A stretch of 64,000 bases of DNA from Gracilimonas sp. (GTDB lineage Bacteria > Bacteroidota > Rhodothermia > Balneolales > Balneolaceae). Of the stretch, positions 1 through 64,000 are shown piece after piece (positions within the stretch are counted from its first letter, which is position 1; the number at the start of each line of letters is the position of its first letter). The notes beneath the pieces are model-generated. The model searched no databases and was not told where the DNA came from. It saw only the letters and a program-made list of their open reading frames with translations. Position numbers and translations under genes: made by a program. The stretch spans positions 62,001 through 126,000 of the forward strand of contig NZ_JAEPPI010000003.1 of NCBI RefSeq assembly GCF_017641085.1, read 5' to 3'.

Positions 1-152
1 GTAAGGAGTAAACGAGTTGTAGCACTAACGGTAGTTCGCTCTAAAGAGTGAAGTTTTTACATGCATCAACAGCTTCCCTAAAAAAACGGGATATGCTGAA
101 GCCTATATTGGGGATGAATAAATTATCATTTTTATAAAGATTAGATCGTAGA
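1..152. other. Left edge, no supported gene
   Basis: All three forward frames are broken by stops. The longest readings are a 16-codon frame entering from the left edge and ending near position 51, and a 28-codon frame ending at 121. Either could be the decayed tail of a gene outside the window, but neither has a recognisable motif. I see no clear promoter. Confidence 0.4.
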
Positions 153-2072
153 ATGAACACGAATAGCAAAGCGAACCTATCTACTTTATTCAAAGATAGA
201 ATCTATATTGTTCCAAATTATCAGAGAGGATATTCCTGGACGCCTTCAAATGTAAAAGACCTATTAAAAGATGTAGAAAATGCGATAAATCTTGGGGTGC
301 CACATTACATGGGCACTGTAGCATTACATAAACAAGAAGAACGTATTGATATTGATGACTACACGGAATGGGATCAATTTCATGTAGTTGATGGTCAACA
401 GCGTTTTACGACTTTAATTATGATCATCAGTGAATTGATTAATCGAATTGAAGGAGAGGATGTTGAAAGGTTAATCGAGCAGTATTTGAAGATAAGAGGA
501 CAGTATATATTTCGGTACGAAGTGGATGAGATTAACAATCAATTTTTCAGATCCAGAATACTCAATCTGGAAAATAGTACTACAGATGAGAAAAACTTGT
601 ATTCAGTAAATTTTCTAAAAGCTAAAGAGGCAATATCTACATATTTCGATAATTTTGAGAAAGATTATTATGTGAAATTTCTAAAAAAACTCCGCAGGGA
701 TCTTTACTTCAATGAATTCACAGTTGAAAATCTAACACAAGTCAGTATAGTATTTGAAACGATAAATAACCGTGGATTATCATTGTCTACCTTGGAGCTG
801 GTCAAAAATAGATTGCTGTATCTATTAGGAAAATCATCTGAGCGGGAAAACAGCAAAAAGAATACAGGGAAAAGAGATGCAACAAATTTTAAGTCATTAA
901 TTGACAATTTTAACAGAGAGTGGGGAAACCTCTTAAAAAATCTAACACTTCCAAATAAAGTATTAAGCGAGGATGAATTTTTAAGGTATCATTGGAGAAT
1001 GTACAGAGGGTATGAAACGGAGATTTCAATAAAGAATCAGATTTTAAAAGAAGAATTTACTGTAGATCAACTCGTCAGTCAGGATAATTACATTGGTAAA
1101 ATAGATGAGTACGCAAAAAGTCTAGCTACCTATTCATTGTATTGGAAATATATAAATCATCCAGAGTCGCCGGATGCATTTGATTTTATACTCGATGGAA
1201 ATCAAAGAAAAAAAATTAAAACCCAGCTTGTCCGCTTAAAGAGATTAAATACAGCAACGATTAATCCACTACTACTTGTCGGTGCCGATATTTCCAGGGA
1301 AGAGCCAGAGTTTTATATTAGACTCTTGAAATTATGTGAACTGTTTTCGTTTCGAGTTTATGAAATGAATAGACGTCGATCTGATGTAGGGCTTTCGACA
1401 TTTGCAGGAGCAGCAAATCAGCTATTTGAGGCTTATAATAATGGTAACGTTAAGACAATTGACGAAGCGAAATCTGATTCTATTAAAAAATTAAAGTCAA
1501 ACATCAGTGAGTATGGAAATTGGCAAAAGTTTGAAAGCGAAATTGAAGAGCTTTTTAGGTCAGAAAAGAAAAGTGGATACTATTCGTGGAAGGGACTTCT
1601 TTATGCCTTATATGAATATGAAGAAATTTTAAGAGGTAATGAGGCTCCAAAATTAGACTATAATGAAATCACAAAGGAAAATTCTGTAGAACATATATAT
1701 CCACAAACACCTGACCATGAATACTGGACGGATAGATTTGGTGATTTTAATAATGATGAGCGAAAAAGGAAATTACATTCATTAGGTAACTTTCTGCTTT
1801 TAACAAAGGGTAAAAACTCAAGAATCAAAAATTATCCATTTGACAAAAAAATAGCTGAGTATAAGATGAGTAATTATTCTGCTAATGAATTGGCAAAAAA
1901 CCATTCAAATAATGAGTGGACCCCTGAAAAGATTGAAGAAAGAGAGAGTAAGCTTTTGCAATTCATATATGATCGATGGGATTTTGATAAGATCAATAAT
2001 GCAGTGTTGGCAGAGGATGAAAAGGAATATATAGAAGATGAAGAAGAATTAAGTATTGAGACTGACAAATAG
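153..2072 (+). CDS. DUF262/DUF1524 GmrSD-like protein
   Basis: This 639-aa protein has the DUF262 signature near its N-terminus: a YQRGYSW motif (about residues 23-29) and VVDGQQRFTTL (about 78-88). DUF262 is a ParB-like NTP-hydrolysing fold. The C-terminal part carries a DUF1524 HNH-like nuclease signature: EHIYPQ near residue 515, then LGNFLLL and an N-rich NSRIKN segment. The joined architecture is that of single-chain GmrSD-type (type IV) modification-dependent restriction enzymes and related phage-defence proteins. It stands 26 bp upstream of the metallo-beta-lactamase gene and could share its transcript. Whether it acts alone or belongs with the two genes after it cannot be decided here. 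The target (for example glucosylated hydroxymethylcytosine DNA) is unknown. Confidence 0.85.
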   Translation: MNTNSKANLSTLFKDRIYIVPNYQRGYSWTPSNVKDLLKDVENAINLGVPHYMGTVALHKQEERIDIDDYTEWDQFHVVDGQQRFTTLIMIISELINRIEGEDVERLIEQYLKIRGQYIFRYEVDEINNQFFRSRILNLENSTTDEKNLYSVNFLKAKEAISTYFDNFEKDYYVKFLKKLRRDLYFNEFTVENLTQVSIVFETINNRGLSLSTLELVKNRLLYLLGKSSERENSKKNTGKRDATNFKSLIDNFNREWGNLLKNLTLPNKVLSEDEFLRYHWRMYRGYETEISIKNQILKEEFTVDQLVSQDNYIGKIDEYAKSLATYSLYWKYINHPESPDAFDFILDGNQRKKIKTQLVRLKRLNTATINPLLLVGADISREEPEFYIRLLKLCELFSFRVYEMNRRRSDVGLSTFAGAANQLFEAYNNGNVKTIDEAKSDSIKKLKSNISEYGNWQKFESEIEELFRSEKKSGYYSWKGLLYALYEYEEILRGNEAPKLDYNEITKENSVEHIYPQTPDHEYWTDRFGDFNNDERKRKLHSLGNFLLLTKGKNSRIKNYPFDKKIAEYKMSNYSANELAKNHSNNEWTPEKIEERESKLLQFIYDRWDFDKINNAVLAEDEKEYIEDEEELSIETDK

Positions 2073-2098
2073 AATGTCTGATATCAAATTATTCTGTA

Positions 2099-3127
2099 AT
2101 GATAAATAATGATCTTGTCATAAAGATGTTACCAGTTCTAAATGGAGATTGTATTTCAATAAACTTTCTCGGCAATGATCAAAATAGACATAACATAATA
2201 ATAGATGGTGGTTTTCAAGGGACTTATCAGAATACTTTAAAGCAAGAAGTGCAGCGAGTTAAAGAGGGAGAGGAATTAATTGATCTACTTGTTGTAACTC
2301 ACACTGATCAAGATCATATCGGAGGAATAATAAAACTTATCCAAGATTATGGAGAAGAGGGGTTGATAAAAAAAGTATGGTATAATTCTTCCTCTGGCGA
2401 TCCTAATCTTGATTTTTCAGGCATGATTAGTATAAAAGATGGAATAAAGCTACGTGAATTATTATTAGAGCTTGGATTTCTTGAGGATATTCAAATTACA
2501 AATGAGTTAGACTCATTAGATTTAGCAGGTGCAAAACTTTCAGTTGTTTCTCCTGGTAGTAAAGAACTTGATAGAGTTATTGATGAGTTTGAAAAATTTA
2601 GTTCAGAAGAATCAATGATATCTTTGACTGAACCAGATCATGGATTTTCAGTAGAAAGATTAATTGAAAATGAATTTAATGAAGGTGATCAGCTCTATAA
2701 TGCCTCAAGTATTGGTTTGCTAATGAGTTTGTGCGATATTAAAGTGCTTTTGTTATCTGATTGCGTGCCGTCAGTTATAATAAAATGGCTTAAAGAGAAA
2801 GGGTACTCAGAGAGTAATAAACTCAAAGTTGACTACATGTCAATGCCTCATCATGGAAGTAAGAGGAATATAAATGATGAGATGATTTCACTAATAGAAT
2901 GTGAGAATTTTTTGATCAGCGCAAATGGATTGAATCGATATAATTTACCACATAAAGAAAGTTTAGCAAGAATTGTTCACAGTTCGATTAGTAGTAATCC
3001 TAAGTTTTATTTTAATTACGATAACGAAGTTTTAAGATCAATTTTTACAAAACAAGAAATAGAAGACTACAATATATCGTGCTTCTACGGGGATCATTCT
3101 AAAAATGGACTCACTATCACCAATTGA
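2099..3127 (+). CDS. Metallo-beta-lactamase-fold hydrolase
   Basis: This 342-aa protein has the MBL metal-binding motif HTDQDH (H68, D70, D72, H73). Further ligands are likely the Asp in LLLSDC (about 222) and the His pair in MPHHGSKRN (about 251-252). This pattern matches the ComEC-like/MBL group with two metal ions. There is no signal peptide, so it is probably cytoplasmic. Its end overlaps the next gene by 23 bp, which suggests translational coupling to the trypsin-STAND protein. An MBL protein encoded beside a protease-STAND protein is what is described for AVAST type 1 defence systems (Avs1A with its partners). The assignment rests on architecture and order, not on a homology search. Confidence 0.82.
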   Translation: MINNDLVIKMLPVLNGDCISINFLGNDQNRHNIIIDGGFQGTYQNTLKQEVQRVKEGEELIDLLVVTHTDQDHIGGIIKLIQDYGEEGLIKKVWYNSSSGDPNLDFSGMISIKDGIKLRELLLELGFLEDIQITNELDSLDLAGAKLSVVSPGSKELDRVIDEFEKFSSEESMISLTEPDHGFSVERLIENEFNEGDQLYNASSIGLLMSLCDIKVLLLSDCVPSVIIKWLKEKGYSESNKLKVDYMSMPHHGSKRNINDEMISLIECENFLISANGLNRYNLPHKESLARIVHSSISSNPKFYFNYDNEVLRSIFTKQEIEDYNISCFYGDHSKNGLTITN

Positions 3128-6100
3128 AATAATTAGTACATCTACCTGCAGAGTTAAAACACCAAACGGTAAAGGCACAGGAGTATTATTTAAAGTTGAT
3201 CATTCTGATCAATCTTATTTATTGACAGCTAAACATTGTTTGCTTGGTGCATCTCTAAGTGAAGCATTGGATATAAATGATGTGCAATTAACTACTTTTG
3301 ATCATTCAACATTATCTCTGAATGAAACTTGTGAAATTTATTATCCTGATGATTTAGATATAGCTCTTATAAAATTATATGCACAGCCAGAAATTCCAGC
3401 TTTGGGATTGCAACTTATAAACACGCATTATTTTAATGGGAAGTGTTCTTTCAAAGGCTATCCCAAAGCATATAATAATATCGAACAGATTGGGCTGAAT
3501 GCAGAATATTCAGAAAACAATATACTAACTGTAAACACACCTCTATCCACTTTTGAAAGTGATCCGCTTTATAATGTGAAAGGATTTTCAGGGAGTGGCG
3601 TATTTTGCCATGATGGAGAAAATGTTTATTTGTCCGGCATCGTCACTAAGTATCTTGGAACATTTCAACGATTTCGTGTGGTTGACCTTTCCTTTTTGAA
3701 GAATGTTGAACATCTGGAAAAAGTAAATACGGATATTTTTTCTTCGCTTCCCGAAAATAAGGCCATCCAGAAGGACTTAGAAAAAATTACTGCCAAAAGT
3801 GAGAGAAACCTGGATTCAATAAAATCACTATTAGCTAATAAATATCATGTGGAACGTGATGAGATTAAAAAAGAGTTTAAAGGAAAAATTCAAAAGTTTG
3901 ATGCCGTTGTAATAACCGGAAAAGCTGGAGTTGGTAAATCAGCTTTTGCAAAATCAATTTTAAAAGACCTATCTGCAGATCAGAAATATAATCCTATTGT
4001 TTTCAAAGCGGAAGAATTTGCTGTTTCATCATTAGATATCGTGTTTGATTATCTGGAAAATAACTTAGAAGCAGTACTAAAGGAGGTAGGAAGAGAACAG
4101 CAGTTGGTGATACTAATTGATAGCGCTGAAAAATTAATAGAGGTAGAAAATTATCATGCTCTGAAAGAATTCATTGGTGTAGTTAAAAAGCTTAAGGGTG
4201 TAAAGCTAATTATTTCGTGTCGTACGTATGCGTATCAGCAATTATTATATGACTTACACAATTACTTGCCTGCCTACAGAAGCATTGAAGTAAAGCGTTT
4301 CAGTAAAGAGGAATTAAAAAATGTGGCGACTGTTTTTCCCAAGATTGAGCCTTTGATTAATGAATCAAGGCTGAGTAAGATTTTGAGCCGTGCTTTTTAT
4401 CTAAATTTGGCTGCATCTCATGCAGAGCAATTTCTGGAAGGAGGAAACCTCACAGAACCTGAGTTTAAAAGAATTATATGGGATGAAATAATATCTAAGA
4501 GATCCCAAGAGCGAGCCGCAATATTTGAGAAAATTGCTGTTGACCGTGCTATTAGTATGAAGCAGTTTATAAATGTTGAAGATGTTGACCAAAGTATCCT
4601 GGAGGATTTGAAAAAGGATGAGATTATTGAAGCTGAAGAGCAGTTACAAGAATCTTATAGGGCTACACATGATATCTATGAGGATATAGCTTTAGTACGG
4701 CATATAGAACGAGTATTCCAAAGGAAAAGATCTAAGATTGAATTTTTTGAAACGCTTGGAGGAAAGCAGCCAGCTATAAGAAGAGCTTTTCGGCTTTGGT
4801 TAATTGAATGCTTGGAAATCAATCCAGAAAGGCTTTCTGTATTGATAGAAGAAGTGATTAATAATGAAGAATTAGGGTCATTCTGGAAAGATGAGGTGTT
4901 AGTCTCAATTCTAAGATCAAACTATAGCGAGAGGTTCTTAAGAGATTACAATAAAACTGTTTCTGAGAATTCATTTCAACTTTTATTAGAACTAATGCAG
5001 CTTTTAAGAACTGCTTGTCAAGTACCAAATGAAGAGCTTTCAAGAATGGTAGCAGAGGCAGATATAGTTGATGGGGAAGCATCGGCTTTTCTTAAACCTG
5101 ATGGATTTGGGTGGACAGTAATAATAGAATATATAAGAGATAACATTGATAGTCTTTCAGGCCATGTAAAAGTTATACTTGACCTAATTATTAAGGACTG
5201 GTCGAATAAATTAAGTTGGAGTGAGCCGCTCCCAAGAGAGGCAGAAGCGGTACGAGATATTTTAGTGCACTATATAAACTGTTTGAAAAAGTCAGTTAGT
5301 GAAGAAACTGACTTTCGCTTGTCTGATAAACATCTCGAGGGCATGGTCAAGTTATTAGTACGTATAACAAAGGTTTCAAAACAACCATTGGCAGAATTGA
5401 TTAATGAATCGCTTTCATATCAACCCAAAAGGTTTGAAGAGCGCCAATTAAGAAGTTTGTACGATGAAATAACCAAGGTATGTCTATCAGGTATAAATTG
5501 TAGAAGTGTTTGCCAAGAATTACCTGATTTGGTTATTAGAATGGCTAAAAAAAATTGGTTAATAACAGAATCAGAGGAAGAAATATGGGGTAGTACTTTT
5601 GATATTGAAACGGATTTCGGAATTACAAGTGCTCATGAATTCTCCTATTTCCCCGCAAATATGTACAAAACCCCAGTACGGTTTTTACTATGGTTTCACC
5701 CCTGGAAAGCTCTAAATTTTATTGTGGAACTCATAAATCATGCTACAAATTCGTACGCCGAAAGTGAGAGAGGAAAAAGGAGCAATATAAAAGAAGTAAC
5801 TATTACTAGTCTTCAAGGAGTTGAGTCGAAACAGTTAGGTAATGAAGTGATTTGGGGCATGTATCGGGGTTTTGTTGAATCAGTACCCTATTTAATTACA
5901 AGCGTATTGATGGCCTTAGAAGAGTGGCTTCTAGGCTTGTGTGACCCCCAAAGTAAAATACCTAATAAAGAATTAACTAAAATATTCGAGTATTTATTAA
6001 CAAACTCTGAGAGTGTGGCATTGACAGCAGTACTTGCGTCTGTCTCAATATCTAATCCTGAGAAAATAGGGCGTAGTGCTTTACCTATTATTAGAGTTAA

Positions 6101-7970
6101 AGAATTTTATGATTGGGATCGGCGTAGGCTTATTGGAGATAAATCCCCGCTAGCTCCTTGGGATCGGGAATTGCCATTCGCTCAAAAACACGTTCATCAA
6201 TTCAACGAGCTTCCACACCGAAAGAGACATCTCGAACAATTAGTATCTATGTTGCAGGTATATGGGTATTCAGAGGAAGTAAATAAAATTCTCGATAATT
6301 TTATGGAAGGTTCAGAAGGAGATCCTAATTGGCAATTGGTAATAAGCCGCATGGATTTTCGGAATTTTCGGGTGGATGAGTCAATAGAACTTCCTGAAGA
6401 AAATAAAGTGGCATTAACAGCGCAAATTGATCCAAAGCTAAAAGAAACAATAGATAACCAAGAAGAAACGAAGGAGTTATTAATTGGCAACCAAATGATG
6501 TCCATTACTAATTGGGCACTTATGGCTCTTGAAGGTAAAATTAATGATCCTACTTACGAAGAGTGGAAGGAGAAATTTGAGACATACAATGAAATTATGA
6601 CCTCAAATTCTCAGTCAGTTTGGCCGTTCGGCGATCCGCTCAACATCGCTATTTGTGCATTGAAATTGTTTAGAGATAAAATTTCAAAAGACGAATTCTT
6701 GTGGTCTTTAGAAGTGATTATTGAGGTTTTAAAGTTTAAAATACTTAGACACTTAAATGGAGATTATATGTCTCCAATTGGAGCCTTGAGTAATCATTTA
6801 AATGTTTTCGTACCGCAAATCTTAAAACTTGATCTAACGGAGGGACAAAAAAAAGAAACTAAAGAATTGATCTTTCTTGCATTGATTCATTTCCAAAACC
6901 ATGAACGAGAACAGGTAATCGAAGCGTTTAGAAATGAATTATGGGATATAGATTCTGCATTCGCTCAAAGCTGTGTAAATGGATTATTAGAATACTCCCA
7001 AAAGTATAGAGAGATAATTATTAGGCGAAGAACTGGCAATCAGAGCAATTACTCTATTGAAAAGTTAAAAAAAGAGTACTCTGGTTTAGTCGAAGATGTG
7101 GTTGAAGAAAATATTGATGCTAATTTACAGCAATATGAGATTACAGTGCATTCATTATATTATTTAATCCATGCCACGCAACTAATTCCTTATTCCACAG
7201 ACAAGCAAAAACACATTGATTGTTATATCTATGTTTTTGAGGCGATAGTAACAGAATGTTTAATAAAAGAGGAGGGAATTTCTCACGGAAATATTTACAC
7301 TGAAAAAAACCACTATCGTAGAGCTCTTTCTAATTTAATTTTGCTAACTGATGAAAAGTATGGGCATCAAATTTTTGATAGAATTCTAGATTATTTATTC
7401 GAAGAAAGACAGAAATGGGAACGCAAGTTAGAAGAATTCTTAGATAACACTCTTGAAGACATTATACATGCACAAACTGAAATAAATAGTAGCCAATTTT
7501 GGAAGTTTTGGGAAAAGCTTGAAAAAAAACTAAGAACGAAAAAGGAAGAGAGGATCTTAAAGCATCTATTTCTTTCTTCAAGATGGTGGCCTTCTAATCA
7601 ACAAGATTGGGAGCCATTAGCAGGTAAAAAACTTTATTATAAGCAGCTTACAAATGAATTTGGAGTATATGCTTTTGACTCTGTCTTAAAATTACTTTCC
7701 GGAATAGGAACGGCTAAACTTTTACCTGATGGTATTAATTGGATAAAGCAAATTTTTGAGTCTAAAGCTGATTTGAAATCATTTACCGAAGAATCAGATA
7801 GGTTCTACTATTTAGAAAAGCTTATTGAAGCAGCAAATAAAATGTATCAAACACAGATCAAAAATGATCAAGATCTAAGAGTATCTTTCTTATTTATTCT
7901 GGACTTACTAATAGAGAATGGGAGTTCTAAGGCTTATAACATAAGAGAGAGGTTTATCTCGGTTGGTTAA
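3105..7970 (+). CDS. Trypsin-like protease/STAND NTPase (Avs1-like)
   Basis: This 1621-aa protein has three parts. Residues ~1-200 form a trypsin-like peptidase with a visible triad: His44 in LLTAKHCL, Asp85 in DDLDIALIKL and Ser162 in GFSGSG. Residues ~255-480 form a STAND/NACHT-like NTPase with Walker A GKAGVGKS (272-279) and Walker B LVILIDSAE (334-342). The remaining ~1100 residues are a long helical region without recognised catalytic motifs, the usual place of the sensor in such proteins. The start overlaps the MBL gene by 23 bp. Known AVAST STAND proteins recognise conserved phage proteins and then activate an effector domain; here the protease would be the effector. The specific target cannot be read from the sequence. 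Confidence 0.8.
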   Translation: MDSLSPIEIISTSTCRVKTPNGKGTGVLFKVDHSDQSYLLTAKHCLLGASLSEALDINDVQLTTFDHSTLSLNETCEIYYPDDLDIALIKLYAQPEIPALGLQLINTHYFNGKCSFKGYPKAYNNIEQIGLNAEYSENNILTVNTPLSTFESDPLYNVKGFSGSGVFCHDGENVYLSGIVTKYLGTFQRFRVVDLSFLKNVEHLEKVNTDIFSSLPENKAIQKDLEKITAKSERNLDSIKSLLANKYHVERDEIKKEFKGKIQKFDAVVITGKAGVGKSAFAKSILKDLSADQKYNPIVFKAEEFAVSSLDIVFDYLENNLEAVLKEVGREQQLVILIDSAEKLIEVENYHALKEFIGVVKKLKGVKLIISCRTYAYQQLLYDLHNYLPAYRSIEVKRFSKEELKNVATVFPKIEPLINESRLSKILSRAFYLNLAASHAEQFLEGGNLTEPEFKRIIWDEIISKRSQERAAIFEKIAVDRAISMKQFINVEDVDQSILEDLKKDEIIEAEEQLQESYRATHDIYEDIALVRHIERVFQRKRSKIEFFETLGGKQPAIRRAFRLWLIECLEINPERLSVLIEEVINNEELGSFWKDEVLVSILRSNYSERFLRDYNKTVSENSFQLLLELMQLLRTACQVPNEELSRMVAEADIVDGEASAFLKPDGFGWTVIIEYIRDNIDSLSGHVKVILDLIIKDWSNKLSWSEPLPREAEAVRDILVHYINCLKKSVSEETDFRLSDKHLEGMVKLLVRITKVSKQPLAELINESLSYQPKRFEERQLRSLYDEITKVCLSGINCRSVCQELPDLVIRMAKKNWLITESEEEIWGSTFDIETDFGITSAHEFSYFPANMYKTPVRFLLWFHPWKALNFIVELINHATNSYAESERGKRSNIKEVTITSLQGVESKQLGNEVIWGMYRGFVESVPYLITSVLMALEEWLLGLCDPQSKIPNKELTKIFEYLLTNSESVALTAVLASVSISNPEKIGRSALPIIRVKEFYDWDRRRLIGDKSPLAPWDRELPFAQKHVHQFNELPHRKRHLEQLVSMLQVYGYSEEVNKILDNFMEGSEGDPNWQLVISRMDFRNFRVDESIELPEENKVALTAQIDPKLKETIDNQEETKELLIGNQMMSITNWALMALEGKINDPTYEEWKEKFETYNEIMTSNSQSVWPFGDPLNIAICALKLFRDKISKDEFLWSLEVIIEVLKFKILRHLNGDYMSPIGALSNHLNVFVPQILKLDLTEGQKKETKELIFLALIHFQNHEREQVIEAFRNELWDIDSAFAQSCVNGLLEYSQKYREIIIRRRTGNQSNYSIEKLKKEYSGLVEDVVEENIDANLQQYEITVHSLYYLIHATQLIPYSTDKQKHIDCYIYVFEAIVTECLIKEEGISHGNIYTEKNHYRRALSNLILLTDEKYGHQIFDRILDYLFEERQKWERKLEEFLDNTLEDIIHAQTEINSSQFWKFWEKLEKKLRTKKEERILKHLFLSSRWWPSNQQDWEPLAGKKLYYKQLTNEFGVYAFDSVLKLLSGIGTAKLLPDGINWIKQIFESKADLKSFTEESDRFYYLEKLIEAANKMYQTQIKNDQDLRVSFLFILDLLIENGSSKAYNIRERFISVG

Positions 7971-7981
7971 TTTTACCTTCG

Positions 7982-8125
7982 TTCCGGTGCTCTGCTCTGG
8001 GATACAAAATAGAGGCTCTGCCTCCAACTAATTTTTACGATGTTGCTAGATCTGCAAAAGAAGTATCTGAGTTAAAGTGGGATAAATTTGCAAAGTCAGG
8101 AATGCAAATAAAAAACGTGGATTGA
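7982..8125 (+). pseudogene. Possible C-terminal gene remnant
   Basis: In the 259-bp gap between the STAND gene and the AAA ATPase gene one frame stays open for 47 codons up to the TGA at 8123-8125. It reads like ordinary protein (for example LPPTNFYDVARSAKEV) but has no start codon or ribosome binding site. It may be the tail of a gene removed when the neighbouring defence modules were joined. I do not recognise the family, and chance openness in AT-rich DNA is possible. Confidence 0.25.
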
Positions 8126-8229
8126 AATACTCTTCAGGTAATGACGATCTTAGTTCACATCTATTTGCTAAGAGGATGCCGTAAACTGTCACCTCTTTTT
8201 AATATATTGTTGGAAACAATCAAACACAC

Positions 8230-9219
8230 ATGGCCGCAGCAGAAAAAATAAAACACCTAATCAGGAGCTTTGCTGAGAATGATGAGGCTCAGTTCTACTC
8301 TATTGCTATGCAAATAGCAGCATCTGAAGCTAGAAAAGGACATACCAATGTTGCCAATGAATTAAAAAAATTGGTTGAAGAGGCAAAATCTGAACGGAGC
8401 TCTTCTGCTGTTACCAATGTTTTACAGCATCCTGTTTCCAAAGAGCTAAGAGAGATCCAGTACCTGGTTGAACTTGTTCCTCATACCTATAAATTAAGTG
8501 ATATGGTGCTTTCTACTCCCGTTCGGGAGACACTTGAAAGAATCATTAAAGAGCAGCAGAAATTTAATGAGCTCCGTCAATTCAATTTAATGCCCCGCCG
8601 GAAATTATTGTTAACTGGTCCGCCAGGTTGTGGCAAAACGATGACAGCTGAAGCACTTGCGTCTGAGTTAGCGATTCCCCTATTCTCTATACGTCTTGAT
8701 GGCCTGATAAGTCGTTACATGGGGGAGACGATTGCGAAGCTAAAACAGATCTTCAATGTAATGAACACAAAGCGAGGGGTTTATCTTTTTGATGAATTTG
8801 ACAGCATTGGTTCTAATCGCTCTTATGGGAATGATGTTGGAGAAATTAAACGGGTACTCAACAGTTTTTTGCTGTTTATTGAGAAGGATCGTTCCAATAG
8901 TTTGATTATTGCCGCTACAAACATGCAGGAATCATTGGATAAAGCATTATTTAGAAGGTTTGATGATATTATAGAATACCCGTTGCCCGATAAGGAAGAG
9001 ATTGCGACCCTGTTGCAAAGAAATTTGAAGCAACATAAAGGTGTTAGCAAAAAAGAATTTCATGCACTTGCTGAAAAAGCGGTGGGGCTAAATTTTGCAG
9101 ATATTACGAGAGCTTGTGATGAAGCTTTGAAAGAGATGATTATTTCTGGGAATGATAAAATTTCTACCGATTTAATAGAACAATTTATCGAGAGACGGCA
9201 AACCTTGAACCAATCTTAA
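8230..9219 (+). CDS. ietA: AAA ATPase of an IetAS-like defence pair
   Basis: This 329-aa AAA+ ATPase has an N-terminal helical region (~1-115), Walker A GPPGCGKT (130-137), Walker B VYLFDEFD (184-191) and a downstream FRRFDD segment typical of the arginine-finger region of FtsH/spastin-type AAA modules. It is followed after 3 bp by a subtilisin-like protease gene. An AAA ATPase paired with an S8 protease is the IetAS system reported to protect against phages. By that analogy the ATPase would control or feed the protease; the mechanism is not established. The symbol rests on this two-gene architecture, so a related but distinct ATPase-subtilase pair is possible. Confidence 0.75.
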   Translation: MAAAEKIKHLIRSFAENDEAQFYSIAMQIAASEARKGHTNVANELKKLVEEAKSERSSSAVTNVLQHPVSKELREIQYLVELVPHTYKLSDMVLSTPVRETLERIIKEQQKFNELRQFNLMPRRKLLLTGPPGCGKTMTAEALASELAIPLFSIRLDGLISRYMGETIAKLKQIFNVMNTKRGVYLFDEFDSIGSNRSYGNDVGEIKRVLNSFLLFIEKDRSNSLIIAATNMQESLDKALFRRFDDIIEYPLPDKEEIATLLQRNLKQHKGVSKKEFHALAEKAVGLNFADITRACDEALKEMIISGNDKISTDLIEQFIERRQTLNQS

Positions 9220-9222
9220 TGC

Positions 9223-11718
9223 ATGGCTGATGAACAGTATCCACATCTAAAATTTGATCGTTTTTTTAAATCGGGGAATTTTGAAAACCCAAGGGGTGGT
9301 GGCTCCAAGTTTGAGGTTGTTCAAAGAATAAGAAGATCACATGGAGCTTCTGTAAAAAGACAGTTTTCAAGTGCTGTAAATGAATTTGAGAACCGAGCTA
9401 AAGAAGAAAATGAAGATCTATTCAATGAAGATATAATTTATCTTGAGTTTGAATCAGAACCCGGCTATCACTTTAAAACAGACAGTTTTGACAATGGACA
9501 TGGTTATTACAAGCTGAGCTACAGCAGGGTTGAAAAAAGGTTAATAGAGGGGGAAGTCAAAGAAGTCCAAAAGATTGGTATCTACATCAATAAAAAAGGC
9601 GTTTCAAAATTTTTAGATAAAATTGAACAATTTCTTGATCCCGAAAAAGATACTAAAAAAGGTAACCCAAGGAACCAACCTCTTCTTGCAAACATAGCAT
9701 CTATCAGGGCTGCTACACTTGAATGTTTTTGGACCGAACCGACCGATGCTTTTTCAGAGGAAGGGGAAAATGAATGGTGGGAAATTTGGCTAAGAAGGGA
9801 TGAGATTAATTCGGATGAAAAAGAGGACGAGCATGTCAGGGAGCTTTTGCAAGAAGTTGGTGCTGATGTAGGTAATAGAAGAATTCTTTTTCCAGAGCAT
9901 ATCATAATCTTAGCGAAAGGTACCCCCGATCAACTTTCTCGCTCTTTGCTTTATAGTGATAAATTATCTGAGCTAAGAAAGCCAAAGGAAACATCTGAGT
10001 TTTTTTTAAGAGAAGAACTGGAAGACTCAGATGATTGGCTTGAGAATTTACAGAATCGAATAGAAGATCATACAATTGAAGAAAGTGTTTTTGTATGTGT
10101 ATTAGATAGCGGGGTAAATCGCGGGCATCCACTTCTCTCTCCTTTTCTTTCAGATCGCGATATGCATAAAATAAAACCTGATTGGGATGATGCGGACTCT
10201 TATCGAAGAGGACATGGGACTCAAATGGCTGGGAATGTACTATATGGTGACCTTACGGAACATTTAACTGGTGATGAGCAGATACAGCTTTTCCACAAAC
10301 TGGAATCTGTTAAAATCATTAATCCGGATGATCCTAACGATGAGAAGTTATATGGAGCGATAACTATTGAAGCGGCAAATCAACCGGTCGTACTAAATCC
10401 AGATAATAATCGAGTTTATTGTATGGCCGTTTCTTCCAGTGATCATGATCATGAGGGAGAGCCTTCATCTTGGTCATCTGCAGTTGATCAAATAGTTTAT
10501 GGCGATGTGGAAGAACCAAATGAGAAGTCGCTTTTTTTAGTTTCTGCAGGAAATGCATGGCTTGATAACTATCGAGACTATCCTGCTAAGAATGAGCAAA
10601 CTCTTGTCAATGACCCTTCCCAGGCATTTAATGCTTTAACTATTGCAGCTTATACAGAAAAGGGTCAAATAAATCCTGAAAAATACCCGGACAGTTTTCC
10701 GCTTGCAACCAGAGGTAGCCTTTCTCCATTTAGTACAACCGGCGTTCAATTAGATAAAAAATGGGCAAACAAACCAGATGTGGTCTTTGAAGGAGGTAAT
10801 CTAGGGATAGGTCCACAAGGATTGATAGAACCAGATTCATTGAAATTGCTCTCGGTTGGAGCTGATTTTCAGCGGCATCCATTTTCTGACAATCATGCAA
10901 CAAGTGCTGCAACTGCTCTAGCTTCAAAGTTTGCTGCGGAGCTATATTCTGAATACCGTGATTATTGGCCAGAAACCATTCGTGGTTTAATTATCCATTC
11001 GGCTGAATGGAATGATGTCATGAAAAGAGGGAATGGTCTTAATAACGTTGCAGAAAAAAGAAAGTTGATTCGAACATATGGCTATGGTGTACCAGATTTA
11101 GCAAGAGCACGATATAGTGCAAGTGATCGCCTGACATTAATATCGGAAAGGACTATTCAGCCTTATATTAGAGAGGGATCAAATGACCCAAAAATTAATC
11201 AATATCATTTATATGAATTACCTTGGCCAGTAGAAGCTTTGAATAGCTTATTCGATGAAGAGATTCGTGTTAATGTCACCCTTTCTTACTTCATTGAGCC
11301 AAATCCAGGAAAAAAAGAATATAGCCAGAGTTATTCTTATCAATCAGTTGGGCTACGATTCAAAATGTGCAGGCCAAACGAAACTGATGAAGAGTTTGCA
11401 GCAAGAGTAAATAAATTAGCGAGAGATGATGATTACGAATCTGATGGTTCAGAAGATTGGAAACTTGGTCCTGATGTAAGAGATAAAGGTTCGATTCATA
11501 GGGATTGGTTAATGACTACAGGGCCGGAACTTGCCACAAAGAACAAAATTGCGGTGTTCCCTGTCGGAGGATGGTGGAAAACACGGAAAAAACTGGAAAG
11601 ATATGGTGAATCAGTTCGTTACAGCTTGATTGTGAGTATTGATGCACCAAATCAAGATATTGGTGTTGATTTGTATACTCCTGTTCAAAATCTCATAAGT
11701 GTTGATATTGAAACGTAG
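9223..11718 (+). CDS. ietS: Subtilisin-like S8 protease of an IetAS-like pair
   Basis: This 831-aa protein is unusually long for a subtilase. The peptidase S8 triad is visible: Asp295 in VCVLDSGVN, His331 in RGHGTQMAG and Ser561 in HATSAATALAS, with the oxyanion Asn in SAGNAW between His and Ser. The ~280-residue N-terminal region is acidic and the ~220-residue C-terminal region is of unknown fold. There is no signal peptide, so it should act inside the cell, as expected for a defence protease. The gene begins 3 bp after the AAA ATPase stop, so the two are surely co-transcribed. The substrate is unknown. Confidence 0.78.
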   Translation: MADEQYPHLKFDRFFKSGNFENPRGGGSKFEVVQRIRRSHGASVKRQFSSAVNEFENRAKEENEDLFNEDIIYLEFESEPGYHFKTDSFDNGHGYYKLSYSRVEKRLIEGEVKEVQKIGIYINKKGVSKFLDKIEQFLDPEKDTKKGNPRNQPLLANIASIRAATLECFWTEPTDAFSEEGENEWWEIWLRRDEINSDEKEDEHVRELLQEVGADVGNRRILFPEHIIILAKGTPDQLSRSLLYSDKLSELRKPKETSEFFLREELEDSDDWLENLQNRIEDHTIEESVFVCVLDSGVNRGHPLLSPFLSDRDMHKIKPDWDDADSYRRGHGTQMAGNVLYGDLTEHLTGDEQIQLFHKLESVKIINPDDPNDEKLYGAITIEAANQPVVLNPDNNRVYCMAVSSSDHDHEGEPSSWSSAVDQIVYGDVEEPNEKSLFLVSAGNAWLDNYRDYPAKNEQTLVNDPSQAFNALTIAAYTEKGQINPEKYPDSFPLATRGSLSPFSTTGVQLDKKWANKPDVVFEGGNLGIGPQGLIEPDSLKLLSVGADFQRHPFSDNHATSAATALASKFAAELYSEYRDYWPETIRGLIIHSAEWNDVMKRGNGLNNVAEKRKLIRTYGYGVPDLARARYSASDRLTLISERTIQPYIREGSNDPKINQYHLYELPWPVEALNSLFDEEIRVNVTLSYFIEPNPGKKEYSQSYSYQSVGLRFKMCRPNETDEEFAARVNKLARDDDYESDGSEDWKLGPDVRDKGSIHRDWLMTTGPELATKNKIAVFPVGGWWKTRKKLERYGESVRYSLIVSIDAPNQDIGVDLYTPVQNLISVDIET

Positions 11719-11760
11719 GGTATGAAATTGCGGTATTACCGGTTCATCCAGAAATGAAAC

Positions 11761-11895
11761 AGGGGCCAAGCTGGGGGCCATGCTACAGAAATAAGCCTTA
11801 ATGTTGCTGGAAGGCCGGTTTTTATAATTTCGAGAGGGGCCATGCTTTATTCCAATTTCTAACTGATATTTGGATTATTCGGTTACCTATTACTT
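11761..11895 (+). repeat. Direct repeat, copy A (left of abiE)
   Basis: This ~130-bp stretch aligns with 14204-14330 with scattered mismatches and small gaps. The best-kept part is a 24-bp block starting TTTCGAGAGGGGCCATGC. Each copy begins with GGGGCCAAGCT-type units; read in frame these give GAKLGAML here and GAKLGALL in copy B, each soon followed by a stop. The repeats therefore look like the decayed 3' end and flank of one gene family. The remaining intergenic DNA up to 11994 shows no gene. Confidence 0.75.
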
Positions 11896-11994
11896 ATAAG
11901 TGTATTTGCAAAACGTTTATTTAGGATAAGTAATTAGGTGAATATTAGAGTTCTTCTAAGTTGCTATTCATTGAATTTGTTCATTAATTATGAG

Positions 11995-12031
11995 TGTTCA
12001 CGATTCGTGAACAAGATAAAAAAGTGAACAA
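11995..12031 (+). promoter_or_regulatory. abiE operator, left member of 37-bp inverted repeat
   Basis: Immediately before the abiEi start lies the palindrome TGTTCACGATTCGTGAACA (11995-12013), symmetric except at its centre, followed by another GTGAACA half-site. A further TTGTTCA half-site lies just upstream. AbiEi antitoxins of known systems repress their own operon by binding inverted repeats in this position, so this is the likely operator. The whole 37 bp recurs as an exact reverse complement at 13871-13907. Confidence 0.8.
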
Positions 12032-13033
12032 ATGAATCAAGCTATCCTCGAAAAAGCACTTGCGAATCTTCCAGCAGAGATCGGTCATGAGACGGAATGG
12101 GAGACCTACGTCCCTGATAATAATTTCAGAGTTGATGCCAAAGTAACATTCAACCCACATAGAAAGAAAGCCATTGTCCGAAATGCGGAGATCAAAAAGG
12201 AGATTCGTAAACACCATATTCCCCAATTGAAAGAGCTACAGGATAAAATAGGTCCCATAATGTTGGTGGCTGAAAGACTATATCCTAACATAAAGATGCT
12301 CTTGAATGAGGCGGGGATTGATTGGATAGATGTGGCCGGAAACATTCATTTAGAAGAAGCGGAAACGCTTATATGGATTGATCGTCATACCACAACTCCC
12401 ATTCAGCAAAAGAAAAACCGGGCTTTTACCAAAACCGGATTAAAAGTGGTTTTCCTCTTTCTTCATGATGAAACTTGGCTAAATAAAACGTATCGGGAAA
12501 TAGCTGAGGCAGCGGATGTCGCACTGGGAAACATTAAGCATGTCTTGGATGGGCTGAAAGACCATGAATTTATATATGCCAAAAATAAAGACGTAATTAA
12601 GCTAAAAAACAGAGATAAGCTTTTAGATCAATGGATTACAGCCTTTGCGGATGAACTCAAACCTCGTATTCAAAAAGGTCGATATACATTCATGAATAAA
12701 GATGTTGAGCAGAACTGGAAGGAATTACCACTAGATGATCATGATATGTGGGGAGGTGAACCGGCAGCTGATCTCTTAACGAATGACCTCAAACCTATGG
12801 AGTACACACTCTATACCCAAAAGAATCGGGCTGAGCTCATGAAAAAGTTTAAGCTAGTTCCCGATGAAAATGGTAAAGTTGAAATCAGGGAACCTTACTG
12901 GACGGTAGAGAATGGGCTTCCAAATATAGCTCCTCGCATTGTTGTTTATACTGATTTAATGGTTACCGGTGACCCAAGAAATATCAAAATAGCTGAAGAA
13001 ATTTATGCGGAAGCCCCTACAGATAAAGCTTGA
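12032..13033 (+). CDS. abiEi: AbiEi family antitoxin/autorepressor
   Basis: This 333-aa protein resembles the type IV toxin-antitoxin AbiEi family. A long N-terminal region contains IDWIDVAGNIHLE and the typical IQQKKNRAFTKTGLKVVF segment, followed by a winged-helix part (TYREIAEAADVALGNIKHVLDGL). It would repress the operon through the operator overlapping its start region and counteract AbiEii. Its 3' end overlaps abiEii by 29 bp, the usual coupled arrangement. The AbiEi length of 333 aa exceeds that of short members (~200-280 aa), which fits the longer subgroup with an extra N-terminal part. A phage-defence role through abortive infection is known for the family and inferred here. Confidence 0.8.
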   Translation: MNQAILEKALANLPAEIGHETEWETYVPDNNFRVDAKVTFNPHRKKAIVRNAEIKKEIRKHHIPQLKELQDKIGPIMLVAERLYPNIKMLLNEAGIDWIDVAGNIHLEEAETLIWIDRHTTTPIQQKKNRAFTKTGLKVVFLFLHDETWLNKTYREIAEAADVALGNIKHVLDGLKDHEFIYAKNKDVIKLKNRDKLLDQWITAFADELKPRIQKGRYTFMNKDVEQNWKELPLDDHDMWGGEPAADLLTNDLKPMEYTLYTQKNRAELMKKFKLVPDENGKVEIREPYWTVENGLPNIAPRIVVYTDLMVTGDPRNIKIAEEIYAEAPTDKA

Positions 13034-13844
13034 AGATCTGCGGCAAGATCAGCTAAAAGAGCTGCTACAAGTAGTAGAAAAAGTGTTCATACAAAGTGAA
13101 GTAGATTTCTATCTGCTTGGAGCTATCGCAAGGGATACCTGGTATGCTAAAGAACAAATTGAGTCTCGGGCTACACGTGATGTTGATTTTGCTGTTTATA
13201 TATCAGAAAAGGAGAAATATGACGAGGTTTTAGAAGAGCTCATTAACAATCATGGGTTCAATGAAATAAAAGATGTTCCTTTTCGTCTCCAGACACCATT
13301 TACTTTTACTATCGATATCATTCCATTTGGTGAAATCAGTATAGATGAGGCCGTTATACCTGATGAGAGCTGGGATAGACCAATTTTTGTGAACGGCTTT
13401 GAAGAGATATTCAAGAAAGCAACGATCCAAGTTAAAGACGAAGGTGATAATCTGGAGTTTAAGGTGGCAACGCTTCCAGCCATCCTATTATTAAAATTGA
13501 TTGCATATGATGATCGTCCTGAAAAGCGGACCCAAGATCCCCAAGACATTGCTCAAATCATTATAAATTATTTTGAAGTTGAAAAGGAGATGATCTGGGA
13601 AGAGCATCATGATCTATTTGATGAAGATTCAGATCTGATTGAAATTGGAGTTAGGGTAATAGGTCGTGAAATCAGTGAAATATTGAGTGAAAATAAAACA
13701 CTGAAAGATCGGGTATTAAACATTTTATCTCTTGAGGATCGGGTCCAAAAAAATATGGCGGAAGCTATGGTAAATGATGATTTGACCTTAGAAAAAGTTG
13801 AAGGTTGGTTTACTCTTATAAAAGAGGAAATTGAGGAAGAATAG
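13005..13844 (+). CDS. abiEii: AbiEii/AbiGii nucleotidyltransferase toxin
   Basis: This 279-aa nucleotidyltransferase has the family motifs: LLGAIARDTW (the usual G-S replaced by G-A), RDVDF with the paired acidic residues, TIDIIPFG providing the third acidic residue, and a KLIAYDDR..KRTQDPQDI segment corresponding to the conserved Lys/Asp motif. AbiEii/MenT-type toxins transfer nucleotides to RNA targets such as tRNA acceptor ends. The start at 13005 lies inside abiEi and overlaps it by 29 bp, implying translational coupling. The gene appears intact. Confidence 0.82.
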   Translation: MRKPLQIKLEDLRQDQLKELLQVVEKVFIQSEVDFYLLGAIARDTWYAKEQIESRATRDVDFAVYISEKEKYDEVLEELINNHGFNEIKDVPFRLQTPFTFTIDIIPFGEISIDEAVIPDESWDRPIFVNGFEEIFKKATIQVKDEGDNLEFKVATLPAILLLKLIAYDDRPEKRTQDPQDIAQIIINYFEVEKEMIWEEHHDLFDEDSDLIEIGVRVIGREISEILSENKTLKDRVLNILSLEDRVQKNMAEAMVNDDLTLEKVEGWFTLIKEEIEEE

Positions 13845-13870
13845 TTTAATCCATTCGACAAACCTATAGG

Positions 13871-13907
13871 TTGTTCACTTTTTTATCTTGTTCACGAATC
13901 GTGAACA
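13871..13907 (-). repeat. Inverted copy of the abiE operator
   Basis: These 37 bp are the exact reverse complement of 11995-12031, and weaker similarity (TAATTA..TGAACA) continues for about 20 bp outward. The copy contains the same palindrome and half-site. It starts 26 bp after the abiEii stop and faces inward, so the toxin-antitoxin pair sits between two operator arrays. No minus-strand gene that it could control is visible. Confidence 0.85.
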
Positions 13908-14110
13908 TTAGTAATTAGTGAACATATTGTATTACACCCACCTTTATTTTCTTCAAAACAGTTAGAAATCATAAAAAACGTTTAGAATTGGGGCTTTTTT
14001 GTCAAAAACGTTTATATCTGAGTGAATTTTTTAATAACGGTTAGGGAGAGCATAGTTTTCTACAAATGGTGGCTTTTTTCAGTACCTGAATGGAGAATAA
14101 CTGAGAAAAC

Positions 14111-14182
14111 GAACAAGTTACCGAGCAACCTACCGGGCAAGCTGGTGTGGAAGTAAGTGGGGAAGCTACTGGGGAACCTGAG
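14111..14182 (+). repeat. Six degenerate 12-bp tandem repeats (coding remnant)
   Basis: Six 12-bp units run head to tail, starting GAACAAGTTACC and ending GGGGAACCTGAG. In frame they encode four-residue repeats of the type TEQP-TGQA-GVEV-SGEA-TGEP, closed by two stops and preceded by a TGA. This is probably the relic of the C-terminus of a larger repeat-tailed protein. It lies next to direct-repeat copy B. Confidence 0.6.
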
Positions 14183-14203
14183 TAGTAGTGCAAAGGGCCA
14201 TGT

Positions 14204-14330
14204 TGGGGCCAAGCTAGGGGCCTTGCTAAAGAAAAAGCTTTAATCTAGCTGAAAGACGGTTTTTCTATTTTCGAGAGGGGCCATGCTTTATTCCAAAATC
14301 TAAAATATTTGGATCATTAGGTTTTTAATT
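14204..14330 (+). repeat. Direct repeat, copy B (right of abiE)
   Basis: This is the partner of 11761-11895 in the same orientation, so together the copies bracket the abiE operon at ~2.4 kb spacing. Copy B is joined upstream to the 12-bp tandem repeats; copy A lacks them. The rest of the 813-bp gap 13845-14657 contains AT-rich DNA with several AAAACGTTTA-like words but no gene. Confidence 0.75.
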
Positions 14331-14554
14331 ATCAAGAAGTGAATTCCAATGAAAAACACATATGATTTCTGAAAATCGTATATAAAAAGCCATTTTTATG
14401 AAAAACGTATATATGGTCGATTATATGAAAAGCAGATGTTAGAATCTCTGAGTTTGTAAACTATGGCCCTCTTAAAACCCGATAATTAAATTAAAGGGCT
14501 CACTAAACCCCGAAAATTAAATAATAGCTTACTTTTTTCGTTACTAACTCCCAT

Positions 14555-14627
14555 TTATTTAAGAAAAACGCAGAAAGGTTTAATAAGGGCGGTTGTTATT
14601 TAATTTTTATGTAGTTTTCTTAAATAA
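14555..14627. repeat. 13-bp perfect inverted repeat
   Basis: TTATTTAAGAAAA (14555-14567) and TTTTCTTAAATAA (14615-14627) are exact reverse complements separated by 47 bp. They lie just upstream of the lipoprotein gene and could be an operator or a cruciform-forming element. Upstream, two similar words (AACCCGATAATTAAATTAA and AACCCCGAAAATTAAATAA) occur in tandem at about 14477-14525. Confidence 0.6.
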
Positions 14628-14657
14628 TATCAGGCAAAAGTCTTAGAGGAATACGTC

Positions 14658-15104
14658 ATGCGATCATTAGTGCTACTATTTTCGATTTTGTTTTTCTTTT
14701 CATCCTGTGATGAGTTGCCATTTCTTAGTGCAGGAAGCGGAACTAATGATGCCATGAAGCTTAAAGTGACTGCTGACAACATAGAAGTTATGCAGCATAT
14801 CGAAGCAGATTTCATCTTCACGAATGTGACCAATAAAAAAGTAGAGTATGGATTCCCATCAAGCTGCCAACATGGATTTAAAGTGAAGAAAGGTGATGAA
14901 GTGCTTTTCAACAGTCAGTATGCATATGCATGTTTGACTGTAGTAACTAGCTTTGAATTAGCCCCAGGAGAGAGCAAAACGTTCAAAATTGATTTGAGCA
15001 ATGGTGGGGACTATGAATACCTTGAGTCCGGGATTTATACCTTAGAAGCTTTTCTGTTAACTGAAGACAGCGACACGGTTTCAACTACTTTTGAAGTTGA
15101 GTAG
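14658..15104 (+). CDS. BsuPI-like domain lipoprotein
   Basis: This 148-aa protein starts with a lipoprotein signal peptide (LLFSILFFFSSC, lipidated Cys near residue 17), so it is exported and membrane anchored. The rest resembles the immunoglobulin-like BsuPI proteinase-inhibitor domain: FIFTNVTNKKVEYGF, a hydrophobic middle, SFELAPGESKTFKI and SGIYTLEAFL. Possible roles are inhibition of, or binding to, extracytoplasmic proteases, but the domain also occurs in proteins of unknown role. A GAGGAATACGTC sequence precedes the ATG. Direct repeat C1 begins 13 bp after its stop. Confidence 0.6.
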   Translation: MRSLVLLFSILFFFSSCDELPFLSAGSGTNDAMKLKVTADNIEVMQHIEADFIFTNVTNKKVEYGFPSSCQHGFKVKKGDEVLFNSQYAYACLTVVTSFELAPGESKTFKIDLSNGGDYEYLESGIYTLEAFLLTEDSDTVSTTFEVE

Positions 15105-15117
15105 GTTACTGATCTGG

Positions 15118-15228
15118 AATTCTAAGGAGTTATATGAGTAAACTGGAATAAAACAGCATTCCTGATATCTCATTTATTCTAAAATAATCTACCTATTTAC
15201 GAAATAGCTCAATTCCTTTAAACTATTC
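15118..15228 (+). repeat. Direct repeat C1
   Basis: This ~111-bp stretch is about 85% identical by eye to 15631-15742, in the same orientation. The shared words include GAGTTATATGAGTAAAC and AAAACAGCATTCCTGA. Each copy contains a weak palindrome (GGAATAAA facing TTTATTCC, better preserved in the second copy). The two copies enclose the broken HTH regulator gene. Confidence 0.85.
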
Positions 15229-15245
15229 GTGACTAGTAATGTTCA

Positions 15246-15283
15246 ATATTTGAAACTAAATTGCATATAATCGTTTCAAATAT
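15246..15283 (+). promoter_or_regulatory. Operator and -10 of the HTH regulator
   Basis: ATATTTGAAAC (15246-15256) and GTTTCAAATAT (15273-15283) form a perfect 11-bp inverted repeat. Between them lies TATAAT (15266-15271), a -10-like element. The HTH gene starts at 15292. A repressor binding this repeat would cover the promoter, as HipB-type proteins do. Confidence 0.7.
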
Positions 15284-15291
15284 GAATAACT

Positions 15292-15595
15292 ATGAAAAAT
15301 AAACGACCTATTCTGCTACCAAAATATGAGCGTGCGCTAAAGCAGGTTGGTGAACAGTTTAAGCTGGCTCGTCTCCGTCGTAAACTCAGCTATGGAGCAA
15401 GTATCGGAACGGGCCAATATCGCTAAATCAACTTTATGGCGTATTGAGAAAGGTGATCCCGGTGTTGCTATGGGAAATTATTATCAGGTCTTGATAGCAC
15501 TTAGCCTGGATAAAGATATTCTTCAACTGGCAAGTGATGATATTTTTGGAAGAAAACTTCAGGATATAGAACTAATGTCCAAGAAGAAGGGCTAA
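15292..15595 (+). pseudogene. HipB-like XRE regulator, frameshifted
   Basis: The reading frame from ATG 15292 encodes a basic N-terminus (ALKQVGEQFKLARLRRKLS) and then stops at 15424-15426. The continuation EQVSERANIAKSTLWRIEKG plus GRKLQDIEL lies one base out of frame and runs to 15595. The joined sequence is a typical HipB-like helix-turn-helix protein of ~100 aa. The break lies near 15390-15398, where one extra base (the T before ATGGAG) would explain it. No hipA-like kinase gene follows, so the partner is missing or was never there. The intact operator suggests recent decay; a sequencing error is the alternative. Confidence 0.7.
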
Positions 15596-15630
15596 ATGAG
15601 AAATAAGGGTTCAAAGTAATACCCCCAAAT

Positions 15631-15742
15631 AATTCTGTGGAGTTATATGAGTAAACCGGAATAAAACAGCATTCCTGACAGCTCATTTATTCCAAAATAA
15701 GTCTACTCACAAACAAAATAGCCCAATTCTTTTAAACTATTC
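15631..15742 (+). repeat. Direct repeat C2
   Basis: Second copy of the ~111-bp repeat at 15118-15228. It begins 35 bp after the stop of the broken regulator, while C1 begins 13 bp after the stop of the lipoprotein gene. In this copy GGAATAAA and TTTATTCC are exact complements, with GAGTA and TACTC as outer arms. Confidence 0.85.
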
Positions 15743-16046
15743 TCCAAAAGGGCTTTGTAATTGCAACAAACAGCGATTTGCAATTCGCGAATCACGAATT
15801 ATTTCAACTATTCCTCAATTCTTTCGAAGTAAAAGCAGTAATCGTTAATTAACGAAATTGGCTATACCTTATATCCTCATTGGTGGTCATTTAAGGTAGA
15901 AACGCTCCAAAAAATCAGTAATTAACGAAAATTATTAGCCTAAATGTGGCCTAATTAGGGTGATTTATTTTAGGGAATCAGTAAATAATGATTGGGTGGT
16001 CATCATCTAGGCGATATTTCCTTCAAAAAAAAGAAAGAAAAACCTA

Positions 16047-16279
16047 TGCTAAGCTGCTAAACACTGCTAAGTTTTTTAAAAGATAGGCTCGTTTATATAA
16101 AAGAAGGGATATAAGCTTTAGCAAAGATTTAAAGAAAATGCTAAGAACTGCTAAAGTGTGCTAGAAATTTTAGCGTCTCTTAGCACCTGTTAGCAGACCT
16201 TAGCAGTTAGTTATTTGTAAAGAAATGAGGATTTAATGAGTGTATGAATGGATTTTGGGTCAATCTTAGCAGTTTAGCA
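16047..16279. repeat. Palindromic iteron array (TGCTAA/TTAGCA)
   Basis: Six-base TGCTAA units occur at 16047, 16055, 16065, 16139, 16149 and (as TGCTAG) 16159; the complement TTAGCA occurs at 16180, 16190, 16200, 16266 and 16274, with TTAGCG at 16170. The central block is exact: three direct units 10 bp apart, then four inverted units 10 bp apart. All lie on one face of the helix and can also fold into a long hairpin. The array ends 28 bp from the stop of the replication-like gene and resembles an origin or protein-loading site. The AT-rich DNA upstream (15743-16046) contains no gene, only words such as CAGTAATTAACGAAA. Confidence 0.75.
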
Positions 16280-16306
16280 GAAAAAGGCATGAATTTGTTT
16301 AAACTT

Positions 16307-18634
16307 TTAAGCGCTTAATCTTCCGGCTCGTTGTTGTTCGTATTCCTTGGCCTTGGCGATGAGCTCCTGAAGCATTCCTTTCTCGTTGAGCTGGTCCACA
16401 CGAAGCACATAACAGCGCAGATTACTTTCTTTCGGCTCATCAATGGATTTGGTTAGGAAGACCTGCACGCTGTTATTCAAAAAGTAGCTGCTGTTTTGCA
16501 GTTTGGCTTCTAAGGTGTTGAGATTTGTTTGGCGGGTAACATCTGACTTCGCATCCTGAAGCGAATACCAAATTCGTTTTGGATGCAGATACAGAACTTC
16601 TCCCTGATACACTTTCCCATTGGAATCAGTGAAAGCCTCAAAAGGTTTGTAGCGAAAGTGCCGGTGATCAAGTACAAAGAATCGCCGGTTGAACTCAGAG
16701 TTAGGATCTACTTTTTGGGTAGCGTAATGCTCCAGTGTATCAAAAAACTCATGCAGGGGATTGGATTCTTTTTGTAGTGCCTCTTCCTTATGAATGGCTT
16801 CATAAATTTCAGTTTTAAGGGCTCCGAATTCATTCGACCAATGTTGTAGGTCGGGGAGAATGTAGGGTACACATTGAATACCGGCCATCACATAGCTCCA
16901 GTTGTTCACAGTTCGTCCCTGGAACCCCTGATCGGCGAGGGCTTTTTTGTTGCCATTGAGGAAGTCCATGAAGAAACCGCGCACATTTTCGTAATCTTTG
17001 AGCACCAAAGCGGTGAATTCAGAGAATCTGGGGGTTGAGCGCACGACATTAGGTATCATATCCAACTCATTTCGTTTCAAAAATTTGGAATAATTGAGCA
17101 CAATGAGTCGGGATAACACCGCCGGATCGGTGGGTTTATCGTTTCCGGTCATGACTACACAAGCTTTCATCCGGGTGTCAATGGTTTGATTATCCGTGCT
17201 CTTCTTAGCCATCGAGGTTCCAATGCGGTGATACCAGTTCAAGATCGGACTGGTTAAATCCGGAACCTGACTGTTGGTCTCATGATTACGGTAATCATCC
17301 AGAAAGAAGGGAAAGGAGGTAGGGAGCGTCATGTTTCGGATCAGTCCCTTGATGGTATTTTGCTTGGACACGGACTGACGGTTTCCATTGCGGTAGCCAA
17401 ACAATGACATGAACCAGTCCATACTGGAGCTTTTCCCGGTACCACGTTCCCCAAATTTGAACATCAGTGGAAAGGCTCCGTCCTGTTCTTTGATATCACG
17501 ACTAAATAAACAAGCAATAGCATAACCCAATGTAGCTCTCACGTTAAGTTTTCCGTTAAAAGATTCCCACATCATGAATTTTTCAGCCAGAAAACGAGCG
17601 GAGGCAACGTCATCCGTTGGCATTGAAATGATAGGAGGTTGTACCAATTCGCTTCCGGTCGGACAAACCAATAACTGCCTGCCTTTCTGAATTCTGTTTT
17701 CTTCATTGGCTGGATAAAACCGTTGCTTGTTAACATCAAAGAGTCCGTTTTCGAAAAGAAATTCTCCGGGTTTATACTCGCCCCAGCTGGTGATCATCTT
17801 CACCGTTGGGTACTCCTGATCATTGATCAGAAACTCATGGAAACGATCAAACACATCATTGTTTCCAATAAACTTCACGAAACCCTTGGACACGAGAAAA
17901 CTGGAGAACCGTGTTTTGGTTGTAAGCTCCTCAAAGGTGGCAATAGTGATGACGTCTTTATCAAGTCGATTGGTAAGCCGGAGTCGGTAACGCACTTCTT
18001 TATCGTCCTCAGTTTGTCCGGGTTGATCGATCATATGTTCGATAGCTTCCTGTACAATCACTTCACAGTCCACAATCTTGATTAGTAATTTCAGATACTC
18101 CTCACGGTCATCGGGAATATCTTTCTTATACATGAATGGATGCACATAGCAGGCTCCATCCATGTTCCTGATACAGGGAGAGATGTATGACTTTTCCTTC
18201 TCTACTAACTGGTCCTCTTTGATCTGAGTAAGTTGTTCATGCAGTTTTTCCGAAGCCTGTAAATTCTCACCAACGGCTTGTAGCTTGCGTTTTGAAGGTG
18301 GTTTCTTGCTTTGCTTGCCTTTTCGGAGCGCTTTCGGAATCCACCCGGTTTCTTTGGCAGTGCTGTAGATCGAATCGTTTAAATATTTATCGGGAAACTG
18401 TAGTTGGTAGGGGGTTAGATTTGATTCCTCCCAAAATTCATCGAAGTTCTTTGGAAGATTATTTTTGGTCTTAAAGAGCCACTCCCTGGCCAGATCTTTT
18501 CCTTCTTCGTCATATACAGCCTTGAGTGCTTTGCAAAGAATGGTTTGATCAAATTGAGCCGGGAGGTAGTAAATGGCATCTTTTAAGTCGGTAGAGTGAT
18601 GGGATTCAGTGGTTACTGGATATTCTTTTTCCAT
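16307..18634 (-). CDS. Plasmid/phage-type replication protein (PriCT + helicase-like)
   Basis: This 775-aa protein starts with a segment resembling the primase C-terminal (PriCT-2) module (ALKAVYDEEGKDLAREWLF, then FDEFWEESN). After a basic linker (~100-130) comes a central region and then a P-loop ATPase: Walker A GERGTGKSS near residue 393, Walker B FPFFLDDY and a sensor-like ACVVMTGND. This order fits the DUF927/SF3-like helicases used by plasmids, phages and satellites to start replication. It is the largest gene of the module next to the tRNA, is preceded by two small HTH genes, and ends beside the iteron array. A complete primase domain is not evident. Confidence 0.65.
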   Translation of the reverse strand: MEKEYPVTTESHHSTDLKDAIYYLPAQFDQTILCKALKAVYDEEGKDLAREWLFKTKNNLPKNFDEFWEESNLTPYQLQFPDKYLNDSIYSTAKETGWIPKALRKGKQSKKPPSKRKLQAVGENLQASEKLHEQLTQIKEDQLVEKEKSYISPCIRNMDGACYVHPFMYKKDIPDDREEYLKLLIKIVDCEVIVQEAIEHMIDQPGQTEDDKEVRYRLRLTNRLDKDVITIATFEELTTKTRFSSFLVSKGFVKFIGNNDVFDRFHEFLINDQEYPTVKMITSWGEYKPGEFLFENGLFDVNKQRFYPANEENRIQKGRQLLVCPTGSELVQPPIISMPTDDVASARFLAEKFMMWESFNGKLNVRATLGYAIACLFSRDIKEQDGAFPLMFKFGERGTGKSSSMDWFMSLFGYRNGNRQSVSKQNTIKGLIRNMTLPTSFPFFLDDYRNHETNSQVPDLTSPILNWYHRIGTSMAKKSTDNQTIDTRMKACVVMTGNDKPTDPAVLSRLIVLNYSKFLKRNELDMIPNVVRSTPRFSEFTALVLKDYENVRGFFMDFLNGNKKALADQGFQGRTVNNWSYVMAGIQCVPYILPDLQHWSNEFGALKTEIYEAIHKEEALQKESNPLHEFFDTLEHYATQKVDPNSEFNRRFFVLDHRHFRYKPFEAFTDSNGKVYQGEVLYLHPKRIWYSLQDAKSDVTRQTNLNTLEAKLQNSSYFLNNSVQVFLTKSIDEPKESNLRCYVLRVDQLNEKGMLQELIAKAKEYEQQRAGRLSA

Positions 18635-18689
18635 AGTTTTTTGAAAATGTTTAAAAAAATGGGAGCCATAGTTGAAGACTCCCTTGAGA

Positions 18690-19142
18690 TTAGAGTTCAG
18701 ACGAGGCTTTTATTTTCTGGCTGATTTCCTGAAGGTCTCTCCAACTATATTGAAATCCACGCTTTGTTTTGATGTATGCAATGCCATGCAATTTCCTAAG
18801 TAAAGCCAGATTTGAGTCGCTTATATCAAAGATTCTTTTTGCTTCTTCTTCGCCAATTAAAATGGTAATGTCTGTGTTTATTTGGCTTGCTACCCGAAGA
18901 CGAGTAATAGGAGCTAACTCAGGTGGACTATCGGTTATGAACCTTTCTATATGTCGAACGAGCAGTTCAGCATCTGATTCGTTCTTTAGACTCTTAACAT
19001 CTTCGATTCTTTTTACCAATAGAGTTGCATCAAGAGAAACATACCTTTGATCAACTATAGAGGCGTGGAGAGGCCATACAAAAACATATGAGCTTAGTAT
19101 CTTTTTGCAAATCTCGTCATCACTCATGGTATTATTTTTCAT
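18690..19142 (-). CDS. HTH_17-like small protein
   Basis: This 150-aa protein is not recognised over its N-terminal ~95 residues. The C-terminal ~45 residues (RIFDISDSNLALLRKLHG, then AYIKTKRGFQYSWRDL) match the pattern of the HTH_17/excisionase-like winged helix, where a helix-turn-helix is followed by a short hairpin and a terminal helix. It lies 1 bp from the next HTH gene upstream and 55 bp before the replication gene, so it probably belongs to the same transcript. A role in control of replication or excision is inferred from position. Confidence 0.55.
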   Translation of the reverse strand: MKNNTMSDDEICKKILSSYVFVWPLHASIVDQRYVSLDATLLVKRIEDVKSLKNESDAELLVRHIERFITDSPPELAPITRLRVASQINTDITILIGEEEAKRIFDISDSNLALLRKLHGIAYIKTKRGFQYSWRDLQEISQKIKASSEL

Positions 19143-19143
19143 C

Positions 19144-19398
19144 TTAATACTCTCCCAAGTTGATGAGTGAACGTTCCTGGGTTAATTGAGGTCTTTTAGC
19201 TCGACGAATACGTAATGCTTTAGCCGCGTTTTGTAAATCTTGATGAGACCAAAGTCTTCGTCCTCCGATCTTTTCCGGAACGGGGATGGATTTTGCCCGA
19301 AGGAGGTTATCCAGGTCGTAGTAGTTAACTTCCTGTTTGAGTTGTTGGGAAAGGTATTCGGCTGCTTCGCCTGATGTTAGGTAATCGTTTAGTCTCAT
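19144..19398 (-). CDS. Excisionase/AlpA-like HTH protein
   Basis: This 84-aa protein has an N-terminal helix-turn-helix (LTSGEAAEYLSQQLKQEV) followed by LLRAKSIPVPEKIGGRRLW and SHQDLQNAAK, the layout of MerR/AlpA/Xis-type DNA-binding proteins. Such proteins govern excision or early transcription in mobile elements. The gene is the first of a three-gene minus-strand run ending with the replication protein. It is short but codon-like throughout and has a clear start at 19398. Confidence 0.65.
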   Translation of the reverse strand: MRLNDYLTSGEAAEYLSQQLKQEVNYYDLDNLLRAKSIPVPEKIGGRRLWSHQDLQNAAKALRIRRAKRPQLTQERSLINLGEY

Positions 19399-19529
19399 TT
19401 GATTTCATATTTAATTAAAGTTTGGAGCGACCAAGTGAATAGAATCACGTTGATCGCTGTACCAAACTTCTGGATAAATCGAAATGAATTTTCCGCTGGA
19501 GAGATTATTTCATTAGCGGAGTTGGAACT

Positions 19530-20822
19530 TTACTTAGAATTAAGATTGATGAGGCTTTCTGTACGAACTCTAGGTACAGGTGTATTATATGCAGGGTTCT
19601 CTTTGATGTATAGGTCGTAGGTGATTTTCCTGTAGTAGATTTCCCACATATATTTTAGAAGAGCAGTACTTAGTATATGTTCGCTTTCCCCTAACTTGGC
19701 AACATCATATACTGGGTGAATGTTTAATGGTCTGCGAAGTAAATTAAACTCATTTGAGATAAAATCTTGTTCGATATCGAAGAATTGATATTCGGCTAAT
19801 AACTTACAAAGTTGATTAAGTGTAAATTCAGTATGTACATGTTTAGGTCTTGTGTCATCGCTAGCTGATGTTATCTGAAATCGTGTATTTTCAATACATT
19901 GAAATATCATTATTTCGATATATAAAGACATAAGACCTTGTTCAATGGCTATAACCGGAAGAAGTCCTTTAGCTATTTCCGGCCATAATTTGAAGTCAAT
20001 TTTTTGCAAGTATAACATCCACATGTATTCATATCTATTAGCCAGGACATCTATATATCTTGAAGGATTGATAAATAAATCAGTGGCTTGATGATCTTCT
20101 GAAGAAACTTTTAAATAGAAAAATTCCTTGGCAATTTCCGGATTGGTCGGTATTGACAACCATTTATAATCACTAAAAAACCCATTCTTTATTTCAGAGG
20201 ATAAACAAGCATTGTACTTTAAAATAAATTTCTTAATGATAGTATTGTAACTTTTCAAAGTTTCATCAGAGACATTATCCTTAAGCTCATCAATCAAAAG
20301 TTGAATATATGAATAGAATGGTGTTTCACTCTCCTGTATAGAACTAAGAAACTTAATTGGGTTGTTTTCAAACATTGATATGCTTTTCAGAACAGAATTA
20401 TAAAAAGGGTCATAGAATTCGTTTAGGTAGTGTAGTGTATCATTATCCTTATCAGGATTGTACATGTCGTATCTTGATTGTAATAGACAGTTTTTTTGGG
20501 AGTCAACTGAACCGTCGTAAGTCATATAAGGTCGAATAGTATGTATAACCTTGCCCACGGTATCATACACCTTTCGCATCTCTGAAAATTTGTTCCCCAA
20601 CTCCATACCCTCAAAGTATGCATAGTAAGCTTTCTCACTCATACCAGTGACTTGTTGTATAGCGTCCTTTATGTGGTTATAGCCGTCGCCTCGTTTGGAA
20701 GTGTAGGTGATGCCCTCCGATTTAATAGTGGTCTCGTTATTGCTCAGAAATTTGAGAAGATCAGCGAGTCTTTTCTCATGTAGTCCGGCCTGCTCAGGTT
20801 TTTTAGACTGTTTTTTGCTCAT
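19530..20822 (-). CDS. Hypothetical 430-aa mobile-element protein
   Basis: I do not recognise this 430-aa protein. It is helical and charged at the N-terminus (MSKKQSKKPEQ, then LHEKRLADLLKFL), rich in aromatic residues, and has no signal peptide, membrane segment or P-loop. Its promoter region carries two clusters of 11-bp GTTACC iterons, so it is likely regulated by, or linked to, a protein binding those repeats. It is the gene nearest the tRNA on the island side. Roles as a replication initiator, a defence cargo protein or a structural satellite protein are all open. Confidence 0.55.
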   Translation of the reverse strand: MSKKQSKKPEQAGLHEKRLADLLKFLSNNETTIKSEGITYTSKRGDGYNHIKDAIQQVTGMSEKAYYAYFEGMELGNKFSEMRKVYDTVGKVIHTIRPYMTYDGSVDSQKNCLLQSRYDMYNPDKDNDTLHYLNEFYDPFYNSVLKSISMFENNPIKFLSSIQESETPFYSYIQLLIDELKDNVSDETLKSYNTIIKKFILKYNACLSSEIKNGFFSDYKWLSIPTNPEIAKEFFYLKVSSEDHQATDLFINPSRYIDVLANRYEYMWMLYLQKIDFKLWPEIAKGLLPVIAIEQGLMSLYIEIMIFQCIENTRFQITSASDDTRPKHVHTEFTLNQLCKLLAEYQFFDIEQDFISNEFNLLRRPLNIHPVYDVAKLGESEHILSTALLKYMWEIYYRKITYDLYIKENPAYNTPVPRVRTESLINLNSK

Positions 20823-20854
20823 TCATTGAAATTATTGGGTAAAAAAGGGGGAAT

Positions 20855-20876
20855 AGTTACCAGATAGTTACCAAAA
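20855..20876. repeat. GTTACC iterons, cluster 1
   Basis: Two AGTTACCA words start 11 bp apart, 33 bp upstream of the start of the 430-aa gene. The 22-bp block is nearly identical to that at 21050-21071. Confidence 0.7.
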
Positions 20877-21039
20877 ACCCTGAATTTACTGGGGTTGAAA
20901 AAAAGTCGGGGATGATAGGCAAAACCTAAGAAAAGTGGAAAAGAACTTTGACGAAGTAGTAAGTAAAACCTTATATTTAAGTCTGTTTTTAAAAACAGCA
21001 GAACGAAACCGTTCTTTAACATAATGAGCAGTGCAATTC

Positions 21040-21072
21040 GTTACCTCGGAGTTACCAGGTAGTTACCAAAAC
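21040..21072. repeat. GTTACC iterons, cluster 2
   Basis: Three direct 11-bp units start GTTACCTCGGA, GTTACCAGGTA and GTTACCAAAAC. With cluster 1 they form a 2+3 arrangement across the 344-bp gap 20823-21166, otherwise gene-free. This is a likely operator or recombinase/initiator binding region beside the tRNA gene. Confidence 0.7.
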
Positions 21073-21166
21073 TTGGTCAAAAAGGGGTGAATTAGTACGA
21101 TTTACGTTCTAATTGCGAAAATTGAAATCTGCTGTAAGTCACTGAAATAAAGTGATTTAAACTTAT

Positions 21167-21240
21167 GCCGTGGTAGCTCAGATGGTTAGAGCGCACGACT
21201 CATAATCGTGAGGTCGACGGTTCAATTCCGTCCCACGGTA
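21167..21240 (+). tRNA. tRNA with CAT anticodon (Met, or Ile2)
   Basis: The 74-nt cloverleaf is complete: acceptor GCCGTGG pairs with CCACGGT (G-U at the first pair), the D arm is GCTCAGATGGTTAGAGC, the anticodon stem CACGA/TCGTG holds loop CTCATAA with anticodon CAT, and the T arm is GACGGTTCAATTCCGTC. CCA is not encoded. It is not an initiator, since the anticodon stem lacks the three G-C pairs. Elongator Met and lysidine-modified Ile2 cannot be separated by eye. It marks the right border of the AT-rich island. Confidence 0.95.
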
Positions 21241-21254
21241 CAAAAAATAAATCA

Positions 21255-21285
21255 AGCCTGATTCGTAAGCGAGTCAGGCTTTTTT
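21255..21285 (+). terminator. Terminator after the tRNA
   Basis: AGCCTGATTCG and CGAGTCAGGCT pair around a TAAG loop and are followed by a run of T, a standard intrinsic terminator. Confidence 0.9.
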
Positions 21286-21347
21286 ATTTTCTAATAAGAT
21301 TGTGAATCTTCATATTAGACTTTCTTATTAACTATATAACTCCCGGG

Positions 21348-21974
21348 ATGAAAAAATCTGAACAATACGAAATGGCGCTGCTGGCTGAAAAGGCGTTGGG
21401 GAAAGCCGAGGCAAAGTATGCCGAGCTGATGTATGAGCTTAAGCAGGAAGAGGAATATAAGGCAAGTAACCTTGCTGTTTCTGTTCATGATTCCATTCGA
21501 AATCTATCCCGTAAAGTGGAAGCCTACCTGAAAGATCAGATCTCAATCGATAAGCTGATTGATGAATTCGTGTTTGAGTACGATATCATCGACGGGGAGA
21601 TGGAAATCGAAAAAGAAGCTTCTCCCAGGATAAAACGCCTTGCCAAACGGCTGCTTTCCAGCTACGAAGATTTTATCATTAAGGTAGGTGGGAAAAGAAA
21701 GCTCAAAAAGCTGGAAAACACCGAAGTGCTTGCCTATCCCAAAAAATCAAAGCGGAAAGCGTACCTGTTTTGGCTGGTTGGGTTTTTCGGCATCCTTGGC
21801 TTCCACCGTTTTTACCTGGGGCGAACCGGAACCGGTATCGGGTGGCTGCTTACCGGAGGGTTGATGGGCTTTGGCGCACTTTATGATCTGTTTGCTCTAT
21901 CAAAAATGGTGGAGGAGCAGAATATGTATAATGAACTGCGATCTGCCAAATTGAAGCAACTGGCAGGAGAATAA
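21348..21974 (+). CDS. TM2 domain membrane protein
   Basis: This 208-aa protein has a charged, helical cytoplasmic-like N-terminal part (~1-135) and a C-terminal TM2 domain: LFWLVGFFGILGFHRFYLG, then GIGWLLTGGLMGFGALYDLF. The GxHRFYLG and DLF motifs are diagnostic of TM2, a two-helix membrane module of unknown molecular function found across bacteria. The gene is monocistronic, between the tRNA terminator and a minus-strand terminator. The N-terminal region is not recognised. Confidence 0.8.
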   Translation: MKKSEQYEMALLAEKALGKAEAKYAELMYELKQEEEYKASNLAVSVHDSIRNLSRKVEAYLKDQISIDKLIDEFVFEYDIIDGEMEIEKEASPRIKRLAKRLLSSYEDFIIKVGGKRKLKKLENTEVLAYPKKSKRKAYLFWLVGFFGILGFHRFYLGRTGTGIGWLLTGGLMGFGALYDLFALSKMVEEQNMYNELRSAKLKQLAGE

Positions 21975-21997
21975 CAGCATTTCAGGAAAATTCAGAC

Positions 21998-22034
21998 ACA
22001 AAAAAAGCTGACGCCAAATCAATGGTCGTCAGCT
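21998..22034 (-). terminator. Bidirectional-type terminator
   Basis: AGCTGACG (22006-22013) pairs with CGTCAGCT (22027-22034). On the minus strand a T run follows the hairpin, so it best serves transcripts from the LuxR regulator gene, although it also stands behind the TM2 gene. Confidence 0.75.
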
Positions 22035-22149
22035 AATATCATCTACAGACGGCTATTACCCCATTTGCACTATAAACATACATTTAAGCAGGAAACCCGT
22101 CAATGGAGGGATTTACGTAATTTTTCTACGTAGAAACACGTACGTGCCG

Positions 22150-22243
22150 AACATTGAACATTGATTAAAGAACATTGAATCTTGAAGTTAGGTGATCAAT
22201 TCTGATTTCAATGTTGAGTGTTCACTATTGACTATTCAATGTA
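22150..22243. repeat. Palindromic spacer element with AACATTGAA words
   Basis: GAACATTGAACATTG at the left faces CAATGTTGAGTGTTC and CTATTCAATGT at the right, giving a long imperfect hairpin in the gap between TM2 and LuxR regulator genes. A similar element made of other words is at 26028-26136. Confidence 0.6.
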
Positions 22244-22900
22244 CTATAAAAGTGCTTGTTCATTCTCCATCGCAAAGCGGACCAAAGCGGCTGTATTTTT
22301 CAGCTTTAATTTCTTCAGTAAATTTGTCCGGTGCTTTTCAACGGTGCGGGGACTGATGTAAAGCTTGGATGCAATTTCGGTGCTGGTGAGTCCTTCCGTG
22401 AGAAGTCCCAATATCTCCCGTTCGCGATTGGTAATGGATTTAATAGGATCGCCTGGACGTTTCTTTTTCTTGGCCAAGCGGATGTACTCCTCGGTCATCA
22501 TTCGGGAGAATTGTTTACCAAGAAAACGTTCGCCTTCCGAGACTTTCTCTGCTGCATCTATCAGTTCAAGGTGATGGGCCGATTTATGAATCAGGCCAAA
22601 GGCACCGGAATCCAAAAATTCGTTGAGGGTCTTTTGATCGGTGTCGTCGGCAAGCAGCAGGATGTTGGCATCCGGGTTTTTTGAGATAATCTTCCGGGCG
22701 ATGATAATGCCTTCCATCTCAGGCATGGAAAAAGAAAGGATACATAATTGGGGCTTCACGCTCTCGAAAGCAGTAAGCACAAGAGCGCCATTGTCAATCT
22801 CGCTGCAAATATTAAATGCACCGTGATCTCGCAAAATGGAGCTCAGTCCATACCTGAAAATTTCGTTGCCGTCCGCAACAATTGTATCAATTTTAGACAT
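22244..22900 (-). CDS. LuxR-type response regulator with degenerate receiver
   Basis: This 218-aa regulator has a receiver domain (~1-125) and a LuxR/GerE DNA-binding domain (ITNREREILGLLTEGLTSTE, then SPRTVEKHRTNLLKKL). The start chosen (ATG at 22900) has a strong GGGAGG ribosome binding site; a longer frame upstream lacks one. The receiver is unusual. In CILSFSMPEMEG the phospho-acceptor Asp is replaced by Ser, one of the two metal-binding acids near the start is Gly (VADGNEIF), and the conserved Ser/Thr is Ala (LLLADD); the Lys (IHKSA) remains. Phosphorylation by the normal route is therefore unlikely. There is no kinase gene beside it. Confidence 0.85.
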   Translation of the reverse strand: MSKIDTIVADGNEIFRYGLSSILRDHGAFNICSEIDNGALVLTAFESVKPQLCILSFSMPEMEGIIIARKIISKNPDANILLLADDTDQKTLNEFLDSGAFGLIHKSAHHLELIDAAEKVSEGERFLGKQFSRMMTEEYIRLAKKKKRPGDPIKSITNREREILGLLTEGLTSTEIASKLYISPRTVEKHRTNLLKKLKLKNTAALVRFAMENEQALL

Positions 22901-23026
22901 TTTACCTCCCCAGGCAGAATGGTTTTTTCTCCGACCCACGCGGAGAAAGGACAGATAATGTAGGTAAAAATGAGGGAAGTTCGCCAATTAAAATTTTTAG
23001 GCGGGTTTTGTTGGCCTATTTATCCT

Positions 23027-23458
23027 TCATTTAATCAAGTTCCATAATATCCAGCTGTTGATACCGGATTTCACTGTCCACAGTACCGTTCGAATCCAAT
23101 TGGTGGAAACCAGCTTTTTGATGGCGCTATCATCTTTGCTTTTTTCGAGTTCTGAATGAGCCGGAACGGAAAATAGTCCGGTAGCTGCCCAGATCAGGAC
23201 TACGATATAGAAGCCGACCGCGTTCAGTGACAACCAGCCATCGATCCAGGCAAGGCCAAAGGAGGAGGTGATTTCAGCTACCATAACCGGGATCACAATC
23301 TTGTCGATGCTGTGTACATGATGATGTTGAAAGGCCGGGAAATTATCGGTTCCCACAAAATGAAAAGATGGGTAGTGAACCAATTGAACCGTCCAGATGA
23401 GTCCCGCCATAAAGAAGGAGGAAAAGGTGTTAATCAAAAAAATCAGTTCATATGACAT
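23027..23458 (-). CDS. Four-helix membrane protein of unknown function
   Basis: This 143-aa protein has four predicted membrane segments (ELIFLINTFSSFFMAGLIW, KIVIPVMVAEITSSFGLAW, AVGFYIVVLIWAATGLF and a C-terminal one). Between the first two is an HYPSF..FQHHHVHSID segment rich in histidines, possibly binding metal or heme. The protein resembles small uncharacterised membrane proteins of Bacteroidota. It is divergent from aspS, whose start lies 83 bp away. Confidence 0.65.
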   Translation of the reverse strand: MSYELIFLINTFSSFFMAGLIWTVQLVHYPSFHFVGTDNFPAFQHHHVHSIDKIVIPVMVAEITSSFGLAWIDGWLSLNAVGFYIVVLIWAATGLFSVPAHSELEKSKDDSAIKKLVSTNWIRTVLWTVKSGINSWILWNLIK

Positions 23459-23541
23459 TGGAGTAAGCGATTCGTTTACATTATGTGTATTTTCAGCGCC
23501 TCATAAACCAAAAGTTTTTCACTTACGATTCATCGAAACGA

Positions 23542-25326
23542 ATGACCCTTAAAAGAACACATACCTGCGGAGAACTTACCGCAAAAAATATTGGCGACGA
23601 AGTAATTTTAAACGGATGGGTTGGCCCGCGCCGCGATTTAGGCGGTGTAATTTTTATTGATTTGAGAGACCGCTATGGCGTAACCCAGGTTGTTTTTACT
23701 GAAGATGACGATCAGCTGCATGAAAAAGCGGAGCAGCTTCGATCCGAATATGTGATTGGGATTAAAGGGAAAGTTATTACGCGGGGTGAGGGGAACATCA
23801 ACCCGAAACTGCCAACCGGTGAAATTGAGATTGAAGCTTCTGAGCTGGTGATCTATTCGGAGGCCGAGACCACCCCGTTCGAGATCAAAGATGACATCAA
23901 GACCAACGAAGATACACGCCTTAAGTACCGGTACCTGGATTTACGCCGCCCGGAAGTACAGCAAAAGCTGATGCTGCGCTCTAAATTCTATCAGTCGGTG
24001 CGTTCTTTTTATCACGAGTGTGATTTTGCTGAAGTGGAAACCCCTGTTTTGATGCGCAGTACCCCGGAAGGCGCCCGCGACTATTTGGTGCCCAGCCGAG
24101 TAAATCCCGGTAAGTTTTTTGCCCTGCCTCAGAGTCCGCAGACCTATAAGCAGCTGCTGATGGTTTCCGGTTATGACCGGTATTTTCAGATTGTGAAGTG
24201 TTTCCGGGATGAGGACTTGCGTGCCGATCGTCAGCCTGAGTTTACCCAGATTGATGTGGAGATGAGCTTTGTGGATGAGGAGGATATCTACAGCCACCAT
24301 GAGCAATTAATGAAAAAGGTATTCAAAGAAACTATTGGGGCAGAGATAGAGACGCCTTTTCCGCGAATGACCTATAACGAGGCTATGAACACCTATGGCA
24401 GCGATAAGCCGGACACCCGGTTTGGACTGGAGTTCGCCGATTTTTCTGAGATTGTGAAAGATGCTGAGTTCAAAGTGTTTTCCGGAACCGTAAAAAACGG
24501 CGGTGGCGTGGTTGGTATTACCGTGCCCGGACAAGGAGATATGGGCCGAGGAGCCATTGACCGACTCACCGATCGTGTGAAAGAGGAAACCGGTGCCGGA
24601 GGGCTGATCTACATCAAGATGCAGGAAGACGGTCCACTTTGCAGCGTAGCGAAATTCCTGACGGATGAAATTGTAGAGCAGATGGTGGAAGAAGCAGGAG
24701 CCGGGCAAGGGGATCTTGTGTTAATTCTTGCCGGACCGAAGCCGGATGTGCTCAAACAACTGGGCCAGCTTCGCCTGATGATGGGCAAAGAGTTTAACCT
24801 GATTGATGAATCAAAGTACAACTTCCTGTGGGTAACGGAATTTCCACTGCTGGAGTGGGATGAAGAGACTCGCCGCTACCACGCCATGCATCATCCGTTC
24901 ACTTCTCCAAAAGCGGAAGATGTGGAGCTGATGGATTCTGATCCGGCTAAAGTACGAGCCCGAGCCTACGATCTGGTATTGAATGGGAATGAAATTGGCG
25001 GCGGATCGATTAGGATTCATGACCAAAAAATGCAGAGCAGAATGTTTGAGCTGCTGGGAATTGGCGACAAAGAAGCCCGGGAGAAATTCGGTTTCCTGCT
25101 GGATGCCTTTAAATACGGTGCACCACCACACGGCGGAATTGCTTTTGGCGTAGATCGTATTGTGATGTTGCTGACCGGCGCGAAGAGCCTCCGTGATGTA
25201 ATCGCTTTCCCGAAAAACCAGAAAGCGCAAAGTATGATGGATAATTCACCGGATGTGGTGGACGAAGATCAGCTTGATGAACTGCATATTTCCATTAAGA
25301 AAAATATTAAGGACCAACTATTGTGA
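23542..25326 (+). CDS. aspS: Aspartate-tRNA ligase
   Basis: This ~594-aa class II aminoacyl-tRNA synthetase begins with an OB-fold anticodon-binding domain (THTCGELTAKNIGDEVILNG). The catalytic domain has motif 2 (FRDEDLRADRQPEFTQID), the bacterial GAD insertion between (~300-410) and motif 3 (GIAFGVDRIVMLL). It charges tRNA-Asp. The start at 23542 (MTLKRTHTCG) is preferred because homologues begin there; a frame extending upstream adds 19 unsupported residues. The stop overlaps the next gene in GTGA, so the two are translationally coupled. Whether it is Asp-specific or Asp/Asn non-discriminating cannot be decided. Confidence 0.95.
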   Translation: MTLKRTHTCGELTAKNIGDEVILNGWVGPRRDLGGVIFIDLRDRYGVTQVVFTEDDDQLHEKAEQLRSEYVIGIKGKVITRGEGNINPKLPTGEIEIEASELVIYSEAETTPFEIKDDIKTNEDTRLKYRYLDLRRPEVQQKLMLRSKFYQSVRSFYHECDFAEVETPVLMRSTPEGARDYLVPSRVNPGKFFALPQSPQTYKQLLMVSGYDRYFQIVKCFRDEDLRADRQPEFTQIDVEMSFVDEEDIYSHHEQLMKKVFKETIGAEIETPFPRMTYNEAMNTYGSDKPDTRFGLEFADFSEIVKDAEFKVFSGTVKNGGGVVGITVPGQGDMGRGAIDRLTDRVKEETGAGGLIYIKMQEDGPLCSVAKFLTDEIVEQMVEEAGAGQGDLVLILAGPKPDVLKQLGQLRLMMGKEFNLIDESKYNFLWVTEFPLLEWDEETRRYHAMHHPFTSPKAEDVELMDSDPAKVRARAYDLVLNGNEIGGGSIRIHDQKMQSRMFELLGIGDKEAREKFGFLLDAFKYGAPPHGGIAFGVDRIVMLLTGAKSLRDVIAFPKNQKAQSMMDNSPDVVDEDQLDELHISIKKNIKDQLL

Positions 25327-26030
25327 AAACCGCTGGAATTGATGGCTGTAAAGCAGGCTGGATCCTCATCACTTTTGATGAAGGGGAAGAAAAATACGAG
25401 GTACTTCGTGACCGGGAAGCACTGAAAGAAGCTTTTGAAACCTATGATCGGGTTTTCATCGATATGCCGATTGGCCTTGAAGATGAAGATTATACCCGGG
25501 AAGCCGATGCCCTGCTTCGGAAAAAACTAGGGGGCGAATATGCATCCAGTGTATTCAGTCCGCCTATACGTCCGGCATTAACTGCTCCTTCGTATGTGGA
25601 AGCCAATATGATCAGCCATGAATACACCGATAAAAAGCTGACCCTGCAGGCCTGGAACATCACTCCGAAAATTCAAATGGTGGATGAGCTGCTTAGGGCA
25701 GATAAAGAGTTGGTGGATAAGGTGTTGGAAGCTCACCCGGAGCTGCTGTTTCAGAAGTTAAACGGCGGGATGATTTATCAGAAGAAGAACCTGAAGAAGG
25801 GGATTAAGCATCGGTTAAAGCTTATCGAAGACCGGGAGCCTATAGCTGAGGACTTTTTCCGTGATATCAAGGAAGATTTCCGGCGCAATGAAGTGGAAGA
25901 AGACGATATTGTGGATGCTATGGTGCTCGCCTACTGCGCCAAGATTTCGGAGGAAGAAGGCATCAAAACACTGCCCGAGGAATTTGAACACGATTCCGAA
26001 GGCATGCGCAAAGCGGTACACTACGTGTAG
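25323..26030 (+). CDS. DUF429 protein
   Basis: This 235-aa protein matches the DUF429 family: an N-terminal AGIDGCKAGWI segment, VFIDMPIGL with its acidic residue, and a C-terminal DDIVDAMVLAYCA. The pattern of acidic residues suggests an RNase H-like nuclease fold, but no function is proven. It starts with GTG overlapping the aspS stop. Its TAG stop forms part of a perfect inverted repeat with the stop of the convergent sthA gene. Confidence 0.8.
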   Translation: MKTAGIDGCKAGWILITFDEGEEKYEVLRDREALKEAFETYDRVFIDMPIGLEDEDYTREADALLRKKLGGEYASSVFSPPIRPALTAPSYVEANMISHEYTDKKLTLQAWNITPKIQMVDELLRADKELVDKVLEAHPELLFQKLNGGMIYQKKNLKKGIKHRLKLIEDREPIAEDFFRDIKEDFRRNEVEEDDIVDAMVLAYCAKISEEEGIKTLPEEFEHDSEGMRKAVHYV

Positions 26031-26136
26031 AACATCCAATAAGGAACACCTAACTTTAAACTTTTAAGTTCGGCGTTCTGAAAATCAAACACTCAGTTGA
26101 ATGTTCATCATTCGATGTTCCATGTTGGATGTTCTA
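26028..26136. repeat. Inverted repeat joining two stop codons
   Basis: TAGAACATCCAA (26028-26039) and TTGGATGTTCTA (26125-26136) are exact complements at the ends of the gap between DUF429 and sthA. Each arm contains the stop codon of its gene. Further inner words (GAACACC, AACTTTAAACTTTTAAGTT, GATGTTCC) also pair partly. It probably serves as a two-way terminator and belongs to the group of palindromic spacers seen throughout the window. Confidence 0.75.
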
Positions 26137-27594
26137 ATCTTTGCTTTTGAGGATTTTCTTGTACTTCACCCCCGCTTTGTACACGCGGTTGATTCCGTTG
26201 AAAGCAGCAATTCGATAAGCTTCACTGTAAGTCGGGTAGTTCAAAACGTGATTTATAAAGTATCGGATATCTCCGCCTAACGACATAACCGCTTGCCCGA
26301 GGTGAATCAGGTCGCTGGCACGCTCCCCTAAAATGTGAATTCCCACCAGTTTTAAGGTCTCGGTTTCAAAAACCAGTTTTAACAATCCATCCTGCTGGTT
26401 ACTGATATCTCCCTGGGTAATATTTTTGTAATAAGCTCTTCCAACCGTTACATCCAGTCCTTCTGCTTTTGCTTCTTTTTCGGTGAGGCCAATGCTGGCA
26501 ATTTCGGGAATCGAATAAATTGCTTGTGGAATCTCGGGGGGCACATCCAGCGCTTCAATGCCAAACATACGGCAAGAGGCAATCCGGCCTTCTGAAAAGG
26601 CAGAAGAGGCCATTGCGGGAAATCCTTTAACATCGCCGCCGGCATAGATATTAGGCACCGAAGATTGATTATCGTTGTTAACAATTACATACCCTTCCTC
26701 ATCAAGTTCTACGCCTACTTCTCCAAGACCGAGGTTGTCGGTATTGGGAACTTTACCTCCAAGATAAAGCACGTGTTCAGTTTCGATTACTCTGTCACGG
26801 CCGCCTTCATTATCATTTCGCAGGTTGTATTTAACCTCGGTAGTGTTTCGAAGGGCGTTGGGGTTGATTTCAATATTCTCAGCATTTGAGAAAACTTCAA
26901 TTTTCTGCGTTTCTAAAATTTGCTGGAGCTGTTCAGAGATCTCATTATCTAAAAAGGGGAGAAAACTGTCCTTTTCGTTTAGGATCGAAACCCGGCTTCC
27001 CAGGTTAGAAAATGTAGTGGCATATTCGAGCGCCCGAACTCCAGACCCCACAACAACCAGCCGGCGGGGAATATGAGAAAGCGTAAGGATGGAGGTATAG
27101 TCAAACACCTTGTCATGATCCAGGTCAAAGCCTGTTGGTTTTACAGGTTTGCTGCCGGTTGCAACCAATATATACTCGGCCGAATATGTTTTTTTGGTTC
27201 CATCGGTGGTTTCAACTTCCACTTCATGCTCGCTATTCAGCTTGCCGTGTCCACGAACAGTATCAATTTCATTTTTATCAAAATCGGTTTTAACCTTCGT
27301 ATTCTTGCTTTCCAGAATCTGGTTTTTGTACATCAGCAGGTCGGCCATCTGGTGGTGCTGGTAGGCTTTTTCTTTGGCCAGGTCTTTAAACTGATTTTGA
27401 AAGCGCTGGATGATGCGCGCTGTTTCGCGGAGGGCTTTGCTCGGGATAGTGCCGGAGTTGATCCAGGTTCCCCCAAAAGAATCTTCGTTGGCTTCAATTA
27501 CCAACACTTTTTTGTCGAACTTAGAGCTCTGCATAGCGCAGGAAAAACCGGCGGGTCCGCTACCAATAACAATAACGTCGTAATCGTACTTCAT
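26134..27594 (-). CDS. sthA: Soluble (Si-specific) NAD(P) transhydrogenase
   Basis: This ~486-aa flavoprotein has an N-terminal FAD-binding motif (DVIVIGSGPAGFSCAMQ), a second NAD-binding GxGxxG (VVVGSGVRALEYA) and a C-terminal dimerisation domain. Instead of the redox disulfide CxxxxC of lipoamide dehydrogenases it has WINSGTIPSKALR, diagnostic for SthA/UdhA. The enzyme exchanges reducing equivalents between NADPH and NAD. The start at 27594 (MKYDYDVIV) matches homologues; the ten residues upstream are doubtful. It is divergent from the superoxide dismutase gene, fitting a redox neighbourhood. Confidence 0.88.
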   Translation of the reverse strand: MKYDYDVIVIGSGPAGFSCAMQSSKFDKKVLVIEANEDSFGGTWINSGTIPSKALRETARIIQRFQNQFKDLAKEKAYQHHQMADLLMYKNQILESKNTKVKTDFDKNEIDTVRGHGKLNSEHEVEVETTDGTKKTYSAEYILVATGSKPVKPTGFDLDHDKVFDYTSILTLSHIPRRLVVVGSGVRALEYATTFSNLGSRVSILNEKDSFLPFLDNEISEQLQQILETQKIEVFSNAENIEINPNALRNTTEVKYNLRNDNEGGRDRVIETEHVLYLGGKVPNTDNLGLGEVGVELDEEGYVIVNNDNQSSVPNIYAGGDVKGFPAMASSAFSEGRIASCRMFGIEALDVPPEIPQAIYSIPEIASIGLTEKEAKAEGLDVTVGRAYYKNITQGDISNQQDGLLKLVFETETLKLVGIHILGERASDLIHLGQAVMSLGGDIRYFINHVLNYPTYSEAYRIAAFNGINRVYKAGVKYKKILKSKD

Positions 27595-27812
27595 AAATAA
27601 ACTGAGTGAGTGTGTGAACCCCAAAGATACTTCAATTTTAAGAGGATTTCAGAGCTACATTTACTCATAGTGTTAACATATCTAAAAGATAGATTGTTTA
27701 GATGGAGGCAGGAACGAATTTTAGCGGGGTATTGCTTATGTTTGGGAACGATAAATTAAAGGCGCACAAGTTGTAAGCGTCCATTAAATCAGAATTTAAT
27801 TTGGAGGTAAAA

Positions 27813-28421
27813 ATGGCTTATTCTCTACCCGATCTCCCATACGATTACGATGCACTTGAACCCAATGTGGATGCACGTACTATGGAGATCCATCACACCA
27901 AACACCATCAGGGTTACACGAACAAAGTAAATGCAGCCCTTGAAGGTCACGACTTTGCGGATCTTGATATCGAAGAAGTATTACGCAGAATCGATGAAGT
28001 ACCTGCCGATAAGAAACAAGCTGTAATCAATAACGGTGGCGGATATGCTAACCACAAACTGTTCTGGACTATTCTTTCTCCAAACGGTGGCGGAGAACCG
28101 GAAGGTGATTTAGCGGATGCTATCAATGATACTTATGGCAGTTTTGAGAAATTTAAAGAAGAGTTTTCAAATGCAGCCGGTTCTCGTTTCGGATCCGGAT
28201 GGGCGTGGTTGTCAGTTGACGGCAATGGCAATCTTCACGTGCATTCTACAGCAAACCAAGACAGCCCGCTAATGAAAGGATTTACTCCTATTCTCGGACT
28301 GGATGTTTGGGAGCACGCATATTATTTGAATTATCAGAACCGACGTCCCGATTACGTTTCCGCTTTCTGGAATGTGATTAACTGGGATCAGGTTGCTGAA
28401 AATTACAAAGCCGCTAAGTAA
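27813..28421 (+). CDS. Fe/Mn superoxide dismutase
   Basis: This 202-aa protein is of normal length. It carries the N-terminal metal ligand region ([20 protein letters not shown]), the second His in [11 protein letters not shown], and the C-terminal signature [18 protein letters not shown]. It converts superoxide to peroxide and oxygen in the cytoplasm. GSGWAWL is common to both metal types, so Fe or Mn use is not decided. The start at 27813 follows a TTGGAGG ribosome binding site; an upstream in-frame start is unlikely. A strong terminator follows. Confidence 0.93.
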
Positions 28422-28444
28422 ATACGGCAATCGACTATTGATGA

Positions 28445-28484
28445 GCGACGGTGGGCGACTTCAGCTCACCGTCGTTTCTTTTTT
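28445..28484 (+). terminator. Terminator after superoxide dismutase
   Basis: CGACGGTG pairs with CACCGTCG (with GGGC/GCTC inside) and is followed by TTTCTTTTTT. Confidence 0.88.
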
Positions 28485-28594
28485 AGATAGCTGATGTTGA
28501 TGCGATTCATCAGAATTTGCGATACGCCGGCTTGCAAAATTAATACAGAGAGTTTGTATATTTAAGTTAATTAAAAAAAGAAAGAGGTAATGTT

Positions 28595-29053
28595 ATGCAA
28601 TTTGGATTTGGCGTAGGCCCCGATACTTCCTGGATGCGAGAAGAACTCACCCAATTTGGGGTAGAGGAATTAAAGACGACTGAAGATGTAGATCGTGCAA
28701 TGAATGAATATAAAGGCACGATGCTATTAGCCATCAATTCTGTTTGTGGATGTGCGGCAGGTAATGCCCGTCCTGGACTTGGAATTGCCCTGGAGCAATC
28801 GGAAGTAAAACCGGATCATATGGTAACGGTATTTGCCGGTCAGGATAAAGAAGCCACGGCTCATGCCCGCGATTACTTTTCCGAGTACCCACCATCTTCT
28901 CCGGCATTTGCCTATTTCGTAGATGGAGAAATCAAAGCTATGATTCCCCGTCACCGAATTGAAGGCCGTACAAAAGATGAAGTAGCGGCCGACCTGAAGA
29001 TGGTTTTCGAAGCATTTTCGAAGGAAAACAGAGAAAAAGCTGAGAAAGAGTAA
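28595..29053 (+). CDS. BrxA/BrxB family bacilliredoxin
   Basis: This 152-aa protein belongs to the YphP/YqiW family: GTMLLAINSVCGCAAGNARP contains the characteristic CGC motif (near residues 50-52), and the fold is thioredoxin-like. In Firmicutes such proteins remove bacillithiol from oxidised proteins; many Bacteroidota also make bacillithiol, so the same role is plausible. It follows superoxide dismutase and precedes its own terminator. An AAAGAGGTAATGTT ribosome binding site precedes the start. Confidence 0.88.
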   Translation: MQFGFGVGPDTSWMREELTQFGVEELKTTEDVDRAMNEYKGTMLLAINSVCGCAAGNARPGLGIALEQSEVKPDHMVTVFAGQDKEATAHARDYFSEYPPSSPAFAYFVDGEIKAMIPRHRIEGRTKDEVAADLKMVFEAFSKENREKAEKE

Positions 29054-29081
29054 CCAATCTTTTTCACAAACTAAGTTTTTG

Positions 29082-29110
29082 AAAGCCGGCTCAAAATGCC
29101 GGCTTTTTTT
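29082..29110 (+). terminator. Terminator after bacilliredoxin
   Basis: AAAGCCGGC and GCCGGCTTT pair around a short A-rich loop, followed by a T run. Confidence 0.9.
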
Positions 29111-29224
29111 ATGTGACGAAAATACGATTCGGTAAATCTTGCGGGTAAGAAGGTATAAAAACAACGGTTTTTGCCGGTAGTAGTCTTTTTGAGAAGGATA
29201 TAGTACATTTTGGAAACAAATCGG

Positions 29225-29620
29225 ATGGCTATGAACGGCGAAATTTCCAAGAAAGCTATTATTGTAGAAGATAATCTCATTCTTTCGCTTCTGTATGAGA
29301 ATTATCTCAAAGAAATGGTTTTTAAAACCGTGGGGGAAATCACCAGCGGTGAAAAAGCCGTGGAGCTTGTCAAAAAATATACGCCGGATGTAGTGATTAT
29401 GGATATCATGCTGGATGGAAAAATTGATGGAGTTGAAGCTGCTGCTGAGATCCGTAAATTTTCATCGGCACCCATTGTTTTTATTACAGCGAATACAGAT
29501 CCAGCTCATTTAAAAAGAGCCGAAAATATTACTAATTCCAAGTTTCTGCGAAAGCCTATCTCCGAAGATAAACTCAAGAAAGCAGTGAACTATCTCTTGT
29601 CGGGTAAACCCAAGGTTTAG
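29225..29620 (+). CDS. Single-domain response regulator
   Basis: This ~131-aa protein consists only of a receiver domain. All key residues are present: the acidic pair in IIVEDN, the phospho-acceptor Asp in VVIMDIML, Thr in VFITAN and Lys in FLRKP. It has no output domain, so it should act by protein contact like CheY or Spo0F or as a relay. The ATG at 29225 is chosen over an in-frame TTG at 29210. It ends 3 bp from the convergent MscS gene; no kinase lies beside it. Confidence 0.85.
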   Translation: MAMNGEISKKAIIVEDNLILSLLYENYLKEMVFKTVGEITSGEKAVELVKKYTPDVVIMDIMLDGKIDGVEAAAEIRKFSSAPIVFITANTDPAHLKRAENITNSKFLRKPISEDKLKKAVNYLLSGKPKV

Positions 29621-29623
29621 AGA

Positions 29624-31321
29624 TTACTTGTTGGCCCCAAAATCGATTTCCTCACCATCTTTAAAAATCCGGGTTCCTTCCGCACTTTTCTTTTCTCCGT
29701 CCGGACCGAATTGATACACCGCTGAAGCCAGCTCTTCTTCGGAACGGTCTTCACCTGCTTTTCTGGGCTCGTCTTTATAGAAGCTGTCCATGTGCAGTGT
29801 TTGTGTTGGGAAGGCGAATTCCACACCTAATTCCTTAGCGAGCTTCAGAACTTCGAGGAAGAAATTATGACGCTGCTGCAGTTCGGTACTCCAGTCGGGG
29901 ACATCAAAAAACACATACACCAATACGTCCAGTGAATGCGCCCCAAAGGAGTTGAAATGAACTTCGTACATGTCCTGCCGGAAATGCTTGTTGGCCTTAA
30001 CAATGGCTTTGATGCCTTCCACAAAAGCCTCCATTTGTTCGGGTGTGGTGGAGTAAGTCAGGTTCAGGGCGGTTTTCAGCCGGCGGTATTGGCGCAGGCC
30101 AAGATTGTCGATGTCGGTATTGGCGAGATTTGAATTCGGTACGCTCACCAGCGAGTTGTAAAAGGTGCGAACACGGGTTGAACGAAAGCCGACTTCCTCC
30201 ACGGTTCCTTCAACATCCCCAACTTTAATCCAGTCACCCATTTTAAAGGGACGGTCGAGCAGGATGGTGACCGACCCAAAGAAATTGGCCAGCGTTTCCC
30301 GGGCGGCTAACGCTACGGCCAAACCACCAATTCCCAGGCCGGCAATGAGCGAGGCCACGTTATATCCATTATTTTGAAGGATGGCGATGACGCCCATCAG
30401 TACCACAAAAAAGCGCAGGGTTTTTCGGATGAGCGGAACCAGTTGATCATCGAGCTGGGTTTCGGTTTTTGAGGTGAGTACGCTCAGGTATTGCGAAAAT
30501 ACGTCGGCCAGGTTATAAAGCAGCCAAACCACGCCGACCGATACGACGATTTCGAGGATAGCGGAGAGGTAATAACTGATGTTCACCGAAAACTGCAGAT
30601 TGGAATAGGTGAGCAGGAAAAAGATCATCAGAAAAATAAAAGCAGCCGGCTTCTCAATACTGTTGATGAGGTCGTCATCCCAGGTGAACTTTGTTTTTTG
30701 GGCCAGTCGTTTAACGTAATTGTCGAGGATGAAGCCGAAGACTTTCATCAGAATAAGACCGGTAAGCAGCCAGATAAACACCGCGATATACTGCCAGATT
30801 TCGATGCCCAGCCACTCGTTGTGTGCCCAGTTGGGAAGGTTATCGGTAATCAGGGTTACATATCCCGAAAAAGTATCATCGTATAATTCAGGTATGCGAT
30901 TGATGGTGGCTTCTGAAAACACCCACTGGTTTTGGTCTGATTTTATCAGGTACACTTCGGGTAATGAGGAGAACAAAATATACTGCTGAAGCCCTGAGAG
31001 GCTGTCGGTGTAGTTGGGGTTTGCGGGAATTTGATCATAGTCTATAAGCAGGCCACGGGCATCCAGTACCTTTAAAAGTTCGCTGGCCAGTTGCAGTTTT
31101 TGTGCTTCCCCGGCATCTGAAAGCTTCATGGTTTTTATAACAAAATCCGGATTTTTATGACCGCTTTGCTGCCAGTGCAGGAAGGTGTGAACAGCTCTCC
31201 TTGGGTTAGCCAGCAGGTCTTCGTCTCTGGGCTGTGGCTGATTCTGAAAGGCAGAAAGGTCAGGAATAATAAATAGCATTGCTGCAAACAGCAGGAAACC
31301 GAATCTCAATTGGGCGAACAT
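29624..31321 (-). CDS. MscS-type mechanosensitive channel
   Basis: This ~565-aa protein starts with a signal peptide (FGFLLFAAMLFIIPDLSAF), followed by a periplasmic region (~35-165) and several membrane helices. The pore-lining TM3 has small residues (VASLIAGLGIGGLAVALAAR), followed by the cytoplasmic MscS beta domain (GDWIKVGDVEGTVEEVGF, then SVPNSNLANTDI). It releases solutes on hypo-osmotic shock. The first Met used is at 31321, where the signal peptide begins; the longer frame adds 11 residues. It is larger than E. coli MscS (286 aa) because of the periplasmic part. Confidence 0.9.
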   Translation of the reverse strand: MFAQLRFGFLLFAAMLFIIPDLSAFQNQPQPRDEDLLANPRRAVHTFLHWQQSGHKNPDFVIKTMKLSDAGEAQKLQLASELLKVLDARGLLIDYDQIPANPNYTDSLSGLQQYILFSSLPEVYLIKSDQNQWVFSEATINRIPELYDDTFSGYVTLITDNLPNWAHNEWLGIEIWQYIAVFIWLLTGLILMKVFGFILDNYVKRLAQKTKFTWDDDLINSIEKPAAFIFLMIFFLLTYSNLQFSVNISYYLSAILEIVVSVGVVWLLYNLADVFSQYLSVLTSKTETQLDDQLVPLIRKTLRFFVVLMGVIAILQNNGYNVASLIAGLGIGGLAVALAARETLANFFGSVTILLDRPFKMGDWIKVGDVEGTVEEVGFRSTRVRTFYNSLVSVPNSNLANTDIDNLGLRQYRRLKTALNLTYSTTPEQMEAFVEGIKAIVKANKHFRQDMYEVHFNSFGAHSLDVLVYVFFDVPDWSTELQQRHNFFLEVLKLAKELGVEFAFPTQTLHMDSFYKDEPRKAGEDRSEEELASAVYQFGPDGEKKSAEGTRIFKDGEEIDFGANK

Positions 31322-31394
31322 AACGTACTTTATTGATTTATGATAAGTGCCCAAATCTAAGAAATGTGAAGCTTGTAGTGAAAAGAGATAAGCA

Positions 31395-31430
31395 GAAATA
31401 AAAAGGCTCCGACGCAGAGCATCAGAGCCA
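31395..31430 (-). terminator. Terminator of the slipin/NfeD operon or nearby
   Basis: On the minus strand GGCTC and GAGCC enclose a loop and are followed by a TTTTTATTT run. It lies 72 bp after the slipin stop. Confidence 0.65.
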
Positions 31431-31501
31431 GGGTGTTAATAGAAATCAGAGCCAGTTTGTGGTTTGGCGTAATAGTCAGTGAATCAGGTTCGATTAATCA
31501 G

Positions 31502-32311
31502 TTATGATTCATCATTTTTGTTGTTCCCTGACTTACCCCGGTCGGCCATAGACTTGAAGGCCTCGAGGAAATCCATCGGTAGCGGGAGGAAGGCAAAAGT
31601 AGCATTCTCCTCACTGATTTCATTCATGGTTTGAAGGAAACGGAGCTGTAGGGCAGCGGGTGCTGTCTCGATCATCTTAGCGGCATCTACCAGTCGTTCA
31701 GCAGCCTGGAATTCACCTTCCGCATTAATGACTTTCGCTCGTCGGTCACGCTCGGTTTCAGCCTGTCGTGCCATCGCCCGCTTCATGTTTTCAGGGAGAA
31801 CCACATCGCGAACCTCAACAGAAACTACTTTTATTCCCCATGGATCGGTTTGGGTGTCAATATTCTGCTGAATTTGTTTGTTGATTTTCTCACGGTTCGC
31901 CAACAATTCATCCAGTTCAACCTGCCCGATAATACTTCGCAGTGTGGTTTGAGCCAGCATGGAAGTAGCATGTATATAGCGCTCAACCTGTATAACGGCT
32001 GCTTCGGCATCAACCACCCGGAAAAAAGTGATGGCATCTACATTTACAGTCACGTTGTCCTTGGTGATCACTTCCTGCCGGTCCACGTTAATGGTTAAAA
32101 CACGTAGGTCAACCCGCTCAACTTTATCGATGAAGGGGATGAGTACGATCAGTCCAGGGCCCTTTACACTTTGGAATTTACCGAGCCGGAAAACGACCGC
32201 CCGTTCATATTCGCGCAGGATTTTGAAAATTTGCGGGGCCAATAACACAATAAAAACGACGATGGTTATCAGCCATGTGATATAGCCAGAAAAAATCTCA
32301 GTTGACTCCAT
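31502..32311 (-). CDS. Slipin/stomatin-like SPFH protein
   Basis: This ~269-aa protein has one N-terminal membrane helix (ITWLITIVVFIVLLAPQIF) and an SPFH/band-7 domain (EYERAVVFRLGKFQSVKGPG, then VDLRVLTINVDRQEV and the DPWGIKVVSVEVRDV segment), with a helical C-terminus. Slipins assemble into ring-like membrane complexes and are commonly encoded with NfeD proteases, as here. The start at 32311 has an AGGAG ribosome binding site within the end of the nfeD-like gene and overlaps it by 14 bp. Confidence 0.92.
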   Translation of the reverse strand: MESTEIFSGYITWLITIVVFIVLLAPQIFKILREYERAVVFRLGKFQSVKGPGLIVLIPFIDKVERVDLRVLTINVDRQEVITKDNVTVNVDAITFFRVVDAEAAVIQVERYIHATSMLAQTTLRSIIGQVELDELLANREKINKQIQQNIDTQTDPWGIKVVSVEVRDVVLPENMKRAMARQAETERDRRAKVINAEGEFQAAERLVDAAKMIETAPAALQLRFLQTMNEISEENATFAFLPLPMDFLEAFKSMADRGKSGNNKNDES

Positions 32312-33632
32312 GGTCAAACTCCTTATTTGGGGTGTATGGTTTTACGGTTACGGTGAGTCCTTCGAAACGGACGATCTCGCACCATTCGTTAGATTCAATT
32401 TCTTCTCCCTCGGTTACGGCGTTCCAGTATTCACCGGAAATCAATATCCGGCCGCCTTCTTCATTGACGTCATCAACAACTTTTGCCTTTTTACCGATGA
32501 GGGACTCCAGCCCGGTTCGGTTTCCGGTAAATTGGGCTTTTATGCCGGAAGTGGCAATCCAGCCAAAAAAGATGGCGGTCATAATGGTTGCCGGTACCAG
32601 CCAGTACCAGTCGAGCTGCATGTTTTTGGGAAATTCCTGGAAAAGCATCAGGGCGCCGAGGAAAAAAGATACCGCTCCGCCCGTTATCAATATTCCGAAA
32701 GTGGGGGTAAAGGCTTCAATCAAAAATAAAACAATCGCCAGCCCGATTAGCACAAAGCCGGCCACGTTGATTGGCATGGTTGCCGATCCGTAAAGTAGTA
32801 AAATCAGGGCAATCACTCCGGCAACACCCGGAACAATGGCTCCCGGGTTGGTTACCTCGCCCACAATCCCATAAATGGCAACCATCGTTAAAATCAGCAT
32901 AATTTCAGGCCGCATGATGAAGCTGAAAAATTGTTCGGCAAAGGTTTCGCCTTCCTTATTAATACTGGCTTTTGCAGTTTGCAGGGTATCTCCTTCAAAC
33001 ACAAGGCCGTCCATTTGCACAAGAAGCTCGTTCAAGTCCTGAGAAATAAAGTCAATTACGTTTAGCTCAAGCGCTTCGGTTTCGGTGATGGCAGCTCCGT
33101 CCCGAACGGCCGACTTCGCCCACTCCGTATTCCGGTCACGCTCTTTAGCGATGTTTTCGATGAAGCTTTCAGAGTAGTTAAAAATCTTTTTCTGCATCAC
33201 GGTGTCTTGCTGTTGACCTCCCATGGAAACCGGCGAGGCGGCACCAATAGTGGTTGTAGGAGCCATAACTGCAACATGCGCTGCCAGTGTGATAAAGGTG
33301 CCGGCACTGCCTGCGTTGCCACCCGATGGAGTTACATACACGGCAATGGGCATTTCAGAAGCCAGCATTTCCTGTACGATATCCTGTGTGGAATTCAGGA
33401 GTCCGCCGGGAGTGTCGAGTTCGATAATCAGTACTTCATCACCCCGTTCGCGAGCAGTCTCCAATCCTCTTCGGATGTAGTTGGTAGTTGTAGGGCCGAT
33501 CGCTCCTTTTACAGTGATTACGGTAACGGATGTCTGAGCCGTGGAATCGGCTTGGGCTAAGACAGACGGAGCGTTCGCAGAGGATAGAACAAGCCCCAGA
33601 AGAAACAGTGATATTTTTTTGATTATGCCCAT
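32298..33632 (-). CDS. NfeD family membrane serine protease
   Basis: This 444-aa protein has a signal peptide (LFLLGLVLSSANAPSVLAQ), an N-terminal ClpP-class protease domain (VTVITVKGAIGP, the DTPGGLL segment, NAGSAGTFI with the catalytic Ser, and Lys in WAKSAVRDG), four to five membrane helices (~235-360) and a C-terminal NfeD OB-fold (IGKKAKVVDDV to EGLTVTV). It is the long form in which protease and NfeD parts are joined. The overlap with the slipin gene supports a joint function in membrane protein quality control. Confidence 0.9.
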   Translation of the reverse strand: MGIIKKISLFLLGLVLSSANAPSVLAQADSTAQTSVTVITVKGAIGPTTTNYIRRGLETARERGDEVLIIELDTPGGLLNSTQDIVQEMLASEMPIAVYVTPSGGNAGSAGTFITLAAHVAVMAPTTTIGAASPVSMGGQQQDTVMQKKIFNYSESFIENIAKERDRNTEWAKSAVRDGAAITETEALELNVIDFISQDLNELLVQMDGLVFEGDTLQTAKASINKEGETFAEQFFSFIMRPEIMLILTMVAIYGIVGEVTNPGAIVPGVAGVIALILLLYGSATMPINVAGFVLIGLAIVLFLIEAFTPTFGILITGGAVSFFLGALMLFQEFPKNMQLDWYWLVPATIMTAIFFGWIATSGIKAQFTGNRTGLESLIGKKAKVVDDVNEEGGRILISGEYWNAVTEGEEIESNEWCEIVRFEGLTVTVKPYTPNKEFDHGVN

Positions 33633-33701
33633 GTAAACCTAATGCTAACCGTATTCTTAAGGTTCCATTTATTGTAAGCAATCGATGGAAATAAACAAAG
33701 C

Positions 33702-36164
33702 CTATTCGCTGCGAATGGCGTTTACCGGATTGATCAGGGCAGCTTTAACGGAATGATAACCGACCGTTCCTAATGCGATAATAACAATGAGCAGTCCGGA
33801 CCCTAAAAACAGCAGGGGCAGCGAAGCTAAAAAGTCGAACCGGTAGGTGAAATTCTCCAGCCATTTTGAGCCTAAATAATAACTGACGGGCCAGGCAATG
33901 ATATTCGCGATGCCTACAAGAATAAGGAAGTCTTTGGAAAGTAAACCCACAATATCGGCAACCGAGGCCCCCAGGCTTTTACGAATTCCAATTTCCTGTT
34001 TACGAAGCTGAGCAGAATACGAAGCGAGCCCAAGCAGACCAAGACAGGCAATCAAAATACATAGTATGGAAAATGAAGTGGAAAGGGAGCTCATGGTTGT
34101 TTCAGTTTCATAGATCTCAGCCAGCCGCTCATCAAGAAAACGATACTCAAACGGATCGATAGGGTTTACTTCTTTCCAGCTTTTTTCGAGGTGTTCCAGT
34201 GCTCCGGTTACATCACCGGGTGCAATTTCAACCGCGGTGTGTTCAATGTATCCCAAAATGGGACGGGTACCTTCCACAAGTCTCAGTATCAAAGGTTCAA
34301 TTTCTTTTTTGAGGGAAGTGTAGTTGAAATCCTCCAGCACCCCGATAATGGTAAAAGCCTCTCGGTCTCCGCTTGGCGGATAATGGTAAATGGTTTCACC
34401 AAGGGCTTGCTCGGGGGTTTCGGCATCAAGTTGGGTAAGCATTTTCCGGTTGATGAGAACCGATTTTTCCGCATCGGTGGAAAAGTCACGAGAGAACGAA
34501 CGGCCGGCTATTATTTCCAGGTCAAAAGTCTCGGTTACATCATGCGTAACATGAAGCACCAGGTTCAGTCCATCCTGGCTATCTCCGTTACCGGCGGGTA
34601 CGTAACGGTAATATTCGGTGTGTTCAGATCCCGGAATTTTGCCCAGCCCGGTAACCGATTGAATTTGAGCATGATTCAGGCTCTGTTCTTTAAAGTTCTC
34701 AAATTCCCAGGCGATCAGGTTTTGCTTGGTGGGCAGCATAACCACAAAGTTCTTATCGAAGCCAAGGTCTTTTTCCTGAATAAAATCGAGCTGCAGGTAA
34801 ACGATAGAAGTACCGATAATCAGGATTACCGATAAAGTAAACTGAAATGTGACCAGTGTCTTTCGAAATATGGTGGTCTTCTTTCCACGGGTTGAATTTC
34901 CCTTGAGCACATCCACGGGTTCAAAAGAGGAGAGGTACAGAGCAGGATAAAGCCCCGCTATCAACCCAACAAAAGCTGTTAAAAGTATCAGGCCGGGAAT
35001 GGTGTAGAAATTATCAAAAGGATTGAAGGTGATTGATTTAGCAGTTAGCTCGTTGAAGAATGGCAGGGCAATTATCATAATAATAATGCCAAGGATAATA
35101 GCGATGAGCGTAACCAGGAACGACTCTCCTATAAACTGATAGAATAATTGCTGTTTGTGTCCACCCAATACTTTTCTCATTCCGACTTCGCGGCTGCGTT
35201 CCATCGACCGGGCAGTAGATAAATTCATGAAATTGATGCAGGCAAAAAGCAGAATGAAACCTGCTACGACGAGCAAAATGTAGATATAGGTAATTGAACT
35301 GTTCACCTCCATTTCCTGGTCACGATTAGAGGTAAGGTGAATGTCGGTTATGGGTTGAAGTTCAATATCGACAGATTCATCCTTTGGCCACCCGGAGTAA
35401 GCCCGGTAGTATTTGTCTTTCAGCGTGGCTAACTGGGAGTTAAGGAAACCGGTATCAGCGCCATCTTTTGCTAATATATAGGTCCAAATAGGGTTCCACA
35501 GCCAGCTTCGGTCGTAGCCCGGGCTGCTGGCATAGATTTCATTTAAGCTGGTAAAAGAAGCTACCAAGTCAATTTTCATATGAGATTGTTCCGGCCATGA
35601 TTTCATCACACCAGTGACGGTCATATCCCGAATGCCTTTGTAACTAAGGGATTGACCGATGGGGTTTTCATCTCCAAAATATTTTGAGGCAAGGTCTTCA
35701 CTTATAACAAGAGAAAGGGGATTCTTAAGTGCTTCGGAAGGATTTCCCTGAATAAGTTCAGCCGAGAAAACATCGAAAAAAGTGGAATCCACAAAATAGA
35801 AATTGCTTTCGCGGAAAGAGACCTGATCTTCCCGGTTCAGGAAGGTGTGGTTTTCTTCCTGCATGTCAAAAAAGCGAACGGTTTTCTCAATATGGTCAGG
35901 AAATTCAGCATCCAAAACAGGGCCTAACCGAAATGGGGTGGTGGCTTGTTCCTCAACCCGGTCTTCCGAAGTCATGGTTTGCACCACCCGGTAAATCCGG
36001 TCGGAGTTTGAATGGAATTTATCATAGCTCCATTCATTCAAAACATAAAGCACGATTAATAAACTGGTGGCTAAGCCGATAGCCAAACCCAAAATATTAA
36101 TGAGTGAATAACCTTTCTTATTTAAAAGATTCCGTACAGAAATCTTGAGATAATTCTTAAACAT
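33702..36164 (-). CDS. MacB/FtsX-like ABC permease P1
   Basis: This 820-aa permease has TM1 at residues ~20-45, a large extracytoplasmic MacB-PCD domain, a first FtsX block of three helices around EVGMRKVLGG, a central helix near 430, a second extracytoplasmic domain, and a last FtsX block with EIGIRKSLGA. It ends in NPVNAIRSE. This eight-helix double form is typical of Bacteroidota. It is separate from the main permease array and has no ATPase gene next to it. A weak -24/-12-like match (36201-36216) lies upstream, without the tandem dyads found before P5 and P7. The substrate is unknown. Confidence 0.88.
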   Translation of the reverse strand: MFKNYLKISVRNLLNKKGYSLINILGLAIGLATSLLIVLYVLNEWSYDKFHSNSDRIYRVVQTMTSEDRVEEQATTPFRLGPVLDAEFPDHIEKTVRFFDMQEENHTFLNREDQVSFRESNFYFVDSTFFDVFSAELIQGNPSEALKNPLSLVISEDLASKYFGDENPIGQSLSYKGIRDMTVTGVMKSWPEQSHMKIDLVASFTSLNEIYASSPGYDRSWLWNPIWTYILAKDGADTGFLNSQLATLKDKYYRAYSGWPKDESVDIELQPITDIHLTSNRDQEMEVNSSITYIYILLVVAGFILLFACINFMNLSTARSMERSREVGMRKVLGGHKQQLFYQFIGESFLVTLIAIILGIIIMIIALPFFNELTAKSITFNPFDNFYTIPGLILLTAFVGLIAGLYPALYLSSFEPVDVLKGNSTRGKKTTIFRKTLVTFQFTLSVILIIGTSIVYLQLDFIQEKDLGFDKNFVVMLPTKQNLIAWEFENFKEQSLNHAQIQSVTGLGKIPGSEHTEYYRYVPAGNGDSQDGLNLVLHVTHDVTETFDLEIIAGRSFSRDFSTDAEKSVLINRKMLTQLDAETPEQALGETIYHYPPSGDREAFTIIGVLEDFNYTSLKKEIEPLILRLVEGTRPILGYIEHTAVEIAPGDVTGALEHLEKSWKEVNPIDPFEYRFLDERLAEIYETETTMSSLSTSFSILCILIACLGLLGLASYSAQLRKQEIGIRKSLGASVADIVGLLSKDFLILVGIANIIAWPVSYYLGSKWLENFTYRFDFLASLPLLFLGSGLLIVIIALGTVGYHSVKAALINPVNAIRSE

Positions 36165-36227
36165 CAGCGATTCCTTTCACTTTGCCAACAGACTAAAACA
36201 TCCAACTATTGTACCGTAATTATTAAA

Positions 36228-36257
36228 GTCGGAAATGGAGTAAGCTTATATCCGACT
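36228..36257. repeat. Short inverted repeat upstream of P1
   Basis: AGTCGGAAAT and ATATCCGACT form a 10-bp inverted repeat with one mismatch and a 10-bp spacer. It is a possible operator in the 273-bp gap between P1 and the divergent lipoprotein gene. Confidence 0.45.
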
Positions 36258-36437
36258 CAACGTATCACATAATTAGAGTGATTTAGCAATGCATTGTTAC
36301 AAAAAAGAAGAAATAAATTAACAATAACTTCAAATAGTATTAATAGGGGAAGAGAATGAACCTGAATTTGCAGTTGATTCATTAGTTATATAAAAATAAC
36401 TTCTTACAAATAATTATTCACAAATAACGGGTACAAT

Positions 36438-37004
36438 ATGCGAGTTCAATCAGTTCTTTTACTAACCATCCTGAGTTTAATCTTCACTGCTTGTAGTTCA
36501 GGAAAAAAATTGAGCTGTTCAGTCTCTGAATATGCTGCTTATTATTATAACAACTCTCAGAATCCAGCCTGTGGGGAAAAGTACAAGGATGGGGCTAATT
36601 TATATGGCTTTGGTGAAATGAACGGGCCGGAAGGTCAGGATGAAATGCTGAAAAGAGTGGCGTCTTCAAAAGCTACCATGGAAATTGCTCAGAAAGCGGC
36701 CGGTATTCAAAACAAGATTAAATGGAGTATAGGAGAGTTTTCTCAGGTAAATGAAGAGGGAGAGAATTCCACAACGAAATGGTCTCAAACGCAATTTGAC
36801 GTCAAACTGGAAGGGGTGGAAGAAGTAGGAAGCGTTTGTGAGTCGGGCACAAGAGGATATGTATGCTATAAGTTATTGAAGATGCCTAAAACGGCAATAC
36901 TGGAAACGGCATCAGCTTCTTTAAAGGAGAAGGATGAAGACCTATACCGAGAGTGGGTCTCTTCGGATGAGTATAAACAGCTCGTGGCTGAATTAGAAAA
37001 GTAG
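36438..37004 (+). CDS. LPP20-like lipoprotein
   Basis: This 188-aa protein has a lipoprotein signal (LLTILSLIFTACSSG, lipidated Cys near residue 19). The mature part resembles LPP20-type lipoproteins: a YGFGEMNG segment followed by a helix with repeated Lys/Ala (KRVASSKATMEIAQKA) and a beta-rich domain. It includes several Cys that could form disulfides. Its role is unknown; exposure in the outer membrane is likely. It converges with the serine hydrolase gene, whose end lies 7 bp away. Confidence 0.65.
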   Translation: MRVQSVLLLTILSLIFTACSSGKKLSCSVSEYAAYYYNNSQNPACGEKYKDGANLYGFGEMNGPEGQDEMLKRVASSKATMEIAQKAAGIQNKIKWSIGEFSQVNEEGENSTTKWSQTQFDVKLEGVEEVGSVCESGTRGYVCYKLLKMPKTAILETASASLKEKDEDLYREWVSSDEYKQLVAELEK

Positions 37005-37011
37005 CTGAGAT

Positions 37012-38034
37012 TCAGGATGCCTTTTTCTCCAGGTAGGGAATAACACTGTTCTCCAGGAAATTGAAAATCGGTTCTTTGTAGGTTCTGCGCTGGGTAGCCC
37101 CATCCAGGGAGTTTGTGATAACTACAACGCTGCTTAGCTCAGGAATCATAAAGATGTATTGCCCGCCATATCCCCAGGCAAAAAATACTTTATGGCCGCC
37201 AACCGGGCGGTTCCACCACATATACCCATAATTATAAGGGTTGTAGTTGCTGCGGGTGTAGGTTTTAAAAGAGTCGTGCACCCATTTTTTGGAAACAATA
37301 CGCTCTCCGTTATAAGTGCCGCCATTCAGCATAAGCTGTCCTATTTTAAGTAAATCATCCGGAGTCATCGCCAGGTTGTTACCGCCCATGTAATAACCCT
37401 TAGGATCACGATCCCAGCCTCCCACATCAATACTCAGCGGATCAAATAAGTATTCTTCAGCAAATGCTTTGGTGCTCTTACCGGTAGCTTTGGTGAGTAT
37501 GACCGACAGCAGATGTGAGGTTCCTGTACTGTACACCATCTGTCCGCCGGGCTCTTTCACAAAATCCTGATCAAGTTGAAATTCCACCCAGTCATTACTG
37601 ACTACCCATGCCCCATAATTATAAAAACTGGTGGTTTCTAATCCGGATTGCATGGAAAGCAGGTTACGGATCGTGATATTCTCTTTCTTTTGGTTGGGAT
37701 TTGCTTCAAAATAGTCCGGGAAATAATCTCCCAACGTTTCATTTAGAGAGATAAAACCGTTATCAACAGCAATTCCGGTTAAAAGGGAAATTATACTTTT
37801 GGAAGCGGATTTGATGTTGTAGGGATAATCGGGTGAGGCATTTCGGAAATATTCAGCACCTAACAGTTCGCCCTCTTGTTGAATGAGAACGCTTCTGAGT
37901 GAATGGATGGATTCTGCTTCCTCAAAAACAGCTTCAATGGAGGTTGGAGCTGAAGACTGAGCCTGCAGGCTTTGGAACCCTGTGATGAAGCAGAGAATAG
38001 ATAAGAATAAAACTCGTTCGGAAAATAAACTCAT
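37012..38034 (-). CDS. Serine hydrolase (class C beta-lactamase family)
   Basis: This 340-aa protein has a signal peptide (LFLSILCFITGFQSLQAQ) and the class C/DD-peptidase-like motifs: the SxxK tetrad SASK near residue 78, a Tyr-x-Asn type YNYGY segment, and AWGYGGQ near the C-terminus in place of the KTG box. It acts in the periplasm or at the surface; candidates include esterase, peptidase or D-amino-acid hydrolase, while true beta-lactamase activity is less likely. Its start overlaps the stop of the 87-aa gene in ATGA, so the two are coupled. Their shared promoter carries the same sigma-54-like architecture as two permease units. Confidence 0.85.
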   Translation of the reverse strand: MSLFSERVLFLSILCFITGFQSLQAQSSAPTSIEAVFEEAESIHSLRSVLIQQEGELLGAEYFRNASPDYPYNIKSASKSIISLLTGIAVDNGFISLNETLGDYFPDYFEANPNQKKENITIRNLLSMQSGLETTSFYNYGAWVVSNDWVEFQLDQDFVKEPGGQMVYSTGTSHLLSVILTKATGKSTKAFAEEYLFDPLSIDVGGWDRDPKGYYMGGNNLAMTPDDLLKIGQLMLNGGTYNGERIVSKKWVHDSFKTYTRSNYNPYNYGYMWWNRPVGGHKVFFAWGYGGQYIFMIPELSSVVVITNSLDGATQRRTYKEPIFNFLENSVIPYLEKKAS

Positions 38035-38294
38035 TCAGCGCTTTTAAATTTGAAGGTAACGGGAATTTTATCATCAAACGGGGAGCCGATGTGGTAGAGT
38101 TCCCATTCGGAATCATAATGCATAATCCGGTCCCTCAGAATGGTAATCAAATCTTCGGAGCTTCCATTCTCAGAATGCCAGTCAAATGTTTCGACACGGA
38201 ACTTCAGGTTCCGTTTTTCTCCATTCACATGAACATCGAGATTAACAACGCTTTCTACATTGGGTACGGTAAATTGAACACGGACATTATGCAT
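38031..38294 (-). CDS. Small hypothetical protein coupled to the serine hydrolase
   Basis: This 87-aa protein has no signal peptide or membrane segment and is predicted to be mostly beta (VRVQFTVPNV, VVNLDVHVNG, VTFKFKSAE). I do not recognise a family. It is the first gene of the two-gene unit with the serine hydrolase and is coupled to it through ATGA. Its start is 46 bp from the -12 part of the promoter, so it is a real, expressed frame rather than a shadow. Confidence 0.6.
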   Translation of the reverse strand: MHNVRVQFTVPNVESVVNLDVHVNGEKRNLKFRVETFDWHSENGSSEDLITILRDRIMHYDSEWELYHIGSPFDDKIPVTFKFKSAE

Positions 38295-38339
38295 GATTTC
38301 TTCGTTAAAGTGAATAATGGGCGATTATACTATATGAGG

Positions 38340-38445
38340 TACAAAAAAGATGCCATTTCCTTAAAACCGTTCGTTCCTTCGCTTAGAGAGGTGTTTTGGA
38401 TTAAAAACCGTTCGGAAACAGACAACTACTGTGCGATTATGGACG
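38340..38445 (-). promoter_or_regulatory. Sigma-54-like promoter with tandem UAS, site 1
   Basis: On the minus strand TGGCATCTTTTTTGTA (38340-38355) matches the -24/-12 pattern TGGCAC-N5-TTGCA imperfectly. After exactly 53 bp come two 16-bp dyads of the form TGTNC-N6-RNACA (plus strand: CGTTCGGAAACAGACA at 38409 and TGTGCGATTATGGACG at 38430), 21 bp apart. The same spacing occurs at 50202-50307 and 58787-58892. Confidence 0.75.
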
Positions 38446-38453
38446 GTAGCCAG

Positions 38454-38834
38454 CTATGAGTTCCCGAAGTAGAATCCTTTCAGCAAGTCGTTGTCAGGTA
38501 AATGTGCGACACTTGGGTTTTCTTTTAAAAATGAGATGACATCACGATAGGCTTTATCCAGTTTTTGCAGTTCCTGCTTGGTGACAAATACGGTAAAGCT
38601 GTAAACCCGTTCACTTCCCCTGAAAACGGTGATCCGATATTGATTCGTGATATCCCGGTCAAGGCGAAGTTCAAACAGGTCGTAATCGAATGCGTGAATT
38701 TTTCTTCCGGGTTGAATGTCCTGAGATTCTTCTGTCTGCTTAATTTTGTTGATAATCTCCGTGTAGTTGGGCTCCGGAGCAGGAATATCCGGTTCTTTTT
38801 CACGCTGAAACAGGTTTCTTAGAAAATTTCGCAT
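38454..38834 (-). CDS. Hypothetical 126-aa protein
   Basis: I do not recognise this protein. It has a basic N-terminus (MRNFLRNLFQREKE) followed by a proline-rich turn, a helix, and a beta-rich core (RKIHAFDYDLFELRLDRD, YRITVFRGSERVYSFTVFV) and a C-terminal helix. There is no signal peptide. Like the 87-aa protein it seems to be a small cytoplasmic beta protein; its end lies just upstream of the promoter of that gene. It is divergent from the dUTPase-like gene. Confidence 0.6.
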   Translation of the reverse strand: MRNFLRNLFQREKEPDIPAPEPNYTEIINKIKQTEESQDIQPGRKIHAFDYDLFELRLDRDITNQYRITVFRGSERVYSFTVFVTKQELQKLDKAYRDVISFLKENPSVAHLPDNDLLKGFYFGNS

Positions 38835-38901
38835 TGAATGAAGGCGGGGTTATGATGTGTTATAAACTTAAGTTAAACAGAAATAAAAGGGAGTACAGTT
38901 T

Positions 38902-39357
38902 ATGTCTTTTTTAGCTTTTGATGAATTGAAGAAGAAAGTGGCTAACCTGATTCATGAAGATACGCAGCGCCATGATCATCACATGGACCTGACGGTGGCT
39001 GAGGTCCATCGCATTAACGGGGCCGGCTCGCTGGATTTCGGAGGTAGTGAATTTAAGCCTGCCACCACCCAGAAGTTGAACCCTGAAAAGCAAAAGGTGG
39101 ACGATGACTACGGATGGTGGAAACTGCAGCAGGGTCCGTATAGAATAATCTTTAACGAGAGCGTGGATTTTGAGGACGGTTCTGCCGCGTTGATTTCAGC
39201 TCATCCCCATGCCCGGCAAGCCGGACTGATCTCCGATTCTTATGTGATTTCTGATGACAGCTCCGACGCCCTTTCCCTGAACGTCACCGTTTCAGAAGCC
39301 GGGTGTAATATCAAAGAAAATGCCCGGATTGCAGAGTTAAGAATTATCAGCGACTAA
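38902..39357 (+). CDS. dCTP deaminase/dUTPase-fold protein
   Basis: This 151-aa protein resembles the dUTPase/dCTP deaminase superfamily: GPYRIIFNESVDFEDGSAAL, then HARQAGLISDSYVIS and a C-terminal CNIKENARIAELRI. The classical DUT catalytic motif is not evident, so the activity (nucleotide hydrolysis, deamination, or a related binding role) is uncertain. The gene has a GGGAGTACAG sequence before its ATG. Its stop overlaps the stop of the convergent ATPase gene by 4 bp. Confidence 0.6.
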   Translation: MSFLAFDELKKKVANLIHEDTQRHDHHMDLTVAEVHRINGAGSLDFGGSEFKPATTQKLNPEKQKVDDDYGWWKLQQGPYRIIFNESVDFEDGSAALISAHPHARQAGLISDSYVISDDSSDALSLNVTVSEAGCNIKENARIAELRIISD

Positions 39358-40046
39358 CTTTCTACAGGCTGATTATAGGGGTCTTCTTTGACCAGGGCAC
39401 CGTCCTTCAGATTAATGATACGGTTGCCGTAAGCGGCCATTTTCTCGGAATGGGTAACCTGTATGATGGTAACCCCATCATCGTTCAGCTTTTTGAACAT
39501 GTCCATGATTTGTTCGCTCTGTTCGGAGTGAAGGTTTCCGGTAGGCTCATCGGCCAATAGCAGTTTTGGGCTTCCGATAATAGCACGGGCAACCCCAACC
39601 ACCTGCTGCTGACCACCCGAAAGCTGGGGCGGGAACAAATCCTTCTTCGCTACAATATTGAAGCGATCCAGTATATCGGCAACCATGGCTTTGCGCTGCT
39701 TGCTTTTCACTTTACGGTACAGCAGCGGCATCTCGATGTTTTCATAAACGGTAAGTTCATCAATCAGATGATAGGCCTGGAACACAAAGCCGATGTGGGA
39801 TTTATGATACTCCGATTTTTTCTTGTCGCTTAGGTTATGAACCGGTTCACCCAAAAAAGTGTACTCGCCTTCTGAAGCATCATCCAGGAACCCAAGAATA
39901 TTCAGCAGGGTTGATTTACCGGCACCACTCGGCCCCATGATGGTCACAAACTCCCCTTCCTCAATATTGAGGTTAATCCCCTTCAGGATGAACGTCCGTT
40001 GAAACCGCTTGTCGATGTATTTGTCTATATCTGTTAGTTGGATCAT
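39354..40046 (-). CDS. ABC ATPase, LolD/MacB type, with altered motifs
   Basis: This 230-aa ATPase has Walker A GPSGAGKST, a Q-loop in FVFQAYHL, signature LSGGQQQ, Walker B LLLADEP and the His switch in QVTHSEK. Two positions differ from the family norm: after the signature it reads VVGVARA rather than RVAIARA, and after Walker B it reads TGNLHS rather than TGNLDS, so the D-loop Asp is His. It is the last gene of the P5-P4-P3-P2 run and should power those permeases, perhaps with altered kinetics. The second ATPase (61471-62160) has the canonical residues. Confidence 0.88.
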   Translation of the reverse strand: MIQLTDIDKYIDKRFQRTFILKGINLNIEEGEFVTIMGPSGAGKSTLLNILGFLDDASEGEYTFLGEPVHNLSDKKKSEYHKSHIGFVFQAYHLIDELTVYENIEMPLLYRKVKSKQRKAMVADILDRFNIVAKKDLFPPQLSGGQQQVVGVARAIIGSPKLLLADEPTGNLHSEQSEQIMDMFKKLNDDGVTIIQVTHSEKMAAYGNRIINLKDGALVKEDPYNQPVES

Positions 40047-40059
40047 GTTTTTTTGTATT

Positions 40060-40146
40060 AAGCAATCAGCCGTCAGCTATCAGCTTTCAGTTTTTATTCG
40101 ATACCGATAAAACTGAAAGCTGAAGTCTGTTAGCTGACAGCAATTA
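40060..40146. repeat. Hairpin spacer R1
   Basis: Lies between P2 and the ATPase. AGCTTTCAGTTTT pairs exactly with AAAACTGAAAGCT around a short loop; outer words CGTCAGCTATCAG and CTGTTAGCTGACAG also pair. Nearly identical over its whole length to R2. Confidence 0.88.
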
Positions 40147-40147
40147 T

Positions 40148-42499
40148 TTATTCACTTCTTAAACTTTCTACCGGTGGTGTAACCGAAGCTTTGATGGACT
40201 GCCAACTGACCGTTAACAGTGCAATCACCAATGCAGACATTCCGGCCAAAAAGAAAATCCGCGGTCCAATTTCAATGCGATAGGCAAAGTCAGCTAGCCA
40301 TCGACTCATAACAAACCAGGCAATAGGGATTGCTATAACAAGTGAAAGTGCAACCATTTTCAGAACTTCCATATTCAACATTAAAATGATTTGTTTAATA
40401 TCGGCTCCCATCACTTTGCGAATGCCAATTTCTTTAGTTCTTTGCCGGGTAGAATAGGTGGTAAGTCCAAATAATCCAAGACAGGCAATAAACAACGCAA
40501 GCAGGGTTAACCCTCCAAATACTTGCCCTAACTTTTGTTCGGCACCGTACTGGCGATCTAAATCGTCACTCAGGAAATAGTACCAGAAATGACTTCCAGG
40601 TGTTACGCTATTCCAAGTTTCTCTGATTTGAGATAGTGTTCGTTCTGAACTGCCTGCGCTCAGTTTAATGACAGCCATATTTATGTGATTGCTGACATGT
40701 ATGACAAGCGGCTCAATAGGGTTGTGAAGGGAAGCGTAATTAAAATCGTTGACCACGCCAATTACGCTTCCCTGTTTAGCAACTTCAAATGAGGAGCCAT
40801 CTTTACTAAAGTCATACCAGGATAATTCTTTGCCAATGGGGTCTTCCCAGCCAAAATAATTTACTGCAGCTTGATTGATTACAAAAGCCCGTGAAGCATC
40901 CGTTGAAACTTCTTCATCAAAACTTCTGCCCAAGGCCATTTCCATTCCAAGAGTTTCCATAAGGCCGGGGTTAACGCGAAGAGTACGTATAGTGGGTAAT
41001 GAGTCGGAAGCCATTCCCGTTGTTCGGATAGGATAAAGTGGCAGGCGCTGTCCCGGTACGTTATATGCTGCTGAAACTTGTTCTATTTCGGGCATCTTTT
41101 CCAGTTCTGCTTTCATAGCTTGATAATTCTCGGCTCCGGTAATGATGATTTTTTCATCGCTGAAACCCAGGTCCTTTTTCTGCATGAAATTCATTTGAGA
41201 ATAGACAGTTAAAGCTGCTACAATCAAAAAGATGGAAATTGCGAATTGAAAGACCACCAAACCTTTGCGAAGGTTTCCGCCTGAAGAAGAAGTCCTGCCC
41301 GTATTTTTTAATACATTAACGGGTTGGAAATTTGAAAGAAAAAATGCAGGATAGCTGCCTGATAATGTGCCAACTAAAAGAGCCAGCCCTACAAAGCCTG
41401 TAATAGCGATCCAGTTTTGCTGGTATGGCATTGACAGTGGGCTTCCTGTAAAGTTGCTGAAAAATGGCAGGCTGATCTCAACCAGAATTAGAGCCAGCGA
41501 CAAGCCCATTAAACTGAGCACAATCGCTTCTCCTAAGAACTGGCCAATCAGCTGACCACGTTGTGCCCCCAGGGTTTTTCGCATGCCCACTTCCTTTTTC
41601 CGCATGGTGGAATAGGCGGTAGATAAATTCATAAAGTTAATGCATGCAAGCACCAAAACAATGATAGCAATGGTTACCAGGATTACCACATAATTGAAAT
41701 TTCCGGTAGCAGCGATGTCTTTTTCAGCCTTTTCAAAATAGATATCATTCAGAGGCTGAAGTTGAGGAGTGAGAAAGTTATCTTCCGTGTACTTGTCGAA
41801 TGTAGATGCTATCGCAGTTTCAACCAGAGAAGGCGATACGTTTTCGGGAAGCAGGATGTAGGTATAGAATCCGGCCCAGGTCCAGTTTTCCATCATGCTG
41901 CCCATAAAAGTTTCAAGCAGTTCGATCGGAACCAAAAACTCGTAGCGGTGGTGAGAGTTTAAAGGCACGTTTTCAAATACGCCTGTTACTTCTAAGTCTC
42001 GTCCCCACATGGTGAGGGTCTTTCCAAGGGGATTCTCGGGGCCAAAATACTTCTCAGCCATAGACTTACTGATTACCATGCGATTTGGAGAAGAAAGGGC
42101 AGTTTCCTTATTTCCCAGAATCAGCGGATGTGTAAATACATCGAAGATGTCAGGGTCGGTAAAGGTGATATTTCTTTCCGCAAACTGTTTGTCCTCAGAA
42201 GTGATATCGGAAGGGGACTTGATCGGCCAGAATCGCACAACATTTGGGGCAATTTCCGGGTAGTCATTTTTGAGAGCAGGGGCTAAAGTAGGTGGAGTTG
42301 CGGCAACATCCCCATTCAATACGCGGTAGATTCGTTCGGAATCAGCGTGGTAATCGTCATAGCTGAGCTCATAGTTTACCCACAGGCCAATGATGATGCA
42401 GGCTGCAAGCCCTACTCCCAAACCCACGGTGTTGATGAAGGTGTATGATTTATTCTTCGCCAAATGGCGAAATGCAATCTTGATGTAATTTCTAATCAT
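40148..42499 (-). CDS. MacB/FtsX-like ABC permease P2
   Basis: This 783-aa permease has TM1 in residues ~20-42, extracytoplasmic MacB-PCD domains on both sides of the middle helices, and the two FtsX loop motifs EVGMRKTLGA and EIGIRKVMGA, ending in PPVESLRSE. It is the last permease before the ATPase at 39354, separated from it by hairpin R1 and from P3 by hairpin R2. It presumably forms a tripartite or lipoprotein-handling exporter with that ATPase. The substrate is unknown; it could equally pair with another permease as a heterodimer. Confidence 0.88.
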   Translation of the reverse strand: MIRNYIKIAFRHLAKNKSYTFINTVGLGVGLAACIIIGLWVNYELSYDDYHADSERIYRVLNGDVAATPPTLAPALKNDYPEIAPNVVRFWPIKSPSDITSEDKQFAERNITFTDPDIFDVFTHPLILGNKETALSSPNRMVISKSMAEKYFGPENPLGKTLTMWGRDLEVTGVFENVPLNSHHRYEFLVPIELLETFMGSMMENWTWAGFYTYILLPENVSPSLVETAIASTFDKYTEDNFLTPQLQPLNDIYFEKAEKDIAATGNFNYVVILVTIAIIVLVLACINFMNLSTAYSTMRKKEVGMRKTLGAQRGQLIGQFLGEAIVLSLMGLSLALILVEISLPFFSNFTGSPLSMPYQQNWIAITGFVGLALLVGTLSGSYPAFFLSNFQPVNVLKNTGRTSSSGGNLRKGLVVFQFAISIFLIVAALTVYSQMNFMQKKDLGFSDEKIIITGAENYQAMKAELEKMPEIEQVSAAYNVPGQRLPLYPIRTTGMASDSLPTIRTLRVNPGLMETLGMEMALGRSFDEEVSTDASRAFVINQAAVNYFGWEDPIGKELSWYDFSKDGSSFEVAKQGSVIGVVNDFNYASLHNPIEPLVIHVSNHINMAVIKLSAGSSERTLSQIRETWNSVTPGSHFWYYFLSDDLDRQYGAEQKLGQVFGGLTLLALFIACLGLFGLTTYSTRQRTKEIGIRKVMGADIKQIILMLNMEVLKMVALSLVIAIPIAWFVMSRWLADFAYRIEIGPRIFFLAGMSALVIALLTVSWQSIKASVTPPVESLRSE

Positions 42500-42513
42500 A
42501 ATCTTTTAGTACT

Positions 42514-42600
42514 AAGCAATCAGCCGTCAGCTATCAGCTTTCAGTTTTTATTCGATACCGGTAAAACTGAAAGCTGAAGTCTGTTAGCTGGCAGCTATTA
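42514..42600. repeat. Hairpin spacer R2
   Basis: Lies between P3 and P2. It differs from R1 by only a few bases over ~85 bp, including one in the loop, although the neighbouring permease genes are clearly diverged. Confidence 0.88.
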
Positions 42601-45066
42601 TTATTCACTTCTTAAACTGTCGGTTGGGTTAATTAAGGTTGCTTTAACGGATTGATAACTTACCGTAAACCACGCAACGGCAAGGGTAAGTAATCCTGAT
42701 AACAGGAAAATGCCAAATCCTAACTCGATTCGGTAGGCGAAATCCTGCAGCCAGGTACTCATGGCATACCAGGCAATCGGGGTCGCAATCACAAAAGCTA
42801 TGGCTACCAATTTGGTAAATTCCTTGTTCACTAAGAAAACGATATTACCGGAAGAGGCTCCTAACACTTTTCGGACTCCAATTTCTTTGGTTCGCCGGAT
42901 GACCATCAGCGAAGCAAGCCCGAACAGGCCAAGACAGGCAATGATGATAGCCAGTACTGATCCGGTGGTTACAATACGACTGAGCCGTCGTTCTTCCCGG
43001 TACTGATCATCCAGTGATTGATCGACGAAGGTATAATCGAACGGAACGCCCGGTGCTACCTGTGCCCATACTTCTCTCAGCTGACTTACTGTTTGAGATA
43101 AATTTCCCGTGGATAAGTTGAATGAGTATCGCGGGTCAAAAGAGTTTGAAATACCGAGGTCGGAAATTCCGCTAAACAGAATATCCGGGTTCATTACTAT
43201 AGCAAGCGGCTCTACCGGGGTATGCAACGACTCATAATGGAAATTTTCCACAACGCCGATCACCTCATGCTGATCGAATTCAGGTCCGGGAAGGCGTTGG
43301 CCGATGGGATTTTCCCAACCGAAATATTCAACGAGGGCTTCATTCACGATCATAGCCTGACGGGCATCAGAGGGATTTTCTTCAGAGAAATTACGCCCTT
43401 CCGTTACTTTAATTCCGAGAGTGGGGATGAAATCAGCATCCACAAAATTGCCATGAAAGTTTTTGGGTTGATCCTGATTATCTCTGAACCCCATCTGAAA
43501 CCAGCCCCCGGTTTGCACAGGAGTGAAGGAAGAAGTCGTTATTGAAGTAATTTCAGAGGAAGCTTTCAATTCATTGATAAGTATTTGCTTTCTCCGAATG
43601 CTTTGTTCAAAAATATCAGCCGGTGAGCTTTGAGGGGTATTGCTGATGCCGGATTCCAGCACCAAAACCTGGTCTTTCTGGTAACCGAGGTTTTTATTCT
43701 GAACATAATTCAGCTGCTGATGGATAGTAATGGTTCCTATAATCAGGGCAATAGAAAGTGAGAATTGAAAGACGACCATCACTTTTTGGAATCCCCCCTT
43801 TTCAGCAGACAGATTTAGACGACCTTTCAGCACTTCAATCGGGCGAAAACCGGAAAGGACAAGAGCAGGGTAAATGCCTGCTACCAGACTCACAGCTAAA
43901 GCAGTAAGCAGTAACACTCCCAGTGTTCCTGCTCCATAAGAAATAGTAAGCTCGGTTCCGGAAAGATCATTGAAAAAGGGAAGAAGAAGTTCAGCAAAGG
44001 TGATCCCAATCAAAAAGGCAATCAGCGTCATCATCAAGGCTTCACCCCAAAACTGATACATCAGATGTTGCCGGATGGCTCCGATGGTTTTCCGGATTCC
44101 AACTTCCTTAGCTCTTGAGGTAGATTTACTGATCGAAAGGGTCATGAAATTAACGCAGGCTATCAGCAGAATCAGAAAGGCGATGGCTGCAAGGATGTAG
44201 GAATATACCGGATCGCTGACGCTGGCTTGGGCTGAAGGAAATTCGGTGTTAAGGTGAATGTCGATCAAAAGCTGGAGGCCTACTTTATAATCCTGATTGG
44301 TGAAGAAATCCTCCCCAAATACGCCTTTCATCATGGAATCAAACTTTTCATTCAGTTCGTCCGGGTTTGTGCCTTCCTGCAATGTCAGATAGGTGCTGCC
44401 AAAAATGTTGAACCAGCTGTTTCGGCCACGTTCGCTAATCAGGGTCTCCAGGTTTTGGTCAGGCATCAGGATTCGGTAATCCAGACTGGAATTGGCCGGG
44501 GGATTTTCAACCACACCGGTTATGGTGAACTGTTTGTACTCATCGGTCAGCCTTATGGACAGGGTTTTTTGAAGTGGGTCTTGGTTGCCGAAAAAACGGT
44601 TGGCAGTTGCCTCAGAAATCACAATGGAAGACGGATTCATAAATAAATTGTCAGGATCGCCCTGCAGGATTTCAAAGTCAAAAATTTGAAAGAAATCTTC
44701 ATTCACTACCAAGATGTTTTCATCAAAGGGAGCCTGAGCATCGGGGGTTTTTACCAGATTGCTGAAGCTGAACATGTAGGTCAGGTGCTCAACTTCCGGA
44801 ATGTTATCTCTGAGGGTTGGGCCCAGGATTACAGGCGTGGCTGTATTCAGTAATTCCCTGCCTTCAGGTGTGGTCTCGTTTACCCAAGCCCGGTAAGTAC
44901 GGTCTGCTTTAGAATGAAATTCATCATAGCTCCACTCATTTTGAACATACAGGGCAATAAGAATGCAGCACGCCACACCCACAGCCAGTCCAAATATATT
45001 GATGGATGAATACACCTTGTTCTTGAACAAGTTCCGAAATGCGATTTTAAAGTAATTTTTCAGCAT
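42601..45066 (-). CDS. MacB/FtsX-like ABC permease P3
   Basis: This 821-aa permease is the longest of the series. TM1 is in residues ~20-43 (INIFGLAVGVACCILIALYV), the FtsX motifs are EVGIRKTIGA and EIGVRKVLGA, and the end reads NPTDSLRSE. The extracytoplasmic regions are the most variable part compared with P2 and P4. It lies between hairpins R2 and R3 in the P5-P2 run. As with its neighbours no substrate can be assigned. Confidence 0.88.
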   Translation of the reverse strand: MLKNYFKIAFRNLFKNKVYSSINIFGLAVGVACCILIALYVQNEWSYDEFHSKADRTYRAWVNETTPEGRELLNTATPVILGPTLRDNIPEVEHLTYMFSFSNLVKTPDAQAPFDENILVVNEDFFQIFDFEILQGDPDNLFMNPSSIVISEATANRFFGNQDPLQKTLSIRLTDEYKQFTITGVVENPPANSSLDYRILMPDQNLETLISERGRNSWFNIFGSTYLTLQEGTNPDELNEKFDSMMKGVFGEDFFTNQDYKVGLQLLIDIHLNTEFPSAQASVSDPVYSYILAAIAFLILLIACVNFMTLSISKSTSRAKEVGIRKTIGAIRQHLMYQFWGEALMMTLIAFLIGITFAELLLPFFNDLSGTELTISYGAGTLGVLLLTALAVSLVAGIYPALVLSGFRPIEVLKGRLNLSAEKGGFQKVMVVFQFSLSIALIIGTITIHQQLNYVQNKNLGYQKDQVLVLESGISNTPQSSPADIFEQSIRRKQILINELKASSEITSITTSSFTPVQTGGWFQMGFRDNQDQPKNFHGNFVDADFIPTLGIKVTEGRNFSEENPSDARQAMIVNEALVEYFGWENPIGQRLPGPEFDQHEVIGVVENFHYESLHTPVEPLAIVMNPDILFSGISDLGISNSFDPRYSFNLSTGNLSQTVSQLREVWAQVAPGVPFDYTFVDQSLDDQYREERRLSRIVTTGSVLAIIIACLGLFGLASLMVIRRTKEIGVRKVLGASSGNIVFLVNKEFTKLVAIAFVIATPIAWYAMSTWLQDFAYRIELGFGIFLLSGLLTLAVAWFTVSYQSVKATLINPTDSLRSE

Positions 45067-45079
45067 AGTATATAATTTT

Positions 45080-45164
45080 GAGCTTTCAGCCGTCAGCTAT
45101 CAGCCTACAGTTTTAACGAGATCGGTAAACTGTAAGCTGAAGCCTGATAGCTGACAGCTATTAT
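45080..45164. repeat. Hairpin spacer R3
   Basis: Lies between P4 and P3. The inner stem is CAGCCTACAGTTT facing AAACTGTAAGCTG. Relative to R1 a T-A pair has become A-T on both arms, a compensatory change, with one C-A mismatch elsewhere. Confidence 0.85.
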
Positions 45165-47618
45165 TTATTCATTTCTTAAACTGTTGACGGGATTGGTTAA
45201 GGCTGCTTTTACAGATTGCCAGCTTACGGTTGCAATGGCAATGCCGAGCGTGATTAATCCCGATAAAAGGAAAACAGACATTCCTAAATCAGTTCGGTAG
45301 GTAAACTGCTGCAGCCATTGTTGCATAACCAGGTATGCAATAGGTATGGAAATCATGAAACTGACTAAAATCAGTGCCATAAATTCTTTGGACATAAGGC
45401 GAAGGATAGATGCAATATCCGCCCCCAATACTTTCCGGATTCCAATTTCTTTGGCTCTTTTCTCGGCACTGAATGCAGAAAGTCCGAACAGCCCCAGGCA
45501 GGCTATTAAAATGGCCAGCACTGAGAAGGTACTCATCAGGTTTTGCACCCTGTTTTCAGCACGGTACATCCGGTCGAACTGCTGATCCAGGAATGCATAA
45601 TTGAACGGTTGTTCAGGAGCTCGGGCGGTCCATTCTGCTTCCAGAACGGCCAGCACTTCACTGATATTTGCATCAGCAAAACGGAAGGCCACATTGCCCG
45701 ATGAACGCTGGTTAAACAAACCCAATGGGGACACGTTTTCGCGCAACGACTCAAAATTGAAGTCCCTGACTACGCCCACAATTTCATAAGACAGCGTTTT
45801 GGATTGATCGATTGATCCATCTTCGTGGTTCATTGCAAAGGTTGAAATACTCTTGCCAACCGGGTCTTGGAGGTCTAATCGCTGAACAGCTGTTTCATTG
45901 AGGATTACGGCTTGCTTGTCCATTGCCCGATTCTCAGAAAAGTTTCTTCCCTCCACGATCTCCATTTTCAGCGTTGGGATGTAGTTTTCATCCACCTCCC
46001 ATGTTTGCATGCTCACGGTGTTATTCTGTGTGGGTGATTTTCCCTCCGGCCAATAAGCCAGGTCATTCAAGGAATATCCATCAACGGGAAAGAAACTGGA
46101 GATGGTGGCGGATTTAATGAATGAGTTTTTCAACACATCGTCTCTAAAAGAATCGACTCCGTTGCTGCTTCCGATAGCATAGGCGTCTTCAACGATTACT
46201 ACCCGGTCTTTCTCAAATCCAATGTTTCTATTCTGAATAAATTGCAGCTGGTCGTTGATGACAAGAAGTCCGGCAATAATTACGATGGAAATGGAAAACT
46301 GAAATACCACCAATCCCTTTCTGAACAAACCATGGCCTTTGCGCTCCAGATGGGTGTCTTTAAGTACTTTTACGGGTTGAAATGAAGACAGCATCGCCGC
46401 AGGATATGCCCCTGCAAGCAAGCCGGTGATGATGACAATACCCAGCATGCCCAGGCTTAAGGGAAGGTTGGTGAAATACTGCGAACTTATGGTTCTCCCG
46501 GCTATATCGCTGAAATAGGGCAGGGTAAGTTCAACAAAAAACAGGGCGACAATTAAAGCCAGAAAACTGAGCAGAAGGGATTCCATCAAAAATTGGCCGG
46601 CCAATGTGGAACGGTCAGATCCCAGGCTTTTTCGAACACCGACTTCTTTTGCTCGTTTTGCTGATCGCGCAGTAGAAAGGTTCATGAAGTTGATGCAGGC
46701 CAGCAGCAGGATAAAAACGGCCAATCCGGAAAAAATATATACATAAGTAATGCTTCCGTTTGCCTTAAACTCTCCGGTGAGGCTGGAATGAAGGTGAATG
46801 TCCTCCAAAGCCTGTAATCTGTAATCGGCACGATTTCCGGCTTCTTCAAATTCTTTCATTGTAATTCCCATAAACTGAAGAAGCTGGGGCTCTATGTATG
46901 TTTTCTTGATGTACTCGAAGTTCTGTTCAAAAGCTTCTGGGGCGGTATTTTCGCTAAGCAGCAGGTAGGTTCTGAAGTTATTACTCAGCCACACATTGTT
47001 GTTGGCTTCATCGATTGTTGCCATCGAAATCAAAAAGTTGAAATGAAAGTGAGAGGTATTCGGCATGGTTTCGTACACGCCGGTAATTTCCATATCAAAA
47101 TCATCCTGTATGGTAAGGGTCTCGCCCACCACATCGGCGCGGCCAAAATACTTCCGGGCCATTTCTTCACTAATGGCAACCGTTTGTGGCTGTGTCAAAG
47201 CATGATCCGGTTTCCCATAGAGAAAGGGGATGGTGAATACATCAAAAACGGAGGAATCGGCAAACACAAAGCCACTTTCACGATAGTTTTTTCCTTCTTT
47301 TTTGATCAGGTAAGAACCACGCGGACGGAAACGGGTCATAGCCTCAACTTCAGGATAAAGCTCCTTAAGGGTAGGTCCCATTGGTGCAGAGGTAGAGGCG
47401 AGTTCGATAAAGTTGCCACCGAAATCGATGTGGGAGGTTACCCGGTAAATACGATCTGAGTTTGAATGATGTTTATCGTAAGAAAGCTCATGCGTTACGT
47501 ACAGCAAGATCACAATACAGGTCGCCAAGCCCACAGCCAATCCAATGATATTGACCGAGGAATAGACTTTATTTTTGAACAAGTTCCGGAATGCGATTTT
47601 GAAGTAGTTTTTTAGCAT
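45165..47618 (-). CDS. MacB/FtsX-like ABC permease P4
   Basis: This 817-aa permease has TM1 in residues ~20-43 (VNIIGLAVGLATCIVILLYV), FtsX motifs EVGVRKSLGS and EIGIRKVLGA, and ends NPVNSLRNE. Its start region (MLKNYFKIAFRNLFKNKVYSS) is almost identical to that of P3, while the extracytoplasmic domains differ strongly. This suggests a tandem duplication followed by divergence of the substrate- or partner-facing parts. It stands between hairpins R3 and R4. Confidence 0.88.
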   Translation of the reverse strand: MLKNYFKIAFRNLFKNKVYSSVNIIGLAVGLATCIVILLYVTHELSYDKHHSNSDRIYRVTSHIDFGGNFIELASTSAPMGPTLKELYPEVEAMTRFRPRGSYLIKKEGKNYRESGFVFADSSVFDVFTIPFLYGKPDHALTQPQTVAISEEMARKYFGRADVVGETLTIQDDFDMEITGVYETMPNTSHFHFNFLISMATIDEANNNVWLSNNFRTYLLLSENTAPEAFEQNFEYIKKTYIEPQLLQFMGITMKEFEEAGNRADYRLQALEDIHLHSSLTGEFKANGSITYVYIFSGLAVFILLLACINFMNLSTARSAKRAKEVGVRKSLGSDRSTLAGQFLMESLLLSFLALIVALFFVELTLPYFSDIAGRTISSQYFTNLPLSLGMLGIVIITGLLAGAYPAAMLSSFQPVKVLKDTHLERKGHGLFRKGLVVFQFSISIVIIAGLLVINDQLQFIQNRNIGFEKDRVVIVEDAYAIGSSNGVDSFRDDVLKNSFIKSATISSFFPVDGYSLNDLAYWPEGKSPTQNNTVSMQTWEVDENYIPTLKMEIVEGRNFSENRAMDKQAVILNETAVQRLDLQDPVGKSISTFAMNHEDGSIDQSKTLSYEIVGVVRDFNFESLRENVSPLGLFNQRSSGNVAFRFADANISEVLAVLEAEWTARAPEQPFNYAFLDQQFDRMYRAENRVQNLMSTFSVLAILIACLGLFGLSAFSAEKRAKEIGIRKVLGADIASILRLMSKEFMALILVSFMISIPIAYLVMQQWLQQFTYRTDLGMSVFLLSGLITLGIAIATVSWQSVKAALTNPVNSLRNE

Positions 47619-47631
47619 GGTATTTAATTTT

Positions 47632-47722
47632 GAGCTTTCAGCCGTCAGCCGTCAGCTATCAGCTTTAAGTTTTATCGAGATTGATAAACTGTAAGCTGAT
47701 GTCTGATAGCTGACAGCTATTT
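47632..47722. repeat. Hairpin spacer R4
   Basis: Lies between P5 and P4. It has a duplicated CAGCCGT word at the left arm and two mismatches in the inner stem, so it is the least perfect hairpin of the family. Confidence 0.8.
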
Positions 47723-50107
47723 TCATTCACTTCTTAAACTTTTTACAGGGTTTGCAAGTGCTGCTTTTATTGTTTGATATGAAATAGTGCTTATGGCGAT
47801 TACAAGAGAAACGAAACCGGCCAGCAGGAACACCCACCACGGGATAGGGACACGGTAGGCAAATTCCTGCAGCCAGTTTTGAATTGCGAAATAACATATG
47901 GGAATGCTTATCAGGAAAGCGATCCCGACCAGGAGTGAGAATTCCGAAGAAAGCAACCAAGTAATTTGTGAGGCCTTCGCTCCAAGTATTTTTCGCACTC
48001 CGATTTCTTTACTACGGCGCTGAATCATATAGGTGATTAGCCCATATAAGCCCATGCAGGCGACTATAATGGTTAAAATGGTAAAGACAGTTAGCAGCTT
48101 TAGAAAGCGCTGATCGGCCTGGTATAATTGATTGAGATGCTCATCAAGGAAAACGAAGCTAAAGGGGAAATCCGGGACCACGCTTTTCCAGCTTTCCTGT
48201 AAGGAGGCAACAGCTTGAGAAAGGTTGCCGGGTTGTAACCGGACAAATACTTTTTCCATGTTGGTTGGTGGAATGTACATGACCAGCGGCTGTATTTGAC
48301 GGTGTAAGGAAGCAAAGTGGAAATCTTCAGCAACACCAATCACGTATCCGTCCATAATGTCGCTAACTCTGAGTTCTTTGCCAATGGGATTTCCCCAACC
48401 CAGTGCTTTAGCAGCCGATTGGTTGATGACGATACCGTCAGCAGAGTCGGTGGCAAAAGAAGGGTCGAACGAACGTCCCTCGGCCATTTTGATATCCATC
48501 GTTTCGAAATAATCGAAATGCACACCGTAGATATTCATGGGATAACCTTCAGGGTCATCCCCTGGAGAGAAAACAGGAACAGTTCCGTTTCTTCCATCCA
48601 GTAAGCCGGCTCCTAAACTGGCATTTATAACATGGCGGTTTTGCTGTAATTCATTTTTAATGGTTGGAAATCTGCGGGTCAGCTCCTCGCCATTCATATG
48701 TAAAACAACAACCTGCTCTTCATTAAACCCCAGGTCTTTTGATTGAATGAATTGAATTTGGTTTCGGATGATTAAACTTCCCGCAATTAGTACAATGGCG
48801 ATTACAAACTGACCTACAACCAATATCTTTCGGATGGAGAACACCGAACTTCCGGTTTCTATCGAGCCCTTTAAAGCTTTTGAGGGGCGGAAGTTTGAAA
48901 TCATGAAAGAGGGATAGAATCCTGCCAGTACTCCGACAATTACCGAAAGCGCTAAAAGGGTCGGAACCAGGTAAAGGTAGCTTCCAGCTTCCAGACTCAA
49001 TTCCATATCTAATAACGAAGAGGCGGCTTGTAACACCGGTTCAAGAAAAAGAAGGGCTATGCAGATACTTAATAGCGTCAACAGAACCGATTCAAAAATA
49101 AATTGCCCCATCAGGGACGTGCGCTTAGCACCTAAAGTTTTGCGTACGCCCACTTCTTTACCTCTTCGGATAGCCTGAGCGGTTGAAAGGTTCATATAAT
49201 TAAAACAGGCGATTATCAGTAGAAAGAGGGCGATGGCCGACAGCCCGAAAATATAGGCCCGGTTACCAACCCGCATATCTTCAGAAGCATTTCTGAGGTT
49301 TGAGGCAAGGTAGATTTCATCCAGGGGCTGCAGGTGTAAAATCCGGTTCTCACCGATATCTTCTCCCATGTTGGTGACCAAAAAATCGTCAAAATGGGCA
49401 GCTACTTGCTCAGGGTCAGCCTGTTGCGATAATTTCACGTAGGTGTAGAACGAAACCCATCCCCAGCTGTCAAGAGTAACAGGGTAACCACGGGGGACTT
49501 CAAAAGTGTCGAAGGAGATGATGAAATCGAAATTGAGGTGGGTATTAGAGGGAATTTCTTCAAATACTCCTGTAACTGTTAGCGAGATTTGATTGTCCAA
49601 AAGCAAAGTCTTGCCCATCGGGTCTTCATCTCCAAAATACTTTTGGGCCATTGGAGCGGTAATCACTACGGAATTAATGTCTTTTAGTGCCTTGGCTGGA
49701 TTGCCTTGAGAAAGAGAAAAATCGAATATGCTTAACAAGGTAGAGTCGGCATAGGCTACATTGTATTCATAAAACTGACGGTTTTTGTAGCTGAGAATGT
49801 TGGAGTCAGGGAATCGCAACCGCACGGCTTGTTCAATCTCCGGAAAACTCTCAACTAAAGCAGGACCCATAGGAGGCGAAGTAGTAGCAAAATGCCGGGC
49901 ACCGGGACGGTTTATTTCCTGGAATGTAAGCCGATAAATCTGATCCGCATTGGTATGGAAATTATCTACACTCAGCTCAGCACGGACAAACAAAAAAATT
50001 ACTATGCAGCAAAGAAGAGCCACACTCAGCCCGAAAATGTTGATGATCGAATTTTCTTTATTTCTGTAGAAATTCCGAAAGGCTATTTTAAAGTAATTCT
50101 TCAGCAT
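47723..50107 (-). CDS. MacB/FtsX-like ABC permease P5
   Basis: This 794-aa permease has TM1 in residues ~20-44, FtsX motifs EVGVRKTLGA and EIGVRKILGA and ends NPVKSLRSE. It is the first gene of the run P5-P4-P3-P2-ATPase: the promoter with tandem dyads (site 2) lies 95-200 bp upstream of its start. No other promoter-like feature is visible between it and the ATPase, so the run may be one long transcript interrupted by hairpins. Confidence 0.88.
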   Translation of the reverse strand: MLKNYFKIAFRNFYRNKENSIINIFGLSVALLCCIVIFLFVRAELSVDNFHTNADQIYRLTFQEINRPGARHFATTSPPMGPALVESFPEIEQAVRLRFPDSNILSYKNRQFYEYNVAYADSTLLSIFDFSLSQGNPAKALKDINSVVITAPMAQKYFGDEDPMGKTLLLDNQISLTVTGVFEEIPSNTHLNFDFIISFDTFEVPRGYPVTLDSWGWVSFYTYVKLSQQADPEQVAAHFDDFLVTNMGEDIGENRILHLQPLDEIYLASNLRNASEDMRVGNRAYIFGLSAIALFLLIIACFNYMNLSTAQAIRRGKEVGVRKTLGAKRTSLMGQFIFESVLLTLLSICIALLFLEPVLQAASSLLDMELSLEAGSYLYLVPTLLALSVIVGVLAGFYPSFMISNFRPSKALKGSIETGSSVFSIRKILVVGQFVIAIVLIAGSLIIRNQIQFIQSKDLGFNEEQVVVLHMNGEELTRRFPTIKNELQQNRHVINASLGAGLLDGRNGTVPVFSPGDDPEGYPMNIYGVHFDYFETMDIKMAEGRSFDPSFATDSADGIVINQSAAKALGWGNPIGKELRVSDIMDGYVIGVAEDFHFASLHRQIQPLVMYIPPTNMEKVFVRLQPGNLSQAVASLQESWKSVVPDFPFSFVFLDEHLNQLYQADQRFLKLLTVFTILTIIVACMGLYGLITYMIQRRSKEIGVRKILGAKASQITWLLSSEFSLLVGIAFLISIPICYFAIQNWLQEFAYRVPIPWWVFLLAGFVSLVIAISTISYQTIKAALANPVKSLRSE

Positions 50108-50123
50108 GGTATAAAGTTTCTAT

Positions 50124-50180
50124 GTGTGAACGTATTTAAGTGTTTATGCACGTTCGCACCTAAACACTTAAACACGTCTA
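50124..50180. repeat. Palindromic spacer with TTAAGTGTTTA words
   Basis: TTTAAGTGTTTA and TAAACACTTAAA face each other around a GC-rich loop, with partly matching outer words (GTGTGAACGT and ACGTTCGCAC inside the loop). It lies in the predicted leader of P5. Confidence 0.7.
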
Positions 50181-50201
50181 CAACTAATTATACACTGGGT
50201 A

Positions 50202-50307
50202 ATCAACTATCATACCAAACCGGGAAAAGATCTTTAAAACAGCGTTAAGGGCATTTTTGAGGGTAATACCTGTTCACTTTCAAACACCGGGTGTGCGATT
50301 ATGGACA
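50202..50307 (-). promoter_or_regulatory. Sigma-54-like promoter with tandem UAS, site 2
   Basis: On the minus strand TGGTATGATAGTTGAT (50202-50217) is a -24/-12-like element. After 53 bp come dyads TGTTCACTTTCAAACA (50271) and TGTGCGATTATGGACA (50292), 21 bp apart, on the plus strand. The arrangement is identical in spacing to sites 1 and 3. It would drive P5 and the genes after it. Confidence 0.78.
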
Positions 50308-50313
50308 GTGAGG

Positions 50314-50395
50314 TTAGCCGGCAGCTATCAGACTTCAGCTTTCAGTTTATTCTCTATGGATTTAAACTGAAAGCTGATAGCTGTCTGCTGAGAGC
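50314..50395. repeat. Hairpin spacer R5
   Basis: Lies after the P6 stop. CAGCTTTCAGTTT faces AAACTGAAAGCTG, with further pairing of CAGCTATCAG and CTGATAGCTG-like words. It is followed on the left by the dyads of site 2. Confidence 0.85.
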
Positions 50396-52747
50396 TTACT
50401 CACTCTTCAAGCTCTGTACCGGATTTACCAGGGCTGCTTTTATGGATTGCCAGCTTACCGTCAGCCAGGCAATTATCACTGCCAGGAAACCGGAGGCGGC
50501 AAATATCCACCAGTTCAAGCCCGGGTTGTAGGCGAAATCGGAGAGCCATTTGTCCATCATCCACCACGAAACCGGTATAGCAATGGCAATGGCAATCAGC
50601 ACCAGCTTGGTGAAGTCTTTGGTGAGATGGAGCACCAGGTTTTGAACTGAAGCTCCCAGCACTTTTCGCACCCCAATTTCTTTGGCACGCTGTTCGGCTG
50701 TGAATGCTGAAAGGCCGAAAAGTCCCAGGCAGGAGATGATAATGGCAAAGATGGAGAAATATTTGGCCAGGTCGCCAATTCGTTGTTCTCCACGGTATAA
50801 GGCCGCATATTGCTCATCCATAAATTCATAAGCAAAAGGATAAGTGGGGTTGAATTCTTTGTATTTGTCTTCGATCTGCGCCAGTGTCTCGCGAATGTTA
50901 TCCGATTCAACTCTTACGTAAGCTGCCCAGCCAAAGTCGGTAAGCCGGAAGAAAAGAGGTTCGACTTCATACCGCAGGTTCTGGAAATGAAAGTCCTTAA
51001 CAAGTCCGATGATCTCGGTGTCTTCTTCCCAGAGCTGAATTACCTGTCCGACAGGATTTTCCATGTCCATTACCTTGGCTGCTGTTTCATTAATCACAAT
51101 TCGGGCCGTATCGGCACCAAATTCTTCAGAATGAGAACGTCCGGCAAGAAGCTCAAAACCCATGGTTTCAATGAGTCCGTAATCTGCACTTACATTCTCG
51201 AATAAAATATGAGTATCGGGTAATTTACCGGGCCATTCCAAACCGGATGTATTGGAATTTCTACCCATAAACGAAGAGCTGGACCGGGATGCATTAACGA
51301 CGCCCGGAATATCCTTTACCTGGGCTTTAAAGGTGTCCCAATTATCATAGACGTCACCCTCAACAGGGAAGGTGATGAGGTTCTCCTTCTTATACCCGAG
51401 GTTTTTGGTCTGGGTAAACTGAATTTGCTGGTACACCACAATGGTAGAAATAATCAGGATTACAGATAATGAGAACTGGAATACCACCAGGCCTTTCCGG
51501 GCAAAAGCTTCGCTGCCTGAAATTTTCAGGTTTCCTTTCAGGGTTTTAACAGCTTCGAAAGAGGAGAGATAAAAGGCCGGATAGCTACCCGCCACAAACC
51601 CAGTTACCAATGCGGTTCCAAGAAATATGAGCAGCAACATCGGATCTGAATAGGAAACATCGATGGCCTTGTCCGTCAGGTCGTTAAATACCGGTAAGCT
51701 CAATTCAACAAGAAAGACAGAAACCAGCAGGGAGAAAAAAGTGATGATCATGGATTCACCAATAAACTGCCCGATGAGAGAACTCTGACTGGCCCCGATT
51801 GATTTTCGAATTCCTACTTCTTTGGCTCTTTTAGTGGCTTTGGCTGTACTCAGGTTCATGAAGTTGATGCAGGCAATCAGCAATATGAAAATGGCAACGA
51901 TGGTAAATAACCTCACGTAATCGATTCTTCCACCTGTTTGTACACCGTCTTCAAATTGCCCGTACAGGTAAAGATCGGCAAAGGGGAAAACAAAGAGATC
52001 CACATTCGAGTCGTCATCATCTTTTTGTTTTATGAAGTCCTTTATTTTTGAATTCAAAGCGGCAATATCAACACCCGGGTATAGCTTGGCAATGGTTCTT
52101 GGGCCGTTGTTTCCCCACCGGGTTGCCCATTCATTATTTTGCAGCCAATCCTCAAAGGGAAGCACGTAATCAAATTGGAAAGAGGAGTTTTCGGGAAGTT
52201 TTTCAAATACGCCGGTGATAGTATGAACCTCTGTCCCGTTAATGGTAATAGATTCACCTATCGGATTTTGTGTATTGAAATATTTCTCTGCCAGCTCTTT
52301 GGAAATAGCCACACTTTTGGGGCTGTTGATGAGCTCGTCCCGGTTTCCATGCAATATGTTGACATCCAGAATATAGAAGAAGTCAGGCCGGGCATATAAC
52401 CCATTTTCCTTGAGCGACTTATCATCTTTGGTAAACAGGTATTCTATATTCCAGGTATAAGTGGCGACGTATTCAAACTCGGGCACTTCCTCTTTTAAAG
52501 CAGGAGCTAAAATTCCCGGGGTAGAATGGGTTGTCATGATATCGCCGGAATACGACTGATGCTCCATCACTTGGTACATACGATCTGCATCGATGTGAAA
52601 GCGATCGTAATTCAACTCATTAAGTACCCAAAGCAGAATCAGGATACTGCAGGCCATCCCAATGGATAACCCGATGACATTTATGAGAAAAGAACTTTTA
52701 TGACGTTTGAAACTCCGAAAAGCAGTTTTTAAATAATTTTTGAACAT
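50396..52747 (-). CDS. MacB/FtsX-like ABC permease P6
   Basis: This 783-aa permease has TM1 in residues ~20-43 (LINVIGLSIGMACSILILLWV), FtsX motifs EVGIRKSIGA and EIGVRKVLGA and ends NPVQSLKSE. It is upstream of site 2 and therefore probably its own transcription unit. The 289-bp gap before its start contains an inverted repeat (52808-52864) but not the tandem-dyad promoter. Its N-terminus (MFKNYLKTAFRSFKRHK) differs from the MLKNYFK type of P3-P5. Confidence 0.88.
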   Translation of the reverse strand: MFKNYLKTAFRSFKRHKSSFLINVIGLSIGMACSILILLWVLNELNYDRFHIDADRMYQVMEHQSYSGDIMTTHSTPGILAPALKEEVPEFEYVATYTWNIEYLFTKDDKSLKENGLYARPDFFYILDVNILHGNRDELINSPKSVAISKELAEKYFNTQNPIGESITINGTEVHTITGVFEKLPENSSFQFDYVLPFEDWLQNNEWATRWGNNGPRTIAKLYPGVDIAALNSKIKDFIKQKDDDDSNVDLFVFPFADLYLYGQFEDGVQTGGRIDYVRLFTIVAIFILLIACINFMNLSTAKATKRAKEVGIRKSIGASQSSLIGQFIGESMIITFFSLLVSVFLVELSLPVFNDLTDKAIDVSYSDPMLLLIFLGTALVTGFVAGSYPAFYLSSFEAVKTLKGNLKISGSEAFARKGLVVFQFSLSVILIISTIVVYQQIQFTQTKNLGYKKENLITFPVEGDVYDNWDTFKAQVKDIPGVVNASRSSSSFMGRNSNTSGLEWPGKLPDTHILFENVSADYGLIETMGFELLAGRSHSEEFGADTARIVINETAAKVMDMENPVGQVIQLWEEDTEIIGLVKDFHFQNLRYEVEPLFFRLTDFGWAAYVRVESDNIRETLAQIEDKYKEFNPTYPFAYEFMDEQYAALYRGEQRIGDLAKYFSIFAIIISCLGLFGLSAFTAEQRAKEIGVRKVLGASVQNLVLHLTKDFTKLVLIAIAIAIPVSWWMMDKWLSDFAYNPGLNWWIFAASGFLAVIIAWLTVSWQSIKAALVNPVQSLKSE

Positions 52748-52807
52748 GGCCAGACCCGATTTCTTGATTACGGATGTTACACGGTAAAAATCAGAAGTCG
52801 TTACATG

Positions 52808-52864
52808 TAAGTGAGAACTTTCTTCAAATAATTATGCTCCTGCAGAGGAGTTATTTCTCACTTA
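52808..52864. promoter_or_regulatory. Inverted repeat upstream of P6 and the amidase
   Basis: TAAGTGAGAA and TTCTCACTTA are exact complements enclosing a smaller CTCC/GGAG hairpin, in the gap between the divergent P6 and amidase genes. It may be an operator or a leader structure. Confidence 0.5.
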
Positions 52865-53036
52865 AGGTTAAAAAGTGAGTTGGTTGACTCTTATAAAAAT
52901 GGAGTAAAAGTTTGGTGATATATGTATGGTTTAGCAGGTTCTTGAATTGTAAAATTATATAGCGGAAGCAATTAAGTGAATGTAGAAATTCAATTCTTGA
53001 GTAATTTCTATTTCACAACTCAAGCCGTGGATAAAT

Positions 53037-54608
53037 TTGAAGACAGCATCAATTCATTGGGTTATAATTTTCGTTACTGCAGTTTTAACTTCCTGTCAGC
53101 CCATTCTATATAAAAATCAGGAAGGTAAAAGCTCATCATCAGTCTCCAAAGAATTCAACGTTGATGAAGCAACCATTAAGAATGTTCATCAGGCTTTCAG
53201 AGAAAATACCCTTACTGCCGAAAGGCTGGTTCAAATATATCTGGAACGCATACAAAAATACGATCAGCCGTTCGGGTTAAATGCCATCACCTCCATTAAC
53301 CAGAGGGCTCTTCAGGATGCTCGTGTTTTGGATGAGGAGTTTAGAAATACCGGGGAGCTGCGACCATTGCATGGTATTCCCGTTATTGTGAAGGAGAATA
53401 TCAGCACGGCAGGACTTCAGACCACAGCCGGTTCGCTTGCAATGCAGGGATTTATGCCTAAAGAGGATGCCTACATTATTAAGAAATTAAAGGAGGCTGG
53501 AGCCATCGTTTTGGCTAAGTCTAATATGGCAGAATGGGGTATCAGCGCCAATATTACAGTAAGTTCGGTAGCTGGTGAAACGCTGAATCCCTACAATCTT
53601 GCATATACAACAGCGGGCTCAAGCGGAGGCCCAGCCGCAGCAATTGCTGCCAATTTTGGGATCATTGGAATAGGAACAGATACGGGTGGTTCTATCCGGG
53701 GTCCGGCTTCCCATAATGCTGTTGTAGGTGTAAGACCATCAATGGCGTTGACGAGCAGAAAGGGAATTATACCGCTTAATTTAAGGAATGATGTACCCGG
53801 TCCTATGACCAGAACAGCAGAAGACGCAGCTCGGGTACTTGAGGTAATAAATGGATATGATCCGGAAGACCCGCTAACCGAATATGGAAAAGAAAAATTG
53901 CCGGATAGTTATACTGAGTTTTTACAAAAAGATGCTTTAAAAGGAATTCGAATAGGTGTTTTTAGAAAGCTCAGTAATTATGCCAGTCCTCAGATAGATA
54001 CTTTATTTCAACAAGCTATTTATGAGCTGGAGAAACTGGGTGCAATTATTATTGATCCTTTCGAGGTCCCCGGCTTTGATTCTCTGCGCCACAATCAATG
54101 GTGTGCGGTATTTCAGGAAGATTTGAATGAGTTTTTGGGTAGCCTTGGTGATGAAGTTCCGGTTAATAACTTACAAGAGGTTATAGCTTCGGGTAAATAT
54201 TCGAAATACATAGAGAATGATCTGATTAATTATCAAAAATACATGAAAGTACAAGGAGAGACGGTTTGTGGCGGTCCTTTTTCGGATACTAAAAGAATTG
54301 CATTCAGGAATGCTATTGAACAGGCTATGAACCACCAACGGGTAGATGTATTAATCTACCCATCCTGGAATCGAGCGCCCATTAAAGCGGGAACGGTATA
54401 TGCTATTACGGGAGATAATAACCACATTATAGCTCCACATACGGGGCAACCGGCAGTGACGGTTCCTATGGGATTTCTGCCTGAGAACCTGCCGGCAGGG
54501 ATACAGTTTTTAGGTCGTATTTTTGACGACCATAAAATTCTGAGTTACGCATACGCCTATGAGAGAGCAACTCAGCATCGAAGAAAGCCCAAAATGTTCT
54601 CGAAGTAA
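53037..54608 (+). CDS. Amidase-signature lipoprotein
   Basis: This 523-aa protein begins with a lipoprotein signal (IIFVTAVLTSCQP). It carries the amidase signature: catalytic Lys in IPVIVKENIS, the cis-Ser in TTAGSSGGPAAA and the nucleophile Ser in GTDTGGSIRGPAS. Exported amidases of this type hydrolyse amides or peptide-like compounds of unknown identity, and some resemble 6-aminohexanoate hydrolases. No ATG is available; TTG at 53037 is the only start that leaves a complete signal peptide. It converges with the GHL10 glycosidase gene. Confidence 0.88.
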   Translation: MKTASIHWVIIFVTAVLTSCQPILYKNQEGKSSSSVSKEFNVDEATIKNVHQAFRENTLTAERLVQIYLERIQKYDQPFGLNAITSINQRALQDARVLDEEFRNTGELRPLHGIPVIVKENISTAGLQTTAGSLAMQGFMPKEDAYIIKKLKEAGAIVLAKSNMAEWGISANITVSSVAGETLNPYNLAYTTAGSSGGPAAAIAANFGIIGIGTDTGGSIRGPASHNAVVGVRPSMALTSRKGIIPLNLRNDVPGPMTRTAEDAARVLEVINGYDPEDPLTEYGKEKLPDSYTEFLQKDALKGIRIGVFRKLSNYASPQIDTLFQQAIYELEKLGAIIIDPFEVPGFDSLRHNQWCAVFQEDLNEFLGSLGDEVPVNNLQEVIASGKYSKYIENDLINYQKYMKVQGETVCGGPFSDTKRIAFRNAIEQAMNHQRVDVLIYPSWNRAPIKAGTVYAITGDNNHIIAPHTGQPAVTVPMGFLPENLPAGIQFLGRIFDDHKILSYAYAYERATQHRRKPKMFSK

Positions 54609-54621
54609 ATAAAGCTTATTG

Positions 54622-56169
54622 TTAATCGAGATGTTCAAAATTTTGAATGAAGGCCGAACTTTCAAATCCTAACCGGTCGATATAGGTAATATGAAGTTCC
54701 TTCAGCAGCGAAACCCTTCCTTTTCGAAGAGGTGAACTGGCAGGTGCATGGTTTATCCTGTAATAAGGGATAACGGCAGACTCCCGGGTTTTTGGGATGA
54801 TAATTGTTTGCCAGGTGTTATCATATCGAGCATAAACAATCCATTTTGAAACACGGCTCATATCTTCCTCCAATACAAAAGAAAGGGCCCCCTTTTCACC
54901 GGTAAAAGAAATGTCAGGTGCTTTTAGCGGACGATGGTTGATCCAGTTCATGGAAGGAATCAGGGCTTCCCGTTTATAAGGTTTATCAAGCAGGGCTTGT
55001 TGGAGCGAGTCATTTTCAACTATTCCCGTCATACTCCAGTGGATGGTTCCGGGTGCTTCCGGCAGCATGCCGCGTGTTATCATAATTTGATTAATGACCT
55101 CGTCCACTTGTTGCTCTCCTTCATAGCGGGAAATACTCATGCCCGGCCAGATATGCCGGTCTGTAAAATTCTGCTCTTCCCACCATCCCAAAAGAACCGG
55201 AAAGCTCTGTGGTACTTGGTTTATGGGCCAATACAGTTGGGGTGAGAAGTAATCAACCCAGCCTTTTTTGAGCCACTTTTTGGCATCAGCGTAAAGCACC
55301 TCATATTGATCCATTCCTGCAATGGATGGCGGACTTCCCGGTCGCCACACACCAAAGGGACTTAGCCCAAATTTCACATAAGGCTTTTCCTTTTTTATGG
55401 ATCTATATACCCGTTGTATGAATGTGTCTACGGCTTTTCTTCGCCAGTCACTTCGGGAAAGCTTTCCGCCGGAGTTTACATAAGCGTCCCAGCTTTCATC
55501 GTCCGGAAAGTCTTCCCCAAAATTATAAGATGGATAGGGATAGAAGTAGTCATCAAAATGAACGCCGTCAATATCGTATCGCTTTACGATGTCCATAACT
55601 ACGGCGTGGGCATGATCCTGGGTTTCCTGCAGGCTGGGATCGAACCACCAGTACCCGCTTTTTAATCCTACTACCAACTCATCTTTTGTGTTCACGACGG
55701 AGTGCTCCGAAACGGGGCCGCCTCTCACATGGTGTGCCCGGTAAGGATTAAGCCAAACATGAAGCTCAAGTCCTCTTTTATGGGCTTCTTCAATCCAGAA
55801 ACTCAGGGGATCATAATAGGGAGTTGGTGGCACGCCTTGCTGGCCGGTCAGGTAATACGACCAGGGTTCCAGCTCGCTTTCATATAAAGCATCAGATTGG
55901 GGGCGAACCTGGAAAATAACGGCATTAAAGTTTGTGGCCTGCAAAAGATCGAGCAGTTTTATAGCCTCTTCTTTCTGCTGCTCCACGGGGATACCCGGTT
56001 CACTGGGCCAGTTGATGTTGGCAACCGTAGCAACCCAAGCGGCCCTGAATTCACGCTGAATTTCAGGATGGGAATCAGCCGGTTTTTTCGGGGAAAGTTT
56101 GAGGTACTGACAACTGGAAAGCATCAAAAGTAAACACAAATAAAGACAGCACGAGATTTTCTTCGGCAT
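54622..56169 (-). CDS. GHL10-family glycosidase lipoprotein
   Basis: This 515-aa protein starts with a lipoprotein signal (CLYLCLLLMLSSCQ). The body matches the glycosyl-hydrolase-like 10 (DUF187/YngK) family: FRAAWVATVANINWPS, NAVIFQVRPQSDALY, LELHVWLNPYRAHH, DGVHFDDYFYPYP and GLSPFGVWR. Related enzymes act on peptidoglycan-derived or other surface polysaccharides. It follows P7 after a hairpin spacer and may share its transcript, linking a wall- or glycan-acting enzyme with the permease regulon. Confidence 0.88.
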   Translation of the reverse strand: MPKKISCCLYLCLLLMLSSCQYLKLSPKKPADSHPEIQREFRAAWVATVANINWPSEPGIPVEQQKEEAIKLLDLLQATNFNAVIFQVRPQSDALYESELEPWSYYLTGQQGVPPTPYYDPLSFWIEEAHKRGLELHVWLNPYRAHHVRGGPVSEHSVVNTKDELVVGLKSGYWWFDPSLQETQDHAHAVVMDIVKRYDIDGVHFDDYFYPYPSYNFGEDFPDDESWDAYVNSGGKLSRSDWRRKAVDTFIQRVYRSIKKEKPYVKFGLSPFGVWRPGSPPSIAGMDQYEVLYADAKKWLKKGWVDYFSPQLYWPINQVPQSFPVLLGWWEEQNFTDRHIWPGMSISRYEGEQQVDEVINQIMITRGMLPEAPGTIHWSMTGIVENDSLQQALLDKPYKREALIPSMNWINHRPLKAPDISFTGEKGALSFVLEEDMSRVSKWIVYARYDNTWQTIIIPKTRESAVIPYYRINHAPASSPLRKGRVSLLKELHITYIDRLGFESSAFIQNFEHLD

Positions 56170-56251
56170 AAAAACAGAATATGGAACTCTTTCAGGGGCA
56201 GACCGAAGGTAGCAACAATTGGGGAAGAAGGAAACGGATGGAAAGTGGCGA

Positions 56252-56323
56252 GGTTTTAGGTGTTAGGTTTTAGTGGTTCCCAGATGGGCACACTAAAACC
56301 TAACACCTTGCACCTAAAACCTA
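56252..56323. repeat. Palindromic spacer with GTTTTAGGTG words, copy 1
   Basis: GGTTTTAGGTG and TGTTAGGTTTTAGTG on the left face CACTAAAACCTAACACC and CACCTAAAACC on the right. It lies between P7 and the glycosidase gene and is close in sequence to 58900-58974. Confidence 0.82.
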
Positions 56324-58705
56324 TCATTCACTCCTCAAACTATCCACGGGATTAGCCACGGCGGCTTTGATGGATTGCCAGCTTACGGTCAGCAAGGCGA
56401 TGATTAAAGCGGCACCGCCGGCCAGGGCAAAAATACCGGGTCCAATTTCGATACGGTAGGCGAAGTCCGCCAGCCATTGGTTCATGGCGTACCAGGCGAT
56501 AGGGATAGCTATGGCAAACCCTGTGAGTACAAGCAGGATAAAATCTTTGGAAAGCAGCGCTACGATGTTGGAAACGGTAGCTCCCAGAACTTTGCGGATG
56601 CCGATTTCTTTGGTGCGGCGTTCGGCTGAGAAGGCGGCTAAACCAAATAATCCTAAGCAGGCTATGAAAATGGCAATAGCAGCAAATGCTGTAAACGCTC
56701 TACTCAGTTTTTGATCAGTAGCATATTGTTCTGCAAATTTATCATCAAGAAAATGGTAGGTGAGAGGATCTTCAGGCCAAAGCTTAGTCCATTCTTCCTG
56801 AAGGTATGAGATCAATGACTGCGCTTGTTCAGGATGAAATTTTATGGCAAGCATGTTATACGAATTATATTTGTTTGGATCGGTTGGCTTCATTCGGATA
56901 TAAACAGGTCCAATATTGCTATGAAGTGACTTGAAGTGAAAGTCTTTTACAACCCCTACTATTGTTGAACTATCTGAAAGCATTCTGTTTACAGCACTAT
57001 CCGGATTGCCCCATCCTAATTTTTTCACCATAGCTTCATTTATAACACGAGCTTTGTTACGATCCGTAATGCGGTTCTCGTCAAAAAACCTGCCAGCAGC
57101 CATTTCAAGGTTTAGGACATCATCGTAGTCAGCATCGGTTCTGAGACTATGTGCATAGAATTGATTATCCGGATTATCAGGGTCAAAAGCCTGGCCGGTT
57201 CGCATCCCAAACCTGCTGGGGATATCTGTTGTGGCAGAAGCGTGAATGACTGCAGAATGATTTAGCGCGATTTCTTTAAATGTTTCGATATTACCACGAA
57301 TTTGATGTGCAGGAATATACATCACCTGATCATCCTCAAACCCAAGGTCTTTTTCGAGTACGAATTGCAGCTGATTGAAAGCAATGAGAGTACAGATGAT
57401 CAATGCTGTAGAAACCACAAATTGCAGTGTGACTAACATTCTTCTGAAACCACCACCTTTAGAGCTTTGATGAGAAGCCGCTTTAAGAACAATTGATGGT
57501 TTAAATCGCGACAAAAAGAAAGCCGGATAGCTTCCAGAAAGTACTCCGACTCCTATAGAAGTCAAAAACAGGAGAGACAATAAAGAACCGGTTTCCTTGA
57601 AGGTCATTAACAACTCTTTCTCAACAAAATTGTTGAAGAAGGGCAGGGCAAGTTCGGCTATAAATAACCCCAAAATGAAAGCAAATACAGCAACTAATAC
57701 AGCTTCTCCAATAAACTGCATTATAAGTTGTGTTTTTCCGGCTCCTACTACTTTACGAACTCCGACCTCTCTGGAACGTTGCATAGCACGGGCTGTAGAT
57801 AAGTTCATGTAATTTATGCATGCCAGTATCAGAATAAAAAGGGCAATGGCTGAAAAAATATAGATATACTTTCTATCACCTTTAAAACCACTGGCTAGTG
57901 AATGCTCCGATAGGTAAAGATCAGAAATAGGAATGGAGAAAAAAGAGGTCGTTGATTCTTCTCCCATATTTTTTATCACCAATTCTGAAACTTTTGGAGA
58001 AATGTCTGACCAAGTTGAACCTTCCTGAAGTTGAACATAGGTATTGAACATACTTGACCCCCAAGAATCACGATGTGTTTTGGAGTAGGACGTATTATTA
58101 ATGGAAGCAACTATATCAAAATTGAGATAGGAATTCTGCTGCATATTTTCAGCAACTCCTGTAACTATAAATTCCCCTTCCTCATATCGATTAATTAAGA
58201 GTGTTCTACCAATGGGGTTTTCGTCTCCAAAATATTTCTCAGCTATTTCTTCAGTAATAACAACTGATTTTGGATCAGAAAGAACGGTCTCTGGCTGGCC
58301 AATTTTTAAAGGGAAGGAAAACATCCTGAAGAAGCTTTCTGAAGCATGAATAATGCGATCTTCTTCAGAGAAATCTTCACCATTTACGCTTACATCTCCT
58401 GATCCTTTATATAAAGTAATGAGGAAATCATCTACTTCAGGAATTACATTTTTCATTGCCGGGCCAACAGGATATTGGGTACTTAATCCTTTATTAGTGT
58501 TACTACCGTAAGAACTTTCTCTTCCCACGAAGTATATCTGCTCACTGTTCTCATGGAATTGGTCGTAGCTGAGTTCATCTGTTACAAAGAGAGAAATAAG
58601 GATGAGGCAACACAAACCAATTGCAAGGCCTAAAACATTAATCAGAGAGTAGGACTTATTATTCCGAAAATTTCGCCAGGCAATTTTGATATAGTTCTTA
58701 AGCAT
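56324..58705 (-). CDS. MacB/FtsX-like ABC permease P7
   Basis: This ~793-aa permease has TM1 in residues ~20-43, FtsX motifs EVGVRKVVGA and EIGIRKVLGA and ends NPVDSLRSE. The start MLKNYIKIAWRN (58705) is chosen because the other permeases begin there; in-frame ATG and TTG codons lie 6 and 9 bp upstream. The promoter with tandem dyads, site 3, lies upstream. It may be transcribed with the glycosidase gene. Confidence 0.88.
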   Translation of the reverse strand: MLKNYIKIAWRNFRNNKSYSLINVLGLAIGLCCLILISLFVTDELSYDQFHENSEQIYFVGRESSYGSNTNKGLSTQYPVGPAMKNVIPEVDDFLITLYKGSGDVSVNGEDFSEEDRIIHASESFFRMFSFPLKIGQPETVLSDPKSVVITEEIAEKYFGDENPIGRTLLINRYEEGEFIVTGVAENMQQNSYLNFDIVASINNTSYSKTHRDSWGSSMFNTYVQLQEGSTWSDISPKVSELVIKNMGEESTTSFFSIPISDLYLSEHSLASGFKGDRKYIYIFSAIALFILILACINYMNLSTARAMQRSREVGVRKVVGAGKTQLIMQFIGEAVLVAVFAFILGLFIAELALPFFNNFVEKELLMTFKETGSLLSLLFLTSIGVGVLSGSYPAFFLSRFKPSIVLKAASHQSSKGGGFRRMLVTLQFVVSTALIICTLIAFNQLQFVLEKDLGFEDDQVMYIPAHQIRGNIETFKEIALNHSAVIHASATTDIPSRFGMRTGQAFDPDNPDNQFYAHSLRTDADYDDVLNLEMAAGRFFDENRITDRNKARVINEAMVKKLGWGNPDSAVNRMLSDSSTIVGVVKDFHFKSLHSNIGPVYIRMKPTDPNKYNSYNMLAIKFHPEQAQSLISYLQEEWTKLWPEDPLTYHFLDDKFAEQYATDQKLSRAFTAFAAIAIFIACLGLFGLAAFSAERRTKEIGIRKVLGATVSNIVALLSKDFILLVLTGFAIAIPIAWYAMNQWLADFAYRIEIGPGIFALAGGAALIIALLTVSWQSIKAAVANPVDSLRSE

Positions 58706-58786
58706 CGTCATCAATTTTATTTAAAGAGCAAAAGTAAACCACAACAGAACACTTATAGCCGATGTATGCTTACTCACAAAACTTAA

Positions 58787-58892
58787 TTCAACAATCGTAC
58801 CAAGTGAAGCAAAAGCCAGTGTTTAGCCTTCCAACCCCTTTACCCCGTGGTAATCTGTTCGATATGTTACACCCGATGTTCGATAATGGACA
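58787..58892 (-). promoter_or_regulatory. Sigma-54-like promoter with tandem UAS, site 3
   Basis: On the minus strand TGGTACGATTGTTGAA (58787-58802) is the best -24/-12 match of the three. After 53 bp come dyads TGTTCGATATGTTACA (58856) and TGTTCGATAATGGACA (58877), 21 bp apart, on the plus strand. It would drive P7. Confidence 0.8.
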
Positions 58893-58899
58893 GTGGGGG

Positions 58900-58974
58900 T
58901 AGGGTTTTAGGTGTTAGGTTTTAGTGTGTCCATCCAGGCACCACTAAAACCTAACACCTTGCACCTAAAACCTA
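58900..58974. repeat. Palindromic spacer with GTTTTAGGTG words, copy 2
   Basis: Nearly identical to 56252-56323 in its arms, with a different loop. It directly follows the P8 stop and precedes the dyads of site 3. Confidence 0.82.
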
Positions 58975-61356
58975 TCACTCACTTCTCAAACTATCCACAG
59001 GATTAGCCACGGCGGCTTTGATAGATTGCCAGCTAACAGTCAAAATCGCGATAATCATCGCAATCAGTCCTACGGTTATAAAAACAGCAACATTCATATC
59101 AATACGATAGGCAAAGTTGGTAAGCCACTGATCCATTACGTACCAGGCGATGGGCGTTCCCACTACAAAACCGATAGCCACTAATTTGAGGAAGTCGGTT
59201 GAAAGCAAAGCCACTATTTTTGAGACGGAAGCTCCCAACACTTTTCGAATTCCAATTTCTTTTGCCCGGCGTTCAATCAGGAAGGATGAAAGCCCTACAA
59301 GGCCAAGACAGGCGATGAAAATAGCCAGCCCGGAAAATGCCAGTAACAGGTTTCGGGTCTGCAGTTCAGATTGGTAGAGAGCATTCAGCTGTTGATCTAA
59401 AAACTCGAATTCAAAAGGCCGGTGTGGGGCAACATCCTGCCACATATTCTCCAGAGATGCTATCGTGCCCTGGATGTTCCCCGGTTCAACTTTCACTAAC
59501 AGGTAGTTATACATCTGCTCATGAATGAATAACGCCAGGGGCTCTACATTTTCTCTGAGAGACTGGTAGTTAAAGTCTGCCATCACGCCAACCACCTCGC
59601 CTTCTCTTCCTCCCAGTACATTGAAAGGCTTGCCAATGGCTTCCTGTGGCGACCAGCCATGAGCCTGCGCTAACTGCTCGTTGATGAGATACACATAACC
59701 CTGTTCTCTGGTATAGGAAGGACTATCCGGAAAAGAAGTGCCGGCGATGACCTCAATATCTAATGTTTGAACCAAATCGGCATCAGCTGCACCGGCTGCA
59801 GTTCCTATCGGTTCCATCGTGGTGTTGTGAACCGATCCATACCCGCCAAAAACTTTACCGGGAATATTTGACATGTAGGTTGCTCCTTTAACACCCGGCT
59901 GACGGAGAACCTCACTTTTCAGCAGGTCCTGTTTTTGAGCAAGCTCATTATCTCTTGCAGGTAACACAATAACTTCATCATCATCAAAACCAAGGTCTGC
60001 AGTTAATATGAAGTTTGTTTGTTGATAGATGATGACGGTACATAGAATGAGGAAAGTGGATATGGCGAATTGTGAGATCACCAGCCCTTTGCGAAGGGTG
60101 CCGTCTGACCCGGTGGAGCCAAGCAGTCCCTTGAGTACACGCACCGGCTGGTAAGATGAAAGCAGAAAAGCCGGGTAGCTTCCGGCGAGGGCAGCGGTGA
60201 TGATGGTCACACCGGCTAAAAGCATCCATGCGGAAGGATCGGTAAAAAGGTTAAAGCCGATGTCTTTGCCCATCAGTTGGAAAAAGGGTTCTTTGAAAAA
60301 CTCCACCAGAATCAGTGCTAATACAACTGATATCAGCGTAATCAATATAGATTCCCCATAAAACTGCTTTACCAGTTGCGATTTTACCGCACCGAGTGCC
60401 TTTCGGATACCCACTTCAGCTCCACGCCTTGAAGAACGGGCGGTTGAGAGGTTGACGTAATTTATAGTAGCGATAAGGAGTACCATCAGAGCAAGGAAAA
60501 TAAATCCAATCACATTTTGCATACTGCCCATGGGGGCAATTTCGAAATCGAAGTTTGAGTTCAGGTACAATTCTGTGACGGGGGTAAAGATCAGTTGATC
60601 AACACGGTCCTGAATCTGATTATCCCTTATGAAGGCATTTGCTGTCTGTCTTAATGATTCGGTGGAGGAGCTGCTATTCAGTAGCAGATAAGTGAAAAAA
60701 TTAGCGGCCCTGATCTGAGAATCATCCAGCTGAGACCAACTGCTCATGGTATGCAGCGAGCCCAGATAATTGAATGTAAAGTGGGAGTTTGCAGGAACGT
60801 TTTCAATGACGCCGGTCACTTCAAAATCATAATTGGTATTGAAAATCCGGGCATTAACAGTTTCACCAAGTACATCAACAGACCCAAATAATTTCAGGGC
60901 TGTAGATTTGGGTAAAACCAATGATCTTGGGTTTTTGAGTGCTGTTTCGGGGTTTCCGGCAATAAAATCAAAACTGAAAATCTGGAAAAAGCTGGAATCG
61001 GCATATAGGAAGCTGTCTTCCTGAAATTTATTCTCACCGGTACTGATGATGGCCGGGCTGTAACGGGTAGGTTCATAAAGCCGAACCCATCGTTCAATCT
61101 CTGGTGAGATTTGATTCAGCGTTGGAGCCACCATGGAAGGCGTAACGGCAATGTTATCGCCACCGCTTTCCATACTGATCCGAACAATTCTGTCCGCTTT
61201 TTTATGGAATTGGTCATAACTGAGTTCATGCCTCACATATATGAGGATTAGCAGACAGCATGCAATGCCTATTGCCAGCCCCGAAATATTGATGAAAGAA
61301 TAGCCTTTATGCTTAGAGATATTTCTAAAGGCAATTTTAAAATAATTCTTCAGCAT
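58975..61356 (-). CDS. MacB/FtsX-like ABC permease P8
   Basis: This 793-aa permease has TM1 in residues ~20-43 (INISGLAIGIACCLLILIYV), FtsX motifs EVGIRKALGA and EIGIRKVLGA and ends NPVDSLRSE. It follows the second ATPase and the HlyD-like adaptor on the same strand, so adaptor, ATPase and P8 make a complete MacAB-like set apart from an outer-membrane channel, which may lie beyond the window. Hairpin R6 separates it from the ATPase. Confidence 0.9.
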   Translation of the reverse strand: MLKNYFKIAFRNISKHKGYSFINISGLAIGIACCLLILIYVRHELSYDQFHKKADRIVRISMESGGDNIAVTPSMVAPTLNQISPEIERWVRLYEPTRYSPAIISTGENKFQEDSFLYADSSFFQIFSFDFIAGNPETALKNPRSLVLPKSTALKLFGSVDVLGETVNARIFNTNYDFEVTGVIENVPANSHFTFNYLGSLHTMSSWSQLDDSQIRAANFFTYLLLNSSSSTESLRQTANAFIRDNQIQDRVDQLIFTPVTELYLNSNFDFEIAPMGSMQNVIGFIFLALMVLLIATINYVNLSTARSSRRGAEVGIRKALGAVKSQLVKQFYGESILITLISVVLALILVEFFKEPFFQLMGKDIGFNLFTDPSAWMLLAGVTIITAALAGSYPAFLLSSYQPVRVLKGLLGSTGSDGTLRKGLVISQFAISTFLILCTVIIYQQTNFILTADLGFDDDEVIVLPARDNELAQKQDLLKSEVLRQPGVKGATYMSNIPGKVFGGYGSVHNTTMEPIGTAAGAADADLVQTLDIEVIAGTSFPDSPSYTREQGYVYLINEQLAQAHGWSPQEAIGKPFNVLGGREGEVVGVMADFNYQSLRENVEPLALFIHEQMYNYLLVKVEPGNIQGTIASLENMWQDVAPHRPFEFEFLDQQLNALYQSELQTRNLLLAFSGLAIFIACLGLVGLSSFLIERRAKEIGIRKVLGASVSKIVALLSTDFLKLVAIGFVVGTPIAWYVMDQWLTNFAYRIDMNVAVFITVGLIAMIIAILTVSWQSIKAAVANPVDSLRSE

Positions 61357-61408
61357 AGTTCTCCTTTGTTATTGATTGTGGGCAAGCTTCCTTACATACT
61401 TGCAGGCC

Positions 61409-61470
61409 TCTGCTTTCAGTTTAAATCCGGAAGGGTAAACTGAAAGCTGACAGCTGTCGGCTGAAAACTA
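61409..61470. repeat. Hairpin spacer R6
   Basis: Lies between the second ATPase and P8. GCTTTCAGTTTA pairs with TAAACTGAAAGC around a short GC-rich loop; CAGCTGTCGGCTG follows. Confidence 0.85.
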
Positions 61471-62160
61471 TTACACATGAAACCCTTCCTGCATATTCTC
61501 AGTCACTACGTGGCCGTCAAACAGATGAATTACACGACGAGCGTAGTCGGCATCATGAGGAGAGTGGGTTACCATCACGATGGTGGTGCCGGCTTCGTTA
61601 AGTTCAGCCAAAAGTTTCATCACTTCATCGCCGTGATCCGAATCCAGGTTACCGGTAGGCTCATCGGCGAGGATCAGTTTGGCATTTGCTACTACAGCAC
61701 GGGCAATGGCAACGCGCTGTTGCTGACCACCGGAAAGTTGTTGCGGAAAGTGATTGCGTCGGTGCATCATTCCCATTCGGTCGAGCGCCGTTTCCACTTT
61801 CTCTTTGCCTTCGGCGGAATCAACTCCGAGATAGAGCAGTGGCAGTTCTACATTTTCAAATACCGTGAGCTCATCAATCAGGTTAAAGCTCTGGAAGATA
61901 AATCCAATATTCCCTTTTCTGAGCTGGGCTCTTTCTCTTTCAGAATGAGTAGAGATCTCATGTCCTAAAAAGTGATATTCACCATCAGTTGGGTTATCCA
62001 AAAGTCCCATAATATTCAACAAGGTAGATTTCCCGCAGCCTGAAGGCCCCATTATGGCTACAAATTCACCCTCTTTGATTTCGAGGTTCACGTTGCTCAA
62101 CGCAGTCGTTTCCACTTCTTCAGTGGTATATACTTTCTTAAGGTTTTTTGTTTGAATCAT
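61471..62160 (-). CDS. ABC ATPase, LolD/MacB type
   Basis: This 229-aa ATPase has all canonical motifs: Walker A GPSGCGKST, Q-loop FIFQSFNL, signature LSGGQQQRVAIARA, Walker B LILADEPTGNLDS and the His switch MVTHSPHD. It lies between the HlyD-like adaptor gene and P8, so it probably energises P8 and perhaps the whole permease series. The S23 gene is inserted on the opposite strand between it and the adaptor gene. Confidence 0.92.
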   Translation of the reverse strand: MIQTKNLKKVYTTEEVETTALSNVNLEIKEGEFVAIMGPSGCGKSTLLNIMGLLDNPTDGEYHFLGHEISTHSERERAQLRKGNIGFIFQSFNLIDELTVFENVELPLLYLGVDSAEGKEKVETALDRMGMMHRRNHFPQQLSGGQQQRVAIARAVVANAKLILADEPTGNLDSDHGDEVMKLLAELNEAGTTIVMVTHSPHDADYARRVIHLFDGHVVTENMQEGFHV

Positions 62161-62229
62161 GGTAGTAAGGTTTAGGTTGTCGGTCTTTTTTAAAATTTTT
62201 TGTAAAGAATTTGTTTTTGAGTGCTCTTA

Positions 62230-62660
62230 CTGTGTAAGCTGTCAGCCAACAGCAGTCAGCTTACAGGTATTCAATTCAAGGATTACTCATGAGAGATTTT
62301 AAAACATTATCAGTTTGGCAAAAAAGTCATGTATTGGCTTTATCTATCTATAACTCGACGGCATCTTTTCCTAAAGAAGAATTGTACGGGCTTATAAGCC
62401 AAATGAGGAGATCAGCTTCGTCTATCCCAACTAATTTAGCTGAAGGATGTGGAAGAAATACCCAATCTCAGCTGGCCCACTTCATAAATATTGCTTTGGG
62501 ATCAGCATCAGAGCTTCAATATCAACTGATGCTGGCCAAAGATCTGGGCTTTGTTACCGATCATATTTTCAAAGAACAATCAAATAAAGTAACAGAGGTA
62601 AAGCGAATGCTGACCTCATTTCATCAAAAAGTGCTGGCTGATAGCTGATGTCTGTACGCT
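62230..62660. mobile_element. Hairpin-framed S23 element (candidate)
   Basis: The S23 gene is framed by R-family words. Upstream, TGTAAGCTG and CAGCTTACA form a hairpin. In addition AGCTGTCAGCCA (62237-62248) pairs with TGGCTGATAGCT (62635-62646) through one G-U pair, so the ends can close over the whole gene. The right arm includes the last codons and stop of the S23 gene. The same words make up spacers R1-R6. Confidence 0.55.
62289..62648 (+). CDS. Four-helix-bundle S23/IVP family protein
   Basis: This 119-aa protein belongs to the 23S-rRNA-intervening-sequence (S23, IVP) family: an N-terminal LSVWQKSHVLALSIY, the central RRSASSIPTNLAEGCGR motif and SASELQYQLMLAKDLGF. The family forms four-helix bundles related to Avd of diversity-generating retroelements and is often encoded inside hairpin inserts of 23S rRNA; the function is not established, nucleic-acid binding being likely. 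Here it is chromosomal, on the strand opposite to the adaptor-ATPase operon it interrupts, and framed by the hairpin words found between the permeases. No 23S rRNA gene is near. Confidence 0.88.
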   Translation: MRDFKTLSVWQKSHVLALSIYNSTASFPKEELYGLISQMRRSASSIPTNLAEGCGRNTQSQLAHFINIALGSASELQYQLMLAKDLGFVTDHIFKEQSNKVTEVKRMLTSFHQKVLADS

Positions 62661-62664
62661 AAAA

Positions 62665-63921
62665 CTATTCCAAAACCAGCACTTCATTATCCCCAAACGT
62701 ATCATAACTGGAGGTAATCACTTTTTCTCCGGGCGATACTCCGCTCAGTACTTCAAAATATTCAGGATTCTGCCGGCCGAGTCTGATATCTCTGCGATAG
62801 GCCTTTCCTTCACTTTCATTTACAACAAATACCCAGTTGCCGCCGGTAGTTTGATAAAACCCACCTCTTGGAATCTGAACCGCACTGGCCGATTCCCCCA
62901 GCTCAAGACGTATTCTCACTGTTTGTCCCCGGCGCAGGCCTTCCGGTGCTTTATTCACAAATTCCATATCCACTTCAAACTGCCCGTTGTTAATGACGGG
63001 ATAAATTTTTGTAATCACCAGCTCGTGCGATTGCCCGTCAAAAGGGAAAGAGCCCCGGAGCCCCTGCGTTATTCGCGATAAGTGATATTCATCAATGGCT
63101 ACCCGAACTTTGTAACCATCCATGATATCAACCTGACCAATACGCTCACCGGAAGAAATGGACTGCCCCTGGTTTAATTCAATGGTGCTCAATTGACCCG
63201 AAATAGGTGCCGTAACGGATAGGTTATCCAGGATTTGCTGAACGGCTTCCAGATTCTGAAACATTCTGTCTTCGGAATTATTAAGCTGCCTCAGCTGCGT
63301 AATCGTTTGAATGGAATCCTTCTTATAGGATTCGTAGGTCAATTCGTAGCGCCGTTTCTGATACTCATAATTCTCCTTTGTGGTCTGGAATTCTTGTTCA
63401 GAAATCAGATCCCGTTCAACCAGCTTTTTCTGACGATCATACTGCGACTTTAAAATTTCCATTTGGGATTTGGCACTTGCCAGCTGATCCTGAAGCTGCA
63501 GAGTATTCTGTTCCAGGTTTAATCTTGAGTTGCGCACGTTATTGATTTGATCGTAGAGCCCCGAAGTTTGCTGCATCACCTGAAGCTGCAGCCCGGAATT
63601 AGTGAGGGTCAGGATGGTATCGCCTTCCTCAACCATCGTTCCGGATTCAAGAAAAACTTCCTGCACCACGCCGCCTTCAATGGCATCAAGGTAGATGGTT
63701 TGAATAGGCTGAACCGTTCCCGTTACCTGTATAAACTCCTGAAAGGTGTCTTCCTGTACGGTTGCGATGGTTAGTTTTTCTCTTTCCACATTCAACGTAG
63801 ATCGCACATCCATAAACCAAAATGCATACACGCTTAAGCTTGCAAAAGCGAGAACGCCTGCAATCATAAGGAAGCGTTTTAACGTCCAGGTTTTCTTTTC
63901 AATTTTTCGATCCATTCCCAT
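62665..63921 (-). CDS. HlyD/MacA-like periplasmic adaptor
   Basis: This 418-aa protein has an N-terminal membrane anchor (FLMIAGVLAFASLSVYAFW), a lipoyl-like half (GTVQPIQTIYLDAIEGGVV), a long coiled coil (~115-215, NVRNSRLNLEQNTLQLQDQL onward), the second lipoyl half (LSVTAPISGQLS) and beta-barrel and membrane-proximal domains. It links an inner-membrane MacB-like permease to an outer-membrane channel. It is upstream of the ATPase and P8 on the same strand, interrupted by the S23 gene. The start lies 79 bp from the window edge; its promoter is not visible. Confidence 0.92.
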   Translation of the reverse strand: MGMDRKIEKKTWTLKRFLMIAGVLAFASLSVYAFWFMDVRSTLNVEREKLTIATVQEDTFQEFIQVTGTVQPIQTIYLDAIEGGVVQEVFLESGTMVEEGDTILTLTNSGLQLQVMQQTSGLYDQINNVRNSRLNLEQNTLQLQDQLASAKSQMEILKSQYDRQKKLVERDLISEQEFQTTKENYEYQKRRYELTYESYKKDSIQTITQLRQLNNSEDRMFQNLEAVQQILDNLSVTAPISGQLSTIELNQGQSISSGERIGQVDIMDGYKVRVAIDEYHLSRITQGLRGSFPFDGQSHELVITKIYPVINNGQFEVDMEFVNKAPEGLRRGQTVRIRLELGESASAVQIPRGGFYQTTGGNWVFVVNESEGKAYRRDIRLGRQNPEYFEVLSGVSPGEKVITSSYDTFGDNEVLVLE

Positions 63922-64000
63922 TCGTAATCGTCCAGCCGGTTTTTATGTAGTTAATTTTTGAAGTAGATAATCAAGATACGTGCCAAATTAAATGAATGTG

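Follow-up and report, generated by a model that had tools for sequence, protein, structure and literature searches.

What function is served by a dense array of TGCTAA/TTAGCA repeats that lies directly 3' of a gene for a replication protein in the genome of the marine bacterium Gracilimonas? The array was found where the original prediction had placed it, at positions 16047-16279 of the 64,000-nucleotide stretch of DNA analysed here (the window), and consists of 13 units, 11 of which are exact. A gap of ~27 bp lies between it and the 3' terminus of the replication gene, rep, and the region is composed of the following features.

16047..16070, + strand, left iteron set, three forward units (TGCTAA) at 16047, 16055 and 16065
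16071..16138, left AT-rich spacer, 75% AT compared with a window mean of 58%, with a single isolated reverse unit (TTAGCA) at 16118
16139..16205, central palindromic set, forward units at 16139, 16149 and 16159 and reverse units at 16170, 16180, 16190 and 16200, with 10-bp steps and 11 bp over the inversion
16206..16265, right AT-rich spacer, 70% AT
16266..16279, - strand, right iteron set, two reverse units (TTAGCA) at 16266 and 16274
16307..18634, - strand, rep, encoding a 775-aa primase-helicase-like replication protein (Rep)

Start-to-start steps along the array are 8, 10, 53, 21, 10, 10, 11, 10, 10, 10, 66 and 8 bp, and the orientation inverts at ~16167. The repeat positions of the original prediction were thus confirmed, including its three TGCTAA and four TTAGC units at 10-bp intervals, except that the units at 16159 (TGCTAG) and 16170 (TTAGCG) each carry one mismatch; the "five more units" that it listed outside the central seven are present, and their number is six. 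The right set mirrors the left set, as the arms 16047-16060 and 16266-16279 are 93% complementary. The pentamers GCTAA/TTAGC are no more frequent in the whole window than expected by chance (125 versus 124), and it is their clustering that is exceptional, with 12 within 235 bp at the array, whereas counts peaked at 3-5 when the window was simulated 60 times with a first-order Markov model. Besides the overlapping TAGCA of the array itself, only poly-A was as densely clustered among pentamers of the real window. No clear switch in GC skew was seen at the array.

Twelve Rep-encoding loci were found, in Gracilimonas, Balneola-labelled and Rhodohalobacter genomes. As the original prediction had proposed to check, the array accompanies homologues of the 775-aa protein: it stands beside rep in ten of the 12 loci (L020-L026, L028, L029 and L031), and in an eleventh (L027) the contig end cuts into it, leaving the last three units visible. 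Spacings are nearly the same from locus to locus in the ten array-bearing loci while Rep identity drops from 98% to 55%; the features kept are the 10-bp steps, the 11 bp over the inversion and the distance at which the right set follows the last unit of the central set, 65-66 bp in all loci measured. The left set recurs in the close copies and in L028 and L029, with steps of 8 and 9-10 bp. Several units are degenerate in L025 and L026, where positions are largely kept, and in L022 (G025:C20) the array is intact beside a rep that has one in-frame TGA.

Homologous loci lacking the repeats had been named beforehand as evidence against the prediction, and a single one was found among the 12, namely L030, which has the most diverged Rep (50-51% identical) and no GCTAA array. 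Instead, a looser TCCGCA/TGCGGA repeat is present near its rep (seven copies versus 0.5 expected, at 3680-4241 in reverse-complemented locus coordinates), possibly a different repeat type. Repeats scattered without link to rep had been named in the same way. When 244 genomes of the class were searched for a three-unit pattern, seven were positive and all seven carry rep; one rep-less array, described below, was found in the window's own genome.

When six close copies were compared, all but one of the 78 columns in the units (77) proved invariant, as against 119 of 157 in the internal spacers and 121 of 304 in the left flank. Judged from these columns, invariant units with drifting spacers are the pattern of a protein-binding site. 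The same comparison bears on the suggestion that the array acts as RNA, in the form of a long hairpin or a terminator with which the rep transcript would end. The array does lie just past the stop codon of rep, and its central part folds well (z about -5 to -6 for the window copy), but good folding of this part is a necessary result of an inverted array. Pairing between the spacers is close to chance in most sequences (4/9 or 6/14 in the window), complementary spacers were seen in the L025/L026 pair only, and in L029 another gene and ~1 kb separate rep from the array. No terminator-like site was called at the array, and a search of Rfam with the array gave no family at gathering score. Given that complementarity between spacers is inconsistent and that homologues differ in the register that folds best, the hairpin that the original prediction had held as its alternative is disfavoured, and a function of this kind appears most improbable.

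As to which protein would occupy the units, four genes upstream or downstream of rep and the array were considered.

15292..15595, + strand, XRE-type HTH regulator gene, frameshifted here and present as an intact 108-aa ORF in L023 and L024
18690..19142, - strand, 150-aa protein of variable sequence, with relatives in L020-L026 only
19144..19398, - strand, 84-aa protein with weak HTH_17/excisionase similarity, not found in L025 or L027-L030
19530..20822, - strand, 430-aa protein with a conserved start and a fast-evolving middle, belonging to no family

When the neighbouring genes were clustered, Rep was the sole protein family that all array-bearing rep loci had in common; some of these loci lack the 84-aa HTH protein, some the 150-aa protein, some the 430-aa protein and some an integrase. 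Rep is therefore the best candidate for the protein that binds the array. The two small HTH proteins, whose binding the original prediction had proposed to test along with that of the replication protein, are disfavoured as binders, their genes being missing from several array-bearing loci.

Rep contains, in order, a Walker A motif (GERGTGKS, at 395), a Walker B motif (FPFFLDDY, at 441) and a motif-C-like sequence (VVMTGND, at ~493). All ten aligned Rep members matched phrog_1139, a DNA primase family of PHROGs, and the best structural match in BFVD was a toprim protein of a Flavobacterium phage, the others being phage primases and replication proteins. Rep may be an SF3-type helicase, as these three motifs match that type, but no Pfam family scored above its cutoff and confidence in the model is low for this domain. 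The AlphaFold model is indeed poor over the helicase core (pLDDT <50 at 386-534), so that no DNA-binding domain could be named in Rep, and a fold search of PDB with this model, of low confidence in the helicase core, gave no relative.

Relatives were also sought outside the class genomes. Plasmids and phages gave no Rep matches other than distant ones that cover the helicase region, the phylum-wide search added only two further, faint ones, and no rep relative was present among the viral contigs. No match to the array was found in the plasmid collection. Array-like patterns in six viral contigs were rejected, as none of these contigs has relatives of the rep module. In one of the viral contigs, otherwise unrelated (L072), eight TGCTAA-type units run in one direction at 8191-8376, inside a 358-aa gene beside a DnaB-like helicase gene; these are possibly a lambda-type origin with a repeat that is similar by coincidence.

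Rep and the array are part of an island of ~35 kb, with the array near its right end, and two features define the chromosomal context on this side.

15267..15281, + strand, att-like sequence ATAATCGTTTCAAAT, with ATAATCGT in common with the tRNA-Met anticodon region
21167..21241, + strand, tRNA-Met(CAT), right end of the island

A 43-bp stretch including the 5' part of the tRNA-Met gene is repeated ~35 kb leftward, at G000:C3:48110-48152, outside the window. A precise empty site was found in the sister genome G023, where the flanks are ~95% identical and overlap by exactly those 43 bp. Just inside the left end of the island lies a gene for a 373-aa protein 75% identical to the tyrosine integrase of L023. 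In L023 itself the rep module has a tRNA half at its right end, and that integrase gene comes immediately after it, as would be expected if the element were circular or in tandem. Further att-like repeats occur at 15118 and 15631, and together with the one at 15267 they suggest that the island may have been assembled in steps. A 110-bp direct repeat with TATGAGT (15118-15228 and 15631-15742) stands on either side of the HTH regulator gene and occurs in relatives as a single or double copy. A search for att pairs in the other loci, as direct repeats of 9-11 bp, returned matches at chance level only.

The defence genes of the island include those of a PrrC-associated type I restriction system, components of AbiE, and IetAS. 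An IetA/IetS-like pair is at 8230-11718, and in the type I restriction locus (L092, 11906-19011, G000:C3) a PrrC-like gene lies between the specificity and methylase subunits. An AbiEi/AbiEii-like pair is surrounded by 58-bp inverted repeats (11974-12031 and 13871-13928, 91% complementary), and outside these by direct repeats of ~100 bp (11762-11862 and 14205-14303), an arrangement suggesting a mobile cassette.

The att-like repeats near the array, at 15267 and 15631, would suit a site controlling excision or integration, in which the units are arm sites of an integrase or sites for Xis, and so would the retention of the rep-less array beside an integrase gene. However, the array occurs with differing or no local integrases and with differing small HTH genes; the integrase relative of the window's island is at the far end, ~30 kb off, and in L028 and L029 the integrase and the array are on opposite sides of rep. 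The 430-aa protein had been considered as a tyrosine integrase and was rejected, since its Pfam match was weak (E 0.28) and its low-confidence model had no PDB match; the island integrase was found at the far end instead. As the same array is found beside integrases that are unrelated or absent and beside different HTH genes, the excision-control function offered in the original prediction is disfavoured and looks quite improbable, if somewhat less so than the RNA element.

The rep-less copy in the window's own genome (L062) is at G000:C3:406.2-406.4 kb and has its units kept. In its left flank and array it shares 72-87% identity with the rep-linked copies as far as the position of the rep stop codon, past which the sequence switches to a tyrosine integrase gene. 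This element terminates in a truncated tRNA-Met half, and a type IIG restriction gene lies beside it (L062 6604-12061, G000:C3:402-408 kb). Retention of such a site where the initiator gene is missing is in keeping with a cis-acting element that would be served in trans.

The same copy could be a decoy titrating Rep, and this consideration belongs to another explanation, namely that the array is a control site bound by Rep or by a repressor of the element and acting in copy number, incompatibility, partition or transcription, with replication starting elsewhere. Iteron clusters of plasmids also serve handcuffing and incompatibility. On the other hand, the AT-rich spacers and the position directly 3' of rep look origin-like, and in the array-bearing loci the 3' flank of rep showed no other array of conserved repeats. 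A role restricted to control thus seems unlikely.

It is instead probable, at roughly 80%, that the array is the Rep-bound iteron replication origin of an integrative island, a reading drawn from comparative sequence data. Three features known from iteron origins were found here: a cluster of short repeats beside an initiator gene, adjoining AT-rich DNA, and repeats conserved together with the initiator, except in L030. The original prediction of an origin is supported by the association with rep in most loci, by the absence of the pattern from rep-less class genomes and by the conserved spacing. At such an origin Rep would bind the TGCTAA units, and the 10-bp phasing would align the bound molecules along a single face of the DNA. 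Helicase loading by the two facing groups would then proceed from either side of the inversion. Melting would probably start in the AT-rich DNA between the central and outer sets, the spacer 16071..16138 being a candidate melting region, while the outer sets would stabilise or regulate the complex. Replication would presumably follow excision of the island. More tentatively, the array may be a bacterial origin built as a rigid palindrome in phase with the helix and framed by outer sets at fixed positions, on which two groups of helicases would be loaded facing each other, a double loading as at the SF3 origins of eukaryotic viruses. Rep-less copies would use such an origin in trans through the Rep of another island; this fuller proposal is possible but doubtful.

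The array offers a compact candidate origin for integrative defence islands in Balneolaceae, and no mobile element of such kind described for this family was found in a search of the literature. Its strict geometry gives a route to studying the loading of primase-helicase initiators in opposite directions, and the array can be used as a sequence tag for rep-less relatives that may depend on the Rep of another island.

Several known systems share parts of this arrangement. The alpha protein of the integrative satellite P4 is a primase-helicase initiator acting with short iterons, as proposed here for Rep, whereas the repeat layout of the P4 origin is, to our knowledge, different. The SF3 origins of SV40 and papillomavirus have short opposed sites where two helicase assemblies form; the opposed sites are a resemblance only, and spacing, unit number and host differ. 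PLE of Vibrio cholerae is likewise an integrative satellite with its own initiator and a repeat-based origin, but that initiator is of the RepA_N type, in contrast to the primase-helicase here, and its iterons are longer, semi-palindromic repeats (PMC7145576).

A close parallel is with the pri-rep-ori module of the phage-inducible chromosomal islands (PICIs), including SaPIs, which combine site-specific integration, an integrase, accessory genes and a primase/rep gene with an origin immediately 3' of the initiator gene, where two iteron sets flank an AT-rich region (PMC6092414). Site-specific integration is indicated here by the 43-bp repeats, the empty site in G023 and the tyrosine-integrase relative at the left end, and the predicted origin likewise lies 3' of rep with AT-rich spacers, though with three iteron sets rather than two. 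The differences are the seven-unit convergent palindrome at 10-bp steps with its two outer sets, and the size of the island, ~35 kb, with restriction and abortive-infection genes. No phage-packaging or interference genes were identified among the island genes examined, and membership of the PICIs, which are also marked by phage-dependent induction, packaging and interference, is not claimed for this island. An origin directly 3' of rep is already known from the PICIs; what is new in the predicted origin is the strict convergent layout and the host lineage.

Follow-up and report, generated by a model that had tools for sequence, protein, structure and literature searches.

Heptamer-armed hairpins between diverged permease genes of Gracilimonas as probable solo members of an IVS-like family of fast-turnover intergenic cassettes

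The window, meaning the whole 64,000-nucleotide stretch of DNA analysed here, corresponds to positions 62001-126000 of contig C3 in a Gracilimonas genome of 3.49 Mb (G000). Its minus strand carries, between 39354 and 63921, an operon made up of an HlyD-type gene, two ABC ATPases and seven MacB/FtsX permeases, of which P6 and P5 are separated by two unrelated genes; the closest named relatives found for this operon are Balneolaceae MAGs. The six hairpins (R1-R6) that a preliminary description had placed in gaps of the operon are all where it put them, on the minus strand (Table 1). The gaps concerned measure around 100 nt each, apart from those of R5 (288 nt) and R6 (114 nt). Two further gaps of the same operon contain hairpins of identical architecture built from another heptamer, and the gap between the HlyD and ATPase genes is occupied by a larger cassette, R7, whose 23S_rRNA_IVP (S23) gene encodes a product matching PDB entries 2gsc and 2rld. 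A search against Rfam gave no match at E<=1 across window positions 33-64 kb. Elsewhere in the window, solo palindromes based on the heptamer GAACATT, which also flanks an IVP locus (L039), are present at 21975-22243 and 26031-26133.

Table 1. Hairpins, cassette and associated features of the permease operon (window coordinates)
Position	Strand	Feature	Match
40062..40143	-	R1: solo heptamer hairpin, AGCTGAY flavour, gap between permease P1 and ATPase gene	
42516..42597	-	R2: solo hairpin, 96% identical to R1	
45081..45160	-	R3: solo hairpin, T-A to A-T change in stem	
47633..47719	-	R4: solo hairpin, outer arm longer by one heptamer	
50135..50172	.	Second hairpin of the R5 gap, other flavour (TAAGTGTTTA / TAAACACTTA), conserved in sister genome G057	
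50315..50395	-	R5: solo hairpin, shared with G057 at this site, where its loop is inverted	
56251..56323	-	Solo hairpin, AGGTTTT/AGGTGTT flavour, downstream of permease P6	
58903..58974	-	Solo hairpin, AGGTTTT/AGGTGTT flavour, downstream of P7; loop approximately opposite to that of the 56251 hairpin	
61411..61466	-	R6: decayed solo hairpin, ATPase/P7 gap	
62201..62230	+	Promoter-like module TGTAAAGAAT-N12-GCTCTTAC upstream of the R7 IVP gene	
62230..62664	+	R7 cassette: S23/IVP gene with AGCTGAY heptamers to either side, HlyD/ATPase gap	
62289..62648	+	23S_rRNA_IVP (S23, four-helix bundle) gene, 119 aa, antisense to operon	PF05635, E=4.9e-39

The near-identity of R1 and R2 beside diverged permeases, to which the preliminary description had drawn attention, was borne out by measurement: 88 of 92 positions are identical (96%), as against 32% at the four-fold degenerate sites of the adjoining genes. 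R3 and R4 share 75 of 86 positions and the other pairs of hairpins are 70-84% identical, while the permeases whose 3' ends adjoin the hairpins share 34-40% of their amino acids and are saturated at four-fold sites (27-39% identical, comparing only sites where the first two codon bases match). The right-hand neighbours of R1 and R2 are also different, an ATPase gene in the first case and a permease in the second. A genome-wide count with CAGCTATCAGCTTTCAG, allowing up to 2 mismatches, returned 21 matches in 3.49 Mb and none for the reversed control; a family found only in this operon and as diverged as neighbouring third codon positions is thus not what the genome contains. The earlier statement that the hairpins are better conserved than the genes holds between copies within one genome, but between sister species the reverse is true, since there the genes stay and most hairpins of the R1-R6 type are replaced. 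Similarly, the paired T-A to A-T exchange described in R3 is real, but the selection for pairing that had been read from it is only weakly supported, the covariation being thin: a change on both sides preserves pairing in 2 of 26 pairs, and in some copies pairing is lost at several positions of the outer stem.

What the preliminary description missed is that the family is defined by a heptamer architecture, not by any one sequence, and that it is linked to S23/IVP genes. The unit is a palindrome, each arm of which consists of a heptamer repeated in a short tandem array, and the heptamer differs from one flavour to another: AATTTAA, AGGTGTT, AACGTGTT, GAACATT, GTGAAAAG and AGCTGAY were all seen. 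Such palindromes of period 7, in their various flavours, occupy many gaps between genes across the genome. In a survey of gaps covering 464 kb sampled from the genome, supplemented by searches, strong inverted repeats were present in 48 of 215 gaps, a figure that includes ordinary terminators, and among these gaps a period of 7 (with 14) stands out over all other periods. Array length varies at orthologous positions, CAGCTAT being present three times in G000 and eight times in the sister genome G057. In another genome, G005, the HlyD/ATPase gap orthologous to that of R7 (L143) contains more than 20 perfect tandem copies of TGAACAT. A separate intergenic repeat, the perfect palindrome GTAGAGACACAAAATCTTGTGTCTCTAC, was encountered at L088:2072-2119 and L094:15466-15534 and resembles GTAG-tagged REPs.

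The genome of G000 contains 14 23S_rRNA_IVP genes (PF05635). Locus-specific inverted arms, mostly heptamer arrays, surround 11 of the 14, compared to 0.6% of control spans; the corresponding figures are 25 of 28 (1.5% of control spans) for the family and 10 of 19 (4.0%) elsewhere in the phylum. Controls were spans within the same loci, mismatched pairs of loci having been dropped because shared modules and orthologous loci had contaminated them. R7 itself is among the three G000 loci at which the inverted-repeat score does not exceed that of the control. Period 7 is enriched in the flanks of IVP genes, and the heptamer flavours seen in IVP arms are met again in solo hairpins of G000. The flavour of operon hairpins agrees with that of the resident IVP cassette, a comparison based on six or seven operons and having one exception, the mixed L044. 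At L038 (region of G000:C1:1389268) an IVP gene lies between two direct copies, each of around 85 bp, of one hairpin, rather than between inverted arms.

Comparison with the sister genome G057, whose operon orthologues are around 98% identical in protein to those of G000, reveals turnover of these sequences. The genes can be aligned right up to the stop and start codons at the gap edges, whereas no alignment is possible across the gaps at R7, R6, R4 and R3; next to these, the final 100 nt of the left gene are identical at 89-100 positions and the first 100 nt of the right gene at 96-99. Where G000 has AGCTGAY hairpins, the G057 gaps contain AACGTGT hairpins that resemble one another. The R5 gap is common to both genomes, its central loop exactly inverted. 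In G040 the permease junctions are empty and only 11 nt long, in the relative L042 they lack these hairpins, and in L044 and G003 two neighbouring gaps each harbour near-identical hairpins of a type of their own.

Of the IVP-bearing cassettes, five of the 12 IVP loci in G057 are conserved in G000, with IVP proteins 98-99% identical. At two others (L028/L166 and L036/L173) flanks of around 95% identity give way to around 60% exactly across the cassette; replacement of the IVP by an unrelated gene was considered there and rejected, the genes being homologous at around 60% nucleotide identity. The R7 IVP gene is replaced in G057 by a different IVP cassette, while at L168/L010 an IVP cassette of GTGAAAAG flavour in G057 alternates with a solo AGCTGAY hairpin in G000 between flanks that are 94-97% identical. 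At one further site G057 has an IVP gene where G000 does not, and two loci are without a match in the G000 sequence compared. Small heptamer cassettes are thus exchanged as whole blocks between closely related bacteria, the genes staying put. This turnover is patchy, since some solo hairpins are unchanged between the two genomes, R5 is kept and those five IVP cassettes are conserved. The earlier suggestion of copying or mobility finds support in such presence, absence and replacement between species.

Upstream of several IVP genes, and also of RAYT, integrase, ssb, comM and recQ genes, lies a module of the form TGTAAGGAAT-N12-GCTCTTAC; the names of the downstream genes come mostly from reading their translations, the integrase having been confirmed by Pfam. 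The module, ending in GCTCTTAC or GCTCTAAC, is found in the window ahead of the R7 gene and at around 24 sites genome-wide (L048-L073), positioned 14-60 nt upstream of IVP, RAYT, integrase, ssb, comM-like, recQ and GIY-YIG genes. One copy (L066, G000:C2:605556) comes after an ECF-sigma-like gene. That the module might be an insertion end was rejected, as it is promoter-like and precedes unrelated genes. It looks like an ECF-sigma-type promoter of a competence and recombination regulon, and the sharing of it suggests that IVP genes may be expressed together with DNA-processing functions.

We consider it probable that R1-R6 are solo, gene-less members of a family of fast-turnover intergenic cassettes that resemble the intervening sequences (IVS) of ribosomal RNA. 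The larger members, with an S23/23S_rRNA_IVP gene between their arms, have the layout of ORF-bearing IVS, and hint at a mobile element family outside rRNA. Short IVS without an ORF are known, for example in Salmonella, and it is to these that the solo hairpins would correspond. Cassettes would enter, or displace one another, at fixed intergenic sites beside gene ends, and a resident cassette could spread by copying to adjacent gaps of its operon, so that diverged genes come to have near-identical hairpins next to them. Insertion may be driven by the IVP protein or by another factor that the promoter module controls; arm length would change through slippage of heptamers, and the RNA hairpins may be processed by RNase III as those of IVS are. 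Once alternative cassettes exist they could be spread by homologous recombination in the flanks, that is by allelic replacement, and natural transformation could likewise spread them. Copying by the cell's own reverse transcriptase from RNA is disfavoured, no match to PF00078 having been found in the genome.

The strongest competitor is ectopic gene conversion, whereby a hairpin of single origin, whether formed in place or acquired, spread across the operon through recombination between the near-identical permease ends (TTTAAGAAGTGAATAA ... ATGCTGAAAAA). The permease ends flanking the gaps are indeed nearly identical among paralogues, and copies are most alike within one operon. However, the R6 and R7 sites have genes other than permeases to the left or right, the right-hand genes of R1 and R2 differ as described, the same hairpin types are found at unrelated sites and around IVP genes, and the origin of a new flavour is left unexplained. 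As a full account conversion is therefore possible but doubtful; it could well supply the local copying within the cassette explanation, to which conversion and targeted insertion can both contribute.

Hairpins maintained by selection on the operon, as terminators, attenuators or stems for mRNA processing, would account for strong stems in the transcribed gaps of a single operon, and it is in keeping with such a role that the 16 gaps in which a strong inverted repeat coincides with period 7 include only one of the sample's 48 divergent gaps. Yet the hairpins are absent from close relatives with the same operon and replaced wholesale in the sister species, they lack a T-tract and an Rfam match, and covariation is weak, so that this explanation appears quite unlikely, although a by-product effect on the mRNA is possible. 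Intrinsic terminators in particular were rejected: there is no terminator-like match at R4, R5, R6 or the AGG hairpins, and no T-run follows the stems of R1-R3. Less likely still is that these are REP/BIME elements spread by RAYT transposases. In favour of it, the elements are palindromic, short and intergenic, the genome has RAYT (Y1_Tnp) genes and the promoter-like module is common to RAYT and IVP genes. The palindromes beside the RAYT genes are, however, of other kinds (e.g. GAAGGGGTTCAGCCCTTC) and not built of these heptamers, and arms made of heptamer arrays in many flavours are unlike the one REP sequence per RAYT. Finally, the permeases are paralogues, but retention from tandem duplication of a permease gene with its gap, already judged inadequate in the preliminary description, can be dismissed given the contrast between R1/R2 identity and four-fold sites, and given that the sister species have matching genes but different orthologous gaps.

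The reading of R1-R6 as IVS-like cassettes gains from comparison with known systems. In the 23S rRNA IVS of Coxiella burnetii, a terminal inverted repeat of 28 bp with variable GACAGAT heptamers encloses an S23p gene, and RNase III excises the element (PMC4990558). The present elements resemble IVS of Coxiella and Leptospira in looping an S23p/IVP gene within a long terminal inverted repeat, that of Coxiella in their tandem heptamers, the number of which varies (in Coxiella they lie at one end), and IVS generally in being sporadically present and occupying the place of what is otherwise merely a small loop or gap (PMC4990558). Unlike IVS, the elements in the window are intergenic within a protein operon, not inside a 23S rRNA helix, come in dozens of flavours per genome, have their own promoter-like module and often carry the IVP gene antisense to the operon. 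We call them IVS-like, rather than filing them as rRNA IVS, because gene, layout and heptamers are shared but the sites are intergenic. The literature searched yielded no link between intergenic heptamers and IVP genes.

TAACTGA and other heptamer repeats are known from Beggiatoaceae, Cyanobacteria and Bacteroidetes, and they too are short, intergenic, tandem, patchily distributed and variable in copy number; unlike the present cassettes they are described as direct repeats near start codons, with neither a hairpin cassette nor an IVP link reported in the text consulted (PMC4679880). MacGregor's TAACTGA repeats may be a direct-repeat relative (PMC4679880). REPINs and BIMEs with their RAYTs likewise combine non-autonomous intergenic palindromes with a gene-bearing form, but the present elements show no RAYT linkage and no conserved head tetranucleotide, and have heptamer-array arms (PMC3116915, PMC2817692). 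The Avd proteins of diversity-generating retroelements (DGRs) belong to a related four-helix-bundle fold family, the bAvd match (E=1.2e-6) being below the curated cut-off; unlike DGR and retron retroelements, however, these cassettes are in a genome in which no reverse transcriptase was found.

More tentatively, IVP genes and heptamer hairpins might form one mobile system, in which the IVP protein, co-expressed with competence and recombination genes through the shared promoter-like module, would recognise the hairpins and drive the exchange of whole cassettes at fixed intergenic sites; the rRNA IVS would then be the special case of cassettes that landed in 23S rRNA hairpins. The cassettes also offer a possible source for heptamer repeats of obscure origin, and a warning that conserved-looking hairpins between the genes of an operon can be products of turnover instead of regulatory elements. 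The origin and function of ribosomal IVS, and of the widespread four-helix-bundle S23/IVP proteins, are long-standing questions (PMC4990558); with dozens of intergenic relatives per genome and exchange visible between sister species, both become testable.

Follow-up and report, generated by a model that had tools for sequence, protein, structure and literature searches.

S23 genes bracketed by inverted arrays of about five clade-specific words: candidate selfish palindromic elements with gene-free satellite hairpins

Introduction

What is an S23 gene doing inside a transporter operon, antisense to its neighbours and with inverted repeats at either end? S23, or 'four helix bundle', proteins are spread over many bacterial phyla and to our knowledge have no known function. 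Some intervening sequences (IVS) of 23S rRNA genes, in Leptospira and Coxiella, encode S23p and are regarded as possibly mobile and selfish, and as far as we know these IVS have gone unexplained for more than 30 years. Intergenic arrays of heptanucleotides have likewise been noted repeatedly, and we know of no cognate protein for them.

We addressed the question from a 64-kb window, the whole stretch of DNA that was analysed, which belongs to a genome designated G000 here, and extended the analysis to S23 loci of its relatives and of other bacteria. The answer we lean towards, with rather more confidence than doubt, is that the S23 gene is the autonomous form of a selfish hairpin element, that a ring of S23 proteins binds the five-word arrays of its own element, and that hairpins without a gene are its satellites.

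Results

The S23 gene of the window (Table 1) matches Pfam 23S_rRNA_IVP (PF05635) with an E value of 4.9e-39, and a Pfam search gave no domains beyond PF05635/bAvd and no Y1 transposase domain. It lies between an HlyD-type adaptor gene and an ABC ATPase gene of a permease operon, the adaptor and ATPase genes of an earlier note on this DNA, and it is antisense to both. The pairing arms which that note had reported are also present, with the words AGCTGTCAGCCA from 62237 and TGGCTGATAGCT from 62635: the arms, 62237-62251 and 62632-62646, are 15 nt long, 87% complementary and spaced 380 nt apart. The left array stands just upstream of the start codon, in the S23 leader, and the right array overlaps the end of the coding sequence together with the stop codon (TGA, 62646-62648), which that note had placed inside the right arm and which does overlap it.

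Table 1. Positions of the features discussed, counted from the first letter of the window.
Feature	Positions	Strand	Details
S23 (23S_rRNA_IVP / four helix bundle) gene	62289..62648	+	119 aa, PF05635
ABC transporter ATPase gene, S23 neighbour	61471..62160	-	
HlyD-type adaptor gene, S23 neighbour	62665..63921	-	
Promoter-like motif, upstream of S23 gene	62200..62231	+	TTGTAAAGAATT-N11-GCTCTTACT
Left array	62237..62271	+	five AG-phased heptamers: AGCTGTC AGCCAAC AGCAGTC AGCTTAC AGGTATT
Right array	62633..62660	-	four inverted heptamers, read on the - strand: AGCGTAC AGACATC AGCTATC AGCCAGC
Local hairpin inside left array	62233..62265	+	-15.6 kcal/mol, z -3.0
Satellite hairpin	61400..61470		AGC word; in permease/ABC gap
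Satellite hairpin	50313..50395		AGC word
Satellite hairpin	47619..47722		AGC word
Satellite hairpin	45067..45164		AGC word; five heptamers per arm
Satellite hairpin	42500..42600		AGC word
Satellite hairpin	40047..40147		AGC word

Taken singly, the arm pairing of this copy is not beyond chance: its own arms align with a score of 20, and mismatched left/right pairs have a median of 18 and a 95th percentile of 23. Comparative evidence across S23 genes was therefore sought. Orthologues of the window gene in G008 and G007 reach own-arm scores of 40 and 41, and orthologous S23 genes at this locus keep the same word in their flanks. The window genome carries 14 S23 genes and its sister genome G001 carries 12; among the 14, own-arm pairing exceeds the 95th percentile of mismatched pairs in 11, the own partner is the best pairing partner in 10, and the words mostly differ from one gene to another. 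Flanks that pair, as the earlier note had expected of relatives, are accordingly found.

For the wider comparison 80 S23 loci were drawn from over ten phyla, and 78 of them were usable. In 33 of the 78 the own arms paired at or above the 99th percentile of the mismatched combinations, and in 41 no other partner did better than the own one. The flanks of these loci show sharp peaks at lags of 7, 14 and 21 nt; at lag 7 the values are 0.61/0.60 in S23 flanks, compared with 0.469 in the remaining gaps of these loci and 0.417 after shuffling. Left arrays are mostly of the form (AGNNNNN)n, with the reverse complement on the right, which gives a strand polarity of AG in the 5' arm and CT in the 3' arm. 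At least four AG in a chain with 7-nt spacing are found in 39/78 left flanks and in 31/78 right flanks, as against 5.2% of control strands. Their length peaks at five: chains of four, five and six number 9, 22 and 2 on the left in the 78 loci, and 7, 26 and 2 in the right arms of the loci of the family. No clear period-7 array is seen in 39 of the 78 left flanks, and such loci have perhaps decayed or follow another period; in the S23-B clade (G001/G066) the words recur every 8 nt and not 7, often as five GTG units in one arm. Of the earlier picture of a gene closed in a loop by its arms, the inverted flanks stand, but the key feature is the array, inverted on the other side of the gene and built of about five words of 7 or 8 nt, and not one long stem.

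That the arms share their words with intergenic hairpins proved right, AGCTGWYAGC occurring 12 times in the window where 0.16 would be expected. Within 400 kb of the contig, all intergenic copies of AGCTGxxAGC lie no more than about 22 kb from the window S23 gene, as long hairpins in gaps of the permease/ABC operon, and in nearly all of these AGC satellites each arm contains four to six heptamers in AG phase; satellite counts here and below rest on sampled sequence and not on whole genomes. A bacteria-wide comparison of word enrichment in the 20-kb neighbourhood of S23 genes ranked the own locus best in 9 of 47 cases, with 1 expected. Over-represented 10-mers in 400 kb gave weak matches only, because the words are degenerate and local. 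Genome-wide dispersal of the REP kind was rejected on the clustering of the words near the S23 gene in the 400 kb.

Four S23-bearing relatives yielded 18 period-7 hairpins in 1200 kb and three S23-free relatives none in 765 kb, a comparison that is small and phylogenetically confounded; a stricter count of arrays in part of the same data gave 21 in 800 kb of S23-bearing and 0 in 366 kb of S23-free sequence. Some of the sampled relatives that carry S23 have few satellites; G021, for one, had no period-7 hairpins in 240 kb. Two further observations concern the distribution of words and genes. The hairpins at 56258-56308 and 58909-58959 carry another word, AGGTGTTAGGTTTTAG, which resembles the arms of an S23 gene on contig C1 (L003). 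Neither query protein matched an S23 in small-genome genera of the same family (g4 and g29; G012 and G096-G105), while most larger genomes had a match.

The word follows the clade of the S23 protein. Members of the S23-A clade (at least 59% identity) carry AGCTNTCAGC/AGCTATTAGC words across genera; in the adjacent clade the words are AGTNNTGAGT or AGANNTAAGA, and in S23-B they are GTGTTA words. A few members of the compared clades lack clear arm pairing. Among non-syntenic pairs, mean arm similarity was 10.8 below 30% protein identity, 19.9 at 60-70% and 30.2 at 70% or more (6 pairs), and the correlation of arm similarity with protein identity in pairs without shared neighbours was reached by none of 500 permutations. 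The hlyD/ABC gap holds 11 of 13 S23-A cassettes; in G084 and G050 an S23-A gene sits at unrelated sites and has kept the AGC word. Residues His14, Leu18, Cys54 and Tyr78 (window numbering) go with C as the third base of the word (AGC), and this apparent co-variation, from a residue/word scan that ignores phylogeny, is only a lead.

Operon genes of G000 and G001 are about 95% identical at the nucleotide level, and in the hlyD/ABC gap G001 has a different S23 gene, in the opposite orientation, with the word GTGTTTAAGTG and an 8-nt period. The hairpins in four aligned orthologous gaps of G001 bear the word of the G001 S23 gene. The 821/817 and permease/ABC gaps are the clearest, as identity between the two genomes resumes at the gene ends on both sides; in the other two aligned gaps one neighbouring gene differs between the genomes. 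The switch of word is incomplete: one gap keeps its two hairpins, the AGC loop being in opposite orientations in G000 and G001, and one unswitched gap retains a GGTGTTAGG hairpin. A second swap in situ was found in the gap of L002/L016, and since G005 keeps the G000 type there, G001 is the derived one. S23-B also occupies the hlyD/ABC gap in another genus (G066), so that exchange of cassettes by homologous recombination between relatives is possible. The same-site swaps could stem from such ordinary recombination, but it does not by itself account for the satellites. The same cassette thus occurs at different sites and different cassettes at one site, as would be looked for in a mobile element; neither target duplication nor excision was seen in the compared S23 sites. 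The loop of the satellite at 50313-50395 is inverted relative to G001, as if its arms had recombined.

The promoter-like motif upstream of the window gene is present, as TTGTAAGGAATT-N11-GCTCTTACT, at 25 sites of the genome in all (loci L326-L350), with 0 for the reversed control, and it precedes 7 of the 14 S23 genes, that of the window included. Other sites precede recA, ssb, recF, radC and comEC-, yifB- and recQ-like genes, and also an integron/phage-type integrase, Y1 transposases, GIY-YIG and GxxExxY genes. Pfam confirmed recA, ssb, a RecF/SMC-type ATPase, radC, a ComEC N-terminal domain and ChlI, as well as one integrase, one Y1, one GIY-YIG and PDDEXK_3; the recQ-like and remaining genes were named by eye. 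The motif was present in 13 of 34 S23 loci of the order and 19 of 54 of the family, and in 0 of 78 elsewhere. Around the other motif-bearing small genes of the window genome (Y1, GIY-YIG, GxxExxY) period-7 brackets were absent, and Y1 genes elsewhere in that genome have other inverted repeats that are not of period 7. To judge from these gene neighbours, the motif may mark a putative recombination or DNA-uptake programme and looks like an undescribed Balneolaceae regulon. It differs from the SOS motifs reported for Bacteroidetes, GGA-N5-TCC and CTAA-N5-TTAG (PMC8565304).

A structural model of the window protein (pLDDT 96.8) confirmed the four-helix-bundle fold. It matches the solved S23 homologues 2gsc and 2rld with TM scores of 0.94 and 0.83, each of these entries containing five chains, and it matches Avd (4dwl, TM 0.78) and chains of the DGR ribonucleoprotein 8ube. 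Avd, a protein of diversity-generating retroelements (DGR), is a pentamer and works on nucleic acid. By analogy with the five-chain homologues, the window protein is probably a pentamer too. The five-heptamer arrays and the five-chain homologues together lead us to infer one word per S23 subunit.

Discussion

Because words are clade-specific and hairpins in nearby gaps carry the same word, the S23 protein probably reads its words and forms part of a DNA element that spreads. A small palindromic element would spread through intergenic gaps, with the S23 gene as its protein-coding form, and the ends of the element would be inverted arrays of about five 7-nt words (8-nt in some clades), in which AG is nearly invariant and the other letters are specific to the clade. 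S23 would be a ring of five four-helix bundles, as in its solved relatives, each subunit reading one word and the ring wrapping (AGNNNNN)5 in single-stranded DNA or RNA. Satellites would be the hairpins that share the word but have no gene. Movement would proceed through host recombination or the replication of single-stranded DNA. Host functions are invoked because S23 is without a known catalytic domain (no nuclease or transposase domain is known in it), and dependence on host recombination would fit the promoter motif common to recA, ssb, recF, radC and comEC. The earlier note had raised the possibility of a small autonomous hairpin element with a protein that acts upon its hairpins, and this idea stands up to the comparisons made here (arms of relatives, coupling of word to protein, swaps at fixed sites, local satellites); binding of the hairpins by S23 and movement of the element are its conjectural parts. 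Such a ring has a counterpart in TRAP, in which 11 subunits form a ring that wraps (G/U)AG repeats. The proposed mode is similar in that an oligomeric ring would read AG-containing repeats, one per subunit and at regular spacing, but TRAP has an unrelated fold, 11 subunits and a shorter spacing, and is an analogy only.

The analogy also leads to the strongest alternative, in which the S23 ring binds RNA as TRAP does and has no mobility. It would bind the arrays in its own mRNA and the hairpins in the operon gaps, autoregulating, stabilising or partitioning transcripts, while words and protein co-evolve. The binding step is common to this account and to that of a selfish element; what it leaves out is spread. 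The word does follow the protein, an array does stand just upstream of the S23 start codon, and the hairpins lie in intercistronic gaps and fold well as RNA, with z scores of -6.6 to -8.4 for three full satellites. It should be considered, however, that several gaps took up an unrelated word along with a foreign S23 gene between genes that are about 95% identical, of which stepwise co-evolution is an unlikely source. Further, the window gene runs antisense to the operon, it shares its promoter motif with genes for recombination and DNA uptake, and one S23 lineage has kept its own word at unrelated sites. We regard regulation without mobility as unlikely, though worth keeping in view.

A more doubtful possibility is that S23 and the hairpins are passive neighbours: the heptad hairpins would arise by slippage or as generic host repeats, S23 would persist among them, and the match of word to protein would reflect joint inheritance of a gene with its flanks and no recognition. 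Heptanucleotide arrays have indeed been reported with no link to S23, for example the TAACTGA arrays of Beggiatoaceae (PMC4679880) and the Geobacter 'class 3' sites with five heptamers each (PMC2700814), and in our own data period-7 arrays occur away from S23 in 25 of 370 other gaps. Slippage nevertheless fails to explain inverted arms, the AG/CT polarity and the peak at five, and it fails equally for satellites that carry the local word and for concerted change of word; the 765 kb of S23-free relatives, moreover, held no period-7 hairpin. We consider this account improbable.

The idea of a transplanted 23S-type IVS, with the arms as one stem excised by RNase III and S23 as an inert passenger, has a precedent in Coxiella, where RNase III cuts a 28-bp terminal stem and S23 protein is apparently not produced (PMC4990558), and shares with our locus the PF05635 protein and an open reading frame within inverted repeats, but it is very improbable given that none of 183 S23 loci has a credible 23S signature (single weak, short matches only), that the left array of the window gene folds on itself, that many S23 genes are intact open reading frames, those of the window family with the promoter-like motif, and that gene-free satellites bear the same word. 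The likeness to 23S IVS drawn in the earlier note thus holds for the protein family and the inverted-repeat bracket and not for descent from a relocated 23S IVS, and a classical 23S IVS was rejected; an Rfam search of the 64-kb window found only a tRNA. The S23 element differs from IVS also in lying between protein genes, in its arms of about five clade-specific words, in its gene-free satellites and in the promoter motif of recombination genes.

Two other known systems come close to the selfish hairpin element that we favour. In REP/REPIN-RAYT systems each RAYT protein lineage has its own palindrome, and here too a small gene is accompanied by matching gene-free intergenic palindromes that are specific to the S23 lineage. 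The differences are that S23 has no Y1 transposase domain, on which Pfam result identity with RAYTs was rejected, that its words form short periodic arrays, and that the satellites are local and not genome-wide. With DGRs the likeness is that of fold and pentameric Avd, but no match to a reverse transcriptase (RVT_1) was found in G000 or G001 despite their 14 and 12 S23 genes, and a partnership of the DGR type was rejected for these two genomes. As each of the nearest kinds (IVS, RAYT, DGR) fails a defining test, we place the S23 hairpin element in a category of its own; a conservative reader could place it among IVS-like elements.

The heptanucleotide arrays of Beggiatoaceae, Geobacter and cyanobacteria (STRR) resemble the S23 arrays in being largely intergenic 7-nt words, five per site in Geobacter, and differ in that no cognate protein was identified there, whereas the S23 words are inverted, bracket a gene and follow its clade. 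In the literature searched, mostly outside subscription journals, we found no report linking S23 to heptanucleotide arrays or inverted-repeat words, nor did papers on Avd/S23 pentamers or on damage motifs of Bacteroidetes connect S23 with them.

The wider proposition, that S23 proteins across bacteria are word-reading rings, the pentamer of each clade having its own set of five words of 7 or 8 nt, and that rings and gene-free hairpins of the matching word jointly make up unrecognised selfish palindromic elements tied to host recombination or DNA uptake, seems to us evenly poised between right and wrong. If it is true, S23 rings would be the binding proteins so far lacking for some of the heptanucleotide arrays in the literature. 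Should the coupling of word and protein be causal, one hypothesis would join S23 function, the 23S IVS and the heptanucleotide arrays, and would account for the concerted change of intergenic hairpins between close relatives. It would also predict that the pentamer reads five words, with a specificity that can be swapped along with the word, and would offer a natural source of modular rings that bind single-stranded DNA or RNA.

One further observation concerns the hlyD/ABC gap of G013 (L056), where more than 20 tandem TGAACAT heptamers stand in place of the S23 cassette.
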